Positions 1 through 64,000 of a DNA stretch of 64,000 bases are shown one piece after another (the stretch's first letter is position 1; the number at the start of each line of letters is the position of its first letter). The stretch comes from Symbiodinium sp. CCMP2592 (taxonomy: Eukaryota; Sar; Dinophyceae; Suessiales; Symbiodiniaceae). The position numbers were made by a program, and so were the translations under genes. The stretch spans positions 310,001 through 374,000 of the forward strand of contig CAJNDT010003524.1 in the NCBI GenBank assembly GCA_905221615.1. Reading direction: 5' to 3'. The notes under the pieces were generated by a model, which was given only the letters and a program-made list of their open reading frames with translations, was not told the DNA's origin and searched no databases.

Positions 1-82
1 ATCAAGGGCTTCGTCTTCTCCTGCTGCGGCAGATGGATTAGTTCTCAAGGTAGGAAAAAAGCAAACCTACAATCATCCAGCA

Positions 83-234
83 GATGGCGACGTCAAGGCC
101 ACAAAGCCCAAATCCTACAAGCGCTCAAGCCCTGAACGCATGTGCCGAGCTTGGAATTGCACGGGCTGCGAGCAAATTGCTGAAGAGAAGTCTTGAGGGG
201 CTCAAGTCTGAAAAGTCTGACAGGGTGAGGGCTT
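83..234 (+). other. Possible exon, strand uncertain
   Basis: After the sequence CAGCAG an ATG opens a plus-strand frame of about 50 codons that reads like a helical peptide (ALNACAELGIARAASKLLKR in its middle) and closes just before an inverted-repeat element at 231. The minus strand offers no long frame here. Every other gene in the window is on the minus strand, so this is either the edge of a plus-strand gene entering from the left or a chance frame. There is no recognisable family. Confidence 0.25.
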
Positions 235-337
235 AATATTGGGGCCTAAGTTATAAATACCAATATTCTGAGTATGCATAGTGCAGTGGGCCCCAAATTA
301 AAACCCTACTCTAATTATTAACGCCCCTATATTAAGC
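231..337. mobile_element. Inverted-repeat element, family B
   Basis: The ends (GCTTAATATTGGGGCC and GGCCCCTATATTAAG-like) are inverted copies. The core carries GGGCCCCAAA followed by AACCCTACTCTAATTATTA, as in the family B copies at 8801 and 60214 but in the opposite orientation. No coding capacity. Confidence 0.65.
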
Positions 338-354
338 TTGAGTCGGCTTGGGTC

Positions 355-425
355 TGCGAAGAGCCTTGTCAGAGAAGCCCTTCATCTCCACATTCTTCGC
401 GGCGATGAAGTTACGCGCCTGTCCC
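355..425 (-). CDS. Exon of helical protein (array A, tail)
   Basis: The minus strand reads ARNFIAAKNVEMKGFSDKAL after a CAG|G acceptor-like site: an amphipathic, charged peptide of the same flavour as the other array A exons. It may be the last visible exon of that gene or belong to a separate downstream gene; the PPR gene lies between it and the main exon cluster. Borders are approximate. Confidence 0.35.
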
Positions 426-999
426 GTACTGTAAGGTTTCGAGTTCGGGATCTGAGGCTGAGGGTCAGTCTTGAGTGAGGCGGGTTCGGCATGTTGGGAT
501 CAAGACATGCAGCACGCAGCTCAGAAATGGACTTTAACAGGTAAAGTTGAAATGTTCAGACACGAGCTCCGAATGCCTGTGATACGTGCAGCCGTAAAGT
601 CGTAATTAACCGAAACAACCTTTCAGTCTAAGCCTAAGCCCTAAACTACAGGGCCAACGGCTGAACTCTGAGTCATGAAACATCATACACACCATGTGTC
701 TTTCCCTGATGCTCTCAAGAGTTGATAAAGAACGGTAGGTCAGGGCACTTCCGTGCACCAACTTGCTAAAAATACTCTCATACCTCTGAAGCCAGCGGAG
801 GCATACACACATATTAGTGTTGCTATTGCCACTACGGTCACCATGCCTCAACCAACGGTTTCAATAGTAGCCACCTTAACCTACCAGCACCTACTTTTTG
901 CAGGATCCCTATACATCCGCTATTCGGGTTTATATAATAAGAACCTACAAAAAAGGCAGGGTTCGGTAGGTGTAGGCAGAGTCAGAGCTGAGGCCTCCG

Positions 1000-1058
1000 A
1001 GATGGCGAATTGCAGGTCCGTTGCTGCGTTCTGCGATGCGTCGATGGTGGACGTCGCC
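1000..1058 (-). CDS. Exon of helical protein (array A, tail)
   Basis: On the minus strand TTTTGCAG|GCG opens a frame reading ATSTIDASQNAATDLQFAIS, ending in EA at about 1000. The AG|G acceptor and the Ala/Asp/Gln-rich helical composition match other exons of array A. The family is unknown. Borders are estimates and joining to neighbouring exons is not proven. Confidence 0.4.
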
Positions 1059-1554
1059 TGCAAAACCGTCGAAGGGCTTGTCACGGTTAACGAGCGGAAC
1101 CTCAACTGAGCTTGAAGTGGTTCGGGGTTTGGGTTACATCAAGTTCCCTTTACCACGGAGTGAAAGGGAAACGTGTCCAGAAACTCTGTAACCGACTAGC
1201 ATTATACAACCTGTAGATTAATGCTAGTTGCAATGGGACATTTGCTGTTGCTTCGGTCGAGTCTGCAACTGGATTTCGTGTGCTTCGATTCGTATGCTTG
1301 CTGATTGGAGATGTCGGCGTCGAGCGCCCTGAATGGGGATGACTGTGCCATGAAATCTTTGAGCCCGATAGCACTATTCGCTTCCCACAAGCTTTTGGCC
1401 CGGAGTTGAAATTAAGTTTCTATCTCCAACCCTAGCTTGTAGGGGCTTGTGAAACCAGCTTGCAAAGCACACTATTCCTGTGCGTCCGCTTCAAGCTCGA
1501 GGCTTATTGACGATTCGACGATGAGGGATCTGAGCGAGCATTGTACGCAAGCCT

Positions 1555-1650
1555 ACCTAAGCTTGTCGCGACACGTGCCTCGGTCAAGGGCAGGACCTCG
1601 ATGCCCTTCAGGAATGGCAGCTCTGCATCATTCACCTGGCCGGTCATGGT
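1555..1650 (-). CDS. Exon with DAELPFLKGIE motif (array A, tail)
   Basis: The minus strand encodes VNDAELPFLKGIEVLPLTEA followed by RVATSLG. The motif DAE(L/M)PFLKGIE recurs in a separate exon at about 26.75 kb (CQDAEMPFLKGIEAVG), which ties the left and right helical-exon arrays to one protein family. The surrounding open frame runs 1504-1764, but codon-like composition is clearest in this part. I do not know the function of the motif. A second, weaker coding-like stretch lies at about 1215-1385 on the same strand. Confidence 0.45.
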
Positions 1651-1926
1651 CTGAAACCCAGATGACCGACTGAACGGGCTGAATGACAAATCGCTGAAGG
1701 CCCTCAAGAGCACAATTTCGGGATTACGGCCTACCCTCCACAATGCTATGATGGTGCTGCACATGTCAGCTTGCTGCGGGACGGCAGTGAATGCACTCTT
1801 TCGACGCAGAAATCAGTCCACGACCGATAGCTGCATGTGAAATGACCACAGCCCACGTGGTCTCGCAGACCACGTCAAACAATTCGTGGCAGCGAGTACA
1901 CTCCACCACAGCCTTACCCCCGTGGC

Positions 1927-3467
1927 TCAAGCCTCGGCTGTAATGCTTTTGTACAGCTTGGCTTTCACCGCAACAGCATCAGTGCGTGTCGCGGCTTCCA
2001 CAGACCTTTGAGCGATCTGTCGCGCTGTCTGGTCGACGATCTTGTCCATATGTACATCCAATTTCAACTCTCGTTTCAGCTGCAGGTATCGAGCAGCTCC
2101 GACGGCACGTTCGAGAGTTGAGAGCGTCCACTTATTTGGGTAAACCCCTTTGGCGATCATGCGACGCCCCACTCGCTCTGCTTCATCACGTCTTCCCCCC
2201 TTACCAAAAGACTGAATAGCCATCGTGTAGCCGATGACCGAGACCTCGACTCCATCATGTTCCATGCACTCAATTGCCTTCCAGAGTTTGTCCGCGTTCC
2301 CAGCCCTAAACCAAGCGTTCAGCAAGCTGGCATATGATCTCGGAGTTCGTTGCAGGCCGAGAGATGTCATCGTCTCAAACCATTTGGCGGCCTCTTCTGG
2401 CCGCTGAGCATTGGCTGCAGCCCCGATCAGAGCATTCAAGATCTGAAAGGTTGGCTGCTGCCCTGTTTGCATGAAGTCTTCGTAGAACGCCTCGGCCTTT
2501 GCTAGATCCCCGCACTCTTTGGCTGCATTAAGCAAAGTTGTACAAGCCACGGCATCGAAGACCATGCCGGCTTGACTCCTGCCTTGCTCGAACCACCACT
2601 CCGTCTGCTTCATGTCTTTAGCTTTTGCAGCGGCCTTCATGACCTCAACTGTGTCTGCAAGATATGGAAGCTACTTTGTGGGCCGGGCTTGGGAACCCCC
2701 GAAAGCACCCACCTGTATGCCGGCACAACACTGTCAGCAAGGAACTGCCAAATCATCATTCGAGATACTAGGTTGTACATGATTCGATTCGGACGAAGTC
2801 CGGCTTCTTGTGCTTTCCGGAACCACTTCTCCGCACGAGGAAGGTCTTTAGCATTGGCTGCGGCCTTGACCAAAGCACCATATGCTGCGATGTCGGGTCG
2901 AACTCTATAGAATTCCATCGCCTCGAACCACTCCTCTGCAAACTGAATGTTCCCATACTCAGCGCCAGCTAAGATCATGCTTGTAAATATGGTCACACCG
3001 GGATCAAGGTTGAAGTCAAAGAGCCGTTCAAACCAGTGCTTCGCCCGTTCGATGTTACCACGCTTTGCTGCAGCCACAACCAAGGCATTGATGGTTCTTT
3101 CACTAACCGTGAACTCCTCGCCCGAAGGCAGAAGCAGAAGGTCAAAAATACTTTCAGCTTTATGCAAGTCACCTTGCTGTGCGGCCGCATGCAGCTTTCT
3201 CAGCAAGACTGGAATGGACGTGCCGGCTTTTGGCCGAACCTGGGCTCGTCTGGCTTCCTTTTGCTTCCTGCCCTCACCTCGCACTTTCTTCTTCTTCTCC
3301 CTCACTCGACACACCACTGGTGAGCTCTGCCTTGGGTGACTTCTCGAAATGCTTGTGCTCGTTGAAATGAAGGACGCAAAGGTCCGGTCCGCACCCAGCA
3401 CATGCCGTAGAGCAAGAGGCCACAGGAACAAAACGAGGACGCATGCTGCGACCCTCCCTGAAGCCAT
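1927..3467 (-). CDS. Pentatricopeptide repeat (PPR) protein, two exons
   Basis: The protein has 471 residues, joined from 3467-2769 (233 codons) and 2643-1927 (238 codons plus stop). The 125-bp intron reads CTA|GTATCT...GAG|GTC and restores the repeat register (Tyr-Asn-Leu-Val-Met-Lys). Residues 1-25 are a hydrophobic leader, followed by Ser/Thr-rich and then Lys/Arg-rich sequence (about 28-80), a layout that suits a presequence for plastid or mitochondrion. From about residue 90 onward there are roughly nine degenerate 35-residue PPR repeats, for example ANAKDLPRAEKWFRKAQEAG. PPR proteins bind organellar RNA sequence-specifically; the RNA target cannot be told. The closing 60 residues are Lys/Arg/Ala-rich. 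Unlike its surroundings, the gene contains no TTTAGGG repeats or inverted-repeat elements and its single intron is ordinary. It lies on the same strand as, and apparently between, exons of helical array A, so it may be nested in a long intron or be a separate gene in tandem. Confidence 0.88.
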
Positions 3468-3589
3468 TGTGCCGGATCGCAGACCAATCTTGAGAGTGTT
3501 TGCATAAGAGGCTGCGGCAAAACGACATGCACATGCGGATGGCGGCAGCTTCAGAGCTTGCGCATGTCAAGCGACTGTGCTCGTACACG

Positions 3590-4340
3590 AGCTGAGAAGA
3601 ATGGCCTCACTGCTCTACAAGTCATATAATTACCAGTTGCCAGAACACGGCCTTCTCCACGTAGCTGTCCACGGCATCAGTCTTCTTCTTGCCTTCTCGC
3701 ACGTATGCCTGCCATGTGCAACACCAGCCAGCTAATGCCCGATGCACAAGGGAATAAAGCCCTGCCTTGGGATTATGTAGTCGTCCCCTTCCCTTCGGGG
3801 GCAAGGGGGTCCGTCGGGATCTACCCAACACTGACAAACACAAATATGCATCATTTAAAACTGAATTATATATTATACACATACATATATACATATACAC
3901 ACAAATATAGTTGTATATGTACATATATGCATAATTATATACAGCTTCAGAAGAAAGGAAGACATCCAAGACAAGACCTTGTCAATCAACAAACAAATTC
4001 GAGAAACAACACCGCAGAAGGCAAAGAAGCTTGCAAACCGAGCCGTCTACATGCGCATGTGCTCCTACAGCGTCTGCATGAGCAGATTACACCAGAAATT
4101 TCTGGAAAAGACTTTGCAAAGCGCCCCCCCACCCCCCCACCCCCCCCCCCCCCCCCACCCCCCACCCTCCCCCCCGCACTACTGAAGAACACAACACATC
4201 TGAAGCCGCTGCCTCACCCAGGGAGCGCTCGCGGAGTCCCTTCTTGCCGGCCTGAGGAGGGAGGCAGTTTTTCCCTTAGTGTAGGATTTTGGGTAGGGTG
4301 CTGGGTTATGCAAGGCCAAAGGGCTTGCATCAATCTTTAA
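3590..4340. repeat. Gene-free stretch with AT and poly-C simple repeats
   Basis: Upstream of the PPR gene. It holds an AT-rich (TA/CA) stretch at about 3865-3945 and a run that is almost pure C at about 4125-4180. Long plus-strand frames here (proline-rich) are products of the C-run. I see no gene. Confidence 0.7.
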
Positions 4341-4475
4341 TACATGAGTAGAGGGGTTCTTGTTATGAGGTTGCGACAATTTGCAGGATCGCCATGGGGA
4401 TTCAAGGGTCTCTCTTTTGCATGTGATGAGAATAAAGCAAAAAAAGATGAAGCCCTCTTAGCCCCGGACGAGAAC

Positions 4476-7400
4476 CTTGTCCAGTCTCTCCTGGACCTTC
4501 TTGCTCCTCTCTGCAACCTTGGAGAAGGCGGCCTGCAAGACAGAGCTGTATTCCTGCTTGTTGGAATGCTTCGGAATGAATAATTACAGGGTTTCGGGAT
4601 GCCATAATTTGGGGTATCGGGTTGTACACAACGCCTTCCTGCACAGGTGTTCAGAGGCACTCGCACACGAAAACCACTTGAGAGGTTCGTGCCTGAGCCT
4701 TGTTACGCTGGAAGGACCAAGCTCTACTTGGATCCTTATAGACTGTTTCTACAGTCATGGCCCAACGCGACGCAGACTCAGCGAAGAGCTGCAAGCATCA
4801 TAATTTGTGGTAGACGGGCTTAACCGATGCATCATCACCATCAACGTCTTGCAAGTAGCTTGTCCTTGATGCGGTCACAACCATCATCATCATCGTCATC
4901 ACCATCATCATCATGATCATCATGGTCATGACCCGCACTTTCAGCTCATTAAACAGGGTGTAAGCTCGTGAACACGAAGTCGACGAGAACCTGGAGGATG
5001 AGCATGATGTGGATGATGAGAGTACTTGCGATGATGATGATGGAGGTGATGGTGATGATGATGGTGATGATGATGACGACGACGGCAATAGCCATGATGG
5101 TGATGGTGATTTTGATGATGAAGATGCTAAAAATAACAATAAAAAGAATGAATGAGGATGGGGAGGAAGCGGAGGTTTTGGAGGCGGAGGAGAAGGCAGC
5201 TACTTGATAAGTAGAACCCTGTCGGGTGCAAGCCTTGATGGATGGCACCGGAGTGGACATGTTCCCTTGGATGGACCTGCCCGCAGCGCTACGCGGAAGG
5301 ACAAGTGCTGGGCTTCCAGACCTCATTATATTTCCTAAGGTGAGTCCGCAAAGCTCAAGACTTGGAGGTTTTGGGTTTCCGTTGGGCTGCGGGCTTAAAC
5401 ACATTGAGGTAGCTTGGACTGAAAAGTATCCTGCATGAGGCAGCTCTCCTGTGACGAGGCTGCGGGGCTGAAACTCGAACCGCCTCCATGAAGCCTTAGA
5501 CCCCGAATTTTCAGCCCTAAACCCTGCAACCCATCAGCCCCAACTCTGCAACCCCTCATCACTGCGAGCACTTCCGCAGTGCTCCGCACCCTGTCGTGGA
5601 TTTGATGGTGTTTTGCGCGAGGACGATGGCATCCCCCAGCTCAGCGCACTCCTCCGTCTCGCGGAGCTCTTAGGGTCCGTGCTTGGTGCTTGGGGTTGTG
5701 GGGTTTCTGGGTGCACTCGGGTGCACGAATATACATGGCTTTTTGAGCCCGGTCGGATGCAAGGCTTCGGACATGGGGATATGGCCGGAGATGAGCCAAT
5801 AGTCTTTGTCAGAGTCGGCCGGGTTCCCGAAATGGAAGTTACGTTGCAACTTACCATGCAGGTCCTTGAAGTGTATTTCAGATCCCTGAAATCATATCAG
5901 GAATCCAACACCGAATATGGGGAATATCCTTCAGCCCAACTGTCTTGCAAGATCTGGGCAGGATCCAGACGGACTAGAAGTACACCCTTACCCATACATT
6001 CCTGGCGAGTTCTGCGTAGCCAGGAGCCCTTCATGCAATCGTTGAGCACCTCTACGGTACACCAGTCTTGGCGTCACCTGCCCGAATCCCAAATTCTGTA
6101 TTTCAGAGACTGCAAACCCTTTAACTAACGGAAGAACCACCCTGAGATCCCAAAAACCTGCACCCAAGATCTCACCACCCTAAACTCCAAACCCTCGACC
6201 TCCAAACCGAAACCCAGAAATCCAAACCCTCGAAATCCAAACCAAAACCCTGAAATCTGAACCCTCGAACCTCAGAACCGAAAGCCTCAAAACCGAAGCC
6301 CTCAAAAAGGAACCCGCCCCAAACAAGTCTCAGTCTCCTCGTCCGTGGGTTTCTCCACGGCCTCCACCGGCTCGGCTAGCTTCTCGGCTTTGGCGACCTG
6401 AGACTTGAAGGTTCGTGCTTTTTACTCCGGCCTCCCAAAACCTTACCCTGGCACCCTGGCGCTAAACCGTAAGCCTTGAACCACAACCCGACGCCCGAAA
6501 ACCGAGCTACAAGTAAAGCCACCAGCAAACCTTTAGGCCCTAGCCCCCTGGACTCTCAACCCCTGATCTCAAATCGTAAAGCCTATAATCCTTGTCAGCC
6601 CCGAGCAACTACACAACGAAGTCTTGCCCACTTTGATGCCGTGAATCCGAAGCCGGTCCACCATATCACCAAAGCCACTGCGCCCTAAACCCTGAGTCTC
6701 GAACCACCAGTGACCGTAAGCCTGAATCCGGCCACCCAAACCACAAGAACCACAAACCCCTGAAAGCCAGCTTTGTCTAGGCCTTTAAATTACAAAACCC
6801 CCAATCGGTAAATCCCAAACTCTGAGACTCGAATGACCGAAAGCCACGAACCATACGCAAACCCAAAGACATAGTGCAGCACGAAAACACCAAGTCCTGC
6901 GAGCAGATTCTCACTACCCCCTTCTTTTTGTTGCAACAAGCGAAGCAAGATGACTCCGCAGACTTCACACCAATGCCAAAAACAAAACTTAAACCCTAAC
7001 CCGACAAACCCTGAGACCTTAAACCTCTTATTCCTTTCAGAAGCGCACCCTTCAAGGAACCCTCAACGGTACCCTCAAAGAGTTAAAGGAAATCCTTAAG
7101 GGAACCCTTACATGTACCTTGAAGGAAACCCTTAAAGGAAGAGAACGGCCAGGGCCCGAACCTCAGCCTCCGCCTTGTCGACGTTTCCCATCTCTTCCGC
7201 CAGGGCCTGAAGATCTTCAAGCTGTATAGGGTTAGGATTTCGGGTTTAGGGAGACCTGAAGATCTTATGGCTTTTTGTAATGGCCGTAATAGGAATTTCT
7301 GGGTTTTGATTTGGGGGATTATAGATCTCAGGGCTTTATGGGCCAGTCAACAAAGCTGATCTAGGGTTTTTTGGATTCAGGGGGTTAGGTTTTGCAAAAA

Positions 7401-10400
7401 GCATTTTGTAAGGGGCCTGAATAGAACCTGAATAAGGCTTTACGAAGGTTAGTCTAGAAGTCTCAATGACTGGAATGTGGCTTGAAGTTTAAGTAGGTCT
7501 CATTCTGCGCCTTAAACCCGACATAAACCCCCATAGTAGACCCTGAACCCTGAAAGCGGAGCCCTAAATCCCAAACGATAGACCCTGAACCTCTCAATCC
7601 CGAACCCTAAACCCAAATGCTGGACCTTGAACCTGAGCTTTGCAGCTTCTCCTTCCTGGTGCTTAAGGCGGAAGTCGGAGAGTGGGTCGGCTTTCGTGGT
7701 CCCTGTATTCCCTTCTAGGAATCCTTCTATTCCTTTCTCCACTCTTCTTTAAGCACTCTAAAGCCCCAAATCCCAATCACTAAACCCTACACCCCTAAAG
7801 CCCTAAACTCCCAAAGCACTAAAACCCTAAACCCTAATCCCGAAACTGAGCTTCTCAGCATCCGAGGGGCCTCCTTGCCCTTCAGCAGCTTGTCGCCGAA
7901 GGTGGAGGCCTGCAGAGCAGCCCCGTTGCGTTACATTGAGAGTTTGGGGTTTAGGGCTTTATAGAGGTTTAGGTGTGAGGGTTTAGGGTTTGGGGGTTTA
8001 AGGGTTTTGCGGTTTAGGGTTTAGGGTTTAGGGGTTTCGATGGGTTTGGGATTTTAGGGGTTCAAGGGTTTGGGGGCTTAGGGTTTAAGCTTATTAATTG
8101 ATACGGCCTCAGCTTTAGTAAGATGTGTTTAGGTTCACGTAAGGGGACCTACACGGCCCACAACGGTTTCTCTCAGGGTTTCGATGATAACTTGAACTAT
8201 CAGCATTCTTGTAATGCTTTTCTCCAGGCCTTGTATGTGTAGTGTGGAGTTGAGGTTTTGTAGGGTTTAGGGCTTCGGACTCTCGGTTTAGGAACGAGCG
8301 TCACCCGGTGCTTTCGTTCTTTCACAGCCTTCCACCGGATGCTCCTCAAAGCCGCTTAAGACCCATAAAAGCTAACAAGACAAGCTTCAGCCTGGTTCGT
8401 GTCGCTTGGATTTGGGGTTTGAGGTTTGAAGTCTTGGATTTCCTTATGATTCCCCCAAACTCTAGAACCTAAACCTTTGACTTGCTGCTAAGTCCCCGAA
8501 TCTGCAAGGTAAAGTCTGCCCTTCATCACAAATCCACCAAACCCGAGACCCTAAACCCTAAACCCCCTAAACATAGGGCGAAGTCTGCCCAAGGAGGCCT
8601 TCTTGTTCTTTGCAAGATCGTCGGCCGCGGCCTTTATTCGACCTTGATGGAGACTTTTCCGGGCTCAGGGTGCTTCAGCACACCGGGATGCTTTGGGCTT
8701 GAGGGTTTAGGCTTTAGGGCTGGGGTCATCTCGGAATGCTTTCGGGTTTAGCATCTCGGGCTTTAGGTTGTAAAGTTTTACACCTTGCACTTCGAGGTAA
8801 TATAGGGCCTTAATAATTAGAATAGGGTTTTGGGGCCCATTATATTATATTTTGTAGTAAGGAACCCCAATCAAAAGACTGTACGTACTTATTTAGGCCC
8901 CTATATTAGAAAACCTACAAGTTGCCTTACCGGTACGGCTTACCACGAAAAACCTTTTGAACTTGATCTATTCAACAAGTCCGACGAAACTCTCTCCAAC
9001 AGTTGAGGTCTATGAGGTTTAGAAGTGGCTGAAGGTTTAGGACTCTAGAAGCTGAATGCGCAAAACCACCAAACACCTCAAGTAAACAGACAGCAGAAAG
9101 CAATCGAAATGCACAGAACAGTGGCCCTAAACCTGAGAGAAACTCATGCCCGTCACAGATGATGCCGTTTCCGAACGCTCGACCGAGAACCCGGCGAACA
9201 GGAATAAAAAGCCCCAAGCCCGCCGTACTGCACCTGAAACTTCGAACCCAACACGCAACAACACAACGCATCAAATCCTCACGGCCTTGGCACTTGGCAC
9301 GAAGTAGCAGAGACATATAACCCAAAGTAGGCAGAGCAGACAAAAATCTCGACAGAGAACATCACAATGGCAAAAACTAAGCCCGAAGTAAGCCCCATTA
9401 CCCAAAACTTGAAACCCCCAACCCCTAAACCCTAAACCCTAAACTTTCAACCCCAAAGCCTGCCAAGAAAAGACGTACCCAATGGAGGCTCGGGCCCTGG
9501 AGTTTGCTCATGGCGCCTGCGGCCGCGGGGCCCTGGCACTGATTGGAGGTTTATGGATACTTATAAGTGGGGTGGGTTATAATGGTTTAGGGTTGCTTGA
9601 AGGGTTGTATAGGGTTTAGGGATTGGGGGAGTGATAAGTGGGGTTATAAGTCGGGTAACCATAATTACAACCCATGTTAGGGGACTTATAACCCCTCTTA
9701 TAGCTCAAGTGGGCTCTCTTGCTCTCAGGAAGGAAGGGCTTTAAAGGGAGGTTTGCAAGTGTTTACAAGGCTTAATGAGCTTTTTGTTTGGGCTCCAAAC
9801 TTCAGGTCTTTTTGAGAGTTTTGATGAGGTTAGAAATACAGGGTTTAGGGTGTAGCCTAGGGGATCAGGGTGGTTCATTTCTTTAGTTCCGGGTTCTGTA
9901 GGTTTAGTCCAAGCTCTGGAACAGGGACCCCTAAAGTTTCAGGCTCCTGAGAGGCTCCATGGCGCGTTGGGGGCTCGGTTCCCAGATATGCACCTGAATA
10001 CATACCAACCAGTGTTTGCCTGCCGTTCTATTTTTCAATATCAAAATGAATGGAGTTACACAAAAATGTGCTACTGCGATACAACTCAAGGTTGGTATAA
10101 TAGAAGTTGCAGAGCTTCGGTTGCTTCACGGCTGTTGTCGAAGAAGCTGCTCTGCAGGGCTTTATTTCTGATTGGAGAATGCAACATATCTGAAGGTTTG
10201 ATTCGCAGAGTTCTCCCGAAACCCTCGGGCCCGAATCCCTCTCAAGTCTCCAAAGACCTACTAGTTACAGTAACCGTCCGGCAGTCCATTGCTCAAATTT
10301 AGTGCCCGGACTTGAATTTTGCGTCGTGCAATCGCTCGTTGCTTGTCAGCCAGACATCTACCAGCTATTGAACTGCAAGTGTTGCAGCATCTCGCGATAC

Positions 10401-13400
10401 TCGAGCAGTTGCCGATTCTCCAACTGCGCCTTCAGGAAACGATGCTTGCACTGTAGCACTTGTATCTCCTTCGAGACAGTAGCAGCCTTTTCAGTCTGTC
10501 CCTTCTGCTTCCAGTAACGTACTCGCATCTGCAAGTTGGTGATTCTTACAGACCTCGCAATGCCATCTTCGTCCAATCTCTTGCCAAAATTCTGATTTCC
10601 CACACACCGCGCGAACGCCTCTCTGACATGGCCAACTGATTCATGAGTCGAACTGACGACAAGAGAGGCTTGCACAGCCTTCCGACGGAGGCCTGCATCC
10701 AGCATGCATTTCAACACCCGCTTAGAATCGGAGTCTTTGGTGATGCGCAACGTAAAAAGATTCGCATTGCATTGATAAGTCTTAGCAGTGACACCGGCCT
10801 GTTCAGCCATGAAGTTTCGGATGTGTTCGAGAACGGTAGGATACTTCTGAGAAAACTGAACGAAGACAGATCCTGTAGGAGAAAGCCAGATGCAGCCATC
10901 TGCATCCAAAAATCCTGCGCAGTATCCCCAACTGCAGCGGAACTCCGCAGCCGAATCTTGTGTTTTCAACAAGCGCAGTTTTTTGTCAGATTCTATCCGT
11001 TGCAATGGATCGTTGGGCCAATCTGCTATCAGTTCAAGCTGACTTCTCTTCGTGCTGCTGTGCGGGGAAAGATCTCGAGCAGCCAGTCTAGCCTTTGCCC
11101 CGTATACCTGCCACTGCAAGGTCGGCTTGGTCAGCCCTGTACCGCTATTTCGCTTGCTGCAGATACTACCACCGAAAGAATCTTGGAAAAGGAGCAGAAC
11201 TTCTGCATGGTCGTAGGATTGAGTCATGGAGAGCATGCACGTAGAACGCGAGGCACAACCCAATGCACATCCGTCACCATCGAACACCCCAGACAAATAC
11301 TGCAAATCAGCCTTGCTCAACGCGACCGAGCTCTTCGCTGGCGGATGCCAGGGCAAAGGGTAGTGCCGGCCCCGGGCCTGAAACGAATGAAGTTGGGGCC
11401 AGCGAAGCTCGGCGAGCTCTGACCGGAGAAGCTTGTTCTCCCGGCGCAGCACATCAATCGTCTCGTCAGATGTTGTACCGGCTCGCTGCTCGAAGGACTG
11501 CTCGGCTGCACATGTCGCAGTGCTTGCTGTCCTTTGCCCGGCTGTCTTGTTCAGGGGATTGAAAGCGGAGCTGTCAAGCTTGCCGCGAATCAGAACTGCG
11601 CCCAGGTGGCACAGGTTGTGCTGAATCTTCGCTTGTGAAAGCAGCCGAAGTGCTCTGCCCTGCGCCGCGAACATGGACACAAGACTTGCTGGCTGCAAAG
11701 GATTCCAATCAGCACAAGAACAGGTCGGTGCAATTCAGTGGAGGCTGTGCGAATTCTGTCCCATCCGACCCTGGATGCACTGTCTGTTCTAGTTGGTGAG
11801 CAGCAGCGGAACCAAAGCGACCCTGCAGCATGCTGATGCCATCTAGGACCCGCATCCCTTGAAGCAGGGTCTGGGCTGTTTTTGCCCAAGTTCAGGTTTG
11901 GGCGTAGCAGTTGAAGTTTGAGGGTTTTGTTGAGGTCGGAAAAGCTTCAATTGGAGGCACCTATTGCAATCGACCTTGTACTGCAGGCTCCTCCGACTTT
12001 GGCATAAGCATTGGCAAAAATCCTCAACTTGGAACACCAAGGGAAGCATATCGACTTCTTAGCTGACAGAAGCATGATCTCTGTCCCTGTCCAGGCCCTC
12101 CATGAAAAACCTTGGAACTGTATGTAGCCCGACACATCAAAGAAGTCAAATTGTGTGCTCGGCAGTACAACAGAGCTCAGGATTTCGGGCTTGCTTGCAA
12201 AAGAAGAACAGCCAGAAAGACTGGTGAAATTCACATGGACGAGCCTTGGCGTCACGCTGCTTGCCTGCAAGCTGCTTCCGCGCCTGGCCGTCAAATCGCA
12301 GGAAACCGTCCAGAGCCTTGGGCATTATATGTAACAGTCTGTGTTCTCGAAGTCGTAGTGAAAGATGGAACTACCTGATCAGCTACCCAGCTGACAACTA
12401 CAGCTAGGTTATATGCACAAATGTAATCACGATCCACCTGTATATTTCATGACCACGGCAAGCGCAGATTGCGGCACTGCCTCAAAGGAGCTCAACTTCT
12501 AACCCTTGAAACCCTAAACTTGACTGTAAACTCCAGCCCTAAGCACCCACAGTAAACCCTGAAGCCTGAACTCCAAGCCTAAACCCGAAGCTTCAAACCC
12601 TGAACCCTGAACAGCTCAAACCCGCCCTCAAAACCGAAGGTGGAGCCTGGAACAACAATAGAACTTCGCATAGAACGACAGGCAGTTGCACATCCTCTAA
12701 GCCCTAAACAGAGAAACCCCCAAACCCTAAACACCAAGTCAAGAACTTAAGCTTCCACATCCCCACTCAAGCGCTTCAGGGCCGGCTAGCCAGCCCTTTA
12801 GCCAAAACAGGGACTATGATGTGGAAACCAGATCGCAGAATTCCTGGTTCAACCTCACACAAAAGAACAGGACCCCTGTTCCAAGCGGAACTAGGAAGCA
12901 AGGGTTATTAACCAGGCTGCTGCAGTATACCCTACAAAAAAAATAAACCCTCACATCGTGCATAAGTCCTTCCACCATCAAAAGGTCTGCGAGAACCGGA
13001 AATGCCTCCGCAACCGCCTCCATGGCCTCCTTCTCAACGCCACCGACCTGGCCCCGTCGCTTGGTTTTATCGTGTTTCAGCATTCTTCGCGGGATTTATA
13101 GTGACGTGTACTCTTGGTGTTTGTACAGTATTATGGGGGACTATCAAGATTCCATGAAGACTACTATTATCATGACGGATTGGGATTGGGAGTGTAGGTC
13201 TGGCACCACCAGGGTCTGTTAGAACGACTGCTGCAACAGCACCTCCTCCTCCTGCTGCTGCTACCACAACCACCGCCACTGCCACCACCACTGCCACCAC
13301 GAATAGCTCCACCCTAAACCCAAACCCCTAACCCCCTAAACCCCTAAACCCTAAACCCTAAACCCCTGAACCCTAAACCCAGCCCGCGAGCTAAAACCCT

Positions 13401-16400
13401 GGCCTTCTCCATGGATAATGGGCCCCAAAACCCTATTCTAACTATTACGGCCCCTATATTACCCAAAACACTCAAGACGGACTTACTTTGCCCGCCTTCT
13501 CCATGGCCTCCTTGATGGCCTCTTCTGTGACCTGAGGCGCTCTGAGATCCCGGGCTCGAGGCTCGGGCCTGGGGTTCACTTACCGTTGGTTAGTAGGGAA
13601 TACGGGATCTATAAGGGATCTTTTGGGAACCTTTAAAGGGATGGATCTAAGAGATCTATACTTATAACTGTACCCCATTCTTCCATTCCCTACTAACCAA
13701 AGGTAAGTTCAGAGTTCAGGGCTTGACGGCGCCGTCGAGGGCTCTCGGTGTCTTACAGCAGTTTCTGTATCTCAGATTCAGTGTTCAAGGCTTTCGAGGT
13801 TTTCAATGGATTATAGCGGAAGAAGCATGAATACTACTCACAGCTCCTACAGCAGAGCCATGCAAAACCGTGTCCTCACCAATTTACAGGACCTCAAACC
13901 AAACAAACCTGAGGCCGCGACGTGGTTCAGTTCGTCGGAGAAGACTTTGGCCACCTCCAGCGCGATTCATTACAAGGCTGGTCAAACCGTAAATCTGACA
14001 ACCTAAGCCCTAAACCCAAACCGCTTTAGAACGCTTGAAAACAACCTGAAAGGCTGAATCCTTACAGAACTCTTAAAGAACCCCTACAAAATCCGTAAGG
14101 AATCCCACGCAAAACCTTCAGGAGTCTTTATTAAGCCCTTCAAGAACCCTCTCAAGAACCTCTGTAAAAAAATAATAAAAGTCCTTACTAAACCCCACGA
14201 AACCCTACAAAAAGCTGATAAAAACACCCCCCTCACATCCTATGACAACCCTATAAAAACCCAAGCAGTATAAAGCCTCAGTCCAAAACCGACCCCCGGA
14301 TCGTGGGCCTCGCCGTGGGCCTCGACTTTTGCCTCAGCGTTCTTCAAGGCCTCCATGACCTCCGAGAGTAGGGTTCTTCTTTTGAGCTCCTTTTTAATGT
14401 AGGGGCTTTTGGAGTTATAGGGTTTAGGGCCAGTTTAGGGGTTATAGGTTAGGGCTTTCGGCTTTCGGGTTTAGGATTGGGGTTTTAGCACCTCTGCGGC
14501 TTGGGGCTTTTAGGGTTTAGGGCTTGGGGTTGAGGGTCTAGGGTTTTGGGGTCTAGCGGATAGCGTTTAGGGTCTAGCGTTTAAATTTTAGGGTGCCGGC
14601 GTCCAAGGAGGGGGTTCAGGGCTTCTGGGGAGCGTGGTGCCTTAAACAGGGCTTACAAGGGTGATATGTAGGGGCTCGACCAGGGTTGGGGCTGCAGGGT
14701 GAAGGGTTCGTAGGGATTCTAGGATTTGGTTAAGTTGCCACAAGGGTTACTGTCAATCTTGTGGGGTTCAGGGTGTCGAGGGGTGTAGGGGTTTGGGCGA
14801 GGAGAGACGTTGAACCACAACACCTCATTGCAAACACCATTTAGAGACCCCTCTGAAAGCCGTAGTTGTAAACTCCGACTGCAAAACTTGTATAAAACCC
14901 TGACATACCAAATCAGCAATATCAAACCCTTCCTTAAACCCCATGGACCACTTATGAGAACCGTTTACGAAACTCTAGCTCGGCTTCCCGGTAGCCCCTT
15001 ACTAACAGGGGTGCCCTTGTTCCTACTCTTCGGTGTCACAAAGGAAACCTCAAAAAGGAGGCCTAGCTTACAGAACCCTTTATCTGGAACCCTGCCTCGG
15101 CCATGAGTGCATTAAGCTTCCTCTCGGCGGTCTCCTCCGAGCACAGGGGACATGTCAGGGTCTCCGGGAATTCAGGAGGCTGTGAATTGGTTCATTTGCG
15201 CTTTTAGGTTTCAGAGCGCTTTAAACTTTGGAGTCTTTAGAGAGGGTTGTGGGTTTGAGAAGTGTGGTGTTGAGATCGAAGGCATGAGAGTCCAGGTTTT
15301 GGGAGGGCCGGCAGATTACATATTTAGGCCTCCCTCTTTGTTCTGTCTTTTGCGGATAACGACAAGCATTCCCTATCATTTATAAATATTTGACCTTGTA
15401 ATTACTTCCCTTGCGGAGCATCTTGTTGCTTAGATCTGTTCAGGGCGGGTCGGGTTCCGAGCTTTAGGTCCGAAAAGGCTCAAATGGTGGGATAAGATAA
15501 ATGGGGTCATCCCAGAAAGAGTCCGTTTATGATGGACCCTTAAACGTCCCCCCGGAAATTTGGTCTTCGGCAATCTTGGCGCAACCCTAAAACCCCAAAT
15601 CTTGTTCGAGTTCTACATGAGCCGGCAAGAGCCAAAAACTCCCCTGCTAAGCAGTAGTGCATATTTCAGACTAGTGAGCCCCGTGTACTTTGAGCTTAGA
15701 CCGTGAAAATCCGTATCCTTCTTGAAGTCCGTGATCTTCTTGCCGCACGCCTCGCCGGTGGCTATGTTGTGGCTTTTGATTGTTGTGTTGGCGAAAGGGA
15801 GCTTGCGAACCAGCGACCTACGCAACTGAAAGGAAACATGCAAATGAGTTGCAAAGAAAGAACATACACCGGCAATGAACAAAACACACAACTGCATGCG
15901 TAAGCTTGTGTATCATGACGTACCATACAGATAGAACAATTGGACGATTGAAGGAGCGATAGACAGGCAGACAGATGCACAGGCACACAGGCAGACTGAC
16001 AACAGACAGACAAACAGACAGAGAGAGAGAGAGATAGTAAGATAGTTAGATAAAGGGATGAGACGGAGATAAAGACAGTGCGAAAGTGAGATGGAGACAG
16101 AGAGATAGAGAGATTGACAGTTCGACAGCTGCTAGACGATTGACAGTTCGATTGTTTGTGTGGTTGTTTGTTTGTGTTTGTGTGACAGACTCTTGTATAG
16201 TGTTGACATATTCTGTACTGTACGGTGCTCGTAGTGTCTTTTTGAGGGGCCTGTAGTTTGCTCCAACAGTGGGCATGCTACCTCAACTTGCAGTGCGGTA
16301 CGCCGCCGAGTTGTTTTCACGAGGGTCTTAATGATCGCCATCTCGATTGGCCGGGCCAGTATGGCGTGCTCAAGTCTCGCTAGCCGTTTCGTGACGGTGC

Positions 16401-19400
16401 GTCTGCAAATGCAAGAAACAGTTCGATAGCCCCAAAGACTGCTAGGTTGACATAAGGACAAATGGATAGATCGATTCGAAGAGCCCTCTGCCGACATCGT
16501 GGCAGGGCACTTTAAAGCGTGTCCTCAAGCTCCCCTGCGTGAGTTACAATCTAAATGCAGTGACAGAACTGCGGCCACTGCATCCGGTGTGAGCGCGATG
16601 CTGTCAAGGGATAATAAGCGTCTACACGGATTCTCGGGATTCTATACAAACTCTATCAGATTTGACTGTAAGTGCTCCTTGTAACATTTTGTTACTGGTG
16701 TCTTTGGGAGAGAGGGGTGCTTGGAGGATCATGGGACTCAGTAAGTAAGGTTATACGTGCCTTAATTGGGGTTAGAAGTATAGCGATCCCGATTATGTCC
16801 CTAGTTACCAAGTTCTATGATCCTTTCAATGGGCCTCTGCCCGCTGGCTCAGCTGCGTCAGCTCTGCCATAGCTTTCTCTTGCAGCTCCTCGGGGCGGGC
16901 TGTAGACATAAAGCTTACGTAGTGGGGTTTAGGGTTTAGAGGTCTTTGGGATCATGTACGGAAAAACGCGAAACCGTCCATCCCAACCCCGACAGCCCCA
17001 AAAACTCTAAACCCTAATCCAAATTCGCATCATCCGCAATCCCGAACAACATTGAACCCATGCTCAACAGAAATTGGGCTCGAGGACTTCGCGTCTGTGC
17101 AATGCAAAGCACTGACCAGGCACGCTATCAGGCTTTGCAGGGTCTTCTAGATTTTGGGATCAGGGTAAGGTCCGGGTTCCGTTGGTCGATGACCCTTCGT
17201 TTCCAAGTCTAACTGTGATCAGGACCTTCAACCCCAAACCCTGAACGACTAGTCTATTACTTGTTTAAGGGTTTCGATGCTTGAATTGGAAAATCAGGAT
17301 TCGGACAGCTCGGAGTTCGCAAGTAGGATTCTACTGGTTCTGAGGAGTTGCATTCTTGACCTTGCCAGTCAGCCTCAACCGATGGTCAGGGGTACCTGAG
17401 CCAAAGTACCTAAATGTCGGGTCTTTTCGATGTTAGGGTTTAGGGATTAGGTTTTAGGGTTCTTTGCTGGACAGGGTCCTTCGGGAACTTCTTGGCGTCT
17501 GTCTGTTTCTGGCGGATGAGGCCGCGTGCCTGCCAAGTGCTTTTTGTTGGTTGAGTCTTCGGTTTTGCGTTTTGGGTTTAGGGTAGGGTTTAGGGCTTGA
17601 GGTTGTTTTTGTTATGTCCTTTGCAGAGGGTTCAGGTTTGAAGGAGGTCAGTGGTCAGATTCCGGGTTTAGGAAAGCTTAGGATTTCGAGGTAGGGTTTG
17701 GGATGGAAGGTTCATGGCTCATTCAAAGCAGGACTATAACAAGTACCTCACTTGAGTTTACAAGCCAGTGGAACTTCCATCCGCTTCCATCCTTACAGCA
17801 CCCTGCTTTCTAAGTTTCCTAATCCTCTGGGCAGCGCTTGCGGACCGTAACTGAACCTTAAACCTTATGCCTCCCTCAAACTTAAGCCCCAAACTCTAAA
17901 CCCTAAATACCCTAAACCAAAAATCTTGAACCCTACATTGAAAAGTCCAAATCCTAAGGACTACTCGGTACTGAAGCGAAATCCCAAGACCGACTCGAGG
18001 TTCCGGAACCTGTATATGAGCCCTAAGAGCTAAAATTTTGGGGTTGCAAGCGGTAGATTACACTGGATTTAGAAACTAAGCCTCCGCAGCCATGTTGTCA
18101 GGTAAGGGCTTAGGACCTTTTCGGCCACTCCGTCTTCAAGAACGAAAAAGCAACCCAACCCCAACCCGAAAATCTCTATCAACACTGCGAGGATCCAGGC
18201 TGAAGGCTTCAACGTCACGGGATGTCGGGATGAGAGATTCTTACGTGCTTCAGGGTCTGAGAGTAGGGTTTGGTCTGGGCTTTATAGGGTTTATAGGGTT
18301 TAGAGCCCAGGGCTTAAGGTTTAAGCTTCAGGTTTTAGGGTCCAAGGTCTGGAGCCGACAGTCGAAGGACCGGCCTGGTTCAACGCCAGCTCTGCTTTGG
18401 CCTCAGCCGCATGTGTTCAGGCCGTGGGACCCGGTTTAGGGTCATGGGACTTAGTAAGTAAGGTTATAAGTACCTTACCTTAATTGGGGTTATAAGTATA
18501 GCTACCCTAATTATAACCCTAGTTACTAAGTCCCATGATCCTTTAAGTAGGGTCGTTTTGGGAACTGTGGGCCTTTGCTGCGCCGAGCTTTTTGCCGACC
18601 CTGCTCAGGCACCAATTGCCGAGTACGCTCTCGTGTTAGGGTTTAAGGGTTTAGGGTTTAGGATTTCTATGCGGCTTCTGTACGGGTTTTACACGATTTG
18701 GTCGGGTTTCAGTTTCATGCAGGTGATTCCATGCCCAACCCTCTGCAAACCTTACCATAAAAACACCGAAGACCCTGAAGTCGAACACTCAAACACCAAA
18801 ATCGTAAATCTCTAAATTCAAAAGACTAAAACCACTTATACCAAAACTTCTAAACTCTGAGGCCCCTACACTCAAAGCCCCCAAATGCCCAACAGCCCTA
18901 GAGCCATACTTGGCCCGACACCCCGACCTTGCCCACAAGTCAACCTAGCCCTAAAAGCCTGCTGCGCTTTCAAAGATCCAACCCACGAAAACGGTTTAGG
19001 GTTTAGGGTTCAAGACCCTGGCAAGTCTAAAGTCCTAATGAGGACCTGCACCCCCACTAGACTACGTTTTGTAGGGCCCGGATATGTTAAGCAACTCATA
19101 GGGGCCCTACCACAAAATGGATCATGGTAGGATATGAAACCAATAACACCCTGCAAAACCCTTCTCTGAGACCCTACACCCTCGTCATCCCTAATCCCGA
19201 TGCCTTAAACCTTAAACCCTAAAGGTGCCCTAGAGACTACAAACTGTAACCAACAACCCCAAACCCCAAATCTACTAAAACCCTAAACCTTAAACCCCAA
19301 CACCCTGAACCCTAAAAGCTCTTAGTAAAGAGCCCCCCTGAGGAGCCGGCGGACGCACCCTCGCAATCGCTGATGGCTTTCGTCGACTCCTCCGCAGGTA

Positions 19401-20318
19401 AAACCTGCAAAGCTTTTGACCATGAGGGGTCGTCAAGGGTTCCCTCAAGAGGTCTTTGAGGTTTATGTTAAGAGAACCCTTACAGAAACCCTCTAAAGGA
19501 ATAGGTTGAGGGCTTCAGGCTTAGAGATTCGGGTTGGCGTATCTGAAGGCTCAGAGCTTGAAGGTTCTGAGTTCTTACTTACTACTTAGGCTGTCTTGCT
19601 GATGATCTATCATGTGAAAGGTTGGGTTTTGAGTCAATCGATGTATTGGAAACCTGTACGTGTTGTACTCGAGTTGGAGACGCTGGTGTCCGCTTGCTGA
19701 AACAACAAAGAAGACGGCAGAGCCCCAACGAGAGAATCATGTGGGGCCTTGTAATTGGAATATGGTTTTGGGGTTATAATATCGCACAAAAATCCTAAAT
19801 AGTTAACAAGGGACCCTAAGGAGTAGAATTGTAATTGTTCGCTTCTATATTGCAGAACATACGCCTTGTCCTCAATACCCGGAAAGGCCAAACCCGAGCC
19901 CCCATTAACTCCCCAAGCCCTGCTACAGCTTCGCTGGGAAGCCCCGGTCGGCTTATCTGTTCGCGTTAAACAGCTAGATAGCTGCATACTGTGTTTTCTT
20001 AATCACATGCATACGAATGCATTGTTCATTTGGTTCGTTTATACGTTGACTTGCGTATTAGCCCGTTCATGTACATGAGGCTTCATTCGATTCGTTTATT
20101 CGCTGATTTGCATATTAGCTCATGTACATGACCCTAAGCCCTAAACTTCAAAACCCTAAACCCTAAACTTCAAAATCCAAAACCCTAAACCCTAAGCTCC
20201 TTTTCCGAACGCGGGTTGGCCGTCAAAACTCACAGGTTCCGACCGGCTTCGAGGCCAGGAGGGAGCGCGTCGCGTGGCCCGTGGCCAGAGCCACGGCCTT
20301 GTCGATGCTGAGCACGCC
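4476..20318 (-). CDS. Helical/coiled-coil-like protein in many short exons (array A)
   Basis: A string of short minus-strand islands with coding character, most opening after AG|G, is separated by telomere-like repeats. Exons fitted with frame and splice sites: 20234-20318 (GVLSIDKAVALATGHATRSL...), 19359-19389 (ESTKAISDCE), 13487-13531 (VTEEAIKEAMEKAGK), 7162-7206 (ALAEEMGNVDKAEAE), 5590-5651, 4476-4553 (FSKVAERSKKVQERLDK at its end). Approximate ones: 18560-18620, 18366-18405, 17468-17535, 16838-16902, 15695-15785, 15085-15148, 14290-14362, 13912-13965, 12975-13045, 9490-9540, 8580-8640, 7853-7920, 6325-6397. The peptides are rich in Ala, Lys, Glu and Val with heptad-like spacing and no membrane segment or cysteine pattern. 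I do not recognise a family; a structural or cytoskeletal coiled-coil role is inference. Similar islands in array B and the shared DAExPFLKGIE motif indicate a paralogue. Whether all islands belong to one transcript is unproven, because two unrelated genes lie within the span. Confidence 0.55.
4826..5170. repeat. Trinucleotide repeats in inverted arrangement
   Basis: Plus-strand CAT/CATCAC repeats (4826-4930) are followed, after about 65 bases, by GATGATG repeats (4996-5150). The two blocks are therefore roughly complementary and could pair. GGA-rich sequence follows to 5200. Frames through it are low-complexity and not credible genes. Confidence 0.75.
8801..8908. mobile_element. Inverted-repeat element, family B
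   Basis: TATAGGGCCTTAATAATTAG at the left end is matched by TTTAGGCCCCTATATTA at the right, with GGGTTTTGGGGCCCATTATA inside. About 108 bp and non-coding. The best copy of family B together with the one at 60214. Confidence 0.8.
9544..9712. mobile_element. Degenerate inverted-repeat element, family D
   Basis: Contains GGAGGTTTATGG and then TTATAAGTGGGGT, GTAACCATAATTACAACCC and ACTTATAACCCC in the order seen in intact family D copies, but expanded by TTTAGGG-like sequence near 9590. Confidence 0.55.
10358..11698 (-). CDS. LAGLIDADG homing-endonuclease-like protein
   Basis: An intronless 446-codon frame with two LAGLIDADG helices: YLSGVFDGDGC at residues 134-144 and YCAGFLDADGC at 259-269. 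Both keep the acidic residue that in this family binds the catalytic metal, so a monomeric two-repeat fold is expected. Residues 1-60 are basic and Ser/Thr-rich and could be an organelle presequence. Residues 78-100 and about 385-440 look helical or coiled (ENKLLRSELAEL; LENRQLLEYREMLQHL). Known LAGLIDADG proteins cut long DNA sites and spread introns or inteins; some have become RNA maturases. Proteins of this layout are familiar to me from dinoflagellate nuclear genomes. The gene lies in a repeat-free block (about 9.96-12.44 kb) between array A exons on the same strand, so it is nested in an intron or is an insertion. The plus-strand frame 10643-11422 is its shadow. Activity is not shown by sequence. 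Confidence 0.85.
   Translation of the reverse strand: MQPASLVSMFAAQGRALRLLSQAKIQHNLCHLGAVLIRGKLDSSAFNPLNKTAGQRTASTATCAAEQSFEQRAGTTSDETIDVLRRENKLLRSELAELRWPQLHSFQARGRHYPLPWHPPAKSSVALSKADLQYLSGVFDGDGCALGCASRSTCMLSMTQSYDHAEVLLLFQDSFGGSICSKRNSGTGLTKPTLQWQVYGAKARLAARDLSPHSSTKRSQLELIADWPNDPLQRIESDKKLRLLKTQDSAAEFRCSWGYCAGFLDADGCIWLSPTGSVFVQFSQKYPTVLEHIRNFMAEQAGVTAKTYQCNANLFTLRITKDSDSKRVLKCMLDAGLRRKAVQASLVVSSTHESVGHVREAFARCVGNQNFGKRLDEDGIARSVRITNLQMRVRYWKQKGQTEKAATVSKEIQVLQCKHRFLKAQLENRQLLEYREMLQHLQFNSW
11700..12440. other. Complex DNA upstream of the LAGLIDADG gene, no gene recognised
   Basis: High-complexity sequence without TTTAGGG repeats, continuous with the LAGLIDADG gene. A minus-strand frame at 11947-12294 (115 codons, Phe/Ser-rich) shows no family I know and may be upstream untranslated or decayed coding DNA. 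Confidence 0.4.
13402..13506. mobile_element. Family B element bracketed by a 13-bp direct repeat
   Basis: GCCTTCTCCATGG occurs at 13402-13414 and 13494-13506. Between them is family B sequence (GGGCCCCAAAACCCTATTCTAA...CGGCCCCTATATTA). The right copy of the repeat is the coding sequence for the end of the array A exon 13487-13531 (Ala-Met-Glu-Lys-Ala), so the element duplicated exon sequence on insertion. The exon ends at a good donor, AAA|GTAAGT, and the left copy now lies inside the intron. Confidence 0.7.
13579..13706. mobile_element. Inverted-repeat element, family H
   Basis: The ends CTTACCGTTGGTTAGTAGGG and CCCTACTAACCAAAGGTAAG are inverted copies, flanked by GTTCA on both sides, a likely target duplication. 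The second copy (53031) lacks the middle. The end sequence itself carries GTAAG, a ready-made splice donor. Confidence 0.75.
16020..16125. repeat. GACAGA/GAGA simple repeat
   Basis: Degenerate purine-rich repeats (ACAGACAGACAAACAGACAG, then GAGAGAGAGATAG) over about 150 bases including 15960-16020. No gene. Confidence 0.7.
16719..16834. mobile_element. Inverted-repeat element, family C
   Basis: CTTGGAGGATCATGGGACTC at the left is matched by the right end CTAGTTACCAAGTTCTATGATCC in reverse. The core TTATACGTGCCTTAATTGGGG matches other C copies. Right next to the array A exon at ~16840. Confidence 0.75.
18437..18549. mobile_element. Inverted-repeat element, family C
   Basis: A near-consensus copy. 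AGGGTCATGGGACTTAGTAA faces TTACTAAGTCCCATGATCCT; the core has TTATAAGTACC and GGGTTATAAGTATAGC. It lies in the intron between array A exons at 18.38 and 18.58 kb. Confidence 0.85.
20020..20131. repeat. Degenerate tandem duplication of about 57 bp
   Basis: TTCGTTTATACGTTGACTTG...TTCATGTACATGA (about 20034-20078) is repeated as TTCGTTTATTCGCTGATTTG...CTCATGTACATGA (20091-20131). Each unit ends in the palindrome TCATGTACATGA. No gene. Confidence 0.6.
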
Positions 20319-20350
20319 CTGCCTCGGGTTTAGGGTTAAGGGTTAATCCT

Positions 20351-20462
20351 ACTTGGAGGTTCATGGGTAGTCATAAGTGGGGTTATCAGTAGGGTAACCA
20401 TGATTATAACCCATATTAGGGGACTTATAACCCCACTTATAACTACCCATGAACCTCCAAGT
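20351..20462. mobile_element. Inverted-repeat element, family D
   Basis: A near-perfect palindromic element: ACTTGGAGGTTCATGGGTAG at the left and its complement ending CCTCCAAGT at the right, with GGGGTTATAAG and CTTATAACCCC inside. It lies just upstream of array A exon 20234-20318 on that strand. Confidence 0.9.
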
Positions 20463-20711
20463 AAACCCCCATCCCTAAATCCCTAGGCTCCCTATAGACC
20501 CGAAACCCGAACACATATGGGGGGAGCATGGAAAACTTGTGGTGTTGAGGGTGGTACGAGCCCCATCCCCATGTAGAGTTTCAATGGTTGGGCCGGGTCA
20601 GAGCTGGAAGATATGTGTTTAGGAATTACGGCTCGTGCCAGGCCTGTTCGAACACGGTATGTTTCGGTCTTGCCTAAGGGAAAGCGGAGGAGGGAATAGT
20701 GGAACTACTTA

Positions 20712-22577
20712 CTACAAACTACTAGAAGAAATTAGACAGCTGACCGTAATTTGACCCAGATTCGAGCCCTGTTCAAACTGCTCCAGCTGATCCCCGAGCT
20801 TTTCGTGCAGCAGCTCCAGGACGCTGTAGTTGGCTTCCGCGACGATGCAATGAATACCCTTCTTCTTCCACTCCGTCAGGATGGATTGCAACATGGCGAT
20901 GGCTGAGTAATCGATCACCGGCACAGCACCCATCCCCAGGATCACATAGCGAATCGAACCTGTGCGGCCCTCCGCAAGCCGCATGCGCTCCACCTCGTCA
21001 CGAAACCACTCAGCGCTGGCAAAAACCAGGGGGCCACGAAACTCGAAGACCAAAACGCCGGGCACGGTTCTAGCTTCTGGCCACCTTTTCACGTCGTGCC
21101 ACTGGCCTTCCAAATGTGGCACGGCCCCCAGGGTAACAGCATGGGGAGTGCTAGCATCTGCCACCACTTGTGCAACGGCCACCAAAACCTGGGTTTGCGT
21201 TACGGAACTTGATAATACGGATCTCTGATACATAACATCGTCTCCTTGTTATGGTAACTCGTCCCCAAAACCCTAGACATCCGTAAACCCCCCAAACCCC
21301 TAGTGTGGCAACTTCAACTGAATTCCTTAACAAGAGCCTAGAAACGGAGAGGATGATCCCATACAAGGCCCCGGCGAGGATGGTACAGACAAAGCCCACC
21401 AGCCACACGATGAGGTCCTTGCGAAGGATTTCTCAAATCCGAACCCCCCTACCCTCAACCCTGAACCTCAAACCCTTGAAACCTAACCCCTGAATCCAAC
21501 AAAACCTTAGGATCTGTATTAAACAATAAGGGAAACAAAACCCTATCCCAGATCGACAGCTACTAAGCCCTTAACCGTAACCCAGAGCCGTTATAGATCC
21601 CTTTAAAAGGAACCCTTATAGACCCCTTTAAAAAAGCCCTTATAGATCCCTTTAACAGAAACGCTTATAGATCCTCCCTTTAAATCAAAGGGGTCCTTGC
21701 GAAAGATTCGAAAGGATCCTTCCGAGGACCGCCAAAGGTCCAGGGGCATTGCGAAGTCCATCAGCCCCTCCGCAGAAACCATGACCTGGGGTGAAGAGTT
21801 GGGGGGTTTGGGGCTTGGGGCTTTGGTAGAAACCATGACCTGGGGATAAGAGATTAGTTAAAGGGTCATGGGACTTAGAAACTAGGGTTATAGTTAGGGT
21901 AACTATACTTATCCCAATTGAGGTACTTAGAACCTTGCTTACTAAGTCCCATAATCCTCCAAGCTGGGGATAGCAGTTTAGGGCTCCGCGGTTTTAGGGT
22001 TTTGGGCTTTGGGGTTTTGAGCTTTAGGATCTAAGGTGTAGAAGAAACCATGACCTGGGGTGAAGAGTTTAGGGGTTTGGGGATTTAGGGTTTGGGGGTT
22101 GGGATGGTTGAGTGCTTGAGGGTTGTAGTGTGCAAGCGTTTAGGGCTTTCGGGTTTGACGATTTAAGGCTTTAGGGTTCGGGGTCTCCGGTGCAGGGGTG
22201 CCACTGTTAGGAAGGACGGGACAAAAAGAGCCTGCACCCTTCGCGAGCATTTGCGGCATCCCCTACAACAAAAAGTCAAAAGGATCCTTCAGATTGGCCG
22301 AGTCACGATGGCTGCCAGAGAGGCCTTCAGGGCTCAGAAACAGAGACAGTCCGAAACCTAAACCCCAAAAAAGAACAGTCTTGCGAAGTTCTTTCAGCCT
22401 TGTGTGCTAATAGGGGCTTTCATAGTTTTGACAAAGCTTTGAGGGTGTACTATACTATACTTAAGTTAAGGAACCCTAAGGAATAACAATTCGTAAGTAC
22501 TTGGGCCTCTATACTGGGACCCGGGGTCGCAAGCCAAAGGACCTTCTATACTGAACTCACACGCCTAGCAACAAAAA

Positions 22578-22610
<33 letters not shown>

Positions 22611-25600
22611 GTATATGTATATGTATATGTATATATATATATATAGATGTGTGTATATATATATATATATATAATTTCAGCTGTTTCTTAGGGCTTACAA
22701 TAACCAAATAAGATCAAGAATTGTATTTCTAAGTGCCCCGGAGCCTTCGGCAGATCTTCGATCAGCGGGGCCAGGAAGATCAGGCCGGCGGCCACCACAA
22801 GGGCGTTGGCGATCCCGCAGACCTGGCTCTCCAGGGTTGTAAGGGTTTAGAGTTTAGGGTTTAGAGTTTGGGGTTTAGAGTCTAGAGTTTAGGGTTTAGA
22901 GTCCAGGGTTTAGAGTTTAGGGCTTAGAGTTTAGGGCTTAGAGTTTAGGGTTTAGCGTTTAGAGTTTAGGGTTGCGGGTTTAGGGTTTCGGGTGCAGGGC
23001 TTCGGGGTTTAGGAGTCTAGGGCTTCCAGTTCAGGGCCGGCTTTGCGGCTTAAATCTGTAAATCTGAGCCTCTAAAGCCCCCGAGAGCCCCACCTGCGTC
23101 TGGACCCCCAGCTGCACAGCCAGGCCGGTTCTGCTCAACGAGCCGCCTACAGTAGCTCATGGCTTTTGAAAACCTACAGTTTTCGGGGGGTTTTGGGGTT
23201 TAGGGTTTATGCTTTTGGGTTTAGGGGTTTAGGGGTTTGGAAATTGTTATTCCTTCTTGAGTTTAAGTGCCCAAGAAGTTCGAAAATGTTACCCAACTAT
23301 GACAAAGACACTGGGAGGAAAGGCGCCGAAGAAGGAGCCGACCACCCCCGAGGCGCCCAAGGCGAAGAGCTCCTTCTTCGGGAGAGTTTTGGGTGTGTTT
23401 AGGGTTTGGGATTCGGGGTTTCCGGGTTTAGGGTGTTAGTTCTTGGGGTTTAGTTAGGATTCTGGGTTTCGTGGTTGACGAGTTTTGAGGTCTTTGATGC
23501 GGGCTCTTGGGAGGTGTTGAGTTGAGGGTTTGGAGCGTTGCGGGTTAGGGGTGGGGGTTCGGGGCGGTTCTTGCTGAATGGGCCCTTTCAGGTTACGACG
23601 GTATGAAAGATGAGGGAATGCGCTCTAGAATCTCGTCCCTCTGGCTTAGGGTTTAGTCTACAAAACCGTACGTGATGATCTCACGATGATAGGGTCCGGG
23701 GCATGGGGTAGTTCAGATAGCCCGGAACCCTTAGACTCTGAAACCTAAATTCCCGAAGAAAAAGGTGTAGAAAACAACGCCCGTCCTGTCTGGCATCTAA
23801 AGCCTCAGTATGTGGCGGTCGCACAGCCCCCCAAATTAAGATCACGAGTATGGGAGTCATGGTTTGGTTGGGGTTACCAAATCAAGGTGTAGGGTCAAGG
23901 GCTTGCTTTAGGGTACAGGGTTTGCTTTGGGGTTTAGGGTTCGAGGGTTGCTTTGGGGTTCAGGATTGACTTTGGGATTTCGGGTTTAGGGCTTGGTGTA
24001 GGATGTATGTAGGGTGTACGGTTTAGGGTTGGCTTTAGGCTTCAAGGTTTGTAGGCCCAGTCGGCTTAATCAACACGCCAGAGTGATTAGACGTGAGCTT
24101 TCCGGTGCATCTGAATTTCCGAAGTAGGCCCCAGACTCCTGGACTGTCTCCGCGAAACACAATAGACCCTGAAAGCCCAAACCACTGACCGACAACAAGG
24201 AAGCTCTAACATGTACAAGAAGCGTAGTCACAGGCGATTGCTTGTCTCTTGAAGCTCGAATAAGATGTCAGAAATGCCGAGAAGGCCAGCACCAGTCCGC
24301 TGAAAAGAAAACTGTGGAGGACATCACTGGGTCCTTCCAACAGCTTTCGAGTAGCATCGAAATTCCAAGGCAACTGACAAGGGGGCAAGCCTCGTGGAAT
24401 GTGGCCTACAATAGGCACTGCAGCTACAGCGCCCTTCTGCGTGACTTTGACGAACACGATTCCGGCCACCACCACAATGATCTCTTTAACTTGGACCAGG
24501 TACCCCACCATTGCCCAAAAATTCGACAGCTTGGATTTCTTCTGAGCGACTTTCTTAAGCCGCTTCGAGCAAACCAGGAATAGAATCAAAGTCGAGCAAA
24601 GGCCCACGTTGGCCCAATTCGCCTGGTCCAACATGTGCAAGCATGCCCAAACCTTCCCGAAGGGGCTGGATTCGTGAGGAAATTCAGTATAGCCAAAGAA
24701 GTTTCGTAGCTGCGACACGATAATCAAAACGGCACCACCAGTGATGAATCCACTGAGTGTCGGCTGTGACAAGAATCGAACAGCTGAGGCCAAGTCAAAC
24801 ATCCCCATCAAGATCTGGCTGATACCTGACAGTTTCATAGGGCTTAGGGTTTAGGGCTTAGGGCAAACATCCCTTCTGGCTGATACCTGGGAGTTTCCGC
24901 AAAGAGGGGACCCCAATATAGTACCTACCCGAAATAGTAGGATCCTTCTTATAAGGACCCCGAAATAAGGTACCCCCGGTTTTCGGAAACTTCCACCTGC
25001 GACCAAGGCTAGGAGGGAGGCAAGCTCGGTGTGGTGCTCCTCTGGGAAAGGCTGCAGCACGTTGGCGATGATCATGGCTACCATGGCTCCTGTTTTGGGG
25101 CCCATTATTCTTTCATAAGGAACCCCCCACAATAGTATAGGTAATCATGTAGGCCCCTATATATTGCCATGGCTCCAGAAGAAACGGAACCATGCTTGGA
25201 CGTTCCCAGGAGAGCGTACACCACAGGTGGCAACAACGCCGTGTGGGGCCCCTGTATCCTGAGCTGCTTGGAGGGTCGGGGGACTTAGTAAGTAGGTAGT
25301 AAGTAGACTTATAAGTACCCTAAAAGGGAGTTGTAAGTCCCTAAAATAACCAGTTACTAAGTCGCCCGACCCTCAAGTGCTGTTGGAGATCCTTCCCACA
25401 TTCAACTTTCCCATCTCTTAAATACTTACTATAGACAGTCTACCTAGTTCCGCCTTTGTATTGCTATTATATCTCTACCATGACCAAGCCTTCTGCCTAA
25501 AAAAGCCTACTCTTCAGAAACGACAGATTGTTACGGATTGCGTTCAGTCTTTTATGATGTCCTTGAAAGGGTTCCTTTCACAGAGGCTCCTCTTAAAGGG

Positions 25601-26173
25601 TTTCTATCATAGGGTTCCACTACAGGGTTCCGTTGAACGGGTTCCTTTACTTGGAGGGTCATGGGACTTAGTAAGTATGGTTATAAGTACCTTAATTGGG
25701 CGTTATAAGTATAGTTAACCTAATTATAACCCTAGTTACTAAGTCCCATGATCCTTTAAGTAATCCATTAAAGGGTTCCTTTTCAGTTTTTTGCGGGCCC
25801 AGAGTCGGGTTTGTCGTTGCGATCGTGGCGTGCGCCAGCGTCTGTGCGAGGCACATCGTTCCCAGGGTGAGGCCACCCGTCACATCCGGCAGAAAGAAGC
25901 CTGGGAATCGGTTTAGGGTTTGGGTTCAGGTTTAGGGCTTGTTCTGGGTGTAGGTAGGTTAGAGACTTTGAATTTTTCGGAGCTTTGCAATACGATTTGG
26001 GTGGGGTTTGCTACTTTCCGCGAGTAGAGGGCCGCCGAGAAGCTTTTGTCGTAGGACGGCAGCCAAGCCAATATCGGCAAACGAGCAAGAAGCACCTCCT
26101 TCCACGTCTTTCCACCTCCGCCCTCATCCGCCGAGAGGGCTTTGTACCCAGCTCCCTTGGGCGAAACAGTCAT
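20712..26173 (-). CDS. SulP/SLC26-type anion transporter with STAS domain, 12 exons
   Basis: Joined exons in plus coordinates: 26044-26173, 25795-25900, 25176-25258, 24997-25089, 24224-24825, 23312-23372, 23094-23146, 22745-22822, 22307-22324, 21696-21785, 21346-21417, 20712-21188. They total 1863 bases in one frame, about 620 residues, the usual family size. Landmarks: WLPSYDK then DVTGGLTLGTMCLAQTLAHA (first membrane segment), GPHTALLPPVVYALLGTSKH (family signature), LSQPTLSGFITGG, KEL/FALG-region ELFALGASGVVGSFFGAFP, GSLSRTGLAVQ, PKASLAAI-VMVSAEGLMD, WLVGFVCTILAGALYGIILS, and a STAS domain (VPGVLVFEFRGPLVFASAEW; IDYSAIAML in place of the common IDxSG). The family carries sulfate, bicarbonate, chloride or similar anions across membranes; the substrate is not predictable. 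All acceptors are AG|G; donors are GT, GC or GA. The 24224/23372 junction is the least certain and may hide another microexon of about five codons. Two introns consist largely of family A or B elements, and two more contain family C elements. Confidence 0.9.
21776..22075 (-). repeat. Three copies of an acceptor-plus-exon-start sequence
   Basis: GAAACCATGACCTGGGG (plus strand) lies at the real start of SulP exon 21696-21785 and again at about 21830 and 22048 in the intron upstream of it. On the gene strand each copy reads CCCCAG|GTCATGGTTTC, so the intron carries two decoy copies of its own 3' splice junction. The first and third copies extend into shared GTGAAGAGTT and GGGGTTTGGGG. Confidence 0.7.
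21859..21964. mobile_element. Inverted-repeat element, family C (in SulP intron)
   Basis: AGGGTCATGGGACTTAGAAA at the left and TTACTAAGTCCCATAATCCT at the right. It lies between two decoy acceptor copies in the 521-bp intron ahead of exon 21696-21785. Confidence 0.8.
22307..22324 (-). CDS. 18-bp microexon of the SulP gene
   Basis: It encodes six residues (Ala-Ser-Leu-Ala-Ala-Ile) that complete the family segment PKxxLAAIVxV between exons 22745-22822 and 21696-21785. Its acceptor is GAAG|GCC and its donor ATC|GTGACT. The upstream exon also ends AAG followed by GC, so the two sides share AAGGC. Part of the 12-exon gene; listed separately because gene finders will miss it. Confidence 0.7.
22588..22675. 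repeat. TA/TG microsatellite
   Basis: TATATA and GTATAT runs in the SulP intron between 22324 and 22745. No coding capacity. Confidence 0.95.
22845..22990. repeat. TTTAGGG-like tract in SulP intron
   Basis: About 20 units of GTTTAGAGTTTAGGG type immediately upstream (on the gene strand) of exon 22745-22822, so the intron RNA ends in CCCUAAAC repeats before its AG acceptor. Confidence 0.9.
24888..24995. mobile_element. Inverted-repeat element, family A (is most of a SulP intron)
   Basis: TGGGAGTTTCCG at the left and CGGAAACTTCCA at the right. The core GGGGACCCCAATATAGTACC and AAGGACCCCGAAATAAGGTA matches copies at 30200, 60100 and 60903. On the gene strand both ends abut CAGGT. It fills 24888-24995 of the 171-bp intron 24826-24996. 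Confidence 0.88.
25090..25175. mobile_element. Inverted-repeat element, family B (is a whole SulP intron)
   Basis: An 86-bp intron made of one family B element plus one copy of the 10-bp duplicated exon sequence CCATGGCTCC (25081-25090 and 25167-25176). Inside are TGTTTTGGGGCCCATTAT and TAGGCCCCTATATATTG. On the gene strand it is spliced TCTG|GAGCC...ACAG|GAGCC, a GA-AG intron restoring Ser-Gly-Ala-Met-Val. Confidence 0.85.
25267..25377. mobile_element. Inverted-repeat element, family C (in SulP intron)
   Basis: CTTGGAGGGTCGGGGGACTT at the left and GTCGCCCGACCCTCAAG at the right. A GC-richer subtype. It begins eight bases outside exon 25176-25258. Confidence 0.85.
25650..25760. mobile_element. 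Inverted-repeat element, family C (in SulP intron)
   Basis: CTTGGAGGGTCATGGGACTT and AAGTCCCATGATCCTTTAAG ends. The second C copy in the same 536-bp intron. Confidence 0.88.
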
Positions 26174-26714
26174 GATTTAATACATGCTTGAGCCTGACTC
26201 ATGAAGCCGGATGTTGAAGTGACAAGGGAGAAGCAAAGTATAAACTTCTATCTCAAAATGGGTCCTTTTGAAGAAACAAATCCAAAAAAACATTCTCAAG
26301 TATGGTACTCCAGAACCCAGGAAGTCGCCTCTTCTTGACAACCCATGACCAAGGCGAACAAGAGCTAGACCTGAATCTATCACGCCAGGTCCTTATCCTG
26401 GGACCACTCTTCTTCGAGGTTACCACGCAGCCTAAACCCCAAACCCTACAACCTAAACCAGACACTCCAAACCCCAAACAAACCGGCACCCTAAACCCTA
26501 AACTCCTCTGCTTCGAGGTTACCACAGTGCCTTATGGACGGGGTTTCGGTTCGGCTTTTGGCTCCAAGCCTTGTCCCCCAAACTTAGAGCCTCACAGCAA
26601 TGCCCAAAACTCTTCGCATGAAGGCTCAGGGTATTGGGTTTAGGGTTTAGGGGTGACTAAAAGCAACTTTCCGTAGCTGATAACACTGGTATCTTCGATA
26701 CATATACGGATGCA

Positions 26715-29700
26715 TATGTCAGTAGAACAATGAAGAACCCCAACGGCCTCGATACCTTTGAGGAAGGGCATCTCTGCATCCTGGCATGCCACGAGGCCCT
26801 CCTCTGCCAGGGTCACCTGATTTCTACAGACTAAGGGGGCGTTGCCGAAAATTAAGGGGGTTACCTCATTTTGAGGCCCTTATAATAAAGATCCTACTAC
26901 TTAGGGTATGAAATGGGCCCCCCAATAGGATGCTTGCGAAAGGGGCCTAAAAACGGCGACTGTGTTTTGGGTGCGGTTTTCAGTGTTTGATATGTCAACA
27001 TGTCTCGTGGGCTGTATGGTGCATGGCCTGGAAAGCAAGGACGGCAGAGCTTGATGAATGAAAGGTTTGGTGCTCCAGGCGGTAGGAATCAGGGCGTTGG
27101 GCTTAAGGTGTTCGGATGTTGGGGTTGTGAATTGGGGCCTAGAGCCCAGAAGTTGTCCAGGCGTGGTATTGAAGCAAAAAGAGGCTGTGCACATGCATGT
27201 GTGTGTGTATATATATATATATCTTGTGTTGTTATTCTAAACCTTCAGAACTAAACCCTATTATGCCCTGCGTTGGTTCTGGGATACCTGTCAACGCGAA
27301 CTAAACGGTCGCCCCCCCCCCCCCCCCCCCGCATCTCGTGAAAGAGGCCGACCTTCGAACAAACCTATCTTATGACTCGGGGCCCCCTAAAACTTAAACC
27401 TTAAACTCTCTAGACCCAAGAGTAACCTAGGAATAAAAAGGGTGCCCTTTTTGCATTAAAGGGTGTTATAAGGGAACCTAAACCCTACAAAAAGGGAAAA
27501 AGGGCCTACTCCAGGTCCTAGCTCTAAACCCTAAACCGGGTGCATCTCTTCGGTTTGATTACGTCGGGTTTCGTGTCTAGGGCTTGCATAGGGCCACTTG
27601 AAGACTTCCAGTCTATCCCGAACCCAACACACCTTAGTACAGGAGCCAGGGTTGATGGTTTGGAGAAGCGGGTCCTGCTGTAAGGGTGTTGATTTGTAAC
27701 AGTTTAGTGAGCTCTTACACTAGACTCAAACGGATCTCTGGCGGCCACCTTCTCTGCAATCGTCGCTGCCATCTGAGCTGCAGAAATGCCTGAGGAGCGC
27801 TGAACTGCATGCTTAAAGCCCTGGAAATCAAACCGCAGCGAGCTTTAGCGATTCCACCCTAAGCCCTACACCTGAACCCTGAAAGCTAGTCAATCCTACA
27901 CTTTGTGCGCCCTGCAAATCCTAAACTGAAGATCTCCCTTTTGGCTTCTGCTGAGACGGACAACTCGTAACTTCCGACACCCTGAGCCAGGCACCTAAAG
28001 CCCTGACTTCAGCCCTGAATGCTACCTCTAGTCGCCGACCCTACAGCGCGGTAGGTTCCAACCCCATATCCCCAACATAGGTCACGGGCAACCCCCGACA
28101 TGAGCGAGGAGACGAAGGTGACTCTAACAAAAAAGATCTAGGCTGCTGGTATCAGCACAATAACAACAACAAGCAAGATACGGTCACAAGTATTCTTCAG
28201 GAGCCGCGCATCGCTCTCCCAAATCTGTAATAACCGTACTTACAATGCGACGAAATACGAACAATGATAATGCTACTACTCCCAGCAACAACGACAACAA
28301 TGACAGCAACAGCAACAGCGACGGCAACAACAACAGCAGCAACAACAAATAATACGACTGTAGGCACAAAAGATGCACAAAAGCAACTGTAGTAATCATC
28401 GTGGCAAGAGCAATGCTAATGCTACCAGTATTTACAATAATCCATGATAATGATGATGGTAGTCGCAACAGCAAACCCGTTATAGACACGGTAAATTCAG
28501 GTAACCAGGAAGAACAAGTACACACTTGTACTTCGTAATGGTTGCTTTAAGGAACAGGTCTCACAAAAAGCGTTCAAGCATCCAGTAGTACCCTTATAGC
28601 ACCGTTGTAAGGACGTGTAAGGGGTCATGAGGTCATCGTTGATGGGGTCCTGTCTCCAATCATGGCAACTTCGCGCGTTAAAGGCTTGGGGTTTAGCAAC
28701 CGATGTGTCTGCCAGGACCTTTGGCCCAAAACATTGCAACCCTCCTTTGGGGAAAGGCGTGGCCGGACAGTGTGCAGTTGTTTCCGCTTCTCGCAATCCG
28801 TATGTGGCTTTCACGCTTTGCAAGTATGAACTTTGTTATCTTTGTTAAACCGGAAAACTGAATCAATGTATATACCTGAAACCTTGTGTACATGAATTCT
28901 AGATCTGATGTTTCAAAACTCTCCAAAGCTCACCGAAAAGCGCACCCGGAAGTCCGAACACCCTAAGCCCCAAACCCCTGAACCCCTAAACCCGAAACCC
29001 CAAAACCCCCAAAACCCCGAAACCCGTAAGCCGCAACCCCTAGCCGCGAAAACCCCGAACCCCTAGCCTATAAAACCCCAACACCGAAAACCCTCAACCC
29101 TAAACCCCGATAACCCTCAGTGAGCCTTGTCTCTGATTGCGCATTGTAGCGGTGACGGTCTGGCACCAGAGATTTTGGTATGTGGTTTGGGCCTTTTAAA
29201 GGGTTCTATAAGGGTTACTAAAAATGCTACCATAGGGGTTACGGCATGTGCCTAAGTGATTAGAATAGGCACTTTAAGTGTATGATTCTCGAGTTGCAGA
29301 AGAGCTGCAACGGGATGCGATTGCTAGTGATTCCGACACCTATGTAACAGTGGGTTGAAGGTGCAGGTATCCTACGACAAGAGGTTGCGGTAGGTTATGG
29401 CAGATACCTACGGAAACTGACATCTTGCCCTGTACCCTAATGCGCTGTGCTGAGTTGCATTACCTACCAGACGTCAATCCGCATCGAGTCGTAACCAACC
29501 CTAAAGTGCCTACTTTCTTGTAGGGCAACTTACTATGACCTGCGTGTGAAAGTCCTAGAAAAGGCCGGTCTTTTGTCGTTCAGGCAGTGCTTGCAAATTT
29601 TGGTTTAGAGCTTGGGTTTGAATTTGGGGATCTGCGTAATAGGGTGGCTTCATTGCTAATACCTCCCATATACCGGACATATACACTCTTCACCTATGTA

Positions 29701-32700
29701 TGTATATACGGTCAACAAGACCCTAGTAGCCTCTAGCCGCTATCTGAATGTGTGGATGCACAAGGGATCCCCTGTGAAAGTCAATGGCAGGCTTTCGCCG
29801 GCATCACTGCGAAAAGCTGGCTGAAATTCCATTTCCGTCTCCGTGGTACCCGACACTATGGGTGCAGCCTCTGAGCCCGAAACAAGCCCGAATTGCTCCC
29901 TCGTTTACACCACGAAAGCCGCGAACACTGCCGGATCCCTACCCGAATGAAAATGGCGGTGCAGGGCTGAAGGCTTCGACCCTAAACTCTAAACCCTACA
30001 CCTTGCCACCTAAACCCTAAACTCTAGACCCAAAACCGTAAACACTAAACCCGTAACCCTTAAACCTCAAACCCTATACACCCTGTAAACCCTTAAGGCT
30101 CAGAGCCTTGCGCTTGGACGTTGGTGCTGCGGTTTACGGTTGGCCCAGCCTCGCACTTCTTCTTCATCTCAAGGCCACGATCCTGGAGCTAAGCACACGT
30201 GGGAGTTTCCGATAACAGGGACCCTAATGATTATATTACCCTAAAGAGTAGGATCAGTATTATAAGGACCCCAAAATAAGGTACCCCTAATTTTCGGAAA
30301 CTCCCAGGTGGCTTTGCAAGAACCTCTACGTCGCCTGCTTAGGCCTCGTTGAGCGCGCAGAATCCCCAAAGCATGGCTGTTGAGGGCATAGAGTGCACGT
30401 CACGCAGAAATGCTAGTCCTATTAGCTTTGAGCCGCGAAGTGGAGTCTACCCACTGGCCTGTGCTCAGCAACGAAATATTCACGCGCGAAACGCAACTGG
30501 TCGGCCTAAGCACGCTCGAAGGGCAGGAGGGCTTTTTGTTGGGAACAGAGACTACAGAAAAAGGCAACCTGGAAAGCAAGTTCAATGGAACATAAATTTA
30601 CGAGAAGACTCCCGCATAATGAAAATGGCACTGACCATATAACTCTTGATCACGACAGCCTTTTCTTAGTCTAACGTGACCAATTCCTGTAATTTGGCTT
30701 TAGAAAGTCGATCGTGAACCCGAAGAAGCGTACGTGGCGTACGAGTAGACATAAGGCAACAGGTGGGTCCCCCGAGGGTCTATACCTGGGCTTGTTCTGC
30801 CGGTCTTCCATGAAGGCCTCTGTGTCCGAATGCCACAACTCCCCTTTCTGGATTTCGGCCCGCAGCCTTCATTGGCAGCTTTTTCGCCCATCGGTCTCGC
30901 TTGTTGCTGATGCGCGGGCCCAGCCAGACTGCCTGGCCCATGGGGCTCGCCGGTTGCCGATACTGGGGCCAAGCCACATCATTTGGCTGACCGAAGTCGA
31001 CCAAGTCCGTGTGAGATCTCGCTCGCATCGACTCGCCCGAGCAGGCTATGTGACCACGTTGTGTCGGGCACGCTGCTTCGCAAAACGTATCTCGTCCCTG
31101 TTAGATAGAGCCTAAACCACTCGTGATCGAATGATGTGCCTCGGCAGCTCTTGGGACCCTAAAGCCTACCTCAACCCAAGTAACCTACCTTTTTAAGAAC
31201 ATATATGGGGGTTTCCGAAAATAGGGGAATAAGGACCCCCAAATAAGGTTCCCCTAATCTTCGGAAACTCCCATATGAAGAAACCATAATAGAGAACCTT
31301 CAAAAGGAAGGTTTTATAGCGTCGACGTACACCCTAAACGAAGTGCCTTGGCTGCTCTGGGGTGGGGGCTTTGACGCTTTGACTGTAAGGTTTGCTTTGC
31401 ACCTCAAAGCCCGCCGACTCATAGGGTTTAGGCCTTAGGGATTCTGGCTTCAGGTTTGGGGTTTAAGGCTTCAGGTTTGGGGTTTAGGGTTTAGGTTTTG
31501 GGGTTTGGGGTTTAAGGTTTTGGGGTTTTGGGTTTAAGGTTTTGGGGTTTTGGGTTTAAGGTTCGGGGATAAGGGTTTAAGGTTTGGTGTTTAAGATTTC
31601 AGGCTTGGGGTGTAGGTGCTAGGTTTAGGGCTTTTGGCGAGCTGTTCCTCGCCGCTGGATCAGGTGCCCACCGACATGGTGTCCCATACTCGTCCTTCAA
31701 CCACCACAGAACCTCGTGCGAGTCCGTCTGAATTGAAGTACGAATAGAACTCTCTTGTATAGTCCTACGTAAACCCTAAACCCTAGAACCCCCACTGCTC
31801 TGAATTTCGCTTCCTAAGCCCTAAACCCTAAATCCTAAACCCTAAACCCTAAGCCCTAAACAATAAAACCGAAGCCCTACATCCTAAATCCTAAACCCTA
31901 AATCCTAAACACTCAGATCTGATGCCGAAGATCCTTCGGACTTGTCCCCATCATAAGACCCTAACATAGGGGCCTCAATAACTGGAATAAGGCTTTGGGG
32001 GTATACTATACTACAGTTATGATAAAGAAATCCCAGAATAGTATAGTTAAGGTTTAACTATAAAGGCCCTATATTAAACCTCCAAACCGTCCATCTTCAT
32101 TCCAACTTCGGCTTGATCTGCTTCACGGCAACGGTACACAGCCACATTGCCTTCGGTATTAAACCCAGACAGGGCCAAGATCCCAAAAGACGAGGGCATG
32201 GAGGTACTTTCACTGCCGTGGGGCACCGTCGGCATCCCGTGGGCGACGGCATGGAGGTACTACCAGGCTAATTTACCTAGGCTTAGGTTTTGGGAGTAGG
32301 GATCAGGATTTGGGGTTTGGGATTCCGGGGTCAAAGTTTGGGGTTTAAGGATCAGGATTTAGCTACCCGGAACCGCTCCGTGACTGGGTTCCCCAGTAGC
32401 CCCTTTATAAGGGTACCCTTCTGGAAATATTCGATTTCAGTAAGGAGACCCCCAAAATACCGCAAAAGGGCATCACTGGGAAACCCCACACCCTAGACCC
32501 TGAACCCTAAATCGAAAAGAACCCTACACCAACCCAAAACCCTGCAAACCCTACAGTATAGACCCTATAAACCCTGTAAACCCTATAAAAGCGATAAACG
32601 CTATATAAAATAAACCCTATAAACCCTACAAACCCTACAAACCCTAATCCCCAAACCCTACCCGAAAGCTGTCCTTGAGTGCCATCAGCTCCTCCTTCAT

Positions 32701-35700
32701 CACAGCTGCTGCCGACTTCAACTTCATCTGCCAATTGCGGAAGCTTCAGCTCGAATATACGGTTTAAGGCCTCGGCCTTAGGGCTTAGGGTTTAGGGCTA
32801 AGGGTTTTGGGGGTTCCTTTAGAAGGATTCCATAATGAGCTCGAATAGAGGGTTTAGGGTTTAGGACTAAGGGTTTTGGGAGTTCCTTCAAACGGGTTAT
32901 ATAATGAGCTCGAAGATAAGGTTTAGGGTACCTTTTGGGGGCTCCTGTAAGGAGGTCTACAATGGATCTACACTAGGGTTCTAGAATATGTGGGCCTCTA
33001 TAGTTAGTATCGGGTTTGGGGACATGGCAATATAGTTATATGTAGCCAGGAACTAGGAACTATATCTTTTCTATTCTACTAAAGCTTCTGTATTGCACAA
33101 CCCTGAAGCGCTAAACCCTGCAACCCGACTGCAAGACTCATCGTTAGTCGCGAGTTGTGCCCACATCTCTTTCAAGTTGGAGAGTTGTTTCTCGGCTCAG
33201 GGGTCCTGCGCAGATCACATCCGGGGTTTGGGTGTTTAGGGTTTAGGGGTTTACGATGGGATGGTCACACAAGAAGCGTTCCAGCCTTTCTGAAGTGTTC
33301 CAGCCTTTTTGTAGCGGAACTCCGCTTTTTGCAGATCAAAGCAGGCCTTACTGAAGTCGGAAAGCCAAGAAGAGGGAAGAAACAAGACACTCCCCTAAAC
33401 CCAAAACCCTAAACCTAAAACTAACCCTAAACCCCAAGGAAGGAAGAGGCCCGGTAGCCGACAGCTTGGGATGTGGGTGCCTAATCATTTGCATCAAAGG
33501 TCCCATCAGCCTTGAGGAGCCCCCAAAAGACCCAGTGCGAGGATCTTGGGACGGGACTGGATAACTACGGCAAGAACAGTTGAAGGTTTGGGGTTTAGGG
33601 TTTAGGTATAGGGTTTGGTTTAGGGTTAATTACAAGGACTTACAAATATCTACAATCACCCTACTTAACCCGAATACCCCATACCCTGAACCTTAACAAC
33701 CCTGATCCTTGAAGTATAAGTTTACGACTCTCAAACTGAATCTCCAAACCCTAGGCACCTCCACCTCGCGAAGCGCCCCCTGCCGATGCTGGGATTAGGG
33801 CTTAGGGTTCAAGGCGCTGGGTTTAGGGTTTAGGCCTAGGGTTCAGGGCTTATAGGGTTTAGGGCTTAGGGTTTAGGGCTTCCTCTTCTGTAGGGTTTAG
33901 GGTTTAGAGCGTAGCGGAAACATAACATACGAATCAGGAAAAGCAGAATAGTGAGGAAGGACAAAATAAGTCTTCATTGCACAAAAAGTGATAGCAGATA
34001 GCCGCGGCATCCCGCACAACAATCACAGAGCCATGGCCCATAATTAAGTCTAGTACCGCATCAACTTATCACAATGAACATTGCAAAACTGGTGACGTTG
34101 CGAGAATAAGTAACTTCATAACCACAACAGCAAGAACGACTGTAACAACAAATCCGCACCACACCTGTGTCAGTGCTGCTTTTGATAGCCATGACAGCAG
34201 CAGCAGCCGCAGCCACCTTCACCACCGCCACCACAAAAAGAAAACTAAGAAAAACAGCAACAACAGCAGCAGCAGCAACAGCACAACACAAGCACAAGCA
34301 CGAGCACGAGCACGAGCCCGTAACCCTAAACTCTGAAACCCTCAACCCTCGTGGGACCGTGCTCCTTGTTGAAGCCTTGATTGGAGCCCCGGATCCGAGA
34401 TCTCGAAGCGAAACTCCAGTCGAAGGGGTAATCAGCAGCAGGGGCGGTAATCGCTTCGGTCCACCAAACCAGGGGCATATAAGGGTCCCACAAGAGCCTG
34501 CCAAGGCTTTGTAGGATCAGTTTGGCTTTAATAAGGATCCTGGCAATGGCCTTGTGGGGTCTTATGAGAGGCCTTTACCTCGCCTAATTGATTAAACTGG
34601 GCGAAGAAGGACCTAAAACCACTGTAAACCCGATACAGCATAACCCTATGTTTTTCAGAGCTGTTGTAAAGCCCCCAAGGAAAACAACGCTGGGTACCCC
34701 ACCACCACGGCGGTCTGTGCCGGCTCCGCCACCTTCGTGCAGGCCGTGATCTCTTCCTGGATGCGGCTTCGGGCTTGCAGGCTCAGGGTTTTTTGGGTAC
34801 TATAGGGGTCGTAAGGCTTCGATCAGGGTTCACGGTCAGGCTTCTTTGTATTTGTGCTAGGGCCCTGTGCGCACCTGTTTTGCGCGCTTTGGTGCCGGCT
34901 CAAAAGAGGGATCTCGCACCACCCGTGCTATTACTCTGCAGCGCTCATGGGGATTATGGCCAGGGGCGTGGTCCGTTATTTGAGTAAAATGCCTTCGGGC
35001 TGTAGTATCAATCCAGTATGGAAACTGCATAGCCCGGCGAAGTCATTGAGCGACTATCCTATCTTTAAATGCCGAACAGAAAATGCTACTGTCTGTGCGG
35101 TGTGTTCGGTCTTGGTTAAAGACTTCAACAAGCACCTGGTATTGGTTCCAACTGATAGGTTAAAGACTTCAATAAGCATCTGGTATTGGCTCCAACTGAT
35201 AGGTTCTGAGGCAGGTACAGGTTTGCCAATCCAGACTTCTCGGTTAGTGATTCGGGAATAACACGTGGCCTTTATTCCGATGCTACGCCTCAGGAATCTA
35301 TAGTATTGCCCCGTTACTTTCTTGCGGAGCTTGTCTGTCAGCCTTAGGGAATCTGATCCATAAAGGAGTACAGTAAAAGCCAGAAAGTTGGAATATGATT
35401 ATCCTAACCCTTCTATGGTAAATATTAAGGTATCCTACCCTGAAACCATATTCCAACTTTCTGGAGTTCCCTTTACGGGCACAATGGCGGTGTCATAAAT
35501 GCAGACTTTGGTTGACCTTGGGAGCGCGCTGTTCCAGACGAAGCGAAGTTCCTTACAGGCCTCTTATGTGAGGCCGAGTCTGTGGTAAAATGCCGTGTGA
35601 AAAGGATGGCTCCAGCTTATTCCGGACGCAAGATATTTAAGTTGTGTAGCCGTAGGTACAGCGGATCCATCCAGGAAATTAAGCGCAGTGTGGTCTTATT

Positions 35701-38700
35701 TGGGATGTTTTAGGATCTCAGGTTTGGTTTGGGTGTGATTCAACTTCATGCCATACTCCTGTGCCACCGATTCCAGTATACTTACTGGATAGCCTTCTGA
35801 TCAGGTACTAGTGGGTATTCCTTGGCAGTAACAGATGAACTGTCAAACACTCCACGAACTGCAAAGTTCTGCGGCTCGTCAACGTTGCCTTGAATCATGT
35901 AGGCGCGCAGCATGGGGGCCAAGTTCGTGGTCGCGAACGACTTAATCGGCGGGCGCTCATATGCAAGAATGCAAAACTGCTCAAAACTTAGCTCAGCAAT
36001 GTTCGCAACCGCACTGCATTGAGCTTGAGGAAGGATCGCACAACTTAAGCCGCAAGCGGCACCATGATACTGTAGCAAGGGCCGCTGTCGCTGTTCATTC
36101 CAGTGATCCGTCCAGCTAGGATGTGATCTGAGCTCGGCGTGAAGTCGGCGTGAAGGCCAAGTCCCAGGCTTCGTGCCAGTTGGCTGGTTTCGGTTTCTTG
36201 GAGGTTCATGGGTAGTTATAAGTGGGCTTGTAAGTGGGGTAACCATAATGAAAACCCATATTAGGGGACTTACAACCCCACGTAAAACTACCCATGAACC
36301 TCCAAGTTGGGTTTAGGGATGAGGGGCTCCAGGGTTCCATAAACGGGGCTTCTATAGGGTTTGTCATAGGAGGCTTCAAGAAGGTGGGGTGCTAAGGCAT
36401 CGGCTTCTACGACTGTGAACTTGGGTTCTATGTGGTCTGTCAACGGGTCCTTATCCTTAACTTTGGCCGACACATGAAGGATTTTCGCCTAGAGTCTCAA
36501 AGTTTCGATTTGGGTTTGGAGGTGGTGCAGTTCAGGGTCCTGATAGACGTTTAATAAGGGCTTGTCAGGGTATTAGGATCTGGGTTTAGGGGAGTGAGTT
36601 GGAAGGCACGAGCGCCGCATCAACTTGTGTGGCATGGGCACCTTGTCTCGCCCGGATGAAACAAAGCAAAATCTAAACCCTGAACCTGTAGTGAAATCAT
36701 TATACAAAATTCATATACAAAAACCCTCTCGTCTAAACCCTTGTGCAGCAGTATAACACCGTTCCGGAAGAACGCTTACGCAACCCTTCTCTAAGCCCTT
36801 ATCAAGGCCCCAGCCAAGGCCGCGAAGACCCCTTCAACAATTGGACAGCCTGGTCTTATAACATCTCCGACAGGGCCATCGCCTTTTGGCTCCTGGACAC
36901 TCATTGCACTAATAATATACCAAAAATATCCCTTAAACCCGAAACCCTAACATACATCAGAAGCCGATCATGACGGCCCCTTTACTAGACCCCTACAGCC
37001 CTATCACACCCTAAAGCCCCTGTAGCAGCCTACAAACGCCCTATAAAACTCTATGAACACCCTATAAAGCCCCGGTCTCGCTAGTGATGCCGCTAGCAGT
37101 CCCTGAAATCTTACCCTACAGTATACTACCCTATAAGAGCCCAAAAAAAGTTTTAGGGTTGGGTATTGGAGATCTAAGTAAAACCCTTCGTCTACTTCGT
37201 TCCGCCTCACTCATCTGACCACTCTCGGCGGCAATGCTCATCATGGCAGCCTGAGCCGAGCGGGGCTTAGGGTCTTGGGGTGTCAGGGACCTCAAGCGGT
37301 GGGATGAAGGTAGGTTTGGGGATTCTCAGATCAGTTCTGCATGCTTACACATTTTAGCTCGATGGCTTAAGGCCTGAAGTCTGCAGTGGGTAGTATCTGT
37401 GGCTTGTGATATCAGTTCTCAAACCCGTGGTTCAGGGTCCAAGGGATTTGGCGACTGGAGGTTCAGACTTTGGAAAGGGCGCTTTCTGTGGTGTCGGTCT
37501 TCCGTCTCGTTCGCAGGTTGAAAACAGGAAACCCTGACTCTGGTGCAATGAAGTTTGGGATTCCTGATCTTACGGAAAAGAGCCACGAAAGGTCAGTGCG
37601 TGTGTCGGTTTAATCTCAAAACCCTCTTCACCCGAAAACTAAAACCTAAAGCTTAAACCCTACAGTCCCTCCACCATAATCATCAGGGAGGGGGGGCCTT
37701 CTCCACCTCCAGCTCTGCATTGCTGAGCTTGTCCGACAAGTCGGAGAGTGCCTAGCAAAAAACCAAAGAGACATAGAGCGTTCATGTCGGGGCCTTGCTA
37801 ATCACAATAGGGTTTTGGGGCTCCTTATTATCATGATAGTATAATACAATAATATACCCCCAAATCCGATTCAAATCATCAAGGCCGCTGCAGTAGGTAA
37901 ATGTTCACATCGGAAGTCTCCGCAGGATAGCGGTTGCAGTTTCTGGGATTAGACCACTAGATGGTTCAGGATCTTCGGAGTTCGTGTTTCAGACATGAGG
38001 TTTATGGTTCCAGTCTCTTTCTGGTTCAGCTCGCGAAACTTTGTCGGTGCAGGCTGGAAGATCTCCTCAATACATACTGCAGAACGTGATGTAAACGATG
38101 AAAACTACACGTTTCTGTCTTGAAGCTGCAGGATGGCGCTTCGGGAACGGGCCGAGGCATTGGGCCCAAACCTCACATTTCAGCTGATCACGGCAGGTCT
38201 GGGCTTTTGAAGTTTCCACGACCAGAACCGACGCCAAAAAAAAGGCACCTTTCAACGGTCTTGTAAAGTAACAGAGCACCAAATCTATTTAAAAAATAAA
38301 ACTCTACACCGGCTCGCACGAAACCCCGCCTGCTTGGCTTTAACTTTCTGCTGGAAGTCTTTCTTGAAGGTCCTGACGGGAGGAGTTTTGGGGTTTCAAT
38401 GTTCGGGTTTTGTAATGTCGAGCTTTCAGCTTCGGCTTATTGTCTTCGTCTTGTGCAGGGGTTTGCGGGATTCAGGTAACAAGGTATAGCGAAGCCCCAC
38501 TACACTGTCTTTTGATGTGTTGCTACTGAGGTTTACAACAACTTGTAACACGACTGCAAAGAAGCCGAGTGCTCTGTTCAGGGATCCCCCACACTCTCTA
38601 CCCTTCTCTCAAACCGTACTCCCTGAACCCCAGTAGCTTAATTTCTACGCCTCATTTGAGCCTTATGGTCGAATCCTTATATATACACAGTACCCGGTCC

Positions 38701-41700
38701 ATGACATGTTGCAGATCAGCGCAAACCCTCAGGAACGTAGTCGTCAAAAAAAACATACGCTTTCGGCTACGGACATCCTCCCAATAGCCTTTAGTTTTTT
38801 GTGCATCGGACATTTCGAATCCTCGCAAACCCACCTTCTGCAGGCGTGCACCGTGGGGCTTTAGGGTTTAGAGGTTAGCGTTTTAGGGTTCGGGTTGAAT
38901 TATGGCCTAATCTTGAACTCTAAAGCCGTAAAGCCCCAAACCTCAAAAGGGTCATTATGGCCTACCTAGTTCTACAAACACCATAAACTCCAACACCGGC
39001 AGCATACGACGTCCTGAAGGGTCCGAGCTTCCGCTGAGCCTGCAAAACAGGTCTTCTAGGGATTCTAGGGTAGAATATAACATCATATATAAGAAAATAT
39101 TAGTATAGTATCGTATAATATAGTACAACCGTATTACAAGATATTGTAGTATGGATTAACTGATTAAACCAACACGACAACAAAATACAACATAACATAA
39201 ACAGTTAGATACTGGAAGACAAGATAAGATAAGATAATGCTTTTGCGACATCAGGGTCCAAATTTAATTTGCTGAAACGTATAGAACTGCAAAAGGGGCC
39301 TAAATCCGGAATTCCGGGGACTTACGGCGGGTTGACGGTTACGGCTCCATGGTTTCAGCGATCAGGGCACTCAACCGATGATAATCTGCTGTTTTGCAGC
39401 ACTTGGGGCCAGTAAAAGCAGGAGGAACTACCGGTTAAGGCCTGGACTACAACCCGAAACCCTAAACTTTAGGCCCAAAACAAAGCAGCCATGAAGACCA
39501 GGGCTGCAACCCAGACACACTCCCTCAAAAGCTGAACTCAAGACCATGAGGCTCAAGCTAATGAACCGCGCCTCGGAAAGGAGGGAACCCTAAACCCTAA
39601 ACCCTAAACCCTAAACCCTAAACCCTAAACCCTAAACCCTAGGAGCCAGAAACTCCGAAACCTGAAGTGCTGAAGATGCAAACCTTTTCGAGACACGTCG
39701 ACTTTGTGGGAATCAGCGCGGCCTCCGTCAGCTTCGATTGCAGCGCGGAATACTCCGTCATGGCTTTCTGGAGAGCACAGGGGGCTTTCTTTTGGAGTCT
39801 CTGGTCGGGTTCGAGGGTGATGGTTGCGGGCTGCAATTAAAGTGGTTGAGATGTCCTGAAAATCGGGTTTGTGACGTAGGGTTGCAGTGATTGTTGCAGC
39901 GGCTGAATTCTGCAAAGTCGAGTGCTGACCGTATCAAATCAGCTTGACGCCTGAACCACACCCCCGACAACCGCAAGCTCCTCAGATCTATTAAAACCTT
40001 AGTACGACCCGTCTGTCTTACTAACCGCAAACCATCAAACGCCAAAAGCCCTTAGAATGCGATACGCCCTGCTTGCTGCCCTGGGCGTGCACGCTGCGAA
40101 ACTGACATGTGGGATTCGTTTTGCTTTTTTTGTTGGTTATCGGCTTTCCGATTGTAGGGCTCAGGGAATTTAGTACGACACGAGACCCTGAACAGGAGCC
40201 CAGTGATCCAGAATCAGCCACAAGACGCCGGTTTAGGGTTTCGGGTTTTAGGGGTTTAGGGTTAGGGGGTTCAGGCCTTAGGGGTGTTGGGGTTTAGGGT
40301 TTAGGGTCCGGGCCTTAATTCCCTAGACGCAGAACTCCGAAACTATGCTGTAGCCTTGTGTAGTGCCCCGTGACTTCAATTCTCAGCCCCTTTCCCAAAG
40401 ACATCCCTACACCCTGAACCGCTCATTCCGAAAACCCTAAAACCCCAAACACATGAGCCCTAAACCCTAAAACCCAAACCCTAAACCCTAAAACCCCGAG
40501 CCCTAAAACCCCAAAGCCGTCATATCCGACTCGCACCTTGCGAACCTCGACGGCATATTGCCGTGCCTTGGTCTTCAGGAGATACTATCGATGATCCGCT
40601 CCCTCTTGGGGTTTCAGACTCTAAAGGTACTCAAAGGCACGACAAGTCTACCATGATTCATGTTGTAGGGGTTACGGCTTTAGGGTTTGGGGTCTGGGGT
40701 TTGTGGCTAGGGTTTGAGGCGAACCCATGAACCCGAAACGACTGAGCCATGACACGAGCGTAGTAAGGCCTCTTTCTCACTTGCTGTTTTGTTGGTGTCT
40801 ATAAGGATCTCAACAAACCCTAAATGCTAAACCTGTAATTAACGCCAAGCCCGATTTAGAGGCTTCAGGCCTTTAGAGTGTCTCAGGTTTGGCATCCTAC
40901 AAAACCACCCACCTGCACATGCGCGCAACGAAAGATACCCATTCCGCGTTTCCGCAAAGTTGCAGAAGGGTTTTGTCTGGGTCTTTTTGCGGTTGTAGAG
41001 GATGTTCACAGGCTATCACTAGTTGTTCGATCTCCTTGAATAATTGGGGGGATCAGAATCCTGCTATACTTGTAGCTACCTATTGAACTCTCACAAACAA
41101 AGAAAAACCCTACAAGCCCCAGGCTACTATAGAAGCTCTTACTAACCCTTGCGACCTAGTACGTACTGAGTCCCCTAAGCCTCCCAGGTCTGCAGACGAG
41201 AAAATCGATTCGACGGGCTCCGATAAAATGCAGAAGCGGCCTAAGACCTAAACAGCTAAACGGGTTTTAGGAAATTTGGGGTTTAGGGTTTAGGGATGTT
41301 TAGGGTCTAGGCCCTTGAAAAAAACAATCGCCAAACCCGAACTGTGAAATCCCTACACTCGAAACTCTAAGCCCCAAACACAACACTTTTGGCCTGCACC
41401 CTTTATCAGAAACTTCAAGATGAAGCCACAAATCCTCAAACCGATGCATCAGTAGTCTAATCCGAAGCTCTACCTGGACCCTAAAGAACCTACCCTTTTT
41501 AGGGTTCCCTATTATGATTTCTATATATAAGTCCTTAAAATGGTACGTTATTTGGGGTTAAGGTAGTCAAGCCCAAAAGCCTGAAGCCGGAACGTCAAGT
41601 ATACAAGACCTACGCTCTTCACACGGAGCTTCCGACCCCTAGAACCCTTCTATAGATCCCTTATAGACCCTATTAAGGAACTCTTTAAAGGAACCCTACT

Positions 41701-43462
41701 AAAGATCCCTTATAGACCCCATTAAGGAACCCTTTAAAGGAACCCTATTCGAATTATTCAGGCCCCTATACTCAATCCTTATAGTACTCCTCATAGTAAT
41801 AACCCTTATATGTGCCAGCATCCGCGCACCCCCCCCCCCCCTCCCCCCCCCATGGTAATCCCCCTCCCCCCCCCTGTGGTTCCTGTGGTTCCCCCCCCCC
41901 CTGTGGTTCCTCTTGGTTTTCCCCCTCCCTTTTGTGGTTCTTCTGGTTCCTGTCTCCCCCCTCCCCCCCTGTGGTTCCTGTGGTTCCTCCGCGTGGTTGC
42001 TGCTGCTTTGTTGTTGCTGCTGTTCTTCTTCTTGTTCTTGTTCTTGTTCTTGTTGTGTGGTCGCCCGGGTCGGGGGGGGGGGGGATACCATTGGGGGGGG
42101 GGGAGGGGTCGAGAACGCGGAGCGCGGGCACATATAGGACCCCTTGAAAAGGATCCCTTTAAAGGAACTCCTATTCGAAAGATATCCCCGGCTAACTTGT
42201 CAAGGGGCTCCAACGAGCCTCGCTTGGATCTCCTTCCGCGCCTGCAAGGTTCATGGCTGATTCTTCAAACCGCTACCCATAGGCTCCATTGTAGTTCCTT
42301 TTTGGTGCTCATATGTAGAATTCTAGGAGGAACTTCCAAAAAGGAACTGATGTAGGAACCCTAATAAAGGCCCAAGGTTTCTTAATGAGGTTCCTACAGT
42401 AGTTCCTTTTTGGGATTGCCCTATAGGATTCTAAATATGAGCCCCAAAACGGAACTATTATGGAGCCCATGGGTATACTACGTTTTTGCCCAAAGCACTA
42501 CAAAACACGCATTCTGCGGGCTCCTCATTATCATGTGCGTGTATGTCCTTGTCATGGTAGGGCAGTTTGAGGAGAAGGTGGGGCCGAGGAAGTCTTGTTT
42601 GGGCTGCGGGGGTCCCAGTGGTTAGGTTGCAAAGGTTGGGGTTTCTGATGTTACTGTGTGGAGTTTACGGCTTTGGAAGTACAGGTTGCCCCTGAACCTG
42701 TAGGCTGTCTTTCGACCGGATAATTCTCCAAATCAGGGTCTCACCTTGGATTCCTAAACATTCGGCCGTCACTCCAATAATGAGGACCCCGAAGAGGAGC
42801 CACGTTTCAGAGAACCCACCACATGGAACCCAGGTAGCCTGATACCGTAAACTCGCGAAACCCCTAAACCCTAGACCCCAAGAACCTGATTCCTCCGGTG
42901 AACTCAACGGAATAAGATCACTACTTAAAGGATCATGGGACTTAGTGACTAGGGCTACAGTTAGGTAACTATACTTAGAACCCATATTAGGGCACTTAGA
43001 ACCCTACTTGCTAAGTCCCATGACCCTTTAAGCAGACCCTAAAACCCCTCTTATAATCGAACCCCTATAGATCCCTTTAAAGGAGCCCTTTCAGGAACTC
43101 TACTTACTAAGTCCCATGAACTTCCAAGTAGTCACGCAGGCCCATGGGCATGATAAACCTAAAGGTCGGGACCCTAAACCCCTAATGCGGGAACCTGATT
43201 AAGAAGCCCTGGGCCTAAATTGGGGTTCCTTTAAAGGGGTCTATAAGGGTTACTATAAGGGATCCACAAGGGTACTACAATAATGTAGGAACCTGATTAA
43301 GAAACCCTGGACCGTTTTGCACCCCAAAATAGTAGGATTCATAAAGGGAGCACTTATAAAGGCCCAAGGTTTCTTAATCAGGTTCCTACATTACCCTAAA
43401 CCCCTGCGAACCCCCATGCCCTATACCTCGTTGATCTTGGTCTGGGCGTCGGTTGAAGCTGC
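26715..43462 (-). CDS. Helical/coiled-coil-like protein in many short exons (array B)
   Basis: Minus-strand islands of the same type as array A. The best defined is 43427-43462 (CAG|GC..., AASTDAQTKINE, GAG|GTATAG), a 36-bp exon. Others are approximate: 42215-42241 (ARKEIQAR), 40545-40590 (LKTKARQYAVEVRKV), 39700-39778 (ALQKAMTEYSALQSKLTEAA), 38335-38385 (PVRTFKKDFQQKVKAK), 37695-37755 (ALSDLSDKLSNAELEVEKA), 37205-37250 (AAMMSIAAESGQMSEAER), 34700-34778 (ARSRIQEEITACTKVAEPAQ), 33150-33195 (EKQLSNLKEMWAQLA), 32660-32722 (MKLKSAAAVMKEELMALKDS), 30115-30185 (DRGLEMKKKCEAGP), 27728-27785 (SGISAAQMAATIAEKVAAR) and 26715-26822 (CQDAEMPFLKGIEAVG near its end). They are Ala/Lys/Glu-rich amphipathic helices with no membrane segment. 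I do not recognise the family. The DAEMPFLKGIE motif at the C-terminal end also occurs at 1.6 kb, so A and B are probably paralogues in tandem with the SulP gene between them. Connection of all islands is inferred from strand, composition and order only. Confidence 0.55.
26845..26925. mobile_element. Degenerate family A-like element
   Basis: GCCGAAAATTAAGGGGGTTACC, TTTTGAGGCCCTTATAATAA and GATCCTACTACTTAGGGTAT follow the order of the family A core in reverse orientation, without intact ends. Confidence 0.5.
27199..27331. repeat. TG/TA and poly-C simple repeats
   Basis: GTGTGTGTATATATATATAT at about 27199-27222 and about 18 C at 27313-27330. Confidence 0.9.
28090..28960. other. Gene-free stretch with CAG/CAA trinucleotide repeats
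   Basis: ACAACAACAGCAGC-type repeats at about 28155-28355. Frames here are poly-Leu or poly-Ser products of the repeat. From 28500 to 28960 the DNA is of ordinary complexity, with no gene I recognise. Confidence 0.55.
30200..30306. mobile_element. Inverted-repeat element, family A
   Basis: TGGGAGTTTCCGATAACAGG and TTTTCGGAAACTCCCA ends with the shared core (AAGGACCCCAAAATAAGGTA). It lies just upstream, on that strand, of the array B exon at ~30115-30185. Confidence 0.88.
30320..31130. other. Complex DNA without recognised gene; short tandem duplication inside
   Basis: Free of TTTAGGG repeats. A diverged tandem pair of about 50 bp lies at about 30893-30990: GTTGCTGATGCGCGGGCCCA versus GTTGCCGATACTGGGGCCAA, each followed by a similar GCCA...CTGG stretch. 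Frames on both strands (30714-31115 plus, 30780-31028 minus) show no family. Confidence 0.45.
31203..31276. mobile_element. Short family A element
   Basis: A 74-bp version with intact ends (ATATGGGGGTTTCCGAAAAT, TCTTCGGAAACTCCCATAT) and an internal deletion. Confidence 0.85.
31430..31640. repeat. TTTGGGG/TTTAAGG repeat tract
   Basis: GGTTTTGGGGTTTTGGGTTTAA type units, a variant of the telomere-like repeat with A replaced by T or G. Confidence 0.8.
31965..32079. mobile_element. Inverted-repeat element, family B
   Basis: AACATAGGGGCCTCAATAAC at the left and TATAAAGGCCCTATATTAAA at the right; AAGGCTTTGGGGGTATACTA inside. Confidence 0.65.
34200..34320. repeat. CAG/ACA and GAGCAC simple repeats
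   Basis: GCAGCAGCAACAGCACAACA followed by GCACGAGCACGAGCACGAGC. The long frames on both strands (34061-34504, 34167-34514) run through it and are low-complexity. Confidence 0.75.
34800..36190. other. Complex DNA, no recognised gene
   Basis: About 1.4 kb without telomere-like repeats. It contains a 44-bp tandem duplication (about 35117-35160 and 35161-35204, GACTTCAA[CT]AAGCA[CT]CTGG), a unique inverted-repeat element (35377-35464), and a minus-strand frame of 154 codons at 35782-36246 whose middle (residues about 45-150) has ordinary protein composition but no family I know. Confidence 0.45.
35377..35464. mobile_element. Inverted-repeat element, single copy
   Basis: CCAGAAAGTTGGAATATGAT and its complement ATATTCCAACTTTCTGG bracket an AT-rich centre (TATGGTAAATATTAAGG). 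It has the same design as the families but I see no second copy in the window. Confidence 0.75.
36197..36306. mobile_element. Inverted-repeat element, family D
   Basis: CTTGGAGGTTCATGGGTAGT and ACTACCCATGAACCTCCAAG ends; core GTAACCATAATGAAAACCC and GGGGACTTACAACCCC. Confidence 0.9.
37789..37895. mobile_element. Degenerate family B element
   Basis: GGGGCCTTGCTAATCACAAT, GGGTTTTGGGGCTCCTTATT and ATATACCCCCAAATCC follow the B consensus, with a diverged right end (ATCAAGGCCGC). Next to the array B exon at 37.7 kb. Confidence 0.55.
39587..39643. repeat. Perfect CCCTAAA array, eight units
   Basis: Eight consecutive perfect 7-bp units, the longest CCCTAAA run in the window. It lies on the left of the array B exon at ~39700-39778, as the orientation rule predicts. 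Confidence 0.95.
41826..42110. repeat. Poly-C/CCTGTGGTT, TTGTTC and poly-G block
   Basis: C-runs interrupted by TGTGGTTCC (41826-41990), TTCTTGTTC repeats (42015-42055), then G-runs (42073-42115). C-rich and G-rich ends are complementary and about 80-250 bases apart. All long frames here are low-complexity artefacts. Confidence 0.85.
42283..42352. mobile_element. Inverted-repeat element, family G
   Basis: TAGTTCCTTTTTGGTGCTCA against CTTCCAAAAAGGAACT. A second copy is at 42397. Confidence 0.7.
42350..42400. mobile_element. Half element, family E, between two family G copies
   Basis: TGTAGGAACCCTAATAAAGGCCCAAGG and TTTCTTAATGAGGTTCCTAC match the right half of family E at 43282-43396. Confidence 0.6.
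42397..42470. mobile_element. Inverted-repeat element, family G
   Basis: GTAGTTCCTTTTTGGGATTG against CCCCAAAACGGAACTATTAT; centre TATAGGATTCTAAATATGAG. Confidence 0.7.
42921..43034. mobile_element. Inverted-repeat element, family C
   Basis: ACTTAAAGGATCATGGGACT and AGTCCCATGACCCTTTAAGC ends. A further half C end (ACTTACTAAGTCCCATGAAC) lies at 43101-43128. Confidence 0.88.
43188..43396. mobile_element. Family E element with an extra left end
   Basis: GTAGGAACCTGATTAAGAAA (43282) faces TTTCTTAATCAGGTTCCTAC (to about 43396). A further left end, GGGAACCTGATTAAGAAGCC, lies at 43188, so this is a nested or partly duplicated element, ending 31 bp from array B exon 43427-43462. Confidence 0.8.
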
Positions 43463-43886
43463 CTGCACAGCACCCCTTTAACGAAAGAGGTGGAAACCCA
43501 AACCACGACCTTACAAATGAAGGCTGTATAGGGGTTGGAGTTTAGGGATAAAGGTTGCGCAAAGCCTTCTATCAGAGCTTTATAAGAGACCTAAACGTGC
43601 TCTGTAAGGTAAGGGCTAAACAAAGTTTGTGTATGACCTTACACCCCAGACCCTGAAGGTCAAACGACCCGAATCTCGACCTCTGCGTGATAGGGATAGA
43701 ACCCTAAACCTAAACCACAATTACGTCCTAGACTACTAAAGCCTCATGGTCTACAGTTTAGGGTTCAGCCTCACGTTTATTTCTAAGAAATAGGAGCCGG
43801 GATTCTGATTCTCGGCTTTGGACATGATTCGGGAGTACATATAGGTCCCTTTATCTGTATGGGTTTGTAAGGATTTGGGGTGATAT

Positions 43887-44010
43887 ATACACATGTATGC
43901 ATATATATATATATATATATATATATAACATATACATATAAATGTGTGTGTACGTGTGTATATATATATATACACATAGATGTATACATATGTGTATATA
44001 TATATGTGCG
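43887..44010. repeat. TA/TG microsatellite
   Basis: TATATATATA runs at 43900-43927 with GTGTGTACGTGTGTATATAT and similar after it. Confidence 0.95.
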
Positions 44011-44229
44011 AAACTTTAAACTTGGCTATAGCAACTAACTCCCCGGCTGCTGCAAACACAACCTTAGCTTCAGCTGACACCCCCAAAGCCGCAAAACTAG
44101 AGGTTAGACTTGTCATCCACAACCCAAACCCAGACCCCCGGGAGTATCCAAAAAGTAGATCCCTCAATCGGGGTTCCTGTAAGGTACCCTTGGTAGTATA
44201 GGGCGCCATATTAGGGGATCTGCTTTCTA

Positions 44230-44360
44230 GATCCTAAACCCTAAACCCGAAACCTCTAAACCCTAAACCCTGAACCCCTAAACCCCTAAACCCTAACCCC
44301 TAAACCCCTAAACCCTAACCCCTAAACCCCTAAACCCTAACCCCAAAACCCCTAAACCTT
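44230..44360. repeat. CCCTAAACCCCTAAA tract
   Basis: Regular CCCTAAACCCCTAAACCCTAAC units on the left of the 82-bp hairpin array. TTTAGGG arrays follow on its right, the same sign change that surrounds exons. Confidence 0.92.
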
Positions 44361-44663
44361 ACTTTCTTTCTAGATCCTCCCTGAAATCTGCGCACCAAAC
44401 AGACCAGGAGCCGAAGCACTGATCGCTGCCGCCGACATTCCCCAAGCAAGCAGCAACTAGGGTTTAGGGTTTAGGGTTTACGATTAGCTGGGCTAAGAAA
44501 TCACTAGGCCAGCAGTGTAGAAGTAAAAAACCCACCCGCCCAAAGAATCCCAAAACATTAAAAAAATATACACTTTCTCCCTAAACCCTAAAGACCAACC
44601 AAACATGCCCTAAACCCTCGAAGCCACTACTATACTCCAAAACTCGTTGCGCAAGCCACATCC

Positions 44664-45497
44664 CAACAAAAATAATAAATTTTGCAGACCTCAGGCCGAG
44701 AAGGTCTGCAAAATTAGCGATTTTTGTTGTGCAGGGTAGTCCTCGCAACAAACATCGCTAATTTTGCAGACCTCAGGCCGGGAAGGTCTGCAAAATTAGC
44801 GATTTTTGTTGTGCAGGGTGGTCCTCGCAAAAAATCGCTAATTTTGCAGACCTCAGGCCGGGAAGGTCTGCAAAATTAGCGATTTTTGTTGTGCAGAGTG
44901 GTCCTCGCAACAAAAATCGTTAATTTTGCAGACCTCAGGCCGGGAAGGTCTGCAAAATTAGCGATTTTTGTTGTGCAGAGTGGTCCTCGCAACAAAAATC
45001 GTTAATTTTGCAGACCTCAGGCCGGGAAGGTCTGCAAAATTAGCGATTTTTGTTGTGCAGGGTAGTCCTCGCAACAAACATCGCTAATTTTGCAGACCTC
45101 AGGCCGGGAAGGTCTGCAAAATTAGCGATTTTTGTTGTGCAGGGTAGTCCTCGCAACAAACATCGCTAATTTTGCAGACCTCAGGCCGAGAAGGTCTGCA
45201 AAATTAGCGATTTTTGTTGTGCAGGGTGGTCCTCGCAACAAAAATCGCTAATTTTGCAGACCTCAGGCCGGGAAGGTCTGCAAAATTAGGGATTTTTGTT
45301 GTGCAGAGTGGTCCTCGCAACAAAAATCGTTAATTTTGCAGACCTCAGGCCGGGAAGGTCTGCAAAATTAGCGATTTTTGTTGTGCAGGGTGGTCCTCGC
45401 AACAAAAATCGCTAATTTTGCAGACCTCAGGCCGGGAAGGTCTGCAAAATTAGCGATTTTTGTTGTGCAGGGTGGTCCTCGCAACAAAAATCGCTAA
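44664..45497. repeat. Ten tandem 82-bp units, each a near-perfect hairpin
   Basis: The marker GCAGACCTCAGGCC starts at 44684, 44766, 44846, 44928, 45010, 45092, 45174, 45256, 45338 and 45420: nine steps of 82 bases except one of 80. Each unit holds a 66-nt hairpin (first complete one 44746-44811) with about 28-bp arms from CAACAAAAATCGC to GCAGACCT and a 10-nt loop near CAGGCCGGGA, joined by a 16-nt linker TGCAGGGTGGTCCTCG. The first left arm is degenerate. Sequence variants sort into three linker/left-arm types (GGTAG with AAACATCGC, GAGTGG with AAAAATCGT, GGTGG with AAAAATCGC). No open frame of note. Function unknown: a satellite, a small-RNA precursor array or a chromosome-structure element are all possible. 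Confidence 0.95.
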
Positions 45498-45530
45498 GGC
45501 CATTAACATTTAAATATACATTTGAAAGAG

Positions 45531-45566
45531 AGGTTTAGGGTTTAGGGTTTAGGGTTTAGGGTTTAG
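45531..45566. repeat. TTTAGGG array, about five units
   Basis: Perfect TTTAGGG units directly right of the hairpin array, after GGCCATTAACATTTAAATAT. Confidence 0.95.
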
Positions 45567-45718
45567 GTCCAGGGGCTTAACTAGGATACCCAGTAACCTA
45601 AGAATAAAAAGGCCTCTCTTTTTGGTATTGGGTAACTTTATAAGGAACCTAGGACTACAAAAAGGGAATAAGGGCACTACTGGGCATCCTAGGCAAAGAC
45701 TCAAAAGCCGGGAATGAG

Positions 45719-45823
45719 ATGGGTAGTTTTCAAAACTAGGGCCCCGTTTTGGGCACCCTGAATATTAGGTGCCGTATTATATTAGGGACCCAGAAAGGGG
45801 CCATAACTTTGACAACCACCCAT
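45719..45823. mobile_element. Inverted-repeat element, family F
   Basis: TGGGTAGTTTTCAAAACTAG and AACTTTGACAACCACCCA ends; core CACCCTGAATATTAGGTGCC. Orientation opposite to the copies at 61927 and 63777. Confidence 0.8.
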
Positions 45824-45994
45824 AATCTCTTGCCTCCAAAGCATGTAAGCCCTATAGGACCCTTTTGAATCCCAAAAAAGAACTCTCTGAGTCTGTAAAA
45901 CTAAGTTCTATATGCATTCGGGTTTGGGCTGCTTGTTCGGGGTGCGTTGAGTGCCAGCCTCGGATTCCAGATGTGTGGCTTGTAGTTTTAGAGT

Positions 45995-46190
45995 TTAGGG
46001 GTTTAGGGTTTAGGGTTTAGGGGTTTAGGGTTTAGGGTTTAGGGTTTAGGGGTTTAGGGTTTAGGGTTTAGGGTTTAGGGGTTTAGGGTTTAGGGTTTAG
46101 GGTTTAGGGTTTAGGGTTTAGGGTTTAGGGTTTAGGGTTTAGGGTTTAGGGTTTAGGGTTTGGGGTTTAGGGTTTAGGGTTTAGGGCTTG
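45995..46190. repeat. Longest TTTAGGG array (about 27 units)
   Basis: TTTAGGG units with every few units GGTTTAGGGG variants up to 46085, then nearly perfect units to 46190. Too interrupted and too far from any end to be a chromosome terminus. Confidence 0.95.
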
Positions 46191-46199
46191 TAGCTTGGG

Positions 46200-48950
46200 T
46201 TGTTGCTTCAAGGCGCGATGAAGTTGGCGATAGCTGTATGACATTTACAAGACCCAGCAAGCAAAAGACATGGCTTGCATTTTCCGCGCTGCGCCTATTG
46301 CAGACCACTGCGTTTGAGAAACTCTTGCACGCAGACTGCACCACATGCTTCCCAGCTGGACCTCTTCGTCGTAGCCCCCCTTTACCGAATGGTCCACTCA
46401 CTAGACTGGCAATTACAGAGAAGACACCTGAACCCACAACTAGTCCATGGTTGGGACAATATCAAACATTAATAATGTCTAGTCCTTCTTGGGGGTATTA
46501 AGCAAAAAATGCTACCAGACACGATGATAAAAATAAACAACGGTACTCGAGGGCTTCGGGTCAAGCCACGGAATTACCGAGCCAATCGCAAACCCCCGAT
46601 GGATCCTCTGCAAGATTCTAGGGGGCGCAACATTAAAGGTAGGGTTTTAGGCTACATGATAGTAACTACAGTATGACTATATGGGGTCTTCTGGTGGATA
46701 TTCTTGCCACCAAGTCTCACGCGCTTTCGGAGTGCGTATTCGGTAGAGAGGTTGCGACGATGGCTGTACACCGATACAGGAACGGGCGCCTGGGGTACGG
46801 TGCCAGTACCTACGTGGCATGTAACTAATTCTGCTCATGCAAGCCGCCGGCAGCACCACTGCCACCAGCACTAAACGAAACTAGACAAAACCTACTGTAG
46901 GAACCTGCCTTAAACACCCTGGGCCTACAATCCCAAACTAACGGGATTCATATAAGGAACCCTAATAACGGCCCAAGATTTCTTGATCAGGTTCCTACAT
47001 TACTTGAAAAGATCTCAAAAGATCCTAAAACTTCTCACAGAGTGTCGGCGCCTGGGCCGTTTCAAGCATCGTCGTACCATTCGTGCGATAATCCGGGAAC
47101 ACATCCGGCTTTGTGTGACACCGCGCTTCTTTGGGGCTAGCATTTTCGATGTGGGGATTTACGGGTATGGGGTTTTGGGTTTAAGGTTCAGGATGCTCGG
47201 GTTTTCGGGATTTGGGGTGCTGTGTTTTGGGGCTTTGAGGGTTCAGAGTCTTTCGAGCATGCGAGGGGGTGTGGTCCATGCCCTTGCCAGTGCCCATATC
47301 TCGACCTAAACATAGACACTGTACCTCCCTCGACAGAAGCCTAGCTTAAAAAACCCACTGCCTTTACATTCAACCAAAACACGAACCTGACAAAAATCCT
47401 GCCAAGCCTTTTCCTGCCCCACATCCCATGCAGATCCTCCAAGCATTCATCGGGCGAGACTGCTGAAATACAGACGAAACATCCAGCCATAAACGAAAAA
47501 CTGCGTCGCAAACACATCAAAATTTCGATTCAAGCGCCGAGGAAAAGACGCCCTTAGAGACATCTCCTTGCAGATCCAGCACCAAACGAACCAAGAAACT
47601 GGGTTCCTGTTAAGGAATGTAGTTAAGCTACCATAAAAAGGATCTCTGGTAAATAATATGGTTTCTGTATTAAGGTAGTTGAAAATAACATCCTTAACAA
47701 GAGCCCGGAAAGGTGTGGCCAGCCCTACAAGCAAGCGCATACTCGAGCAGTCGTGCCAAAGCCTCCTAACCCCTTTTAAGCCCCAGACCTCGGCCCGAAA
47801 CTCCATTCCCTCATCCCAAAGCCGCTATGCTGCCTTTGCAAACCCATTGCAGAACCTTTTGGAAAATATACCACCCATAAAGAACTCGAATAGCGAAGAA
47901 CCCCACATTCCAAAAACAAGTGAGCACCTCCGAGGAGAGCAACCGATCGTGGAGCCCTTCTTGTGCCTCTCGCGATTTGATCTGGGGATTCCTTAGGGGG
48001 AGGACGGTTCCCACAACATGGATCAGAATAGGGATCCTGCTATGCACGGTCTATGTCTCAAACCCCATAGAGCTTTCTAACTTGAAGGGTTTAGGCTCAG
48101 AGGTTTCCCGAACGTGTTGGATCGTTCAGGATATGGGAGGCTTTTGTCGTTGCTGCTCCGGTGGATTCTGATCTTGGCGCCGCTGCTGCTGCTTCTACCG
48201 TTGCCGTTGTCGTCGGCGTCGTTGTCGTGGTTGGTGGCTCTGTGTCGTAAAAACCTCAAATTGAACAAACTCGAAATCCTTCCAGTGCTTCCAAGTCGAA
48301 CATAGCCCCACGCGTCCTGAGTTCCAGGACCACCAACGCCAAAGCCTCCAAGTGTCGAAGTCCTACAACCGGCGAAGAAAACTAGAACAATAAACCCGGG
48401 GGGACGAGAATCAAACCCTAAGCCCTAAACCCTAAACCCGAAACCCCTAAACCCAAGCTCGTAAGACTCGGGCATCAGGTTCAAAGCGTAGGGACAAAGC
48501 ACAGCAACACCCACCGAGAAGCCACCTATAACTAGCCATGAACCTCCAAGTAAGCGGAATTTCTCAACACAACGGCAGTTTACCTAGGAACAGGGGCCTT
48601 AATTAATGATTAGAGCCGGTTGCCTTCTCGAAGTCCCGACATGTCCAAGCCGGGGGCGAAATGCCATATCCCAGCCTGAAAGATCAAGGTTCAAAGCTTT
48701 AAAACCCTAGGTGCAAGGGCGAAGCCAAACTTCTTCTAGCCCCAAGCCCTAAATCTCGAACCCTACGGCCTGAATCCTGAATCCAACAATGAGCCCAAAA
48801 GGCGCTAACCGAAAATCCGACAACTTGTGCTCGAAGGCCAGGAAAAAACAGTCCTTATCCTGCAAAGCCGAAAGCCCAAGGCCCTACGTAAAGAACGAAC
48901 ACCTGAAGGGCTCGGGTGTTCGGGGCAATTCCGAAAACCTGCAACCCTCA
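46200..48950. other. Intergenic region, no recognised gene
   Basis: Between the presumed 3' end of the MFS gene and the start of array B. It holds a family E element (46896), CCCTAAA traces, a TTGCCG/GCTGCT-rich patch (48140-48240), half D end (48529-48554) and half B end (48594). Frames at 46238-46501, 47447-47806 and 47679-47996 show no family. Confidence 0.45.
46896..47003. mobile_element. Inverted-repeat element, family E
   Basis: TGTAGGAACCTGCCTTAAAC and ATTTCTTGATCAGGTTCCTACA ends; GGGATTCATATAAGGAACCC inside. Confidence 0.85.
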
Positions 48951-49099
48951 ACCCCAGCCTAAACCCTAAACCCTCAAACCGGAACCCTAAAACCCGGGAC
49001 CCCCCAAACCCGAAACCCTAAAGTTTAAACCCTAAACCCTAAACCCTGAACCATAAACCCTGAATCCATAAACCCTAAACCTTAAACCCAAAACCGCGC

Positions 49100-52000
49100 G
49101 GCCAGAAGATGGCGGCTGCAGCTACGCACGCCGCCGCTTGGCAGAAGATGAGCCCGGCCTCGGGAGGGGTTCGTCAAAAGTGCGTTAAGGGGTTTAAAGT
49201 TTGGGGTTTACGGTTCGTCCGTGAATTAACCCTGAACTTAGGGATGCTTTGGTTTAGGGCTTAGTGTGTTTTACTTTAGGGTTTTGCGGCTTGCTTTTAG
49301 GGTTTCGGGTTTATGGCGGAGGGTTTAAGTTTTAGGGTCCTCGTTTATGGTTATTGAATCACGGGATGAGGGTTAGGGTGGTGTAAGGTCATCAGTAATC
49401 AGGGTGTTCTGGAGTTCTACAGAGTTTTGAGAGGCTTCTCTATGCGTCAGTATGCGGCTCGTTGGAGGTTTTGCTTTCTGTCCGATTCTACTGGGGCTCC
49501 CTGAAGGTCTAACAGAGTCCAACTTGCGGCTTTGGGGGTGCTGCAGAAACCATCGCACAGTTGTTGCATGGATACTTAACCCTACACCCTCAACCTTAAA
49601 CCCTAAACCCTGAACCTGAACCCCTAAACCCTAAAACCCTAAGCCGCCCCTAGCCAGCATTGCCCATGAAGATCTTGGGTTCACATCGTGTGGTTTAAAG
49701 CGACAAGTCACCTCAGAGACCGAATCCACAGTATGAGCCGTAAGCCCCAGAATCAAAAGCCTCTGAAATCCGAAAGTAACAGGCAGAAAGGATCACGATT
49801 ATCCTCCTCCCTTTCAGTTACAGTAGAAGGAATCCCGCACAAATTATCCTTATCCGATGTTTCAAGTTTCCGGGGCTCACTGTACAACGTCCGAAATATA
49901 TCTAAACAGCCAGAATGCAGGACCGTTGTGGATCATCAGCTGCGTTGCCAGGGCCGATAGCAGGCATGGGATTACGCTCCTTTGCGGAGGACTTTGCCAC
50001 GGCTTAGGGTTTACGATTGTGGGCTTGGAATCTGCGAAAAACTGCTCTTATAGTCTTTGCTTAGAGGTTTGGGATGTGAGGATTTAGGAGCTAAAGAAGT
50101 TTCAGGATTGAGGTCGCAGCGTTCAGGGAGTTTGAGTACAGCAGGGCCCCAGGCACCTGCAGTCTTCGTTTGAACAGGTTTTGTGAACTTTAGGGCCTTG
50201 GCTGAGAGCTTGGGTCTTGTCTTAGGGTGTAGAGTCAGTGTAGAGTTGTTGAAGCCCTCTTTTTCCATCTAACTTGCGTCAGAAGCTCAACCGGAACCTT
50301 TGCTCGTGGGGAGGGGATCTATGAATCCCTAAGTGCCCCTTTACAGGGATCTATAGGGTTCCTAACACGTTTAGGGCGCAGGATGTCGGCCAGGGTTAGG
50401 TGGGGTTATAAGCCCCCTAATGTGACATAATTTTGGTTACCCTACTTATAAGTACCCACGAACCTCCAAGCAGGGTCAGGGTTTAAGGCCGAATTTGTGA
50501 CCTGCGTTCACGAACGCAATATCGTGGCCCTTTTGAGTAGATAATTGCTGTGGCCCTGTTGAGTATATAATTGCTTTGCGAAGCTGTTCTACCATCAAAC
50601 GAAAAACTGCTCTTAAGGAACACGTTTACCAAATATTTAAGTACCGAATCCCAATCTTGGAACCCTCAAGGCGTATCTTCATGCCATCAGAATCGAACGC
50701 ACAGCACGAACCCCTGAACCCGACCCACTCCTACACCCTAAAACCTTTAACCCTTTCACACTTTGACCCTGAAACCCTAACCCTCATGTTACGATTGACC
50801 CTAAACCCTGAACCCTAAACCCTAAACCCTAAACCCTGAACCCTGAACCCCGAACCCTAAACCCTGAACCATAAACCCTGAACCCTAAATCCTAAACCCT
50901 AAACCCTAAATCCTAAACCCTGAACCCTAAACCCTGAACCCTAAACCCTGAACCCTAATTGCTCTAACGAACTGCAAAGGCTCTGCGCCACGATCTCACA
51001 TGAGGCAGCCATGCCTGCACAGTCCTCTCGGTGACGCTTGACAGCTAAGGCTTCATTACCGGTTTAGCTTTAAGGGGTTTGGGGTTACCGGTTTAGGTTT
51101 AAGGTTTTGGGGCATCATCCAACTCGGGTGAACTGAGACACTTGGAGGTTCATGGCTAATTATAAGTGTGGTTATAAGTCCCCTAATATGTGTTATAACT
51201 ATGTTTATCCTAATTATAACCCCACTTCTAACTACCCATGAACCTCCAAGCAGGGATTGGTTTGGGGTTTGGGATTCAGGCTTTTGAGCTCAGTTTGTTA
51301 AGCTAAAGATGTTGGATCCCGGATTCATATGCCTAAACCTCTTTTCATCCTCCAGGGGCTCGAAGAAGAGCACGTTGGCAGAGACCAGGGCCATCATTAG
51401 AACGCACGCCTAGCGGATTTAAGTGACTGGTGAAAGGATTATAGCTCTTAAGGTATTATAGGGGTTTAAGGTTTAGGGCTTTAGACTTGTAGAGTTTGGG
51501 TTTGACAGCTGAGGCTTTTCGGAGGCTTCCGGTTCATGGTTTGGTGCTCGGGTTGAGGCGGTGGAGACCATGCAACCCGAAGGTTCTGAAGATTGCAAGT
51601 CGACTGTTTCAGTGAAGCACCCGCGCGTTGGAATCGGAAGGATCTCCTGGGCAAATACCCAAACCTGAATCCTTGAACCCGAAACCCCAAACCCCATAAT
51701 CCTAAACTCTAAACTTTCCTAAACCCTAATCGCTCAACCCTAAGCCCTAAACCCGGAACCTGGAACCTGGCTTAAAGCTGGTTGGGAGCAGAAACGTCGA
51801 GGTGTAGAGCGTGGAGGGTCCACAGTAAACCGCAGAAAGTTGCAACATGGGATAAGGGGGTGTAGGGTTTTGGATTTATATAGGGCGGAGGATGAGAATG
51901 TTCGAACTTTCTGAACTCCAATTGCATTGTGTTGCACTGTATTTGGAGATGTAGAACCCATGAAGGTGGTGAGCTTATACTTTTAGGGTCGGAGGGCTTC

Positions 52001-55000
52001 GCAGCCAGATCAAAAAGTTCGCGCCGTGGCCAACGTGCAATCATCATGTTTGGCCAGGAAACTAGAGTCCCTAAACCCTCAGCTCTACCCTACACCCTAA
52101 ACTGCACCCTACACACTAAACCCGAAACCTGGAAAACCTGGAGCCCGAAACTATTGCGAACATAGCGCACGTCTATCCCTGAAGCAAGCCAGCTTAAGTT
52201 TGAGGGCAGATTTGCCGCTTGGAGCGGCTGTAGACTGGGCTCCGGCCCTTCACAATAAATCCCTCAAGAAGGCACGTTGTATATCGATCGGTACGTTCGT
52301 CACGAGGGACCTTCTAAAAGGGCGACGACACCCTGAAATCCGAGAAAGCCCGTGGAAGTCCTTCACAACCGACAAGCCCTACTTAGCAAATAAGGATCCA
52401 AGTACCTGAATCGGGGTTACACATATGTTCAACTCTACCTGAGTTACCCTGCTCACTAAGTCTCTAGATCTTAAGCCCTTACTTACAAAGTCCCTTGATC
52501 CTCAACCTGCAACCCACTGGGTTTGGCGCGGCCCTGCCTGGAGGAAGGACCCTGCGAGGTAACCCCAGAGGAACTGGGAGAAGAAAAAACCCAGCAGCCT
52601 CAGGGGTGAAGAAAAAAATGCATGGAAACACTGAAATGGAGAAGGCTCCAAGCAACAAGCAAACTATAATGTAGGCCCCGGTTACTAGTGCCGCCTACCT
52701 TTAAACAGGGAATAACAAGGATCCTAGCATTTGGTCCCTTCAAGAAGGGAGTCTACTAATCAGGGGCCTACAGTCAAAACGTCACCTTACTTACAACCCA
52801 AGTCGCCCGGCCCGACCCAAGAGGTACCCCAAAACCAGATGCCCCAAACTCTCAAGGAACATACGATCCAAACAACTGGCTGATGAGAGCCTAAACAGCT
52901 ATTGCACATCAACGGCAGTTAAGGGCTACAGTTTAGGATGTACGGCTTACTATCTTTGCTTACCGTTTCAGGCTTGGGGCCTGGTCCGGAGAGAAAACCA
53001 GGATCAGGATCCAACAAGTGCTGAAGTATCCTTTGGGTAGTAGGGAATGGAGGAACGGGGACATTCTTCCATTCCCTACTAACCAAAGGTAAGTGAAGTA
53101 TCGTGCTGCAAAGCCCGGTAGCAGGGAGATTGCACCAGCAGCGCCAAGAAGACTCAAAGCCCAGCGTGCCATCTGCAGCACACTGCCCAGCCGAAGCCTC
53201 GAAGGCAGGCCCTCAACCCCTCAAGCCAGACACCCCAAACCCAAAGCCCCCGATACCAAACCGTCAACCCCGCAAATCGTGAAGCTTTTAGATTTAGACG
53301 CCGCAAAGAAACTTGCAGCCCCGCATGTTGAGACCGAACCCTTCAACTTGAAACCCACCTCCTGCTCCTTTGGGAAAACCCTGCGGGCAACATGTCAAGT
53401 CCGTCTTCTTTAATGGCTTGGCCTGATATAGGGGCCTTAATCAATAAGTGTGTATACATACAGTAGTTTAAATATAGTGAGAACCTTTTGGTATAGAATA
53501 GTGAGATTATTTCTGCCTTATCTATGAGTGGGAACCCCTAAATAATTGCACAGTGTTACAGTGCGTATCTCCATATTAGATGCAGACAAGCCCCTAAACC
53601 CTAAACCCTAAACTCTAAACCGAAGCACAAATCCCCCCAGAGCCGAGGCCTCTCGATCAAGAAGGCGCCAATGCCACAGAGCGCACCAAACACGAGCCTT
53701 GGCTTAAGAGTTTCATGATATCGGGTTGGGGGGCTAGGATTCAGGGGTTTAGGGTTTATATGGGGGTTTAGGATTTAGGGCACCAGAGGTTTAGGGTTCA
53801 GGGTTTAGTGCTTTAGGGCTTAGGGTACCGCCCTCACGTTAACCGCCCTAAACCATGCAGTGGAAACTACACCGTCAACCCCTGAACTAAACCCTAAACC
53901 TGATAGACCCTGAGCCCTAAACCGTAAACCCCAAACAATGCTCAGGCACATGATCTCCGACGAATTAATTACCGACTCGCCAAAGGTCACCTGCGGCACA
54001 GTCTTGGGATTCACTTTAGGGCTCTAACTCTGTTTCTAACAAAGTTTGTGGGTTCTGGCTCGGTTTCTTACCAGTTAGTGGGTTCTGACTCTGTTTCTAA
54101 CAAGTTAGTGGGTTTCTAATGAGTTTGAATACAAGTTACCAGGTTTGCGAGGATTTAGCCCTTTGTGGTTTGCGGCGTTCGGAGCTTACTGCCTTCGGGC
54201 ATATCCCGGTGGGAAGTGTAAAGGTTTGGGGACTGCCGCCTGCAGCCTCTCCTGTGTCTCTTTGGGACTTAATCAAGGTCTCTGGCTGTCTCGAAGATAG
54301 GACGTGTGTGATTTAGGCTTCTGCTTTGAGTCTGCAGAATGCTGCAGGAATTGAAAGTTTACTGATTGAACAAGGTTCTTGCAGGATTCTTACCCTCAAA
54401 CCCTGGAACCCGAAGGGCTAAAGCCGAAAACTCTGTGCTTTATTTCGTGACTCCTTAGCATGTAACTCCACGCCTCTGCCAGGTAGCTGCTGTTCGCGTT
54501 GAAGGTAAAATAAGCGCCCATGACGCAACCTGATTTGCTTTTCAAGGGGTGCGCAGCCCGCTGATGCACTGCCTTTAAACCTGAAACCCTGAACCCCGAA
54601 AATCCAAAAACCCTAAACCCGAAGCCCTTTGCCTGGAAACCTTGGTGCCTCGAGACCCTCCAGAAACATCCGGGGAACCCTTAACCACCCTAAACCGCTA
54701 CATATGATACTAATCCGAATCCGTAGAATACCCCTCATAGCAACACTTACGTTACCCCGTATAGCACCCCATCATAGCAACCCTGCTGGCAGCCTGTTTC
54801 TTCGACAGCAACCAAGCTTTGGGGGGCCTGCTTGTGATTTTCCAATGCTCTTTTGTTTTGGGGTTTACGGGCTTTGGGATTCGGGGTTTAGGGGTTTAGG
54901 GGTGAGTCAACTTGGGCTTGCCGGCTCTGAGTTTAGGATGCAATGCCTACTATAGGGATCCAACAATTTTGGATTTCGGCTTTACAGATCTTTAGTGGAT

Positions 55001-58000
55001 ACATTAGGGTTCTTATGAGGGGCATACGGGTCTCTACGAGGGCTTCTACAAGGGTTCTTTCAGGAGGTTCATGAGACTTGGTAAGGTCATAGGTACCTTC
55101 ATTGGGGCTATCATCATATATAAATTATAAGTGTGGTAACCTTACTTATAACTCGAGCCACTAAGCCCCATGATCCTTTAAGTAAACCCTAAAACCCCTG
55201 CCCTTTGAAGTATGACCCTAGTTACTGAGCCCCATGATCCTTTAAGTAGACCGTCTGTCGCCTGGGAAAGGCCTGACCCGCTCTCCAGACCTAAACACCG
55301 GGCGCTAAACCTGAAGCGCTGACTGTGAGCTGAGCAGCTTTCCGTCAGAAGGAGGCAAAGAAGGTGTGGGTCCAAGATTCTTGAGAGGTCGCTGAGGTAG
55401 CTTTGACTCTCTCCGTCCGGGCAGCATTCCTCAAGCAAATCTCATGGAAGCTTCGTCTTACCAGTACACTGTGGTTCTGGCACCTGTAACTCATACTCTT
55501 ATATGGACTATAGGCAGAAGCTTCTCTCCGTAAGCAGACTTCCACACTAGGTGTTTCTGGGATGTGGGCTCACGGGACAGATATGTCACTCAACTTCTGT
55601 AACTCCAGCGCACTCCCCCACAGCAAGTTAAGCGCATCGGTCTCAGATCTCGGTGCTCTGGCTCCTCTATCGCAGCATCTTGACAGGGACGAGGAGGACT
55701 CCTCGTCCCTCAACGGTGCTACCACTCCCCACCCCAGTCGCCCGCGGGAGTTTGTTCTCCAACCTTTCTTTCGAGTCTCCCTAAGCCTGTCGAAGAGACA
55801 CACGGATCTTCGTGCCATCCGGGTAGGTCCACAGCTCCCGGAGCAGCGGGCTCTCCATGTGCTGGCTTTCTTCCTTGCGTGCCGCGGCTATCCTGCATGA
55901 CTCCTTGACTGCATTCATGCAGCCCCCAGCCTCGTGCGTTATACACCCCCAGAGTCAGCTCTAAACAACCCTAAAGCCCCAAAACTCCAAAACCCCGAAC
56001 CCTTAACTTGGGGATTCGGGTTCAGGGTTTGGGTGTAGGGTTCAGGGACCACGACAGCCCAGAACCCAGACGAAACCATAACATGACAATCGGGGTTTAT
56101 GGTTCAGGACGTGTCGACGTGAAAAAAACCGGCTTAGTGCACACCGTTGCTTAGTCCAAAACTGACGGCCTAGTTCCGGAGACCGATTGGCATACGGGAT
56201 CCGCAAATCCTGCAACCCTAAAGCTTTAAGGAATAAAAACTATGAGTATGAGCTCTTCACTTTTATCCCTGAACCCGGAAACCTGGAAGGCTGCACGCCG
56301 ACACACTTGCTACCAAACCCCTGAACACACATTTTAAGTAAGACTAGGGTATATTATGCAACAACCATAAGAGGATCCTGGACGAATAGTATTCATTAGT
56401 TACGAAATATTCAGACACCATGAAACCCTAAACCGTAAAAAACCTGAACTATGCCCTAAACCCTGCACACCCATATTGTGTTCGGCTGAGCCACAACCAT
56501 GGCCAAGCCAGCATAGCTGGCGAGGAGGCCCCAGATCCTGCAGCTTAAACTTTGGGGGTTCCTTTAAGGGTTCAAAAAAAATATATATATACATTTTTTT
56601 TCTGTAGAAATGTACTAATTATATATGCTGGCCTCTGCAAAGGGCTTAGGGTTTAGGGCTTAGATCTTAAACGTAGGTTTAAGCTTTAGGGTTCAGTCAG
56701 GGCCTAGTTAAGCCCAGATTTGGGTACTCTGGCTGGGTTCGCGGTGTAGGTCGTAGGTTTAGGGTTTAGGGTATAGGGTTTTGGGTTCAGGGCTTAGGGT
56801 TTAGGGTTAAGGGTTTAGGGCTTAGGGCTTAGGGTTTAGGGTTTAGGGTTTAGGGTTTAGGGTATAGGGTTTTGGCTTCAGGGCTTAGGGCTTAGGGTTT
56901 AGGGTTTAGGGCTTAGGGCTTAGGGCTTAGGGTTTAGGGTTTAGGGTCTAGGGAGGGTGTAGGGCCCAGTTGAGCTTGCTTTATAATACTCGGGTTCGTG
57001 AAACGGCTCTCTACCGGGTTCAGAAGCCCTGGAGGGGATAAAACTAGCTAGTCTTCACTTGTGTCAGCTATCAGCACTATACTCTGGTTCAGGGTTTAGG
57101 GTTTAGGGCAGTGCACCGCAACAGCAGAGTAAAACCCTCCATACTAAACCCTAGAACCCTAAAACCTAGAAGTTCAGCCAAGCAGCAGGGCAAGGCCAAA
57201 AAACGACGCGCGCCAGCTCCAGTAATGCGCGCCGAGCCCTCCGACAAGAGGAGCCAAGGCAATGCCCACGAAAGCCATCATCCTCAAATCCATGGAGTGT
57301 ATGGCTCCCAGAGCTCGAATCGATACTTCCACCTCTGGACAGAACCTAAGACCCTAAGACTCTTTCAGACTTGAAGACCAGTCCAACCCCTCCCACACCC
57401 TCAACACTCCAGATAACCTTGGCCTCCAGTCACCTTAGTACAGTCACGACTTTGAGGACTTAACTTGGGATGACCTCTAAGGGACATCCGAAAAAAACCC
57501 TGAACCCTAGAGCCCCTAAACTCTTAAACTCTGCAGCCCTAAACCATGAGCCCAAAGGCCCGAGGCCCCAAAAGAAACCATGAAGCAAGCAGCTGCAAAG
57601 CCGCGACGACTACGAAACGCTCGGATGGCTCAGCGAAGTAGTCGCGGGCCATGGCAAAGATGACCTGATCGTGGGATTTAGAGTTCGGGCATTAGGACAT
57701 GGGGTTCAGCCATTATGGTGTAAGGCTCCGGATAGGGTCTTCGTCCTACCACTACTGCTACTGCTGCTGCTGCAAATCATGCGACAGTCATTGTTAAGGA
57801 TTTAGGCTTCGGGTTACCTAGTTGGAGGTTCATGAGTAGTTGTAAGTGGATTAGGGTATCCATAATTATAAGCCATATAAGGGGACTTATGACCCCACTT
57901 ATAATTACCCATGAAAATCCAAGTAGAGTCCTAGAAGATCCTAGAAGATGGCACAAACACCGCATGAAACCAGGCGGCATCTAGAACAACCAAGCCTGCG

Positions 58001-61000
58001 AAACCAGACCCTGCCGGAAGGTTCTTTCCTTCGGAACTCTGAAACAGATGATATTGATAAAAAGCTATCTCCATATCTACATTCAGACCCTTGCATCTTC
58101 ATATTTGTGAATAGTGTGTGGCATGCTTGTGCCATCTGTTCTGTACTGATTTGGTACAACATGCGAAACCCCTAAACACCAAACCCTAAACCCTAGACCC
58201 TAACGAAAAAACAACGACAAGCCGCTGGCTCCAGGGATTCTCCCATGCCCTGCAGCAGCCGCGAAGCGATGAACCACTCAATCTTGCGGGCACCTCAGTT
58301 TGGAAGCGTCTAAGCGGGGTCTGAGAGACAGTGGCAGCTCATCCTTGCAGCTTCAATCATCTTCATCGTCAACGCCATCGCAGCCATCATCAACCTCACC
58401 ACCAACATGGTGATCCACCATCATGCTTACCAGCATGTTCGTCACGACTGCAACAGCTGCACTGGGAGAAAGCTGGCATTCAGGTGCCTTAATATAATAG
58501 CCCGAATAATTGCCCATACTATTTTGGTGACTCCTTGCTATAATCATCATATAATGTACACCAAAACCCTACTCCAATCATTACGCCCCTTGTATTGCAG
58601 TCCTGTACGACACTCTGTAGCCTTCCTTGGCAAAGGCCCAGTTCGCGACAACCCGTTGAGACCTGAAAGCCCTAGATTAAACTTGTCCGGGGTGCAGCCG
58701 CAGCAGAAGCTTGCCACGCTAAGCAAAGTCAGGCAGACGAGCCTTGTGGCGGTTTGGGGCTGAAGGTTGAACCGTCTAGTAGGTGTCGGCGTCAACAGTC
58801 CCCGAAAGAATTCATAAGGAGAGCTCTATGTTAAACAAGAAGGAAATCAAACTATCTCAGACAGATACCTAGTCTAGGGCTTGAGGGTTTGAGTTCGCCT
58901 TCTAGGATTGATAGAGCCCTAATGGTTTTAGGGCTTAGGCTTCATGATTCAAGGTTTGTGTCTTCACACTTCACGTGCTTCGGGGTCGGGGATGTCTCTG
59001 ACCCTAACCCTGAATCCTGAACCTAAACCGCCTAAACCCTAGGCTAGGCTGGGCGGAAAATGTTGGAACAGTGCCTGGGATCACCCCGCAGCTCCGCAAA
59101 ACCTGCAAAGCCCCTTTTCAGGGCTACTCTTAACGGGGTCTACAAGGATTACATGAGGGTGACCATATGGGTTCTATGATGTAGGAACCCTAAGAATCAG
59201 AACAGGGTTTTGGAGTATATTGTGGTATAGTTGTAGACCGGAACCGGAACAGTATTGCTCGTTATTCAGGCCCTTATACTAATCATGGCAGTGAAGCGAG
59301 AAACTCATGCAATCTAGCATACCAAGCTTCATATTCTTGCGCACCAGAAGCTCTGCAACACCCCGTACATGCTAAACGGTCGAAGTGTACAAACGTTAGT
59401 AACAACGATGGTGGAAGTAGCAATGACCACAGAATTGGCGCTACATCGTTTACTCGGATGGCAAAATGTCGATACTATGCATGTGCTGTATAATCACAGA
59501 GACCTCTACTGGCAAGATGACTCTTATAATACCCAAATGAGGTGCCCCTAGATTTGAAAGCTAAACTTAAGCCTCCATGCACAGCCGCTCAAAGCCCTGT
59601 AAGACCCTGCAGTGCATAATATGCACACTTGCCCTAATTATGAGCCCCAGCCTTCAACAAATCATGTGAAAACCTAAACAGCTTAGCAAGTTCTTACAAC
59701 AACATAGAACACTCCCCTAAAACTCTCCTAAACCCTAAAACCCCAAAACCCTCCCAAACCCTAAACCCTCAAAACCCTCCCAAATCCTACATAAACCCTT
59801 TTGGAAGCCAGGGCTCAGCACGGGCCTCCGGCCGATTCGATCGGACAGGCCAGCGGTGGCCATGCCAAAGACGGCCTCCGGTTTAGGGTTTGTTTTTAGG
59901 GTTTAAGACTTATAGGGGTTTAAGGGTTAGGGGTTTAGGGTTAGGGGGTTTAGGGTTGATTTTGGTGTTAAGCGGTTTAGGGGCAGGGCTCTCTCTGTTT
60001 TCTGCAGACTCGTGGAAACAAGGGCTCTGCGCAAGCCGCCGACAGTCCAACTCATCGATTTTTTGGTTCCGGCTTGCCCTCGCTAGGCCGACAGCGATGA
60101 TATGGGAGTTTCCGAACATAGGGGACCCTATAATATAGTACCCTAAGCAGGAAGGAACCCCATTTGTAAGGACCCCAAAATAAGGTACCTCTAATTATCG
60201 GAAACTCCCATATACTGCAGTGGCCTTAATAATTAGAATAGCGTTTTGGGGCCCAGTATACTATATTTATAATAAGGAACCCCCAAAACAGTATTTGTAT
60301 TTATTTAGGCCGCTAAAGTAAATCCTGAACTACCCATAATGAGGAATATACCATAATTCTCATAGTCTAAGGTCAGTAAGGTAATGCAGAATGTATATCA
60401 TCAACCGTATGGCCAGACTTGTCCCGTCATGACGAGGCTGGGTTCGCGTCTGCATAAACCTCACTCGCAGATGGAACCCTTAAAGGAACCCCAAAAAATG
60501 GAACCTTAAAGGAACCTTAAAACGGAAAGGAACCCTAAAGGAACCCCGAAAAGGAACCCTTAAAGGAGCCCGAAAAGGAACCCTAAAAGGAACCCTAAAG
60601 CGCCTTGATGCATAAGTTCATCTGCACAGTGCCGCTCATGAGGCTCTCGGAGCCCAGAAGGTCAACCTCACAGGGGCAGTTTAGGGTTCAGGGCCATAGA
60701 GCTTTAGAGGTTTAGGGTTTAGGGTTTAGGGCCATAAAGCTGTTGAGGTTCAGAGGTTTAGGGTTTAGGGGTTATGAACTAGGTTTAGGATTCATAGGGC
60801 TCCCAGGCTTGTAGAGCTTACACGGTTTGCAGGGCTCACAGGGTTTAGGGCCCATAGGGCTCACCCGGCTGGTCGGGCTAATAGGGTCGGTCCCAAGGAC
60901 TGTATGGGAGTTTCCGAAAATAGGGGACCCTAATATAGTACCCTAAGTAGTGGGATCCTGATTATAAGGACCCAAATAAACGGTACCCCTAATTTTCGGA

Positions 61001-61530
61001 AACTCCCATATCCCGAACCCTTTGGAGCTGAAAGGGATTTGCAGTAAAGTTGCTGCATACCCTACCCTAAAGTCTCTATTGTAGTTCCTTTCTGGGGCTG
61101 CCTGAAAGGATCATAAAACTGGCTAAAACCAAAGCAAGGAACTACGATGGAAGACTACAGGTAAGCTCTGTTGAAATGGAGGGTTTAGGAGGTTAGGGTT
61201 TAAGGTCTTAAGGCCTCCTGCACCGCTCGCCCCGCAGGCCGCAAGGAAACTTTATCAAGCCTTTTAGCACTGTGTACAACGACATAAGACCCTTGCAGCC
61301 CTGCTTGCAGTTCACTATCTTGAAACTCTAAACTCCAAAACCTAAAAAACTAAACCCTAAACTCCAAAACCCTAAAAGCTACACCCTAAACCCTAAGCCC
61401 CCTAAACCTTTCACACGCCTCCATCTGCGGAAGGCTTGGCACATACTGGTCCGTGGTGAAGTAGATGAAAGCGTAGACGACGCCCATGAACACCACCCAG
61501 CTCCGGGGACAGCCGTCCTCTTCAAGAGAA
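49100..61530 (-). CDS. Major-facilitator transporter, Bcr/CflA (DHA1)-like, many small exons
   Basis: Segments in transport order fit one MFS protein. 61419-~61530: TM1, FMGVVYAFIYFTTDQYVPSL. 60604-60666: VDLLGSESLMSGTVQMNLCI. 59826-59875: AVFGMATAGLSDRIGRR, the loop 2-3 signature GxxxDRxGRR. ~58690-58742: RLVCLTLLSVASFCCGCTPD. ~58225-58290: FIASRLLQGMGESLEP (TM4). ~57618-57668: VIFAMARDYFAEP. ~56505-56550: IWGLLASYAGLAMVVAQ. ~55795-55905: central loop, ESPLLRELWTYPDGTKIR. ~54480-54535: GCVMGAYFTFNANSSYLAEA. ~53645-53730: LVFGALCGIGAFLIERPRLW. ~52970-53170: LSLLGAAGAISLLPGFAARY then STCWILILVFSPDQ. ~51345-51415: ACVLMMALVSANVLFFEPLE. ~49935-50000: NPMPAIGPGNAA. ~49105-49165: AGLIFCQAAACVAAAIFW (last TM). 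The TDxYVPSLP motif is typical of the Bcr/CflA branch, which exports drugs or small molecules by proton antiport; the substrate is unknown. Fitted junctions use GC or GA donors and AG|G acceptors. The start codon is not identified and several borders are approximate. Confidence 0.75.
50790..50960. repeat. CCCTAAA/CCCTGAA array
   Basis: About 23 units, in which CCCTAAA alternates with CCCTGAA. The A-to-G variant is shared by neighbouring units, suggesting local duplication rather than point decay. Confidence 0.92.
51141..51250. mobile_element. Inverted-repeat element, family D (in MFS gene)
   Basis: CTTGGAGGTTCATGGCTAAT and ACTACCCATGAACCTCCAAG ends. It lies about 100 bases left of the exon at 51.35 kb. 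Confidence 0.9.
53022..53102. mobile_element. Family H element inside an MFS exon, with 9-bp target duplication
   Basis: TGAAGTATC occurs at 53022-53030 and 53094-53102. Between them is a 63-bp element with ends CTTTGGGTAGTAGGGAATGG and CCATTCCCTACTAACCAAAG. On the gene strand removal of 72 bases rejoins Ala-Ala-Arg-Tyr-Phe to Ser-Thr-Cys-Trp. The insert is a multiple of three and has no stop, so the frame also reads through it. If spliced, the junctions are CAC|GATACTTC...AAAG|GATACTTC, a GA-AG intron. Confidence 0.85.
55062..55182. mobile_element. Inverted-repeat element, family C (in MFS gene)
   Basis: AGGAGGTTCATGAGACTTGG and CCACTAAGCCCCATGATCC ends. A second right half (TTACTGAGCCCCATGATCCT) follows at 55210-55247. 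Confidence 0.75.
56755..56955. repeat. TTTAGGG/CTTAGGG array
   Basis: About 28 units with GGCTTAGGG and GGTATAGGG variants; a block of about 70 bp (GTATAGGGTTTTGG.TTCAGG) occurs twice (56771 and 56863). It is upstream, on the gene strand, of the MFS exon at 56.5 kb. Confidence 0.92.
57819..57926. mobile_element. Inverted-repeat element, family D (in MFS gene)
   Basis: AGTTGGAGGTTCATGAGTAG and TACCCATGAAAATCCAAGT ends; core ATCCATAATTATAAGCC. Confidence 0.85.
60100..60213. mobile_element. Inverted-repeat element, family A (in MFS gene)
   Basis: ATATGGGAGTTTCCGAACAT and TATCGGAAACTCCCATAT ends. Immediately followed by a family B element. Confidence 0.92.
60214..60318. mobile_element. Inverted-repeat element, family B (in MFS gene)
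   Basis: GTGGCCTTAATAATTAGAAT, GCGTTTTGGGGCCCAGTATA and TATTTAGGCCGCTAAAGTA; closest relative is the copy at 8801. Confidence 0.82.
60473..60602. repeat. AAAGGAACCC repeat
   Basis: About ten units of AAAGGAACCCTAAAGGAACC or AAAAGGAACC directly next to MFS exon 60604-60666. The same word recurs at 7040-7140, 21600-21660 and 41640-41750. Confidence 0.85.
60903..61011. mobile_element. Inverted-repeat element, family A (in MFS gene)
   Basis: TATGGGAGTTTCCGAAAATA and ATTTTCGGAAACTCCCATAT ends; the cleanest family A copy. Confidence 0.93.
61072..61155. mobile_element. Inverted-repeat element, family G (in MFS gene)
   Basis: TCTATTGTAGTTCCTTTCTGG against AGCAAGGAACTACGATGGAAGA. Confidence 0.65.
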
Positions 61531-61926
61531 TTTCGGATTGTAGCAGAGTCGTGGTGAGGTTTTAGATGGGCCCTCAGGCTCCATGTGCCTATATAGTAGA
61601 TACTTGAACTCAAAGTGGCTACATAGGAACCACTCTAAGCCCCAAGTATATGCGTTGTAAATAGATGGAGCCTGGGGGGCTTCTACAGGGGTTCATAGGC
61701 TGCTTCAGGTTTACCTCGCTCCGTTTGGCCGTTTCGGCTGGAGGATCAGTGCACTAATTTTCCAAATCCTGCTCGGGTTAAGACGAGGGGCTAAAATTTT
61801 GAACAGCTGGGATGAAGGAACCACAGCCGCTCTCAGCTAGAGGAGGTGTAGGGCGTTCTTTACATCTATTCCTAACCCCTAAGCCACACACTCTGGGAGC
61901 CGAAACCCTGTCCGTATGGAGGTACA

Positions 61927-62036
61927 TACGGGTGGTTGTCAAAATCAGGGTCCCTTTTTGGATCCTTATTATAATACGGCACCTAATATTTAGGGTACCC
62001 CCAAAAAAGGAACCCTAATTTTGACAACTACCCATA
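61927..62036. mobile_element. Inverted-repeat element, family F
   Basis: ATACGGGTGGTTGTCAAAAT and ATTTTGACAACTACCCATA ends; GATCCTTATTATAATACGG and TTTAGGGTACCCCCAAAAAAG inside. Confidence 0.9.
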
Positions 62037-62384
62037 TCCCAAACCCAACCTGTACGACTCCACCCAAGACCCTGAAAATTTTCGCGTCTAGTGAATGGAG
62101 CGAGCCTTCTAGGGGAACGTGCTACACGTCTGCTTAAAATTTCGCTCAGGTAGTGCAAGTGTCAATGACAGGAACCATACATCCAGAAATATCAGGCTCG
62201 GGCGTTTGAGGCGCTGTGGGTTCTGCCGAAACACCAGTTAAAGCACTAGTGTGATGTGGAATCAGCACAGATCCTCAACACCGCAACCCTCATTAATATA
62301 GGGCTCCTTGCTTATTATGGGTATGGTACTGTATACCCCCAAACAACTATCAAGGCCCCTATATATCAGTCGTCCTCCACGCTG

Positions 62385-62475
62385 GGATGCCGGGGCATCT
62401 TGTTTGGCAGACCAACCAACGCCAGGCGTAGGGACACGGCGATGAAGCCGCAGTAGACTGCGGCCACCAGTCCCT
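62385..62475 (-). CDS. Membrane-segment exon of an upstream gene
   Basis: The minus strand reads GEGLVAAVYCGFIAVSLRLA then LVGLPNKMPR, a single clear membrane span with a basic end. It could be the 5' part of the MFS gene or the 3' part of the next gene to the right; I favour a separate gene because MFS TM1 lies at 61.45 kb. Family not identified. TTTAGG-type repeats lie on its right, as for other exons. Confidence 0.5.
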
Positions 62476-63434
62476 CTCCAAATTCTACAGTGTTTTAAGG
62501 TTTGGGGTTTTGGGCTTCAGGGTCCGTAAGCGCTGTTTAGGGTTTGAAGTTTAAGAATCGCTCTGCAGGGTTTTATGGCTAATTAGGGGTTAATTAAACC
62601 TCAGGGTTTAAGGTTGGTGCTGCGGGACATCAGATCAGGTCTGTGCTCAGATGCAGCCTCGATGTCAAAAACGAAGGAACCGTAAGCCCTAAACCTTACT
62701 CAACCTGCCAGGTACCGCAGAGGGTTTTTTAAGGTTTTAAGTAGACCTTCGAGGTTTGGGATGCTGGGGGCAGGATAAATTGAAAATCCTCAAGAGGGAA
62801 ACCTTCGATTGGTGGTTTGATTGAGGAGTTAACATGAAGTCATAGTGCATATAACTTTCTTGGCTTCTTGCCTTCCTGTATTGTGGATATAGTGCTGCTG
62901 AGTTTTTCCTCTGTCTTTGACGATTTTGGTTCTGATGCTGGTCAGGCAGGTCGGCCGGCGTATGACTCCCTAAACGAAATTCCCAACTTCTGAATCCTGG
63001 AACAAACGCCGTTCAAGGCTTATGGCCGCTATAGTTCAAATAGCACAATGCACCTCCGCCCATAACCGTCTTCTCATATTTCTGCCCGCGCCCTGGACCT
63101 CACGGAATGTTGCCCTAGAGCCTTCACAAACTACACCGTGGGAAACATCCGCACACAGTGCCTAAATCTGAGGGATGAAGGGACGACCGCTTGCGGTCCC
63201 CCGCGTTTGACTTCACAAACAAACCACAGCAAAGTCACAAACCCGAAACGCTTCAGCCCCAAACCCTTACTCCAATAAATGCCTGTGGACTAGAACCTTG
63301 CAAGAATCCCAAATCCTAAACCGAAACCCTAAACCCTAGAACCTATTAACCCTAAACCCTAACCCTAAACATAAACCGAAAGCTCTGAACCCTCAGCCCT
63401 GAACCCCAAACCTTGAGCCGAAATCCCCAACCAG

Positions 63435-63500
63435 AGCCTTACTGAGCTTCGCCAGGACGTCCCCTTCGTAGAGGCACCGGGCGACATCCCACGACCAAGG
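63435..63500 (-). CDS. Exon of an upstream gene
   Basis: The minus strand reads SWDVARCLYEGDVLAKLSKAL (split here as SWDVARCLYEG and DVLAKLSKAL), bounded by CCCTAAA repeats on the left and TTTAGGG on the right. Unknown family; probably the same gene as the membrane exon at 62.4 kb. Confidence 0.4.
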
Positions 63501-63776
63501 TTGTGCCCCTGAGAGGTGTGGGGGTTTAGGGCTTATTTTAGTGTTTAGTGTGTGGGGTTTAGGCAGGGTTTAGGCCTTAGCGTACGGGATATGTGAATGG
63601 TTCTAGCATCTTCGGTGGTTTGTGGTTTGTATTTAGGGTGCGGGTTCGGAAGGTTCTCCCTGGGATGTTTTCTGGGAGTCGCAGCCTTTTATGACAACAA
63701 TTCTACATATGCATGCACCATTAGAAGTCAGCCCTCTCTTTGTCCGGGGCCGTCAACTTACAGGCATCCGGAAACT

Positions 63777-63880
63777 GGGTGGTTGTCAAGATTAGAATCC
63801 CTTTGTGGGTCCCTATTATAATACGGCACCTAATAATTTAGGGTACCCAAAAAGGGACCTTAATTTTGACAAGCACCTAC
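63777..63880. mobile_element. Inverted-repeat element, family F
   Basis: GGTGGTTGTCAAGATTAGAA and TTAATTTTGACAAGCACCTA ends, same core as the copy at 61927. Confidence 0.88.
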
Positions 63881-64000
63881 CTATAGAAGCCCTGAAACAA
63901 TTCGAGAACCGACGGACCTCTGCCTGAGCCTTGGTATTGGGATTGCTGAACAGTCCGAGGGACTCAGTACATAAAAACCCTAAACCAGCAATAGGTGCCC

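Follow-up and report, generated by a model that had tools for sequence, protein, structure and literature searches.

Telomere-like repeats show an orientation bias around predicted exons of a dinoflagellate genome and suggest a link to splicing

The window analysed here, a stretch of 64 kb within a 1.098-Gb assembly, contains 167 exact copies of TTTAGGG and 162 of CCCTAAA (about 5 per kb); 87 partly overlapping loci elsewhere hold 199 exact copies in 297.7 kb. We denote TTTAGGG by F and CCCTAAA by R, both read on the plus strand. The window has 21 R-F pairs separated by 110-140 nt where about 5 would be expected from the genome mean, and is thus rich in telomere-like repeats. The exon calls were made with a small coding model, and all exons, introns, acceptors and donors discussed below are predicted. 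The features are as follows, left and right being those of the plus strand.

7871..7909, minus strand, exon; R arrays 7793-7831, F arrays 7950-8059
20234..20322, minus strand, exon, coding score 16.0; R arrays 20139-20189, F at 20329
20712-21248, minus strand, STAS exon, database-supported coding (E 1.6e-16)
24206-24850, minus strand, sulfate-permease exon, database-supported coding (E 2.7e-29)
32662..32727, minus strand, exon; R at 32505 (150 nt off), F 32791-32928
39684..39767, minus strand, exon taken from the original prediction and by eye; left, a perfect (AACCCTA)8 array 39586-39641
40537..40572, minus strand, exon of 36 nt by eye; R arrays 40435-40507, F at 40679
43427..43462, minus strand, exon of 36 nt; R at 43394, F at 43541
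45987..46186, plus strand, F array, 28 copies with 94% matches, one of the two longest F arrays in the window
49095..49158, minus strand, exon; left R arrays 48964-49079, right F arrays 49253-49337
50798..50958, plus strand, R array, 23 copies, ACCCTAA-type
53621..53697, minus strand, exon, coding score 15.0; R array 53536-53612, F array 53748-53818
56471..56537, minus strand, exon; left R 56426-56460, right a long F array 56652-56946
56756-56953, F array, the other of the two longest
57579..57664, minus strand, exon; left R arrays 57514-57543, right side empty within 200 nt
59809..59875, minus strand, exon reading ...ag|GCCGTCTTTGG; left R array 59715-59765, right F array 59882-59982

The peptide of exon 59809..59875, AVFGMATAGLSDRIGRRPVL, looks transporter-like, though it is without a database match. 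The joined translations of the exons at 49-63 kb matched nothing in Pfam (with the 54.5-kb exon placed behind that at 53.7 kb, contrary to gene order) and nothing in PDB (in gene order, without the 63.45-kb exon). At 39684..39767 the coding model favours the plus strand, and the right side is without an array within 200 nt. A fold-back repeat (20351-20461) lies directly upstream of exon 20234..20322, inside the intron. A masked self-BLAST search within the 64 kb (E 1e-8) returned such elements of about 110 bp, tandem arrays and short repeats, and Rfam gave no match in the window at the gathering score. According to passages of PMC11453091, dinoflagellate nuclear genomes use GC and GA donors besides GT, and AG|G acceptors. 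The 11 exons that we read by hand, picked by eye for such borders, have 10 GT donors and 1 GC donor, and a G follows the AG in 8 of them, these borders being the selection criterion. The donors include GTTTAGAG, GTTTAGGC and GTAGGG; that of exon 53621..53697 reads, by eye, GTTTAGAGTTTAGGG. A splice-site consensus drawn from Pfam-matched exons was noise, because the ends of matches are not the ends of exons. Counting acceptor words (GCAGG and longer) was abandoned after giving opposite outcomes for the window's plus and minus strands, perhaps because G-rich words track local G-richness.

The original prediction held that the arrays change orientation at each exon, with R on the left and F on the right of minus-strand exons, and named 17 clear cases. 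When each side of these exons, some of whose limits were set by eye, was audited for the closest exact heptamer up to 200 nt away, 29 of the 34 sides carried the claimed type, one was wrong and four were empty, for what is a hand-picked list. The 23.1-kb exon, named there as a clear case, has F on both flanks. At a coding score of at least 6, the coding model assigned 12 of these exons to the minus strand and four to the plus strand (7.2, 8.6, 39.7 and 63.45 kb), leaving one uncalled (9.5 kb). The five exons listed as exceptions have 10 sides, of which 3 are right, 2 wrong and 5 empty. The estimate that three quarters of exon sides obey is too high because the exons were hand-picked: in an unselected set of 93 minus-strand exons with coding signal (score of at least 8), array clusters within 150 nt agreed in 46 of 71 cases (65%), with R-left 25, F-left 13, R-right 12 and F-right 21. 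This agreement was reached by none of 400 circular shifts. Within 300 nt, 71 of 125 sides of the same exons agreed (57%, p 0.045). The 26 best exons (score of at least 15) showed no significant bias (9/15 within 150 nt, p 0.25; 11/25 within 300 nt, p 0.70), and neither did plus-strand exon calls in the window (12/26, p 0.70). The orientation bias is real, yet weaker than first claimed.

Within the window the effect is concentrated close to the predicted exon ends, peaking within about 100-150 nt. In the first 50 nt that follow the 93 exons, F-like cover is 26.6% (13.8% window-wide) and R-like cover is 8.6% (11.8% window-wide); before the exons R-like cover is 18.0%. The downstream excess is at background by 150-200 nt, save for a rise at 300-400 nt (18.9% versus 10.7%). 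When the splice-site rule is dropped (104 segments) the pattern persists, with 23.1% versus 8.9% after and 19.5% versus 14.7% before. The enrichment with a preferred side is firm downstream and weaker upstream, where the R excess in nucleotide coverage is not significant alone in the window (P 0.10-0.19 over four thresholds). Plus-strand control calls gave 9.1 points upstream at threshold 6 (P 0.022), and no such excess at higher thresholds. F-like sequence is not depleted before predicted acceptors in the window (13.6% versus 13.8%), so avoidance of decoys is not visible there. In the stretch 3-25 nt after predicted exons the shorter word TTTAGG occurs at 7.3 per kb (15 cases; overall rate 3.3), and in the corresponding stretch before them AG occurs at 55.7 per kb (overall rate 69.7). 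The suggestion that CTAAAC serves as a branch site fared poorly at 3-25 nt before predicted acceptors, where the word occurs at 2.0 per kb, with 3.9 at 3-25 nt after exons; it is mildly raised at 25-100 nt before acceptors (3.9-5.2 per kb, strand mean 2.9), which leaves the case weak.

The arrangement R-exon-F reads the same on either strand, so that the claim can be counted across the genome without gene calls. We therefore counted F and R heptamers by order and gap over the 1.098 Gb. At gaps of 110-140 nt there are 90,837 R-gap-F pairs and 40,900 F-gap-R pairs (ratio 2.22), and at 400-430 nt 100,736 and 63,711 (ratio 1.58). At 20-50 nt, which is shorter than most exons, the order is reversed (17,554 versus 23,885; ratio 0.73). 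On one contig, distinct intervals among the matches listed gave ratios of 1.74 (59 v 34, p 0.012), 1.62 (63 v 39, p 0.022) and 0.73 (36 v 49, p 0.19) at 110-140, 400-430 and 20-50 nt. The bias foreseen around exons thus exists genome-wide and at exon-like spacing.

The content of the gaps points the same way when they are short. In the window, a coding-like exon lies in 9 of 19 R-F gaps of 80-250 nt and in 5 of 38 gaps of the F-R, F-F and R-R classes together (Fisher p 0.007). At 250-600 nt R-F gaps (6/10) exceed F-R gaps (7/17) but not R-R (6/10) or F-F (4/6). The mean coding score was 6.5 in 15 R-F heads from the contig used above and 3.9-4.5 in short F-R, F-F and R-R gaps of the window and fetched loci; these heads, one per interval and including one cut to 51 nt, come from the 28 of 100 R-F pairs listed that carried letters. 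Gaps of at least 250 nt score 4.6-5.8 on average in all classes, so the contrast is limited to short gaps. The loci elsewhere gave a different picture. The counts cover 85 overlapping loci around conserved exons, with few arrays; L001 and L002, two of the fetched loci, do not enter the exon tests. Within 500 nt of 43 short conserved exons, F was found upstream 14 times and downstream 3 times and R 11 and 9 times; around 42 long ones the counts were 11 and 9 for F and 3 and 12 for R. In these raw counts both sets go against the claim. The 332 predicted sense exons in the loci showed small effects, 2.8 points upstream (P 0.013) and 1.1 downstream (P 0.19), and antisense calls showed 3.0 points downstream (P 0.015).

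These oriented copies suggest that RNA splicing tolerates or uses the repeats in one orientation only. Such orientation-dependent compatibility is the explanation we favour, tentatively, as a plausible one that falls a little short of probable. Telomere-like repeats would be abundant passengers of introns, which splicing filters or uses according to their orientation. A TTTAGGG array directly downstream of an exon could be compatible or even helpful, supplying G-runs and donor sequence of the GTTTAG type. A CCCTAAA array directly upstream would be compatible as well, being C-rich and offering CTAAAC words as possible branch sites; it lacks AG and hence presents no decoy acceptor. A TTTAGGG array placed before an exon would instead show many TTTAG|G decoys, each a T-run followed by AG|G, as often found at acceptors here. 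That splicing is responsible, and not insertion, is our inference, as is the nature of any factors that would read the repeats. A bolder version, which we regard as unlikely, is that UUUAGGG after and CCCUAAA before exons act throughout the genome as a polar RNA code that marks exons, symmetric at tens of thousands of them, and that factors, perhaps telomere-repeat or G-run binding proteins, read the repeats instead of the weak donor and pyrimidine signals of these introns and thereby recognise each exon as a unit.

How could the bias arise otherwise? It would be most improbable as an artefact of the choice of exons or of the splice-site rule of the coding model. Sides that carry an array are correct in 29 of 30 cases in the hand-picked list, which is indeed cleaner than the unselected exons, and F contains both AG and GT, so the rule may pull boundaries towards it; the genome-wide pair counts, which involve no exon calls, contradict this, as does the survival of the pattern without the rule. 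The original prediction further proposed that F at the start of an intron pairs with R at its end in the RNA and draws the splice sites together. The two motifs are complementary to each other, and pairing of intron ends is reported in passages on Amoebophrya introners (PMC7789003) and euglenid nonconventional introns (PMC4770533). For 60 predicted introns we compared the opening 120 nt with the closing 120 nt; this intron-end complementarity test covered introns of 250-6000 nt and exons of less than 1000 nt. Complementarity was 28.9 within introns and 29.75 between different introns (p 0.72), about the same as between 5' ends and 5' ends (29.3); a stricter exon set with 42 introns gave 27.1 and 28.6 (p 0.86). 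Neither set of predicted introns thus shows, beyond chance, the matching inverted ends within one intron that introners would have. The inverted matching spans exons instead: 26.2 versus 23.2 for 92 minus-strand exons (p 0.0004), with exon 7871..7909 ranking top, 24.6 versus 22.5 for 60 stricter ones (p 0.019), and 24.7 versus 21.8 for 38 plus-strand calls (p 0.023), one of which lies within a palindromic array. At random positions no such matching was found (p 0.22). Were these flanks to pair, the exon itself would be looped out. Passages of PMC2481429 describe a human intron containing G- and C-rich elements in which a mutation expected to prevent pairing left splicing as in the wild type. 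Pairing of intron ends is therefore disfavoured, rejected by the complementarity test on predicted introns, and we consider it very unlikely.

An origin in insertions is somewhat easier to defend, and still unlikely in our view. Introns or their ends would stem from introner-like insertions with telomere-like terminal inverted repeats (TTTAGGG...CCCTAAA) that have since decayed. The F...R layout is that of a terminal inverted repeat, and introners with inverted repeats are reported for dinoflagellates in passages of PMC7789003, PMC11453091 and PMC10522408. Against this, masked self-BLAST (E 1e-8) revealed no intron-long repeat family in the 64-kb window, and the ends of one predicted intron matched no better than chance. 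The matched flanks around exons, and not across introns, would fit a process at the DNA level, in which R-exon-F is a linear piece capped by telomeres that arose when telomeres were added or breaks repaired, and plays no part in splicing. The genome-wide excess of F-R over R-F at 20-50 nt is what head-to-head joining would yield. Such contacts are uncommon in the window (3 F-R versus 4 R-F pairs at 0-50 nt), and this process leaves unexplained why the arrays stop at exons; we judge it quite improbable. Scars of telomere fusion were likewise set aside for the window, in the light of those 3 versus 4 pairs, although the excess at 20-50 nt exists genome-wide.

Orientation-dependent compatibility with splicing has partial counterparts in known systems. 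In the G-rich and C-rich intronic splicing enhancers of mammals, such as those of LCAT intron 4, G-runs and C-runs promote splicing together without a need for pairing, as passages of PMC2481429 describe. The likeness is the presence of both types of run within introns. In the mammalian case a weak polypyrimidine tract follows both elements, whereas the telomere-like repeats here lie at opposite ends, in opposite orientation, and their function is putative. Passages on introners of Amoebophrya (PMC7789003) and Suessiales (PMC10522408) share with our case the inverted repeats in introns. Those of Amoebophrya form families with inverted repeats of 8-20 nt and direct repeats of 3-5 nt (PMC7789003), unlike the window, which has no intron family in its 64 kb and unmatched ends of predicted introns. 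For euglenid introns, too, complementary ends are proposed to matter, and RNA structure is said to draw them together (PMC4770533), while our test of matched ends was negative. Interstitial telomeric sequences (PMC6410037, PMC7215372) resemble our arrays in being telomere-type repeats away from chromosome ends, and the matches listed from these sources contain no mention of orientation relative to splice sites. The original prediction knew of no description of splice-oriented telomere-like repeats, and this holds for the open-access literature among the matches listed, including the matched passages of PMC11453091, PMC7789003, PMC9860276, PMC2481429, PMC7245778, PMC10522408 and PMC11114475.

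The question behind these observations is how genomes of this kind delimit very small exons between introns of kilobase length whose splice signals are weak. A repeat orientation that marks the sides of exons would give a simple testable rule, tie telomere-type repeats to splicing and aid gene prediction. Even if an insertion process were the cause, the bias records how introns grew. Dinoflagellate introners were reportedly the subject of a study by Roy et al. in 2023.

The polarity may not be confined to the telomere-like motif. For plain G-runs in the window, GGG stands at 31.6 per kb and CCC at 14.0 when the splice-site rule is applied, a strong contrast that weakens to 19.2 and 13.8 once the rule is dropped. 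In the loci it vanishes (13.9 and 13.4). The generic G-run pair TCCCCAG/CTGGGGA, used as a control, yielded 131 and 126 where about 127 are expected at random, and so has little power. The backward controls are not neutral: for GGGATTT the ratio of R-F to F-R is 1.06, 1.86 and 1.39 at 20-50, 110-140 and 400-430 nt, and for AGGGGTC it is 1.47 at 110-140 nt. Both words turn up among the window's intron repeats, near 7.6 kb and 43.2 kb, so the polarity may reach other G-rich repeats.

Our analysis reveals a real, moderate and genome-wide bias in how telomere-like repeats are oriented around exons, and a link to splicing is likely. The exons of the window are tiny and its repeats are of the plant type, TTTAGGG (F; its complement CCCTAAA is R, both as read on the plus strand); together with a mainly minus-strand coding signal and a sulfate-permease gene, these traits suggest a dinoflagellate. 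The original observation was that introns open with F and close with R on the gene strand, in which case the plus strand reads R-exon-F around any exon, regardless of the strand of the gene. Since neither R-gap-F nor F-gap-R changes on reverse complementation, both could be counted without gene prediction across the whole assembly (1.098 Gb, 5,383 contigs, the window being 64 kb of contig C3524), and R-F pairs should exceed F-R pairs at exon-like gaps. Counted as pairs, several of which arise from one interval where arrays flank it, R-F outnumbered F-R by 90,837 to 40,900 at gaps of 110-140 nt (ratio 2.22) and by 100,736 to 63,711 at 400-430 nt (1.58), with 17,554 against 23,885 (0.73) at 20-50 nt, which is below the size of most exons. 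Distinct intervals among the matches listed for another contig, C1, gave 59 R-F vs 34 F-R at 110-140 nt (1.74, p 0.012), 63 vs 39 at 400-430 nt (1.62, p 0.022) and 36 vs 49 at 20-50 nt (0.73, p 0.19). A ratio that flips sign as the gap grows is what exons of ~40-120 nt would produce, and the excess at 400-430 nt extends the bias beyond one narrow spacing.

Two words tested as backward controls were also polar genome-wide at 110-140 nt (R-F over F-R 1.86 for GGGATTT and 1.47 for AGGGGTC), so G-rich intron repeats more broadly may follow the same polarity rule. CTGGGGA lacked the excess there (1.04), with counts at random level. The telomere type was by far the most counted of the words tested.

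The window was examined around its exons. Its coding signal lies mainly on the minus strand (26 minus vs 6 plus calls scoring at least 15). Of 71 array clusters lying no more than 150 nt from 93 called minus-strand exons, 46 had the claimed orientation, a result equaled by none of 400 circular shifts; the figures were 71 of 125 within 300 nt (p 0.045) and 116 of 204 within 500 nt (p 0.02). Restricted to the 26 best exons, the test gave no significant bias. The pattern first noted, repeats flipping at exons, holds in kind, though its size was overstated. With one mismatch tolerated, F-like coverage was 26.6% in the first 50 nt downstream of exons and 23.5% in the next 50 (13.8% overall), and R-like coverage was 18.0% and 18.6% in the successive 50-nt bins upstream (11.8% overall). 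Because F contains both AG and GT, a splice-site rule might favor it, and the test was repeated without the rule: F covered 23.1% vs 8.9% for R after exons, and R 19.5% vs 14.7% for F before them. Bootstrapping the 104 rule-free segments made the downstream difference firm (13.9 points; zero or less in 0 of 4,000 resamples). The difference upstream had the claimed sign and fell short of significance (4.9 points, P 0.10). In the window, control calls on the plus strand showed no significant difference at thresholds 8-12 and an upstream difference of 9.1 points (P 0.022) at threshold 6.

Seventeen exons had been singled out as clear cases. In this selected set the nearest repeat within 200 nt was as claimed on 29 of 34 sides, wrong on one and absent on four, and the exon at 23.1 kb does not fit; the five acknowledged exceptions gave 3 right, 2 wrong and 5 repeat-free sides. 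The junctions of eleven exons were set by eye, with borders picked to have AG on one side and GT or GC on the other: G follows AG in 8, and the donors are GT in 10 and GC in one. These exons rest on reading frame and junctions. Their peptides resemble what we take to be transporter and coiled-coil pieces; joined, they matched no Pfam family (the coiled-coil piece only below threshold, E 0.12), and a PDB search with the transporter-like piece returned no matching chain.

Gap content was scored with a coding model whose training set, drawn from other loci of the genome, comprised long open frames and exons matched to Pfam; five held-out window frames scored positive in frame. Minus-strand exon-like segments occurred in 9/19 R-F gaps of 80-250 nt in the window, vs 2/12 F-R, 1/13 F-F and 2/13 R-R gaps (Fisher p 0.007, R-F against all others). 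Gaps of 250-600 nt there differed little by class (R-F 6/10, R-R 6/10, F-F 4/6, F-R 7/17). Among the C1 matches listed, 28 of 100 R-F pairs had sequence letters, yielding 15 distinct heads with a mean score of 6.5, vs 3.9-4.5 for short F-R, F-F and R-R gaps of the window and loci. In the loci alone, short R-F gaps (5.0, n=10) scored slightly above F-R gaps (4.5, n=6).

These 85 loci, fetched around myosin, dynein and ion-channel exons, hold few of the repeats. Raw counts within 500 nt, driven by few arrays in overlapping loci, ran against the claimed orientation: F upstream/downstream 14/3 and R 11/9 for 43 short exons, F 11/9 and R 3/12 for 42 long ones. Predicted sense exons there had the claimed sign, with small differences. 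For all 332 the difference was 2.8 points on the upstream side (P 0.013) and 1.1 points on the downstream side (P 0.19); for the 255 below 250 nt it was 3.8 upstream (P 0.007) and 2.3 downstream (P 0.05). Among 288 antisense calls it was -1.4 upstream and 3.0 downstream (P 0.015). Hence, the rule counts chiefly where repeats are common.

How could orientation matter? Pairing of the two ends of an intron, as had been proposed, implies that they match each other. Their complementarity did not exceed background in either set of predicted introns from the window (28.9 vs 29.75, p 0.72, 60 introns; 27.1 vs 28.6, p 0.86, 42 introns), which disfavors this mechanism. The flanks of 92 predicted minus exons do match in the inverted sense (26.2 vs 23.2, p 0.0004; stricter set, p 0.019, n=60), with no excess in the direct sense (p 0.57) or at random positions (p 0.22). 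Plus-strand calls showed the match too (p 0.023, n=38, one within a palindromic tandem array). The exon is therefore a likelier unit of organization than the intron, and the flank match may partly reflect arrays co-occurring on both sides. CTAAAC, the proposed branch site, showed no clear peak near predicted exons of the window: 2.0/kb at 3-25 nt, 3.9/kb at 25-50 nt and 5.2/kb at 50-100 nt before acceptors, 3.9/kb at 3-25 nt after exons and 2.9/kb overall. We therefore favor orientation-dependent splicing compatibility. F downstream provides G-runs and at times the donor itself, as in the eye-read GTTTAGAG at 53.6 kb and GTTTAGGC at 51.3 kb; R upstream contains no AG, and F upstream could act as a decoy. 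F is not depleted before exons in the window (13.6% vs 13.8% overall), so a decoy effect is invisible there; AG is slightly underrepresented in the stretch 3-25 nt ahead of exons (55.7 vs 69.7/kb overall). A precedent for such a role is human LCAT intron 4, where G-rich and C-rich elements jointly enhance splicing and a mutant expected to abolish their pairing still splices (PMC2481429). An introner origin of the introns, for which self-BLAST found no intron-long families within the window, and exon capping at the DNA level are less likely explanations. A limited search of the open-access literature found no description of splice-oriented telomere-like repeats.

The window has several other features, besides a sulfate-permease gene.

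Features of the window (coordinates, strand where called, description)
1927-3566, minus, pair of long, overlapping open frames with pentatricopeptide repeats
10358-11734, minus, open frame of 458 aa with a LAGLIDADG-like domain (E 2.2e-6)
37955-38027, plus, predicted selenocysteine tRNA, anticodon TCA (ARAGORN)
44664-45497, ten tandem 82-bp units (96% alike), every unit forming long inverted repeats
9626-9705, 16720-16826, 18443-18549, 20351-20461, 21852-21963, fold-back repeats of ~110 bp (self-BLAST)
25650-25763, 36197-36307, 42922-43027, 51140-51250, 57811-57923, fold-back repeats of ~110 bp (self-BLAST)
7083-7140, 21591-21674, 41642-41747, 60473-60600, second repeat type, AAGGAACCCTTTAAAGG-like

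The tRNA is the only one called in the window, and Rfam gave no family at gathering score at that call. About ten related fold-back (hairpin) repeats are spread across the window, several with a predicted or hand-read exon no more than ~150 nt away; three were detected as inverted repeats (arms of 39-49 nt, 84-95% complementary). A stretch near 43.2 kb related to the AAGGAACCCTTTAAAGG-like repeat contains GACCCCT, for which R-F exceeds F-R genome-wide by a factor of 1.47. The LAGLIDADG-like frame has a DNA relative on contig C1635 (71% identical). The pentatricopeptide frames are perhaps a single few-intron gene next to intron-rich genes. With its long genes and introns near 1 kb, the window resembles the description of Effrenium voratum (PMC11114475).
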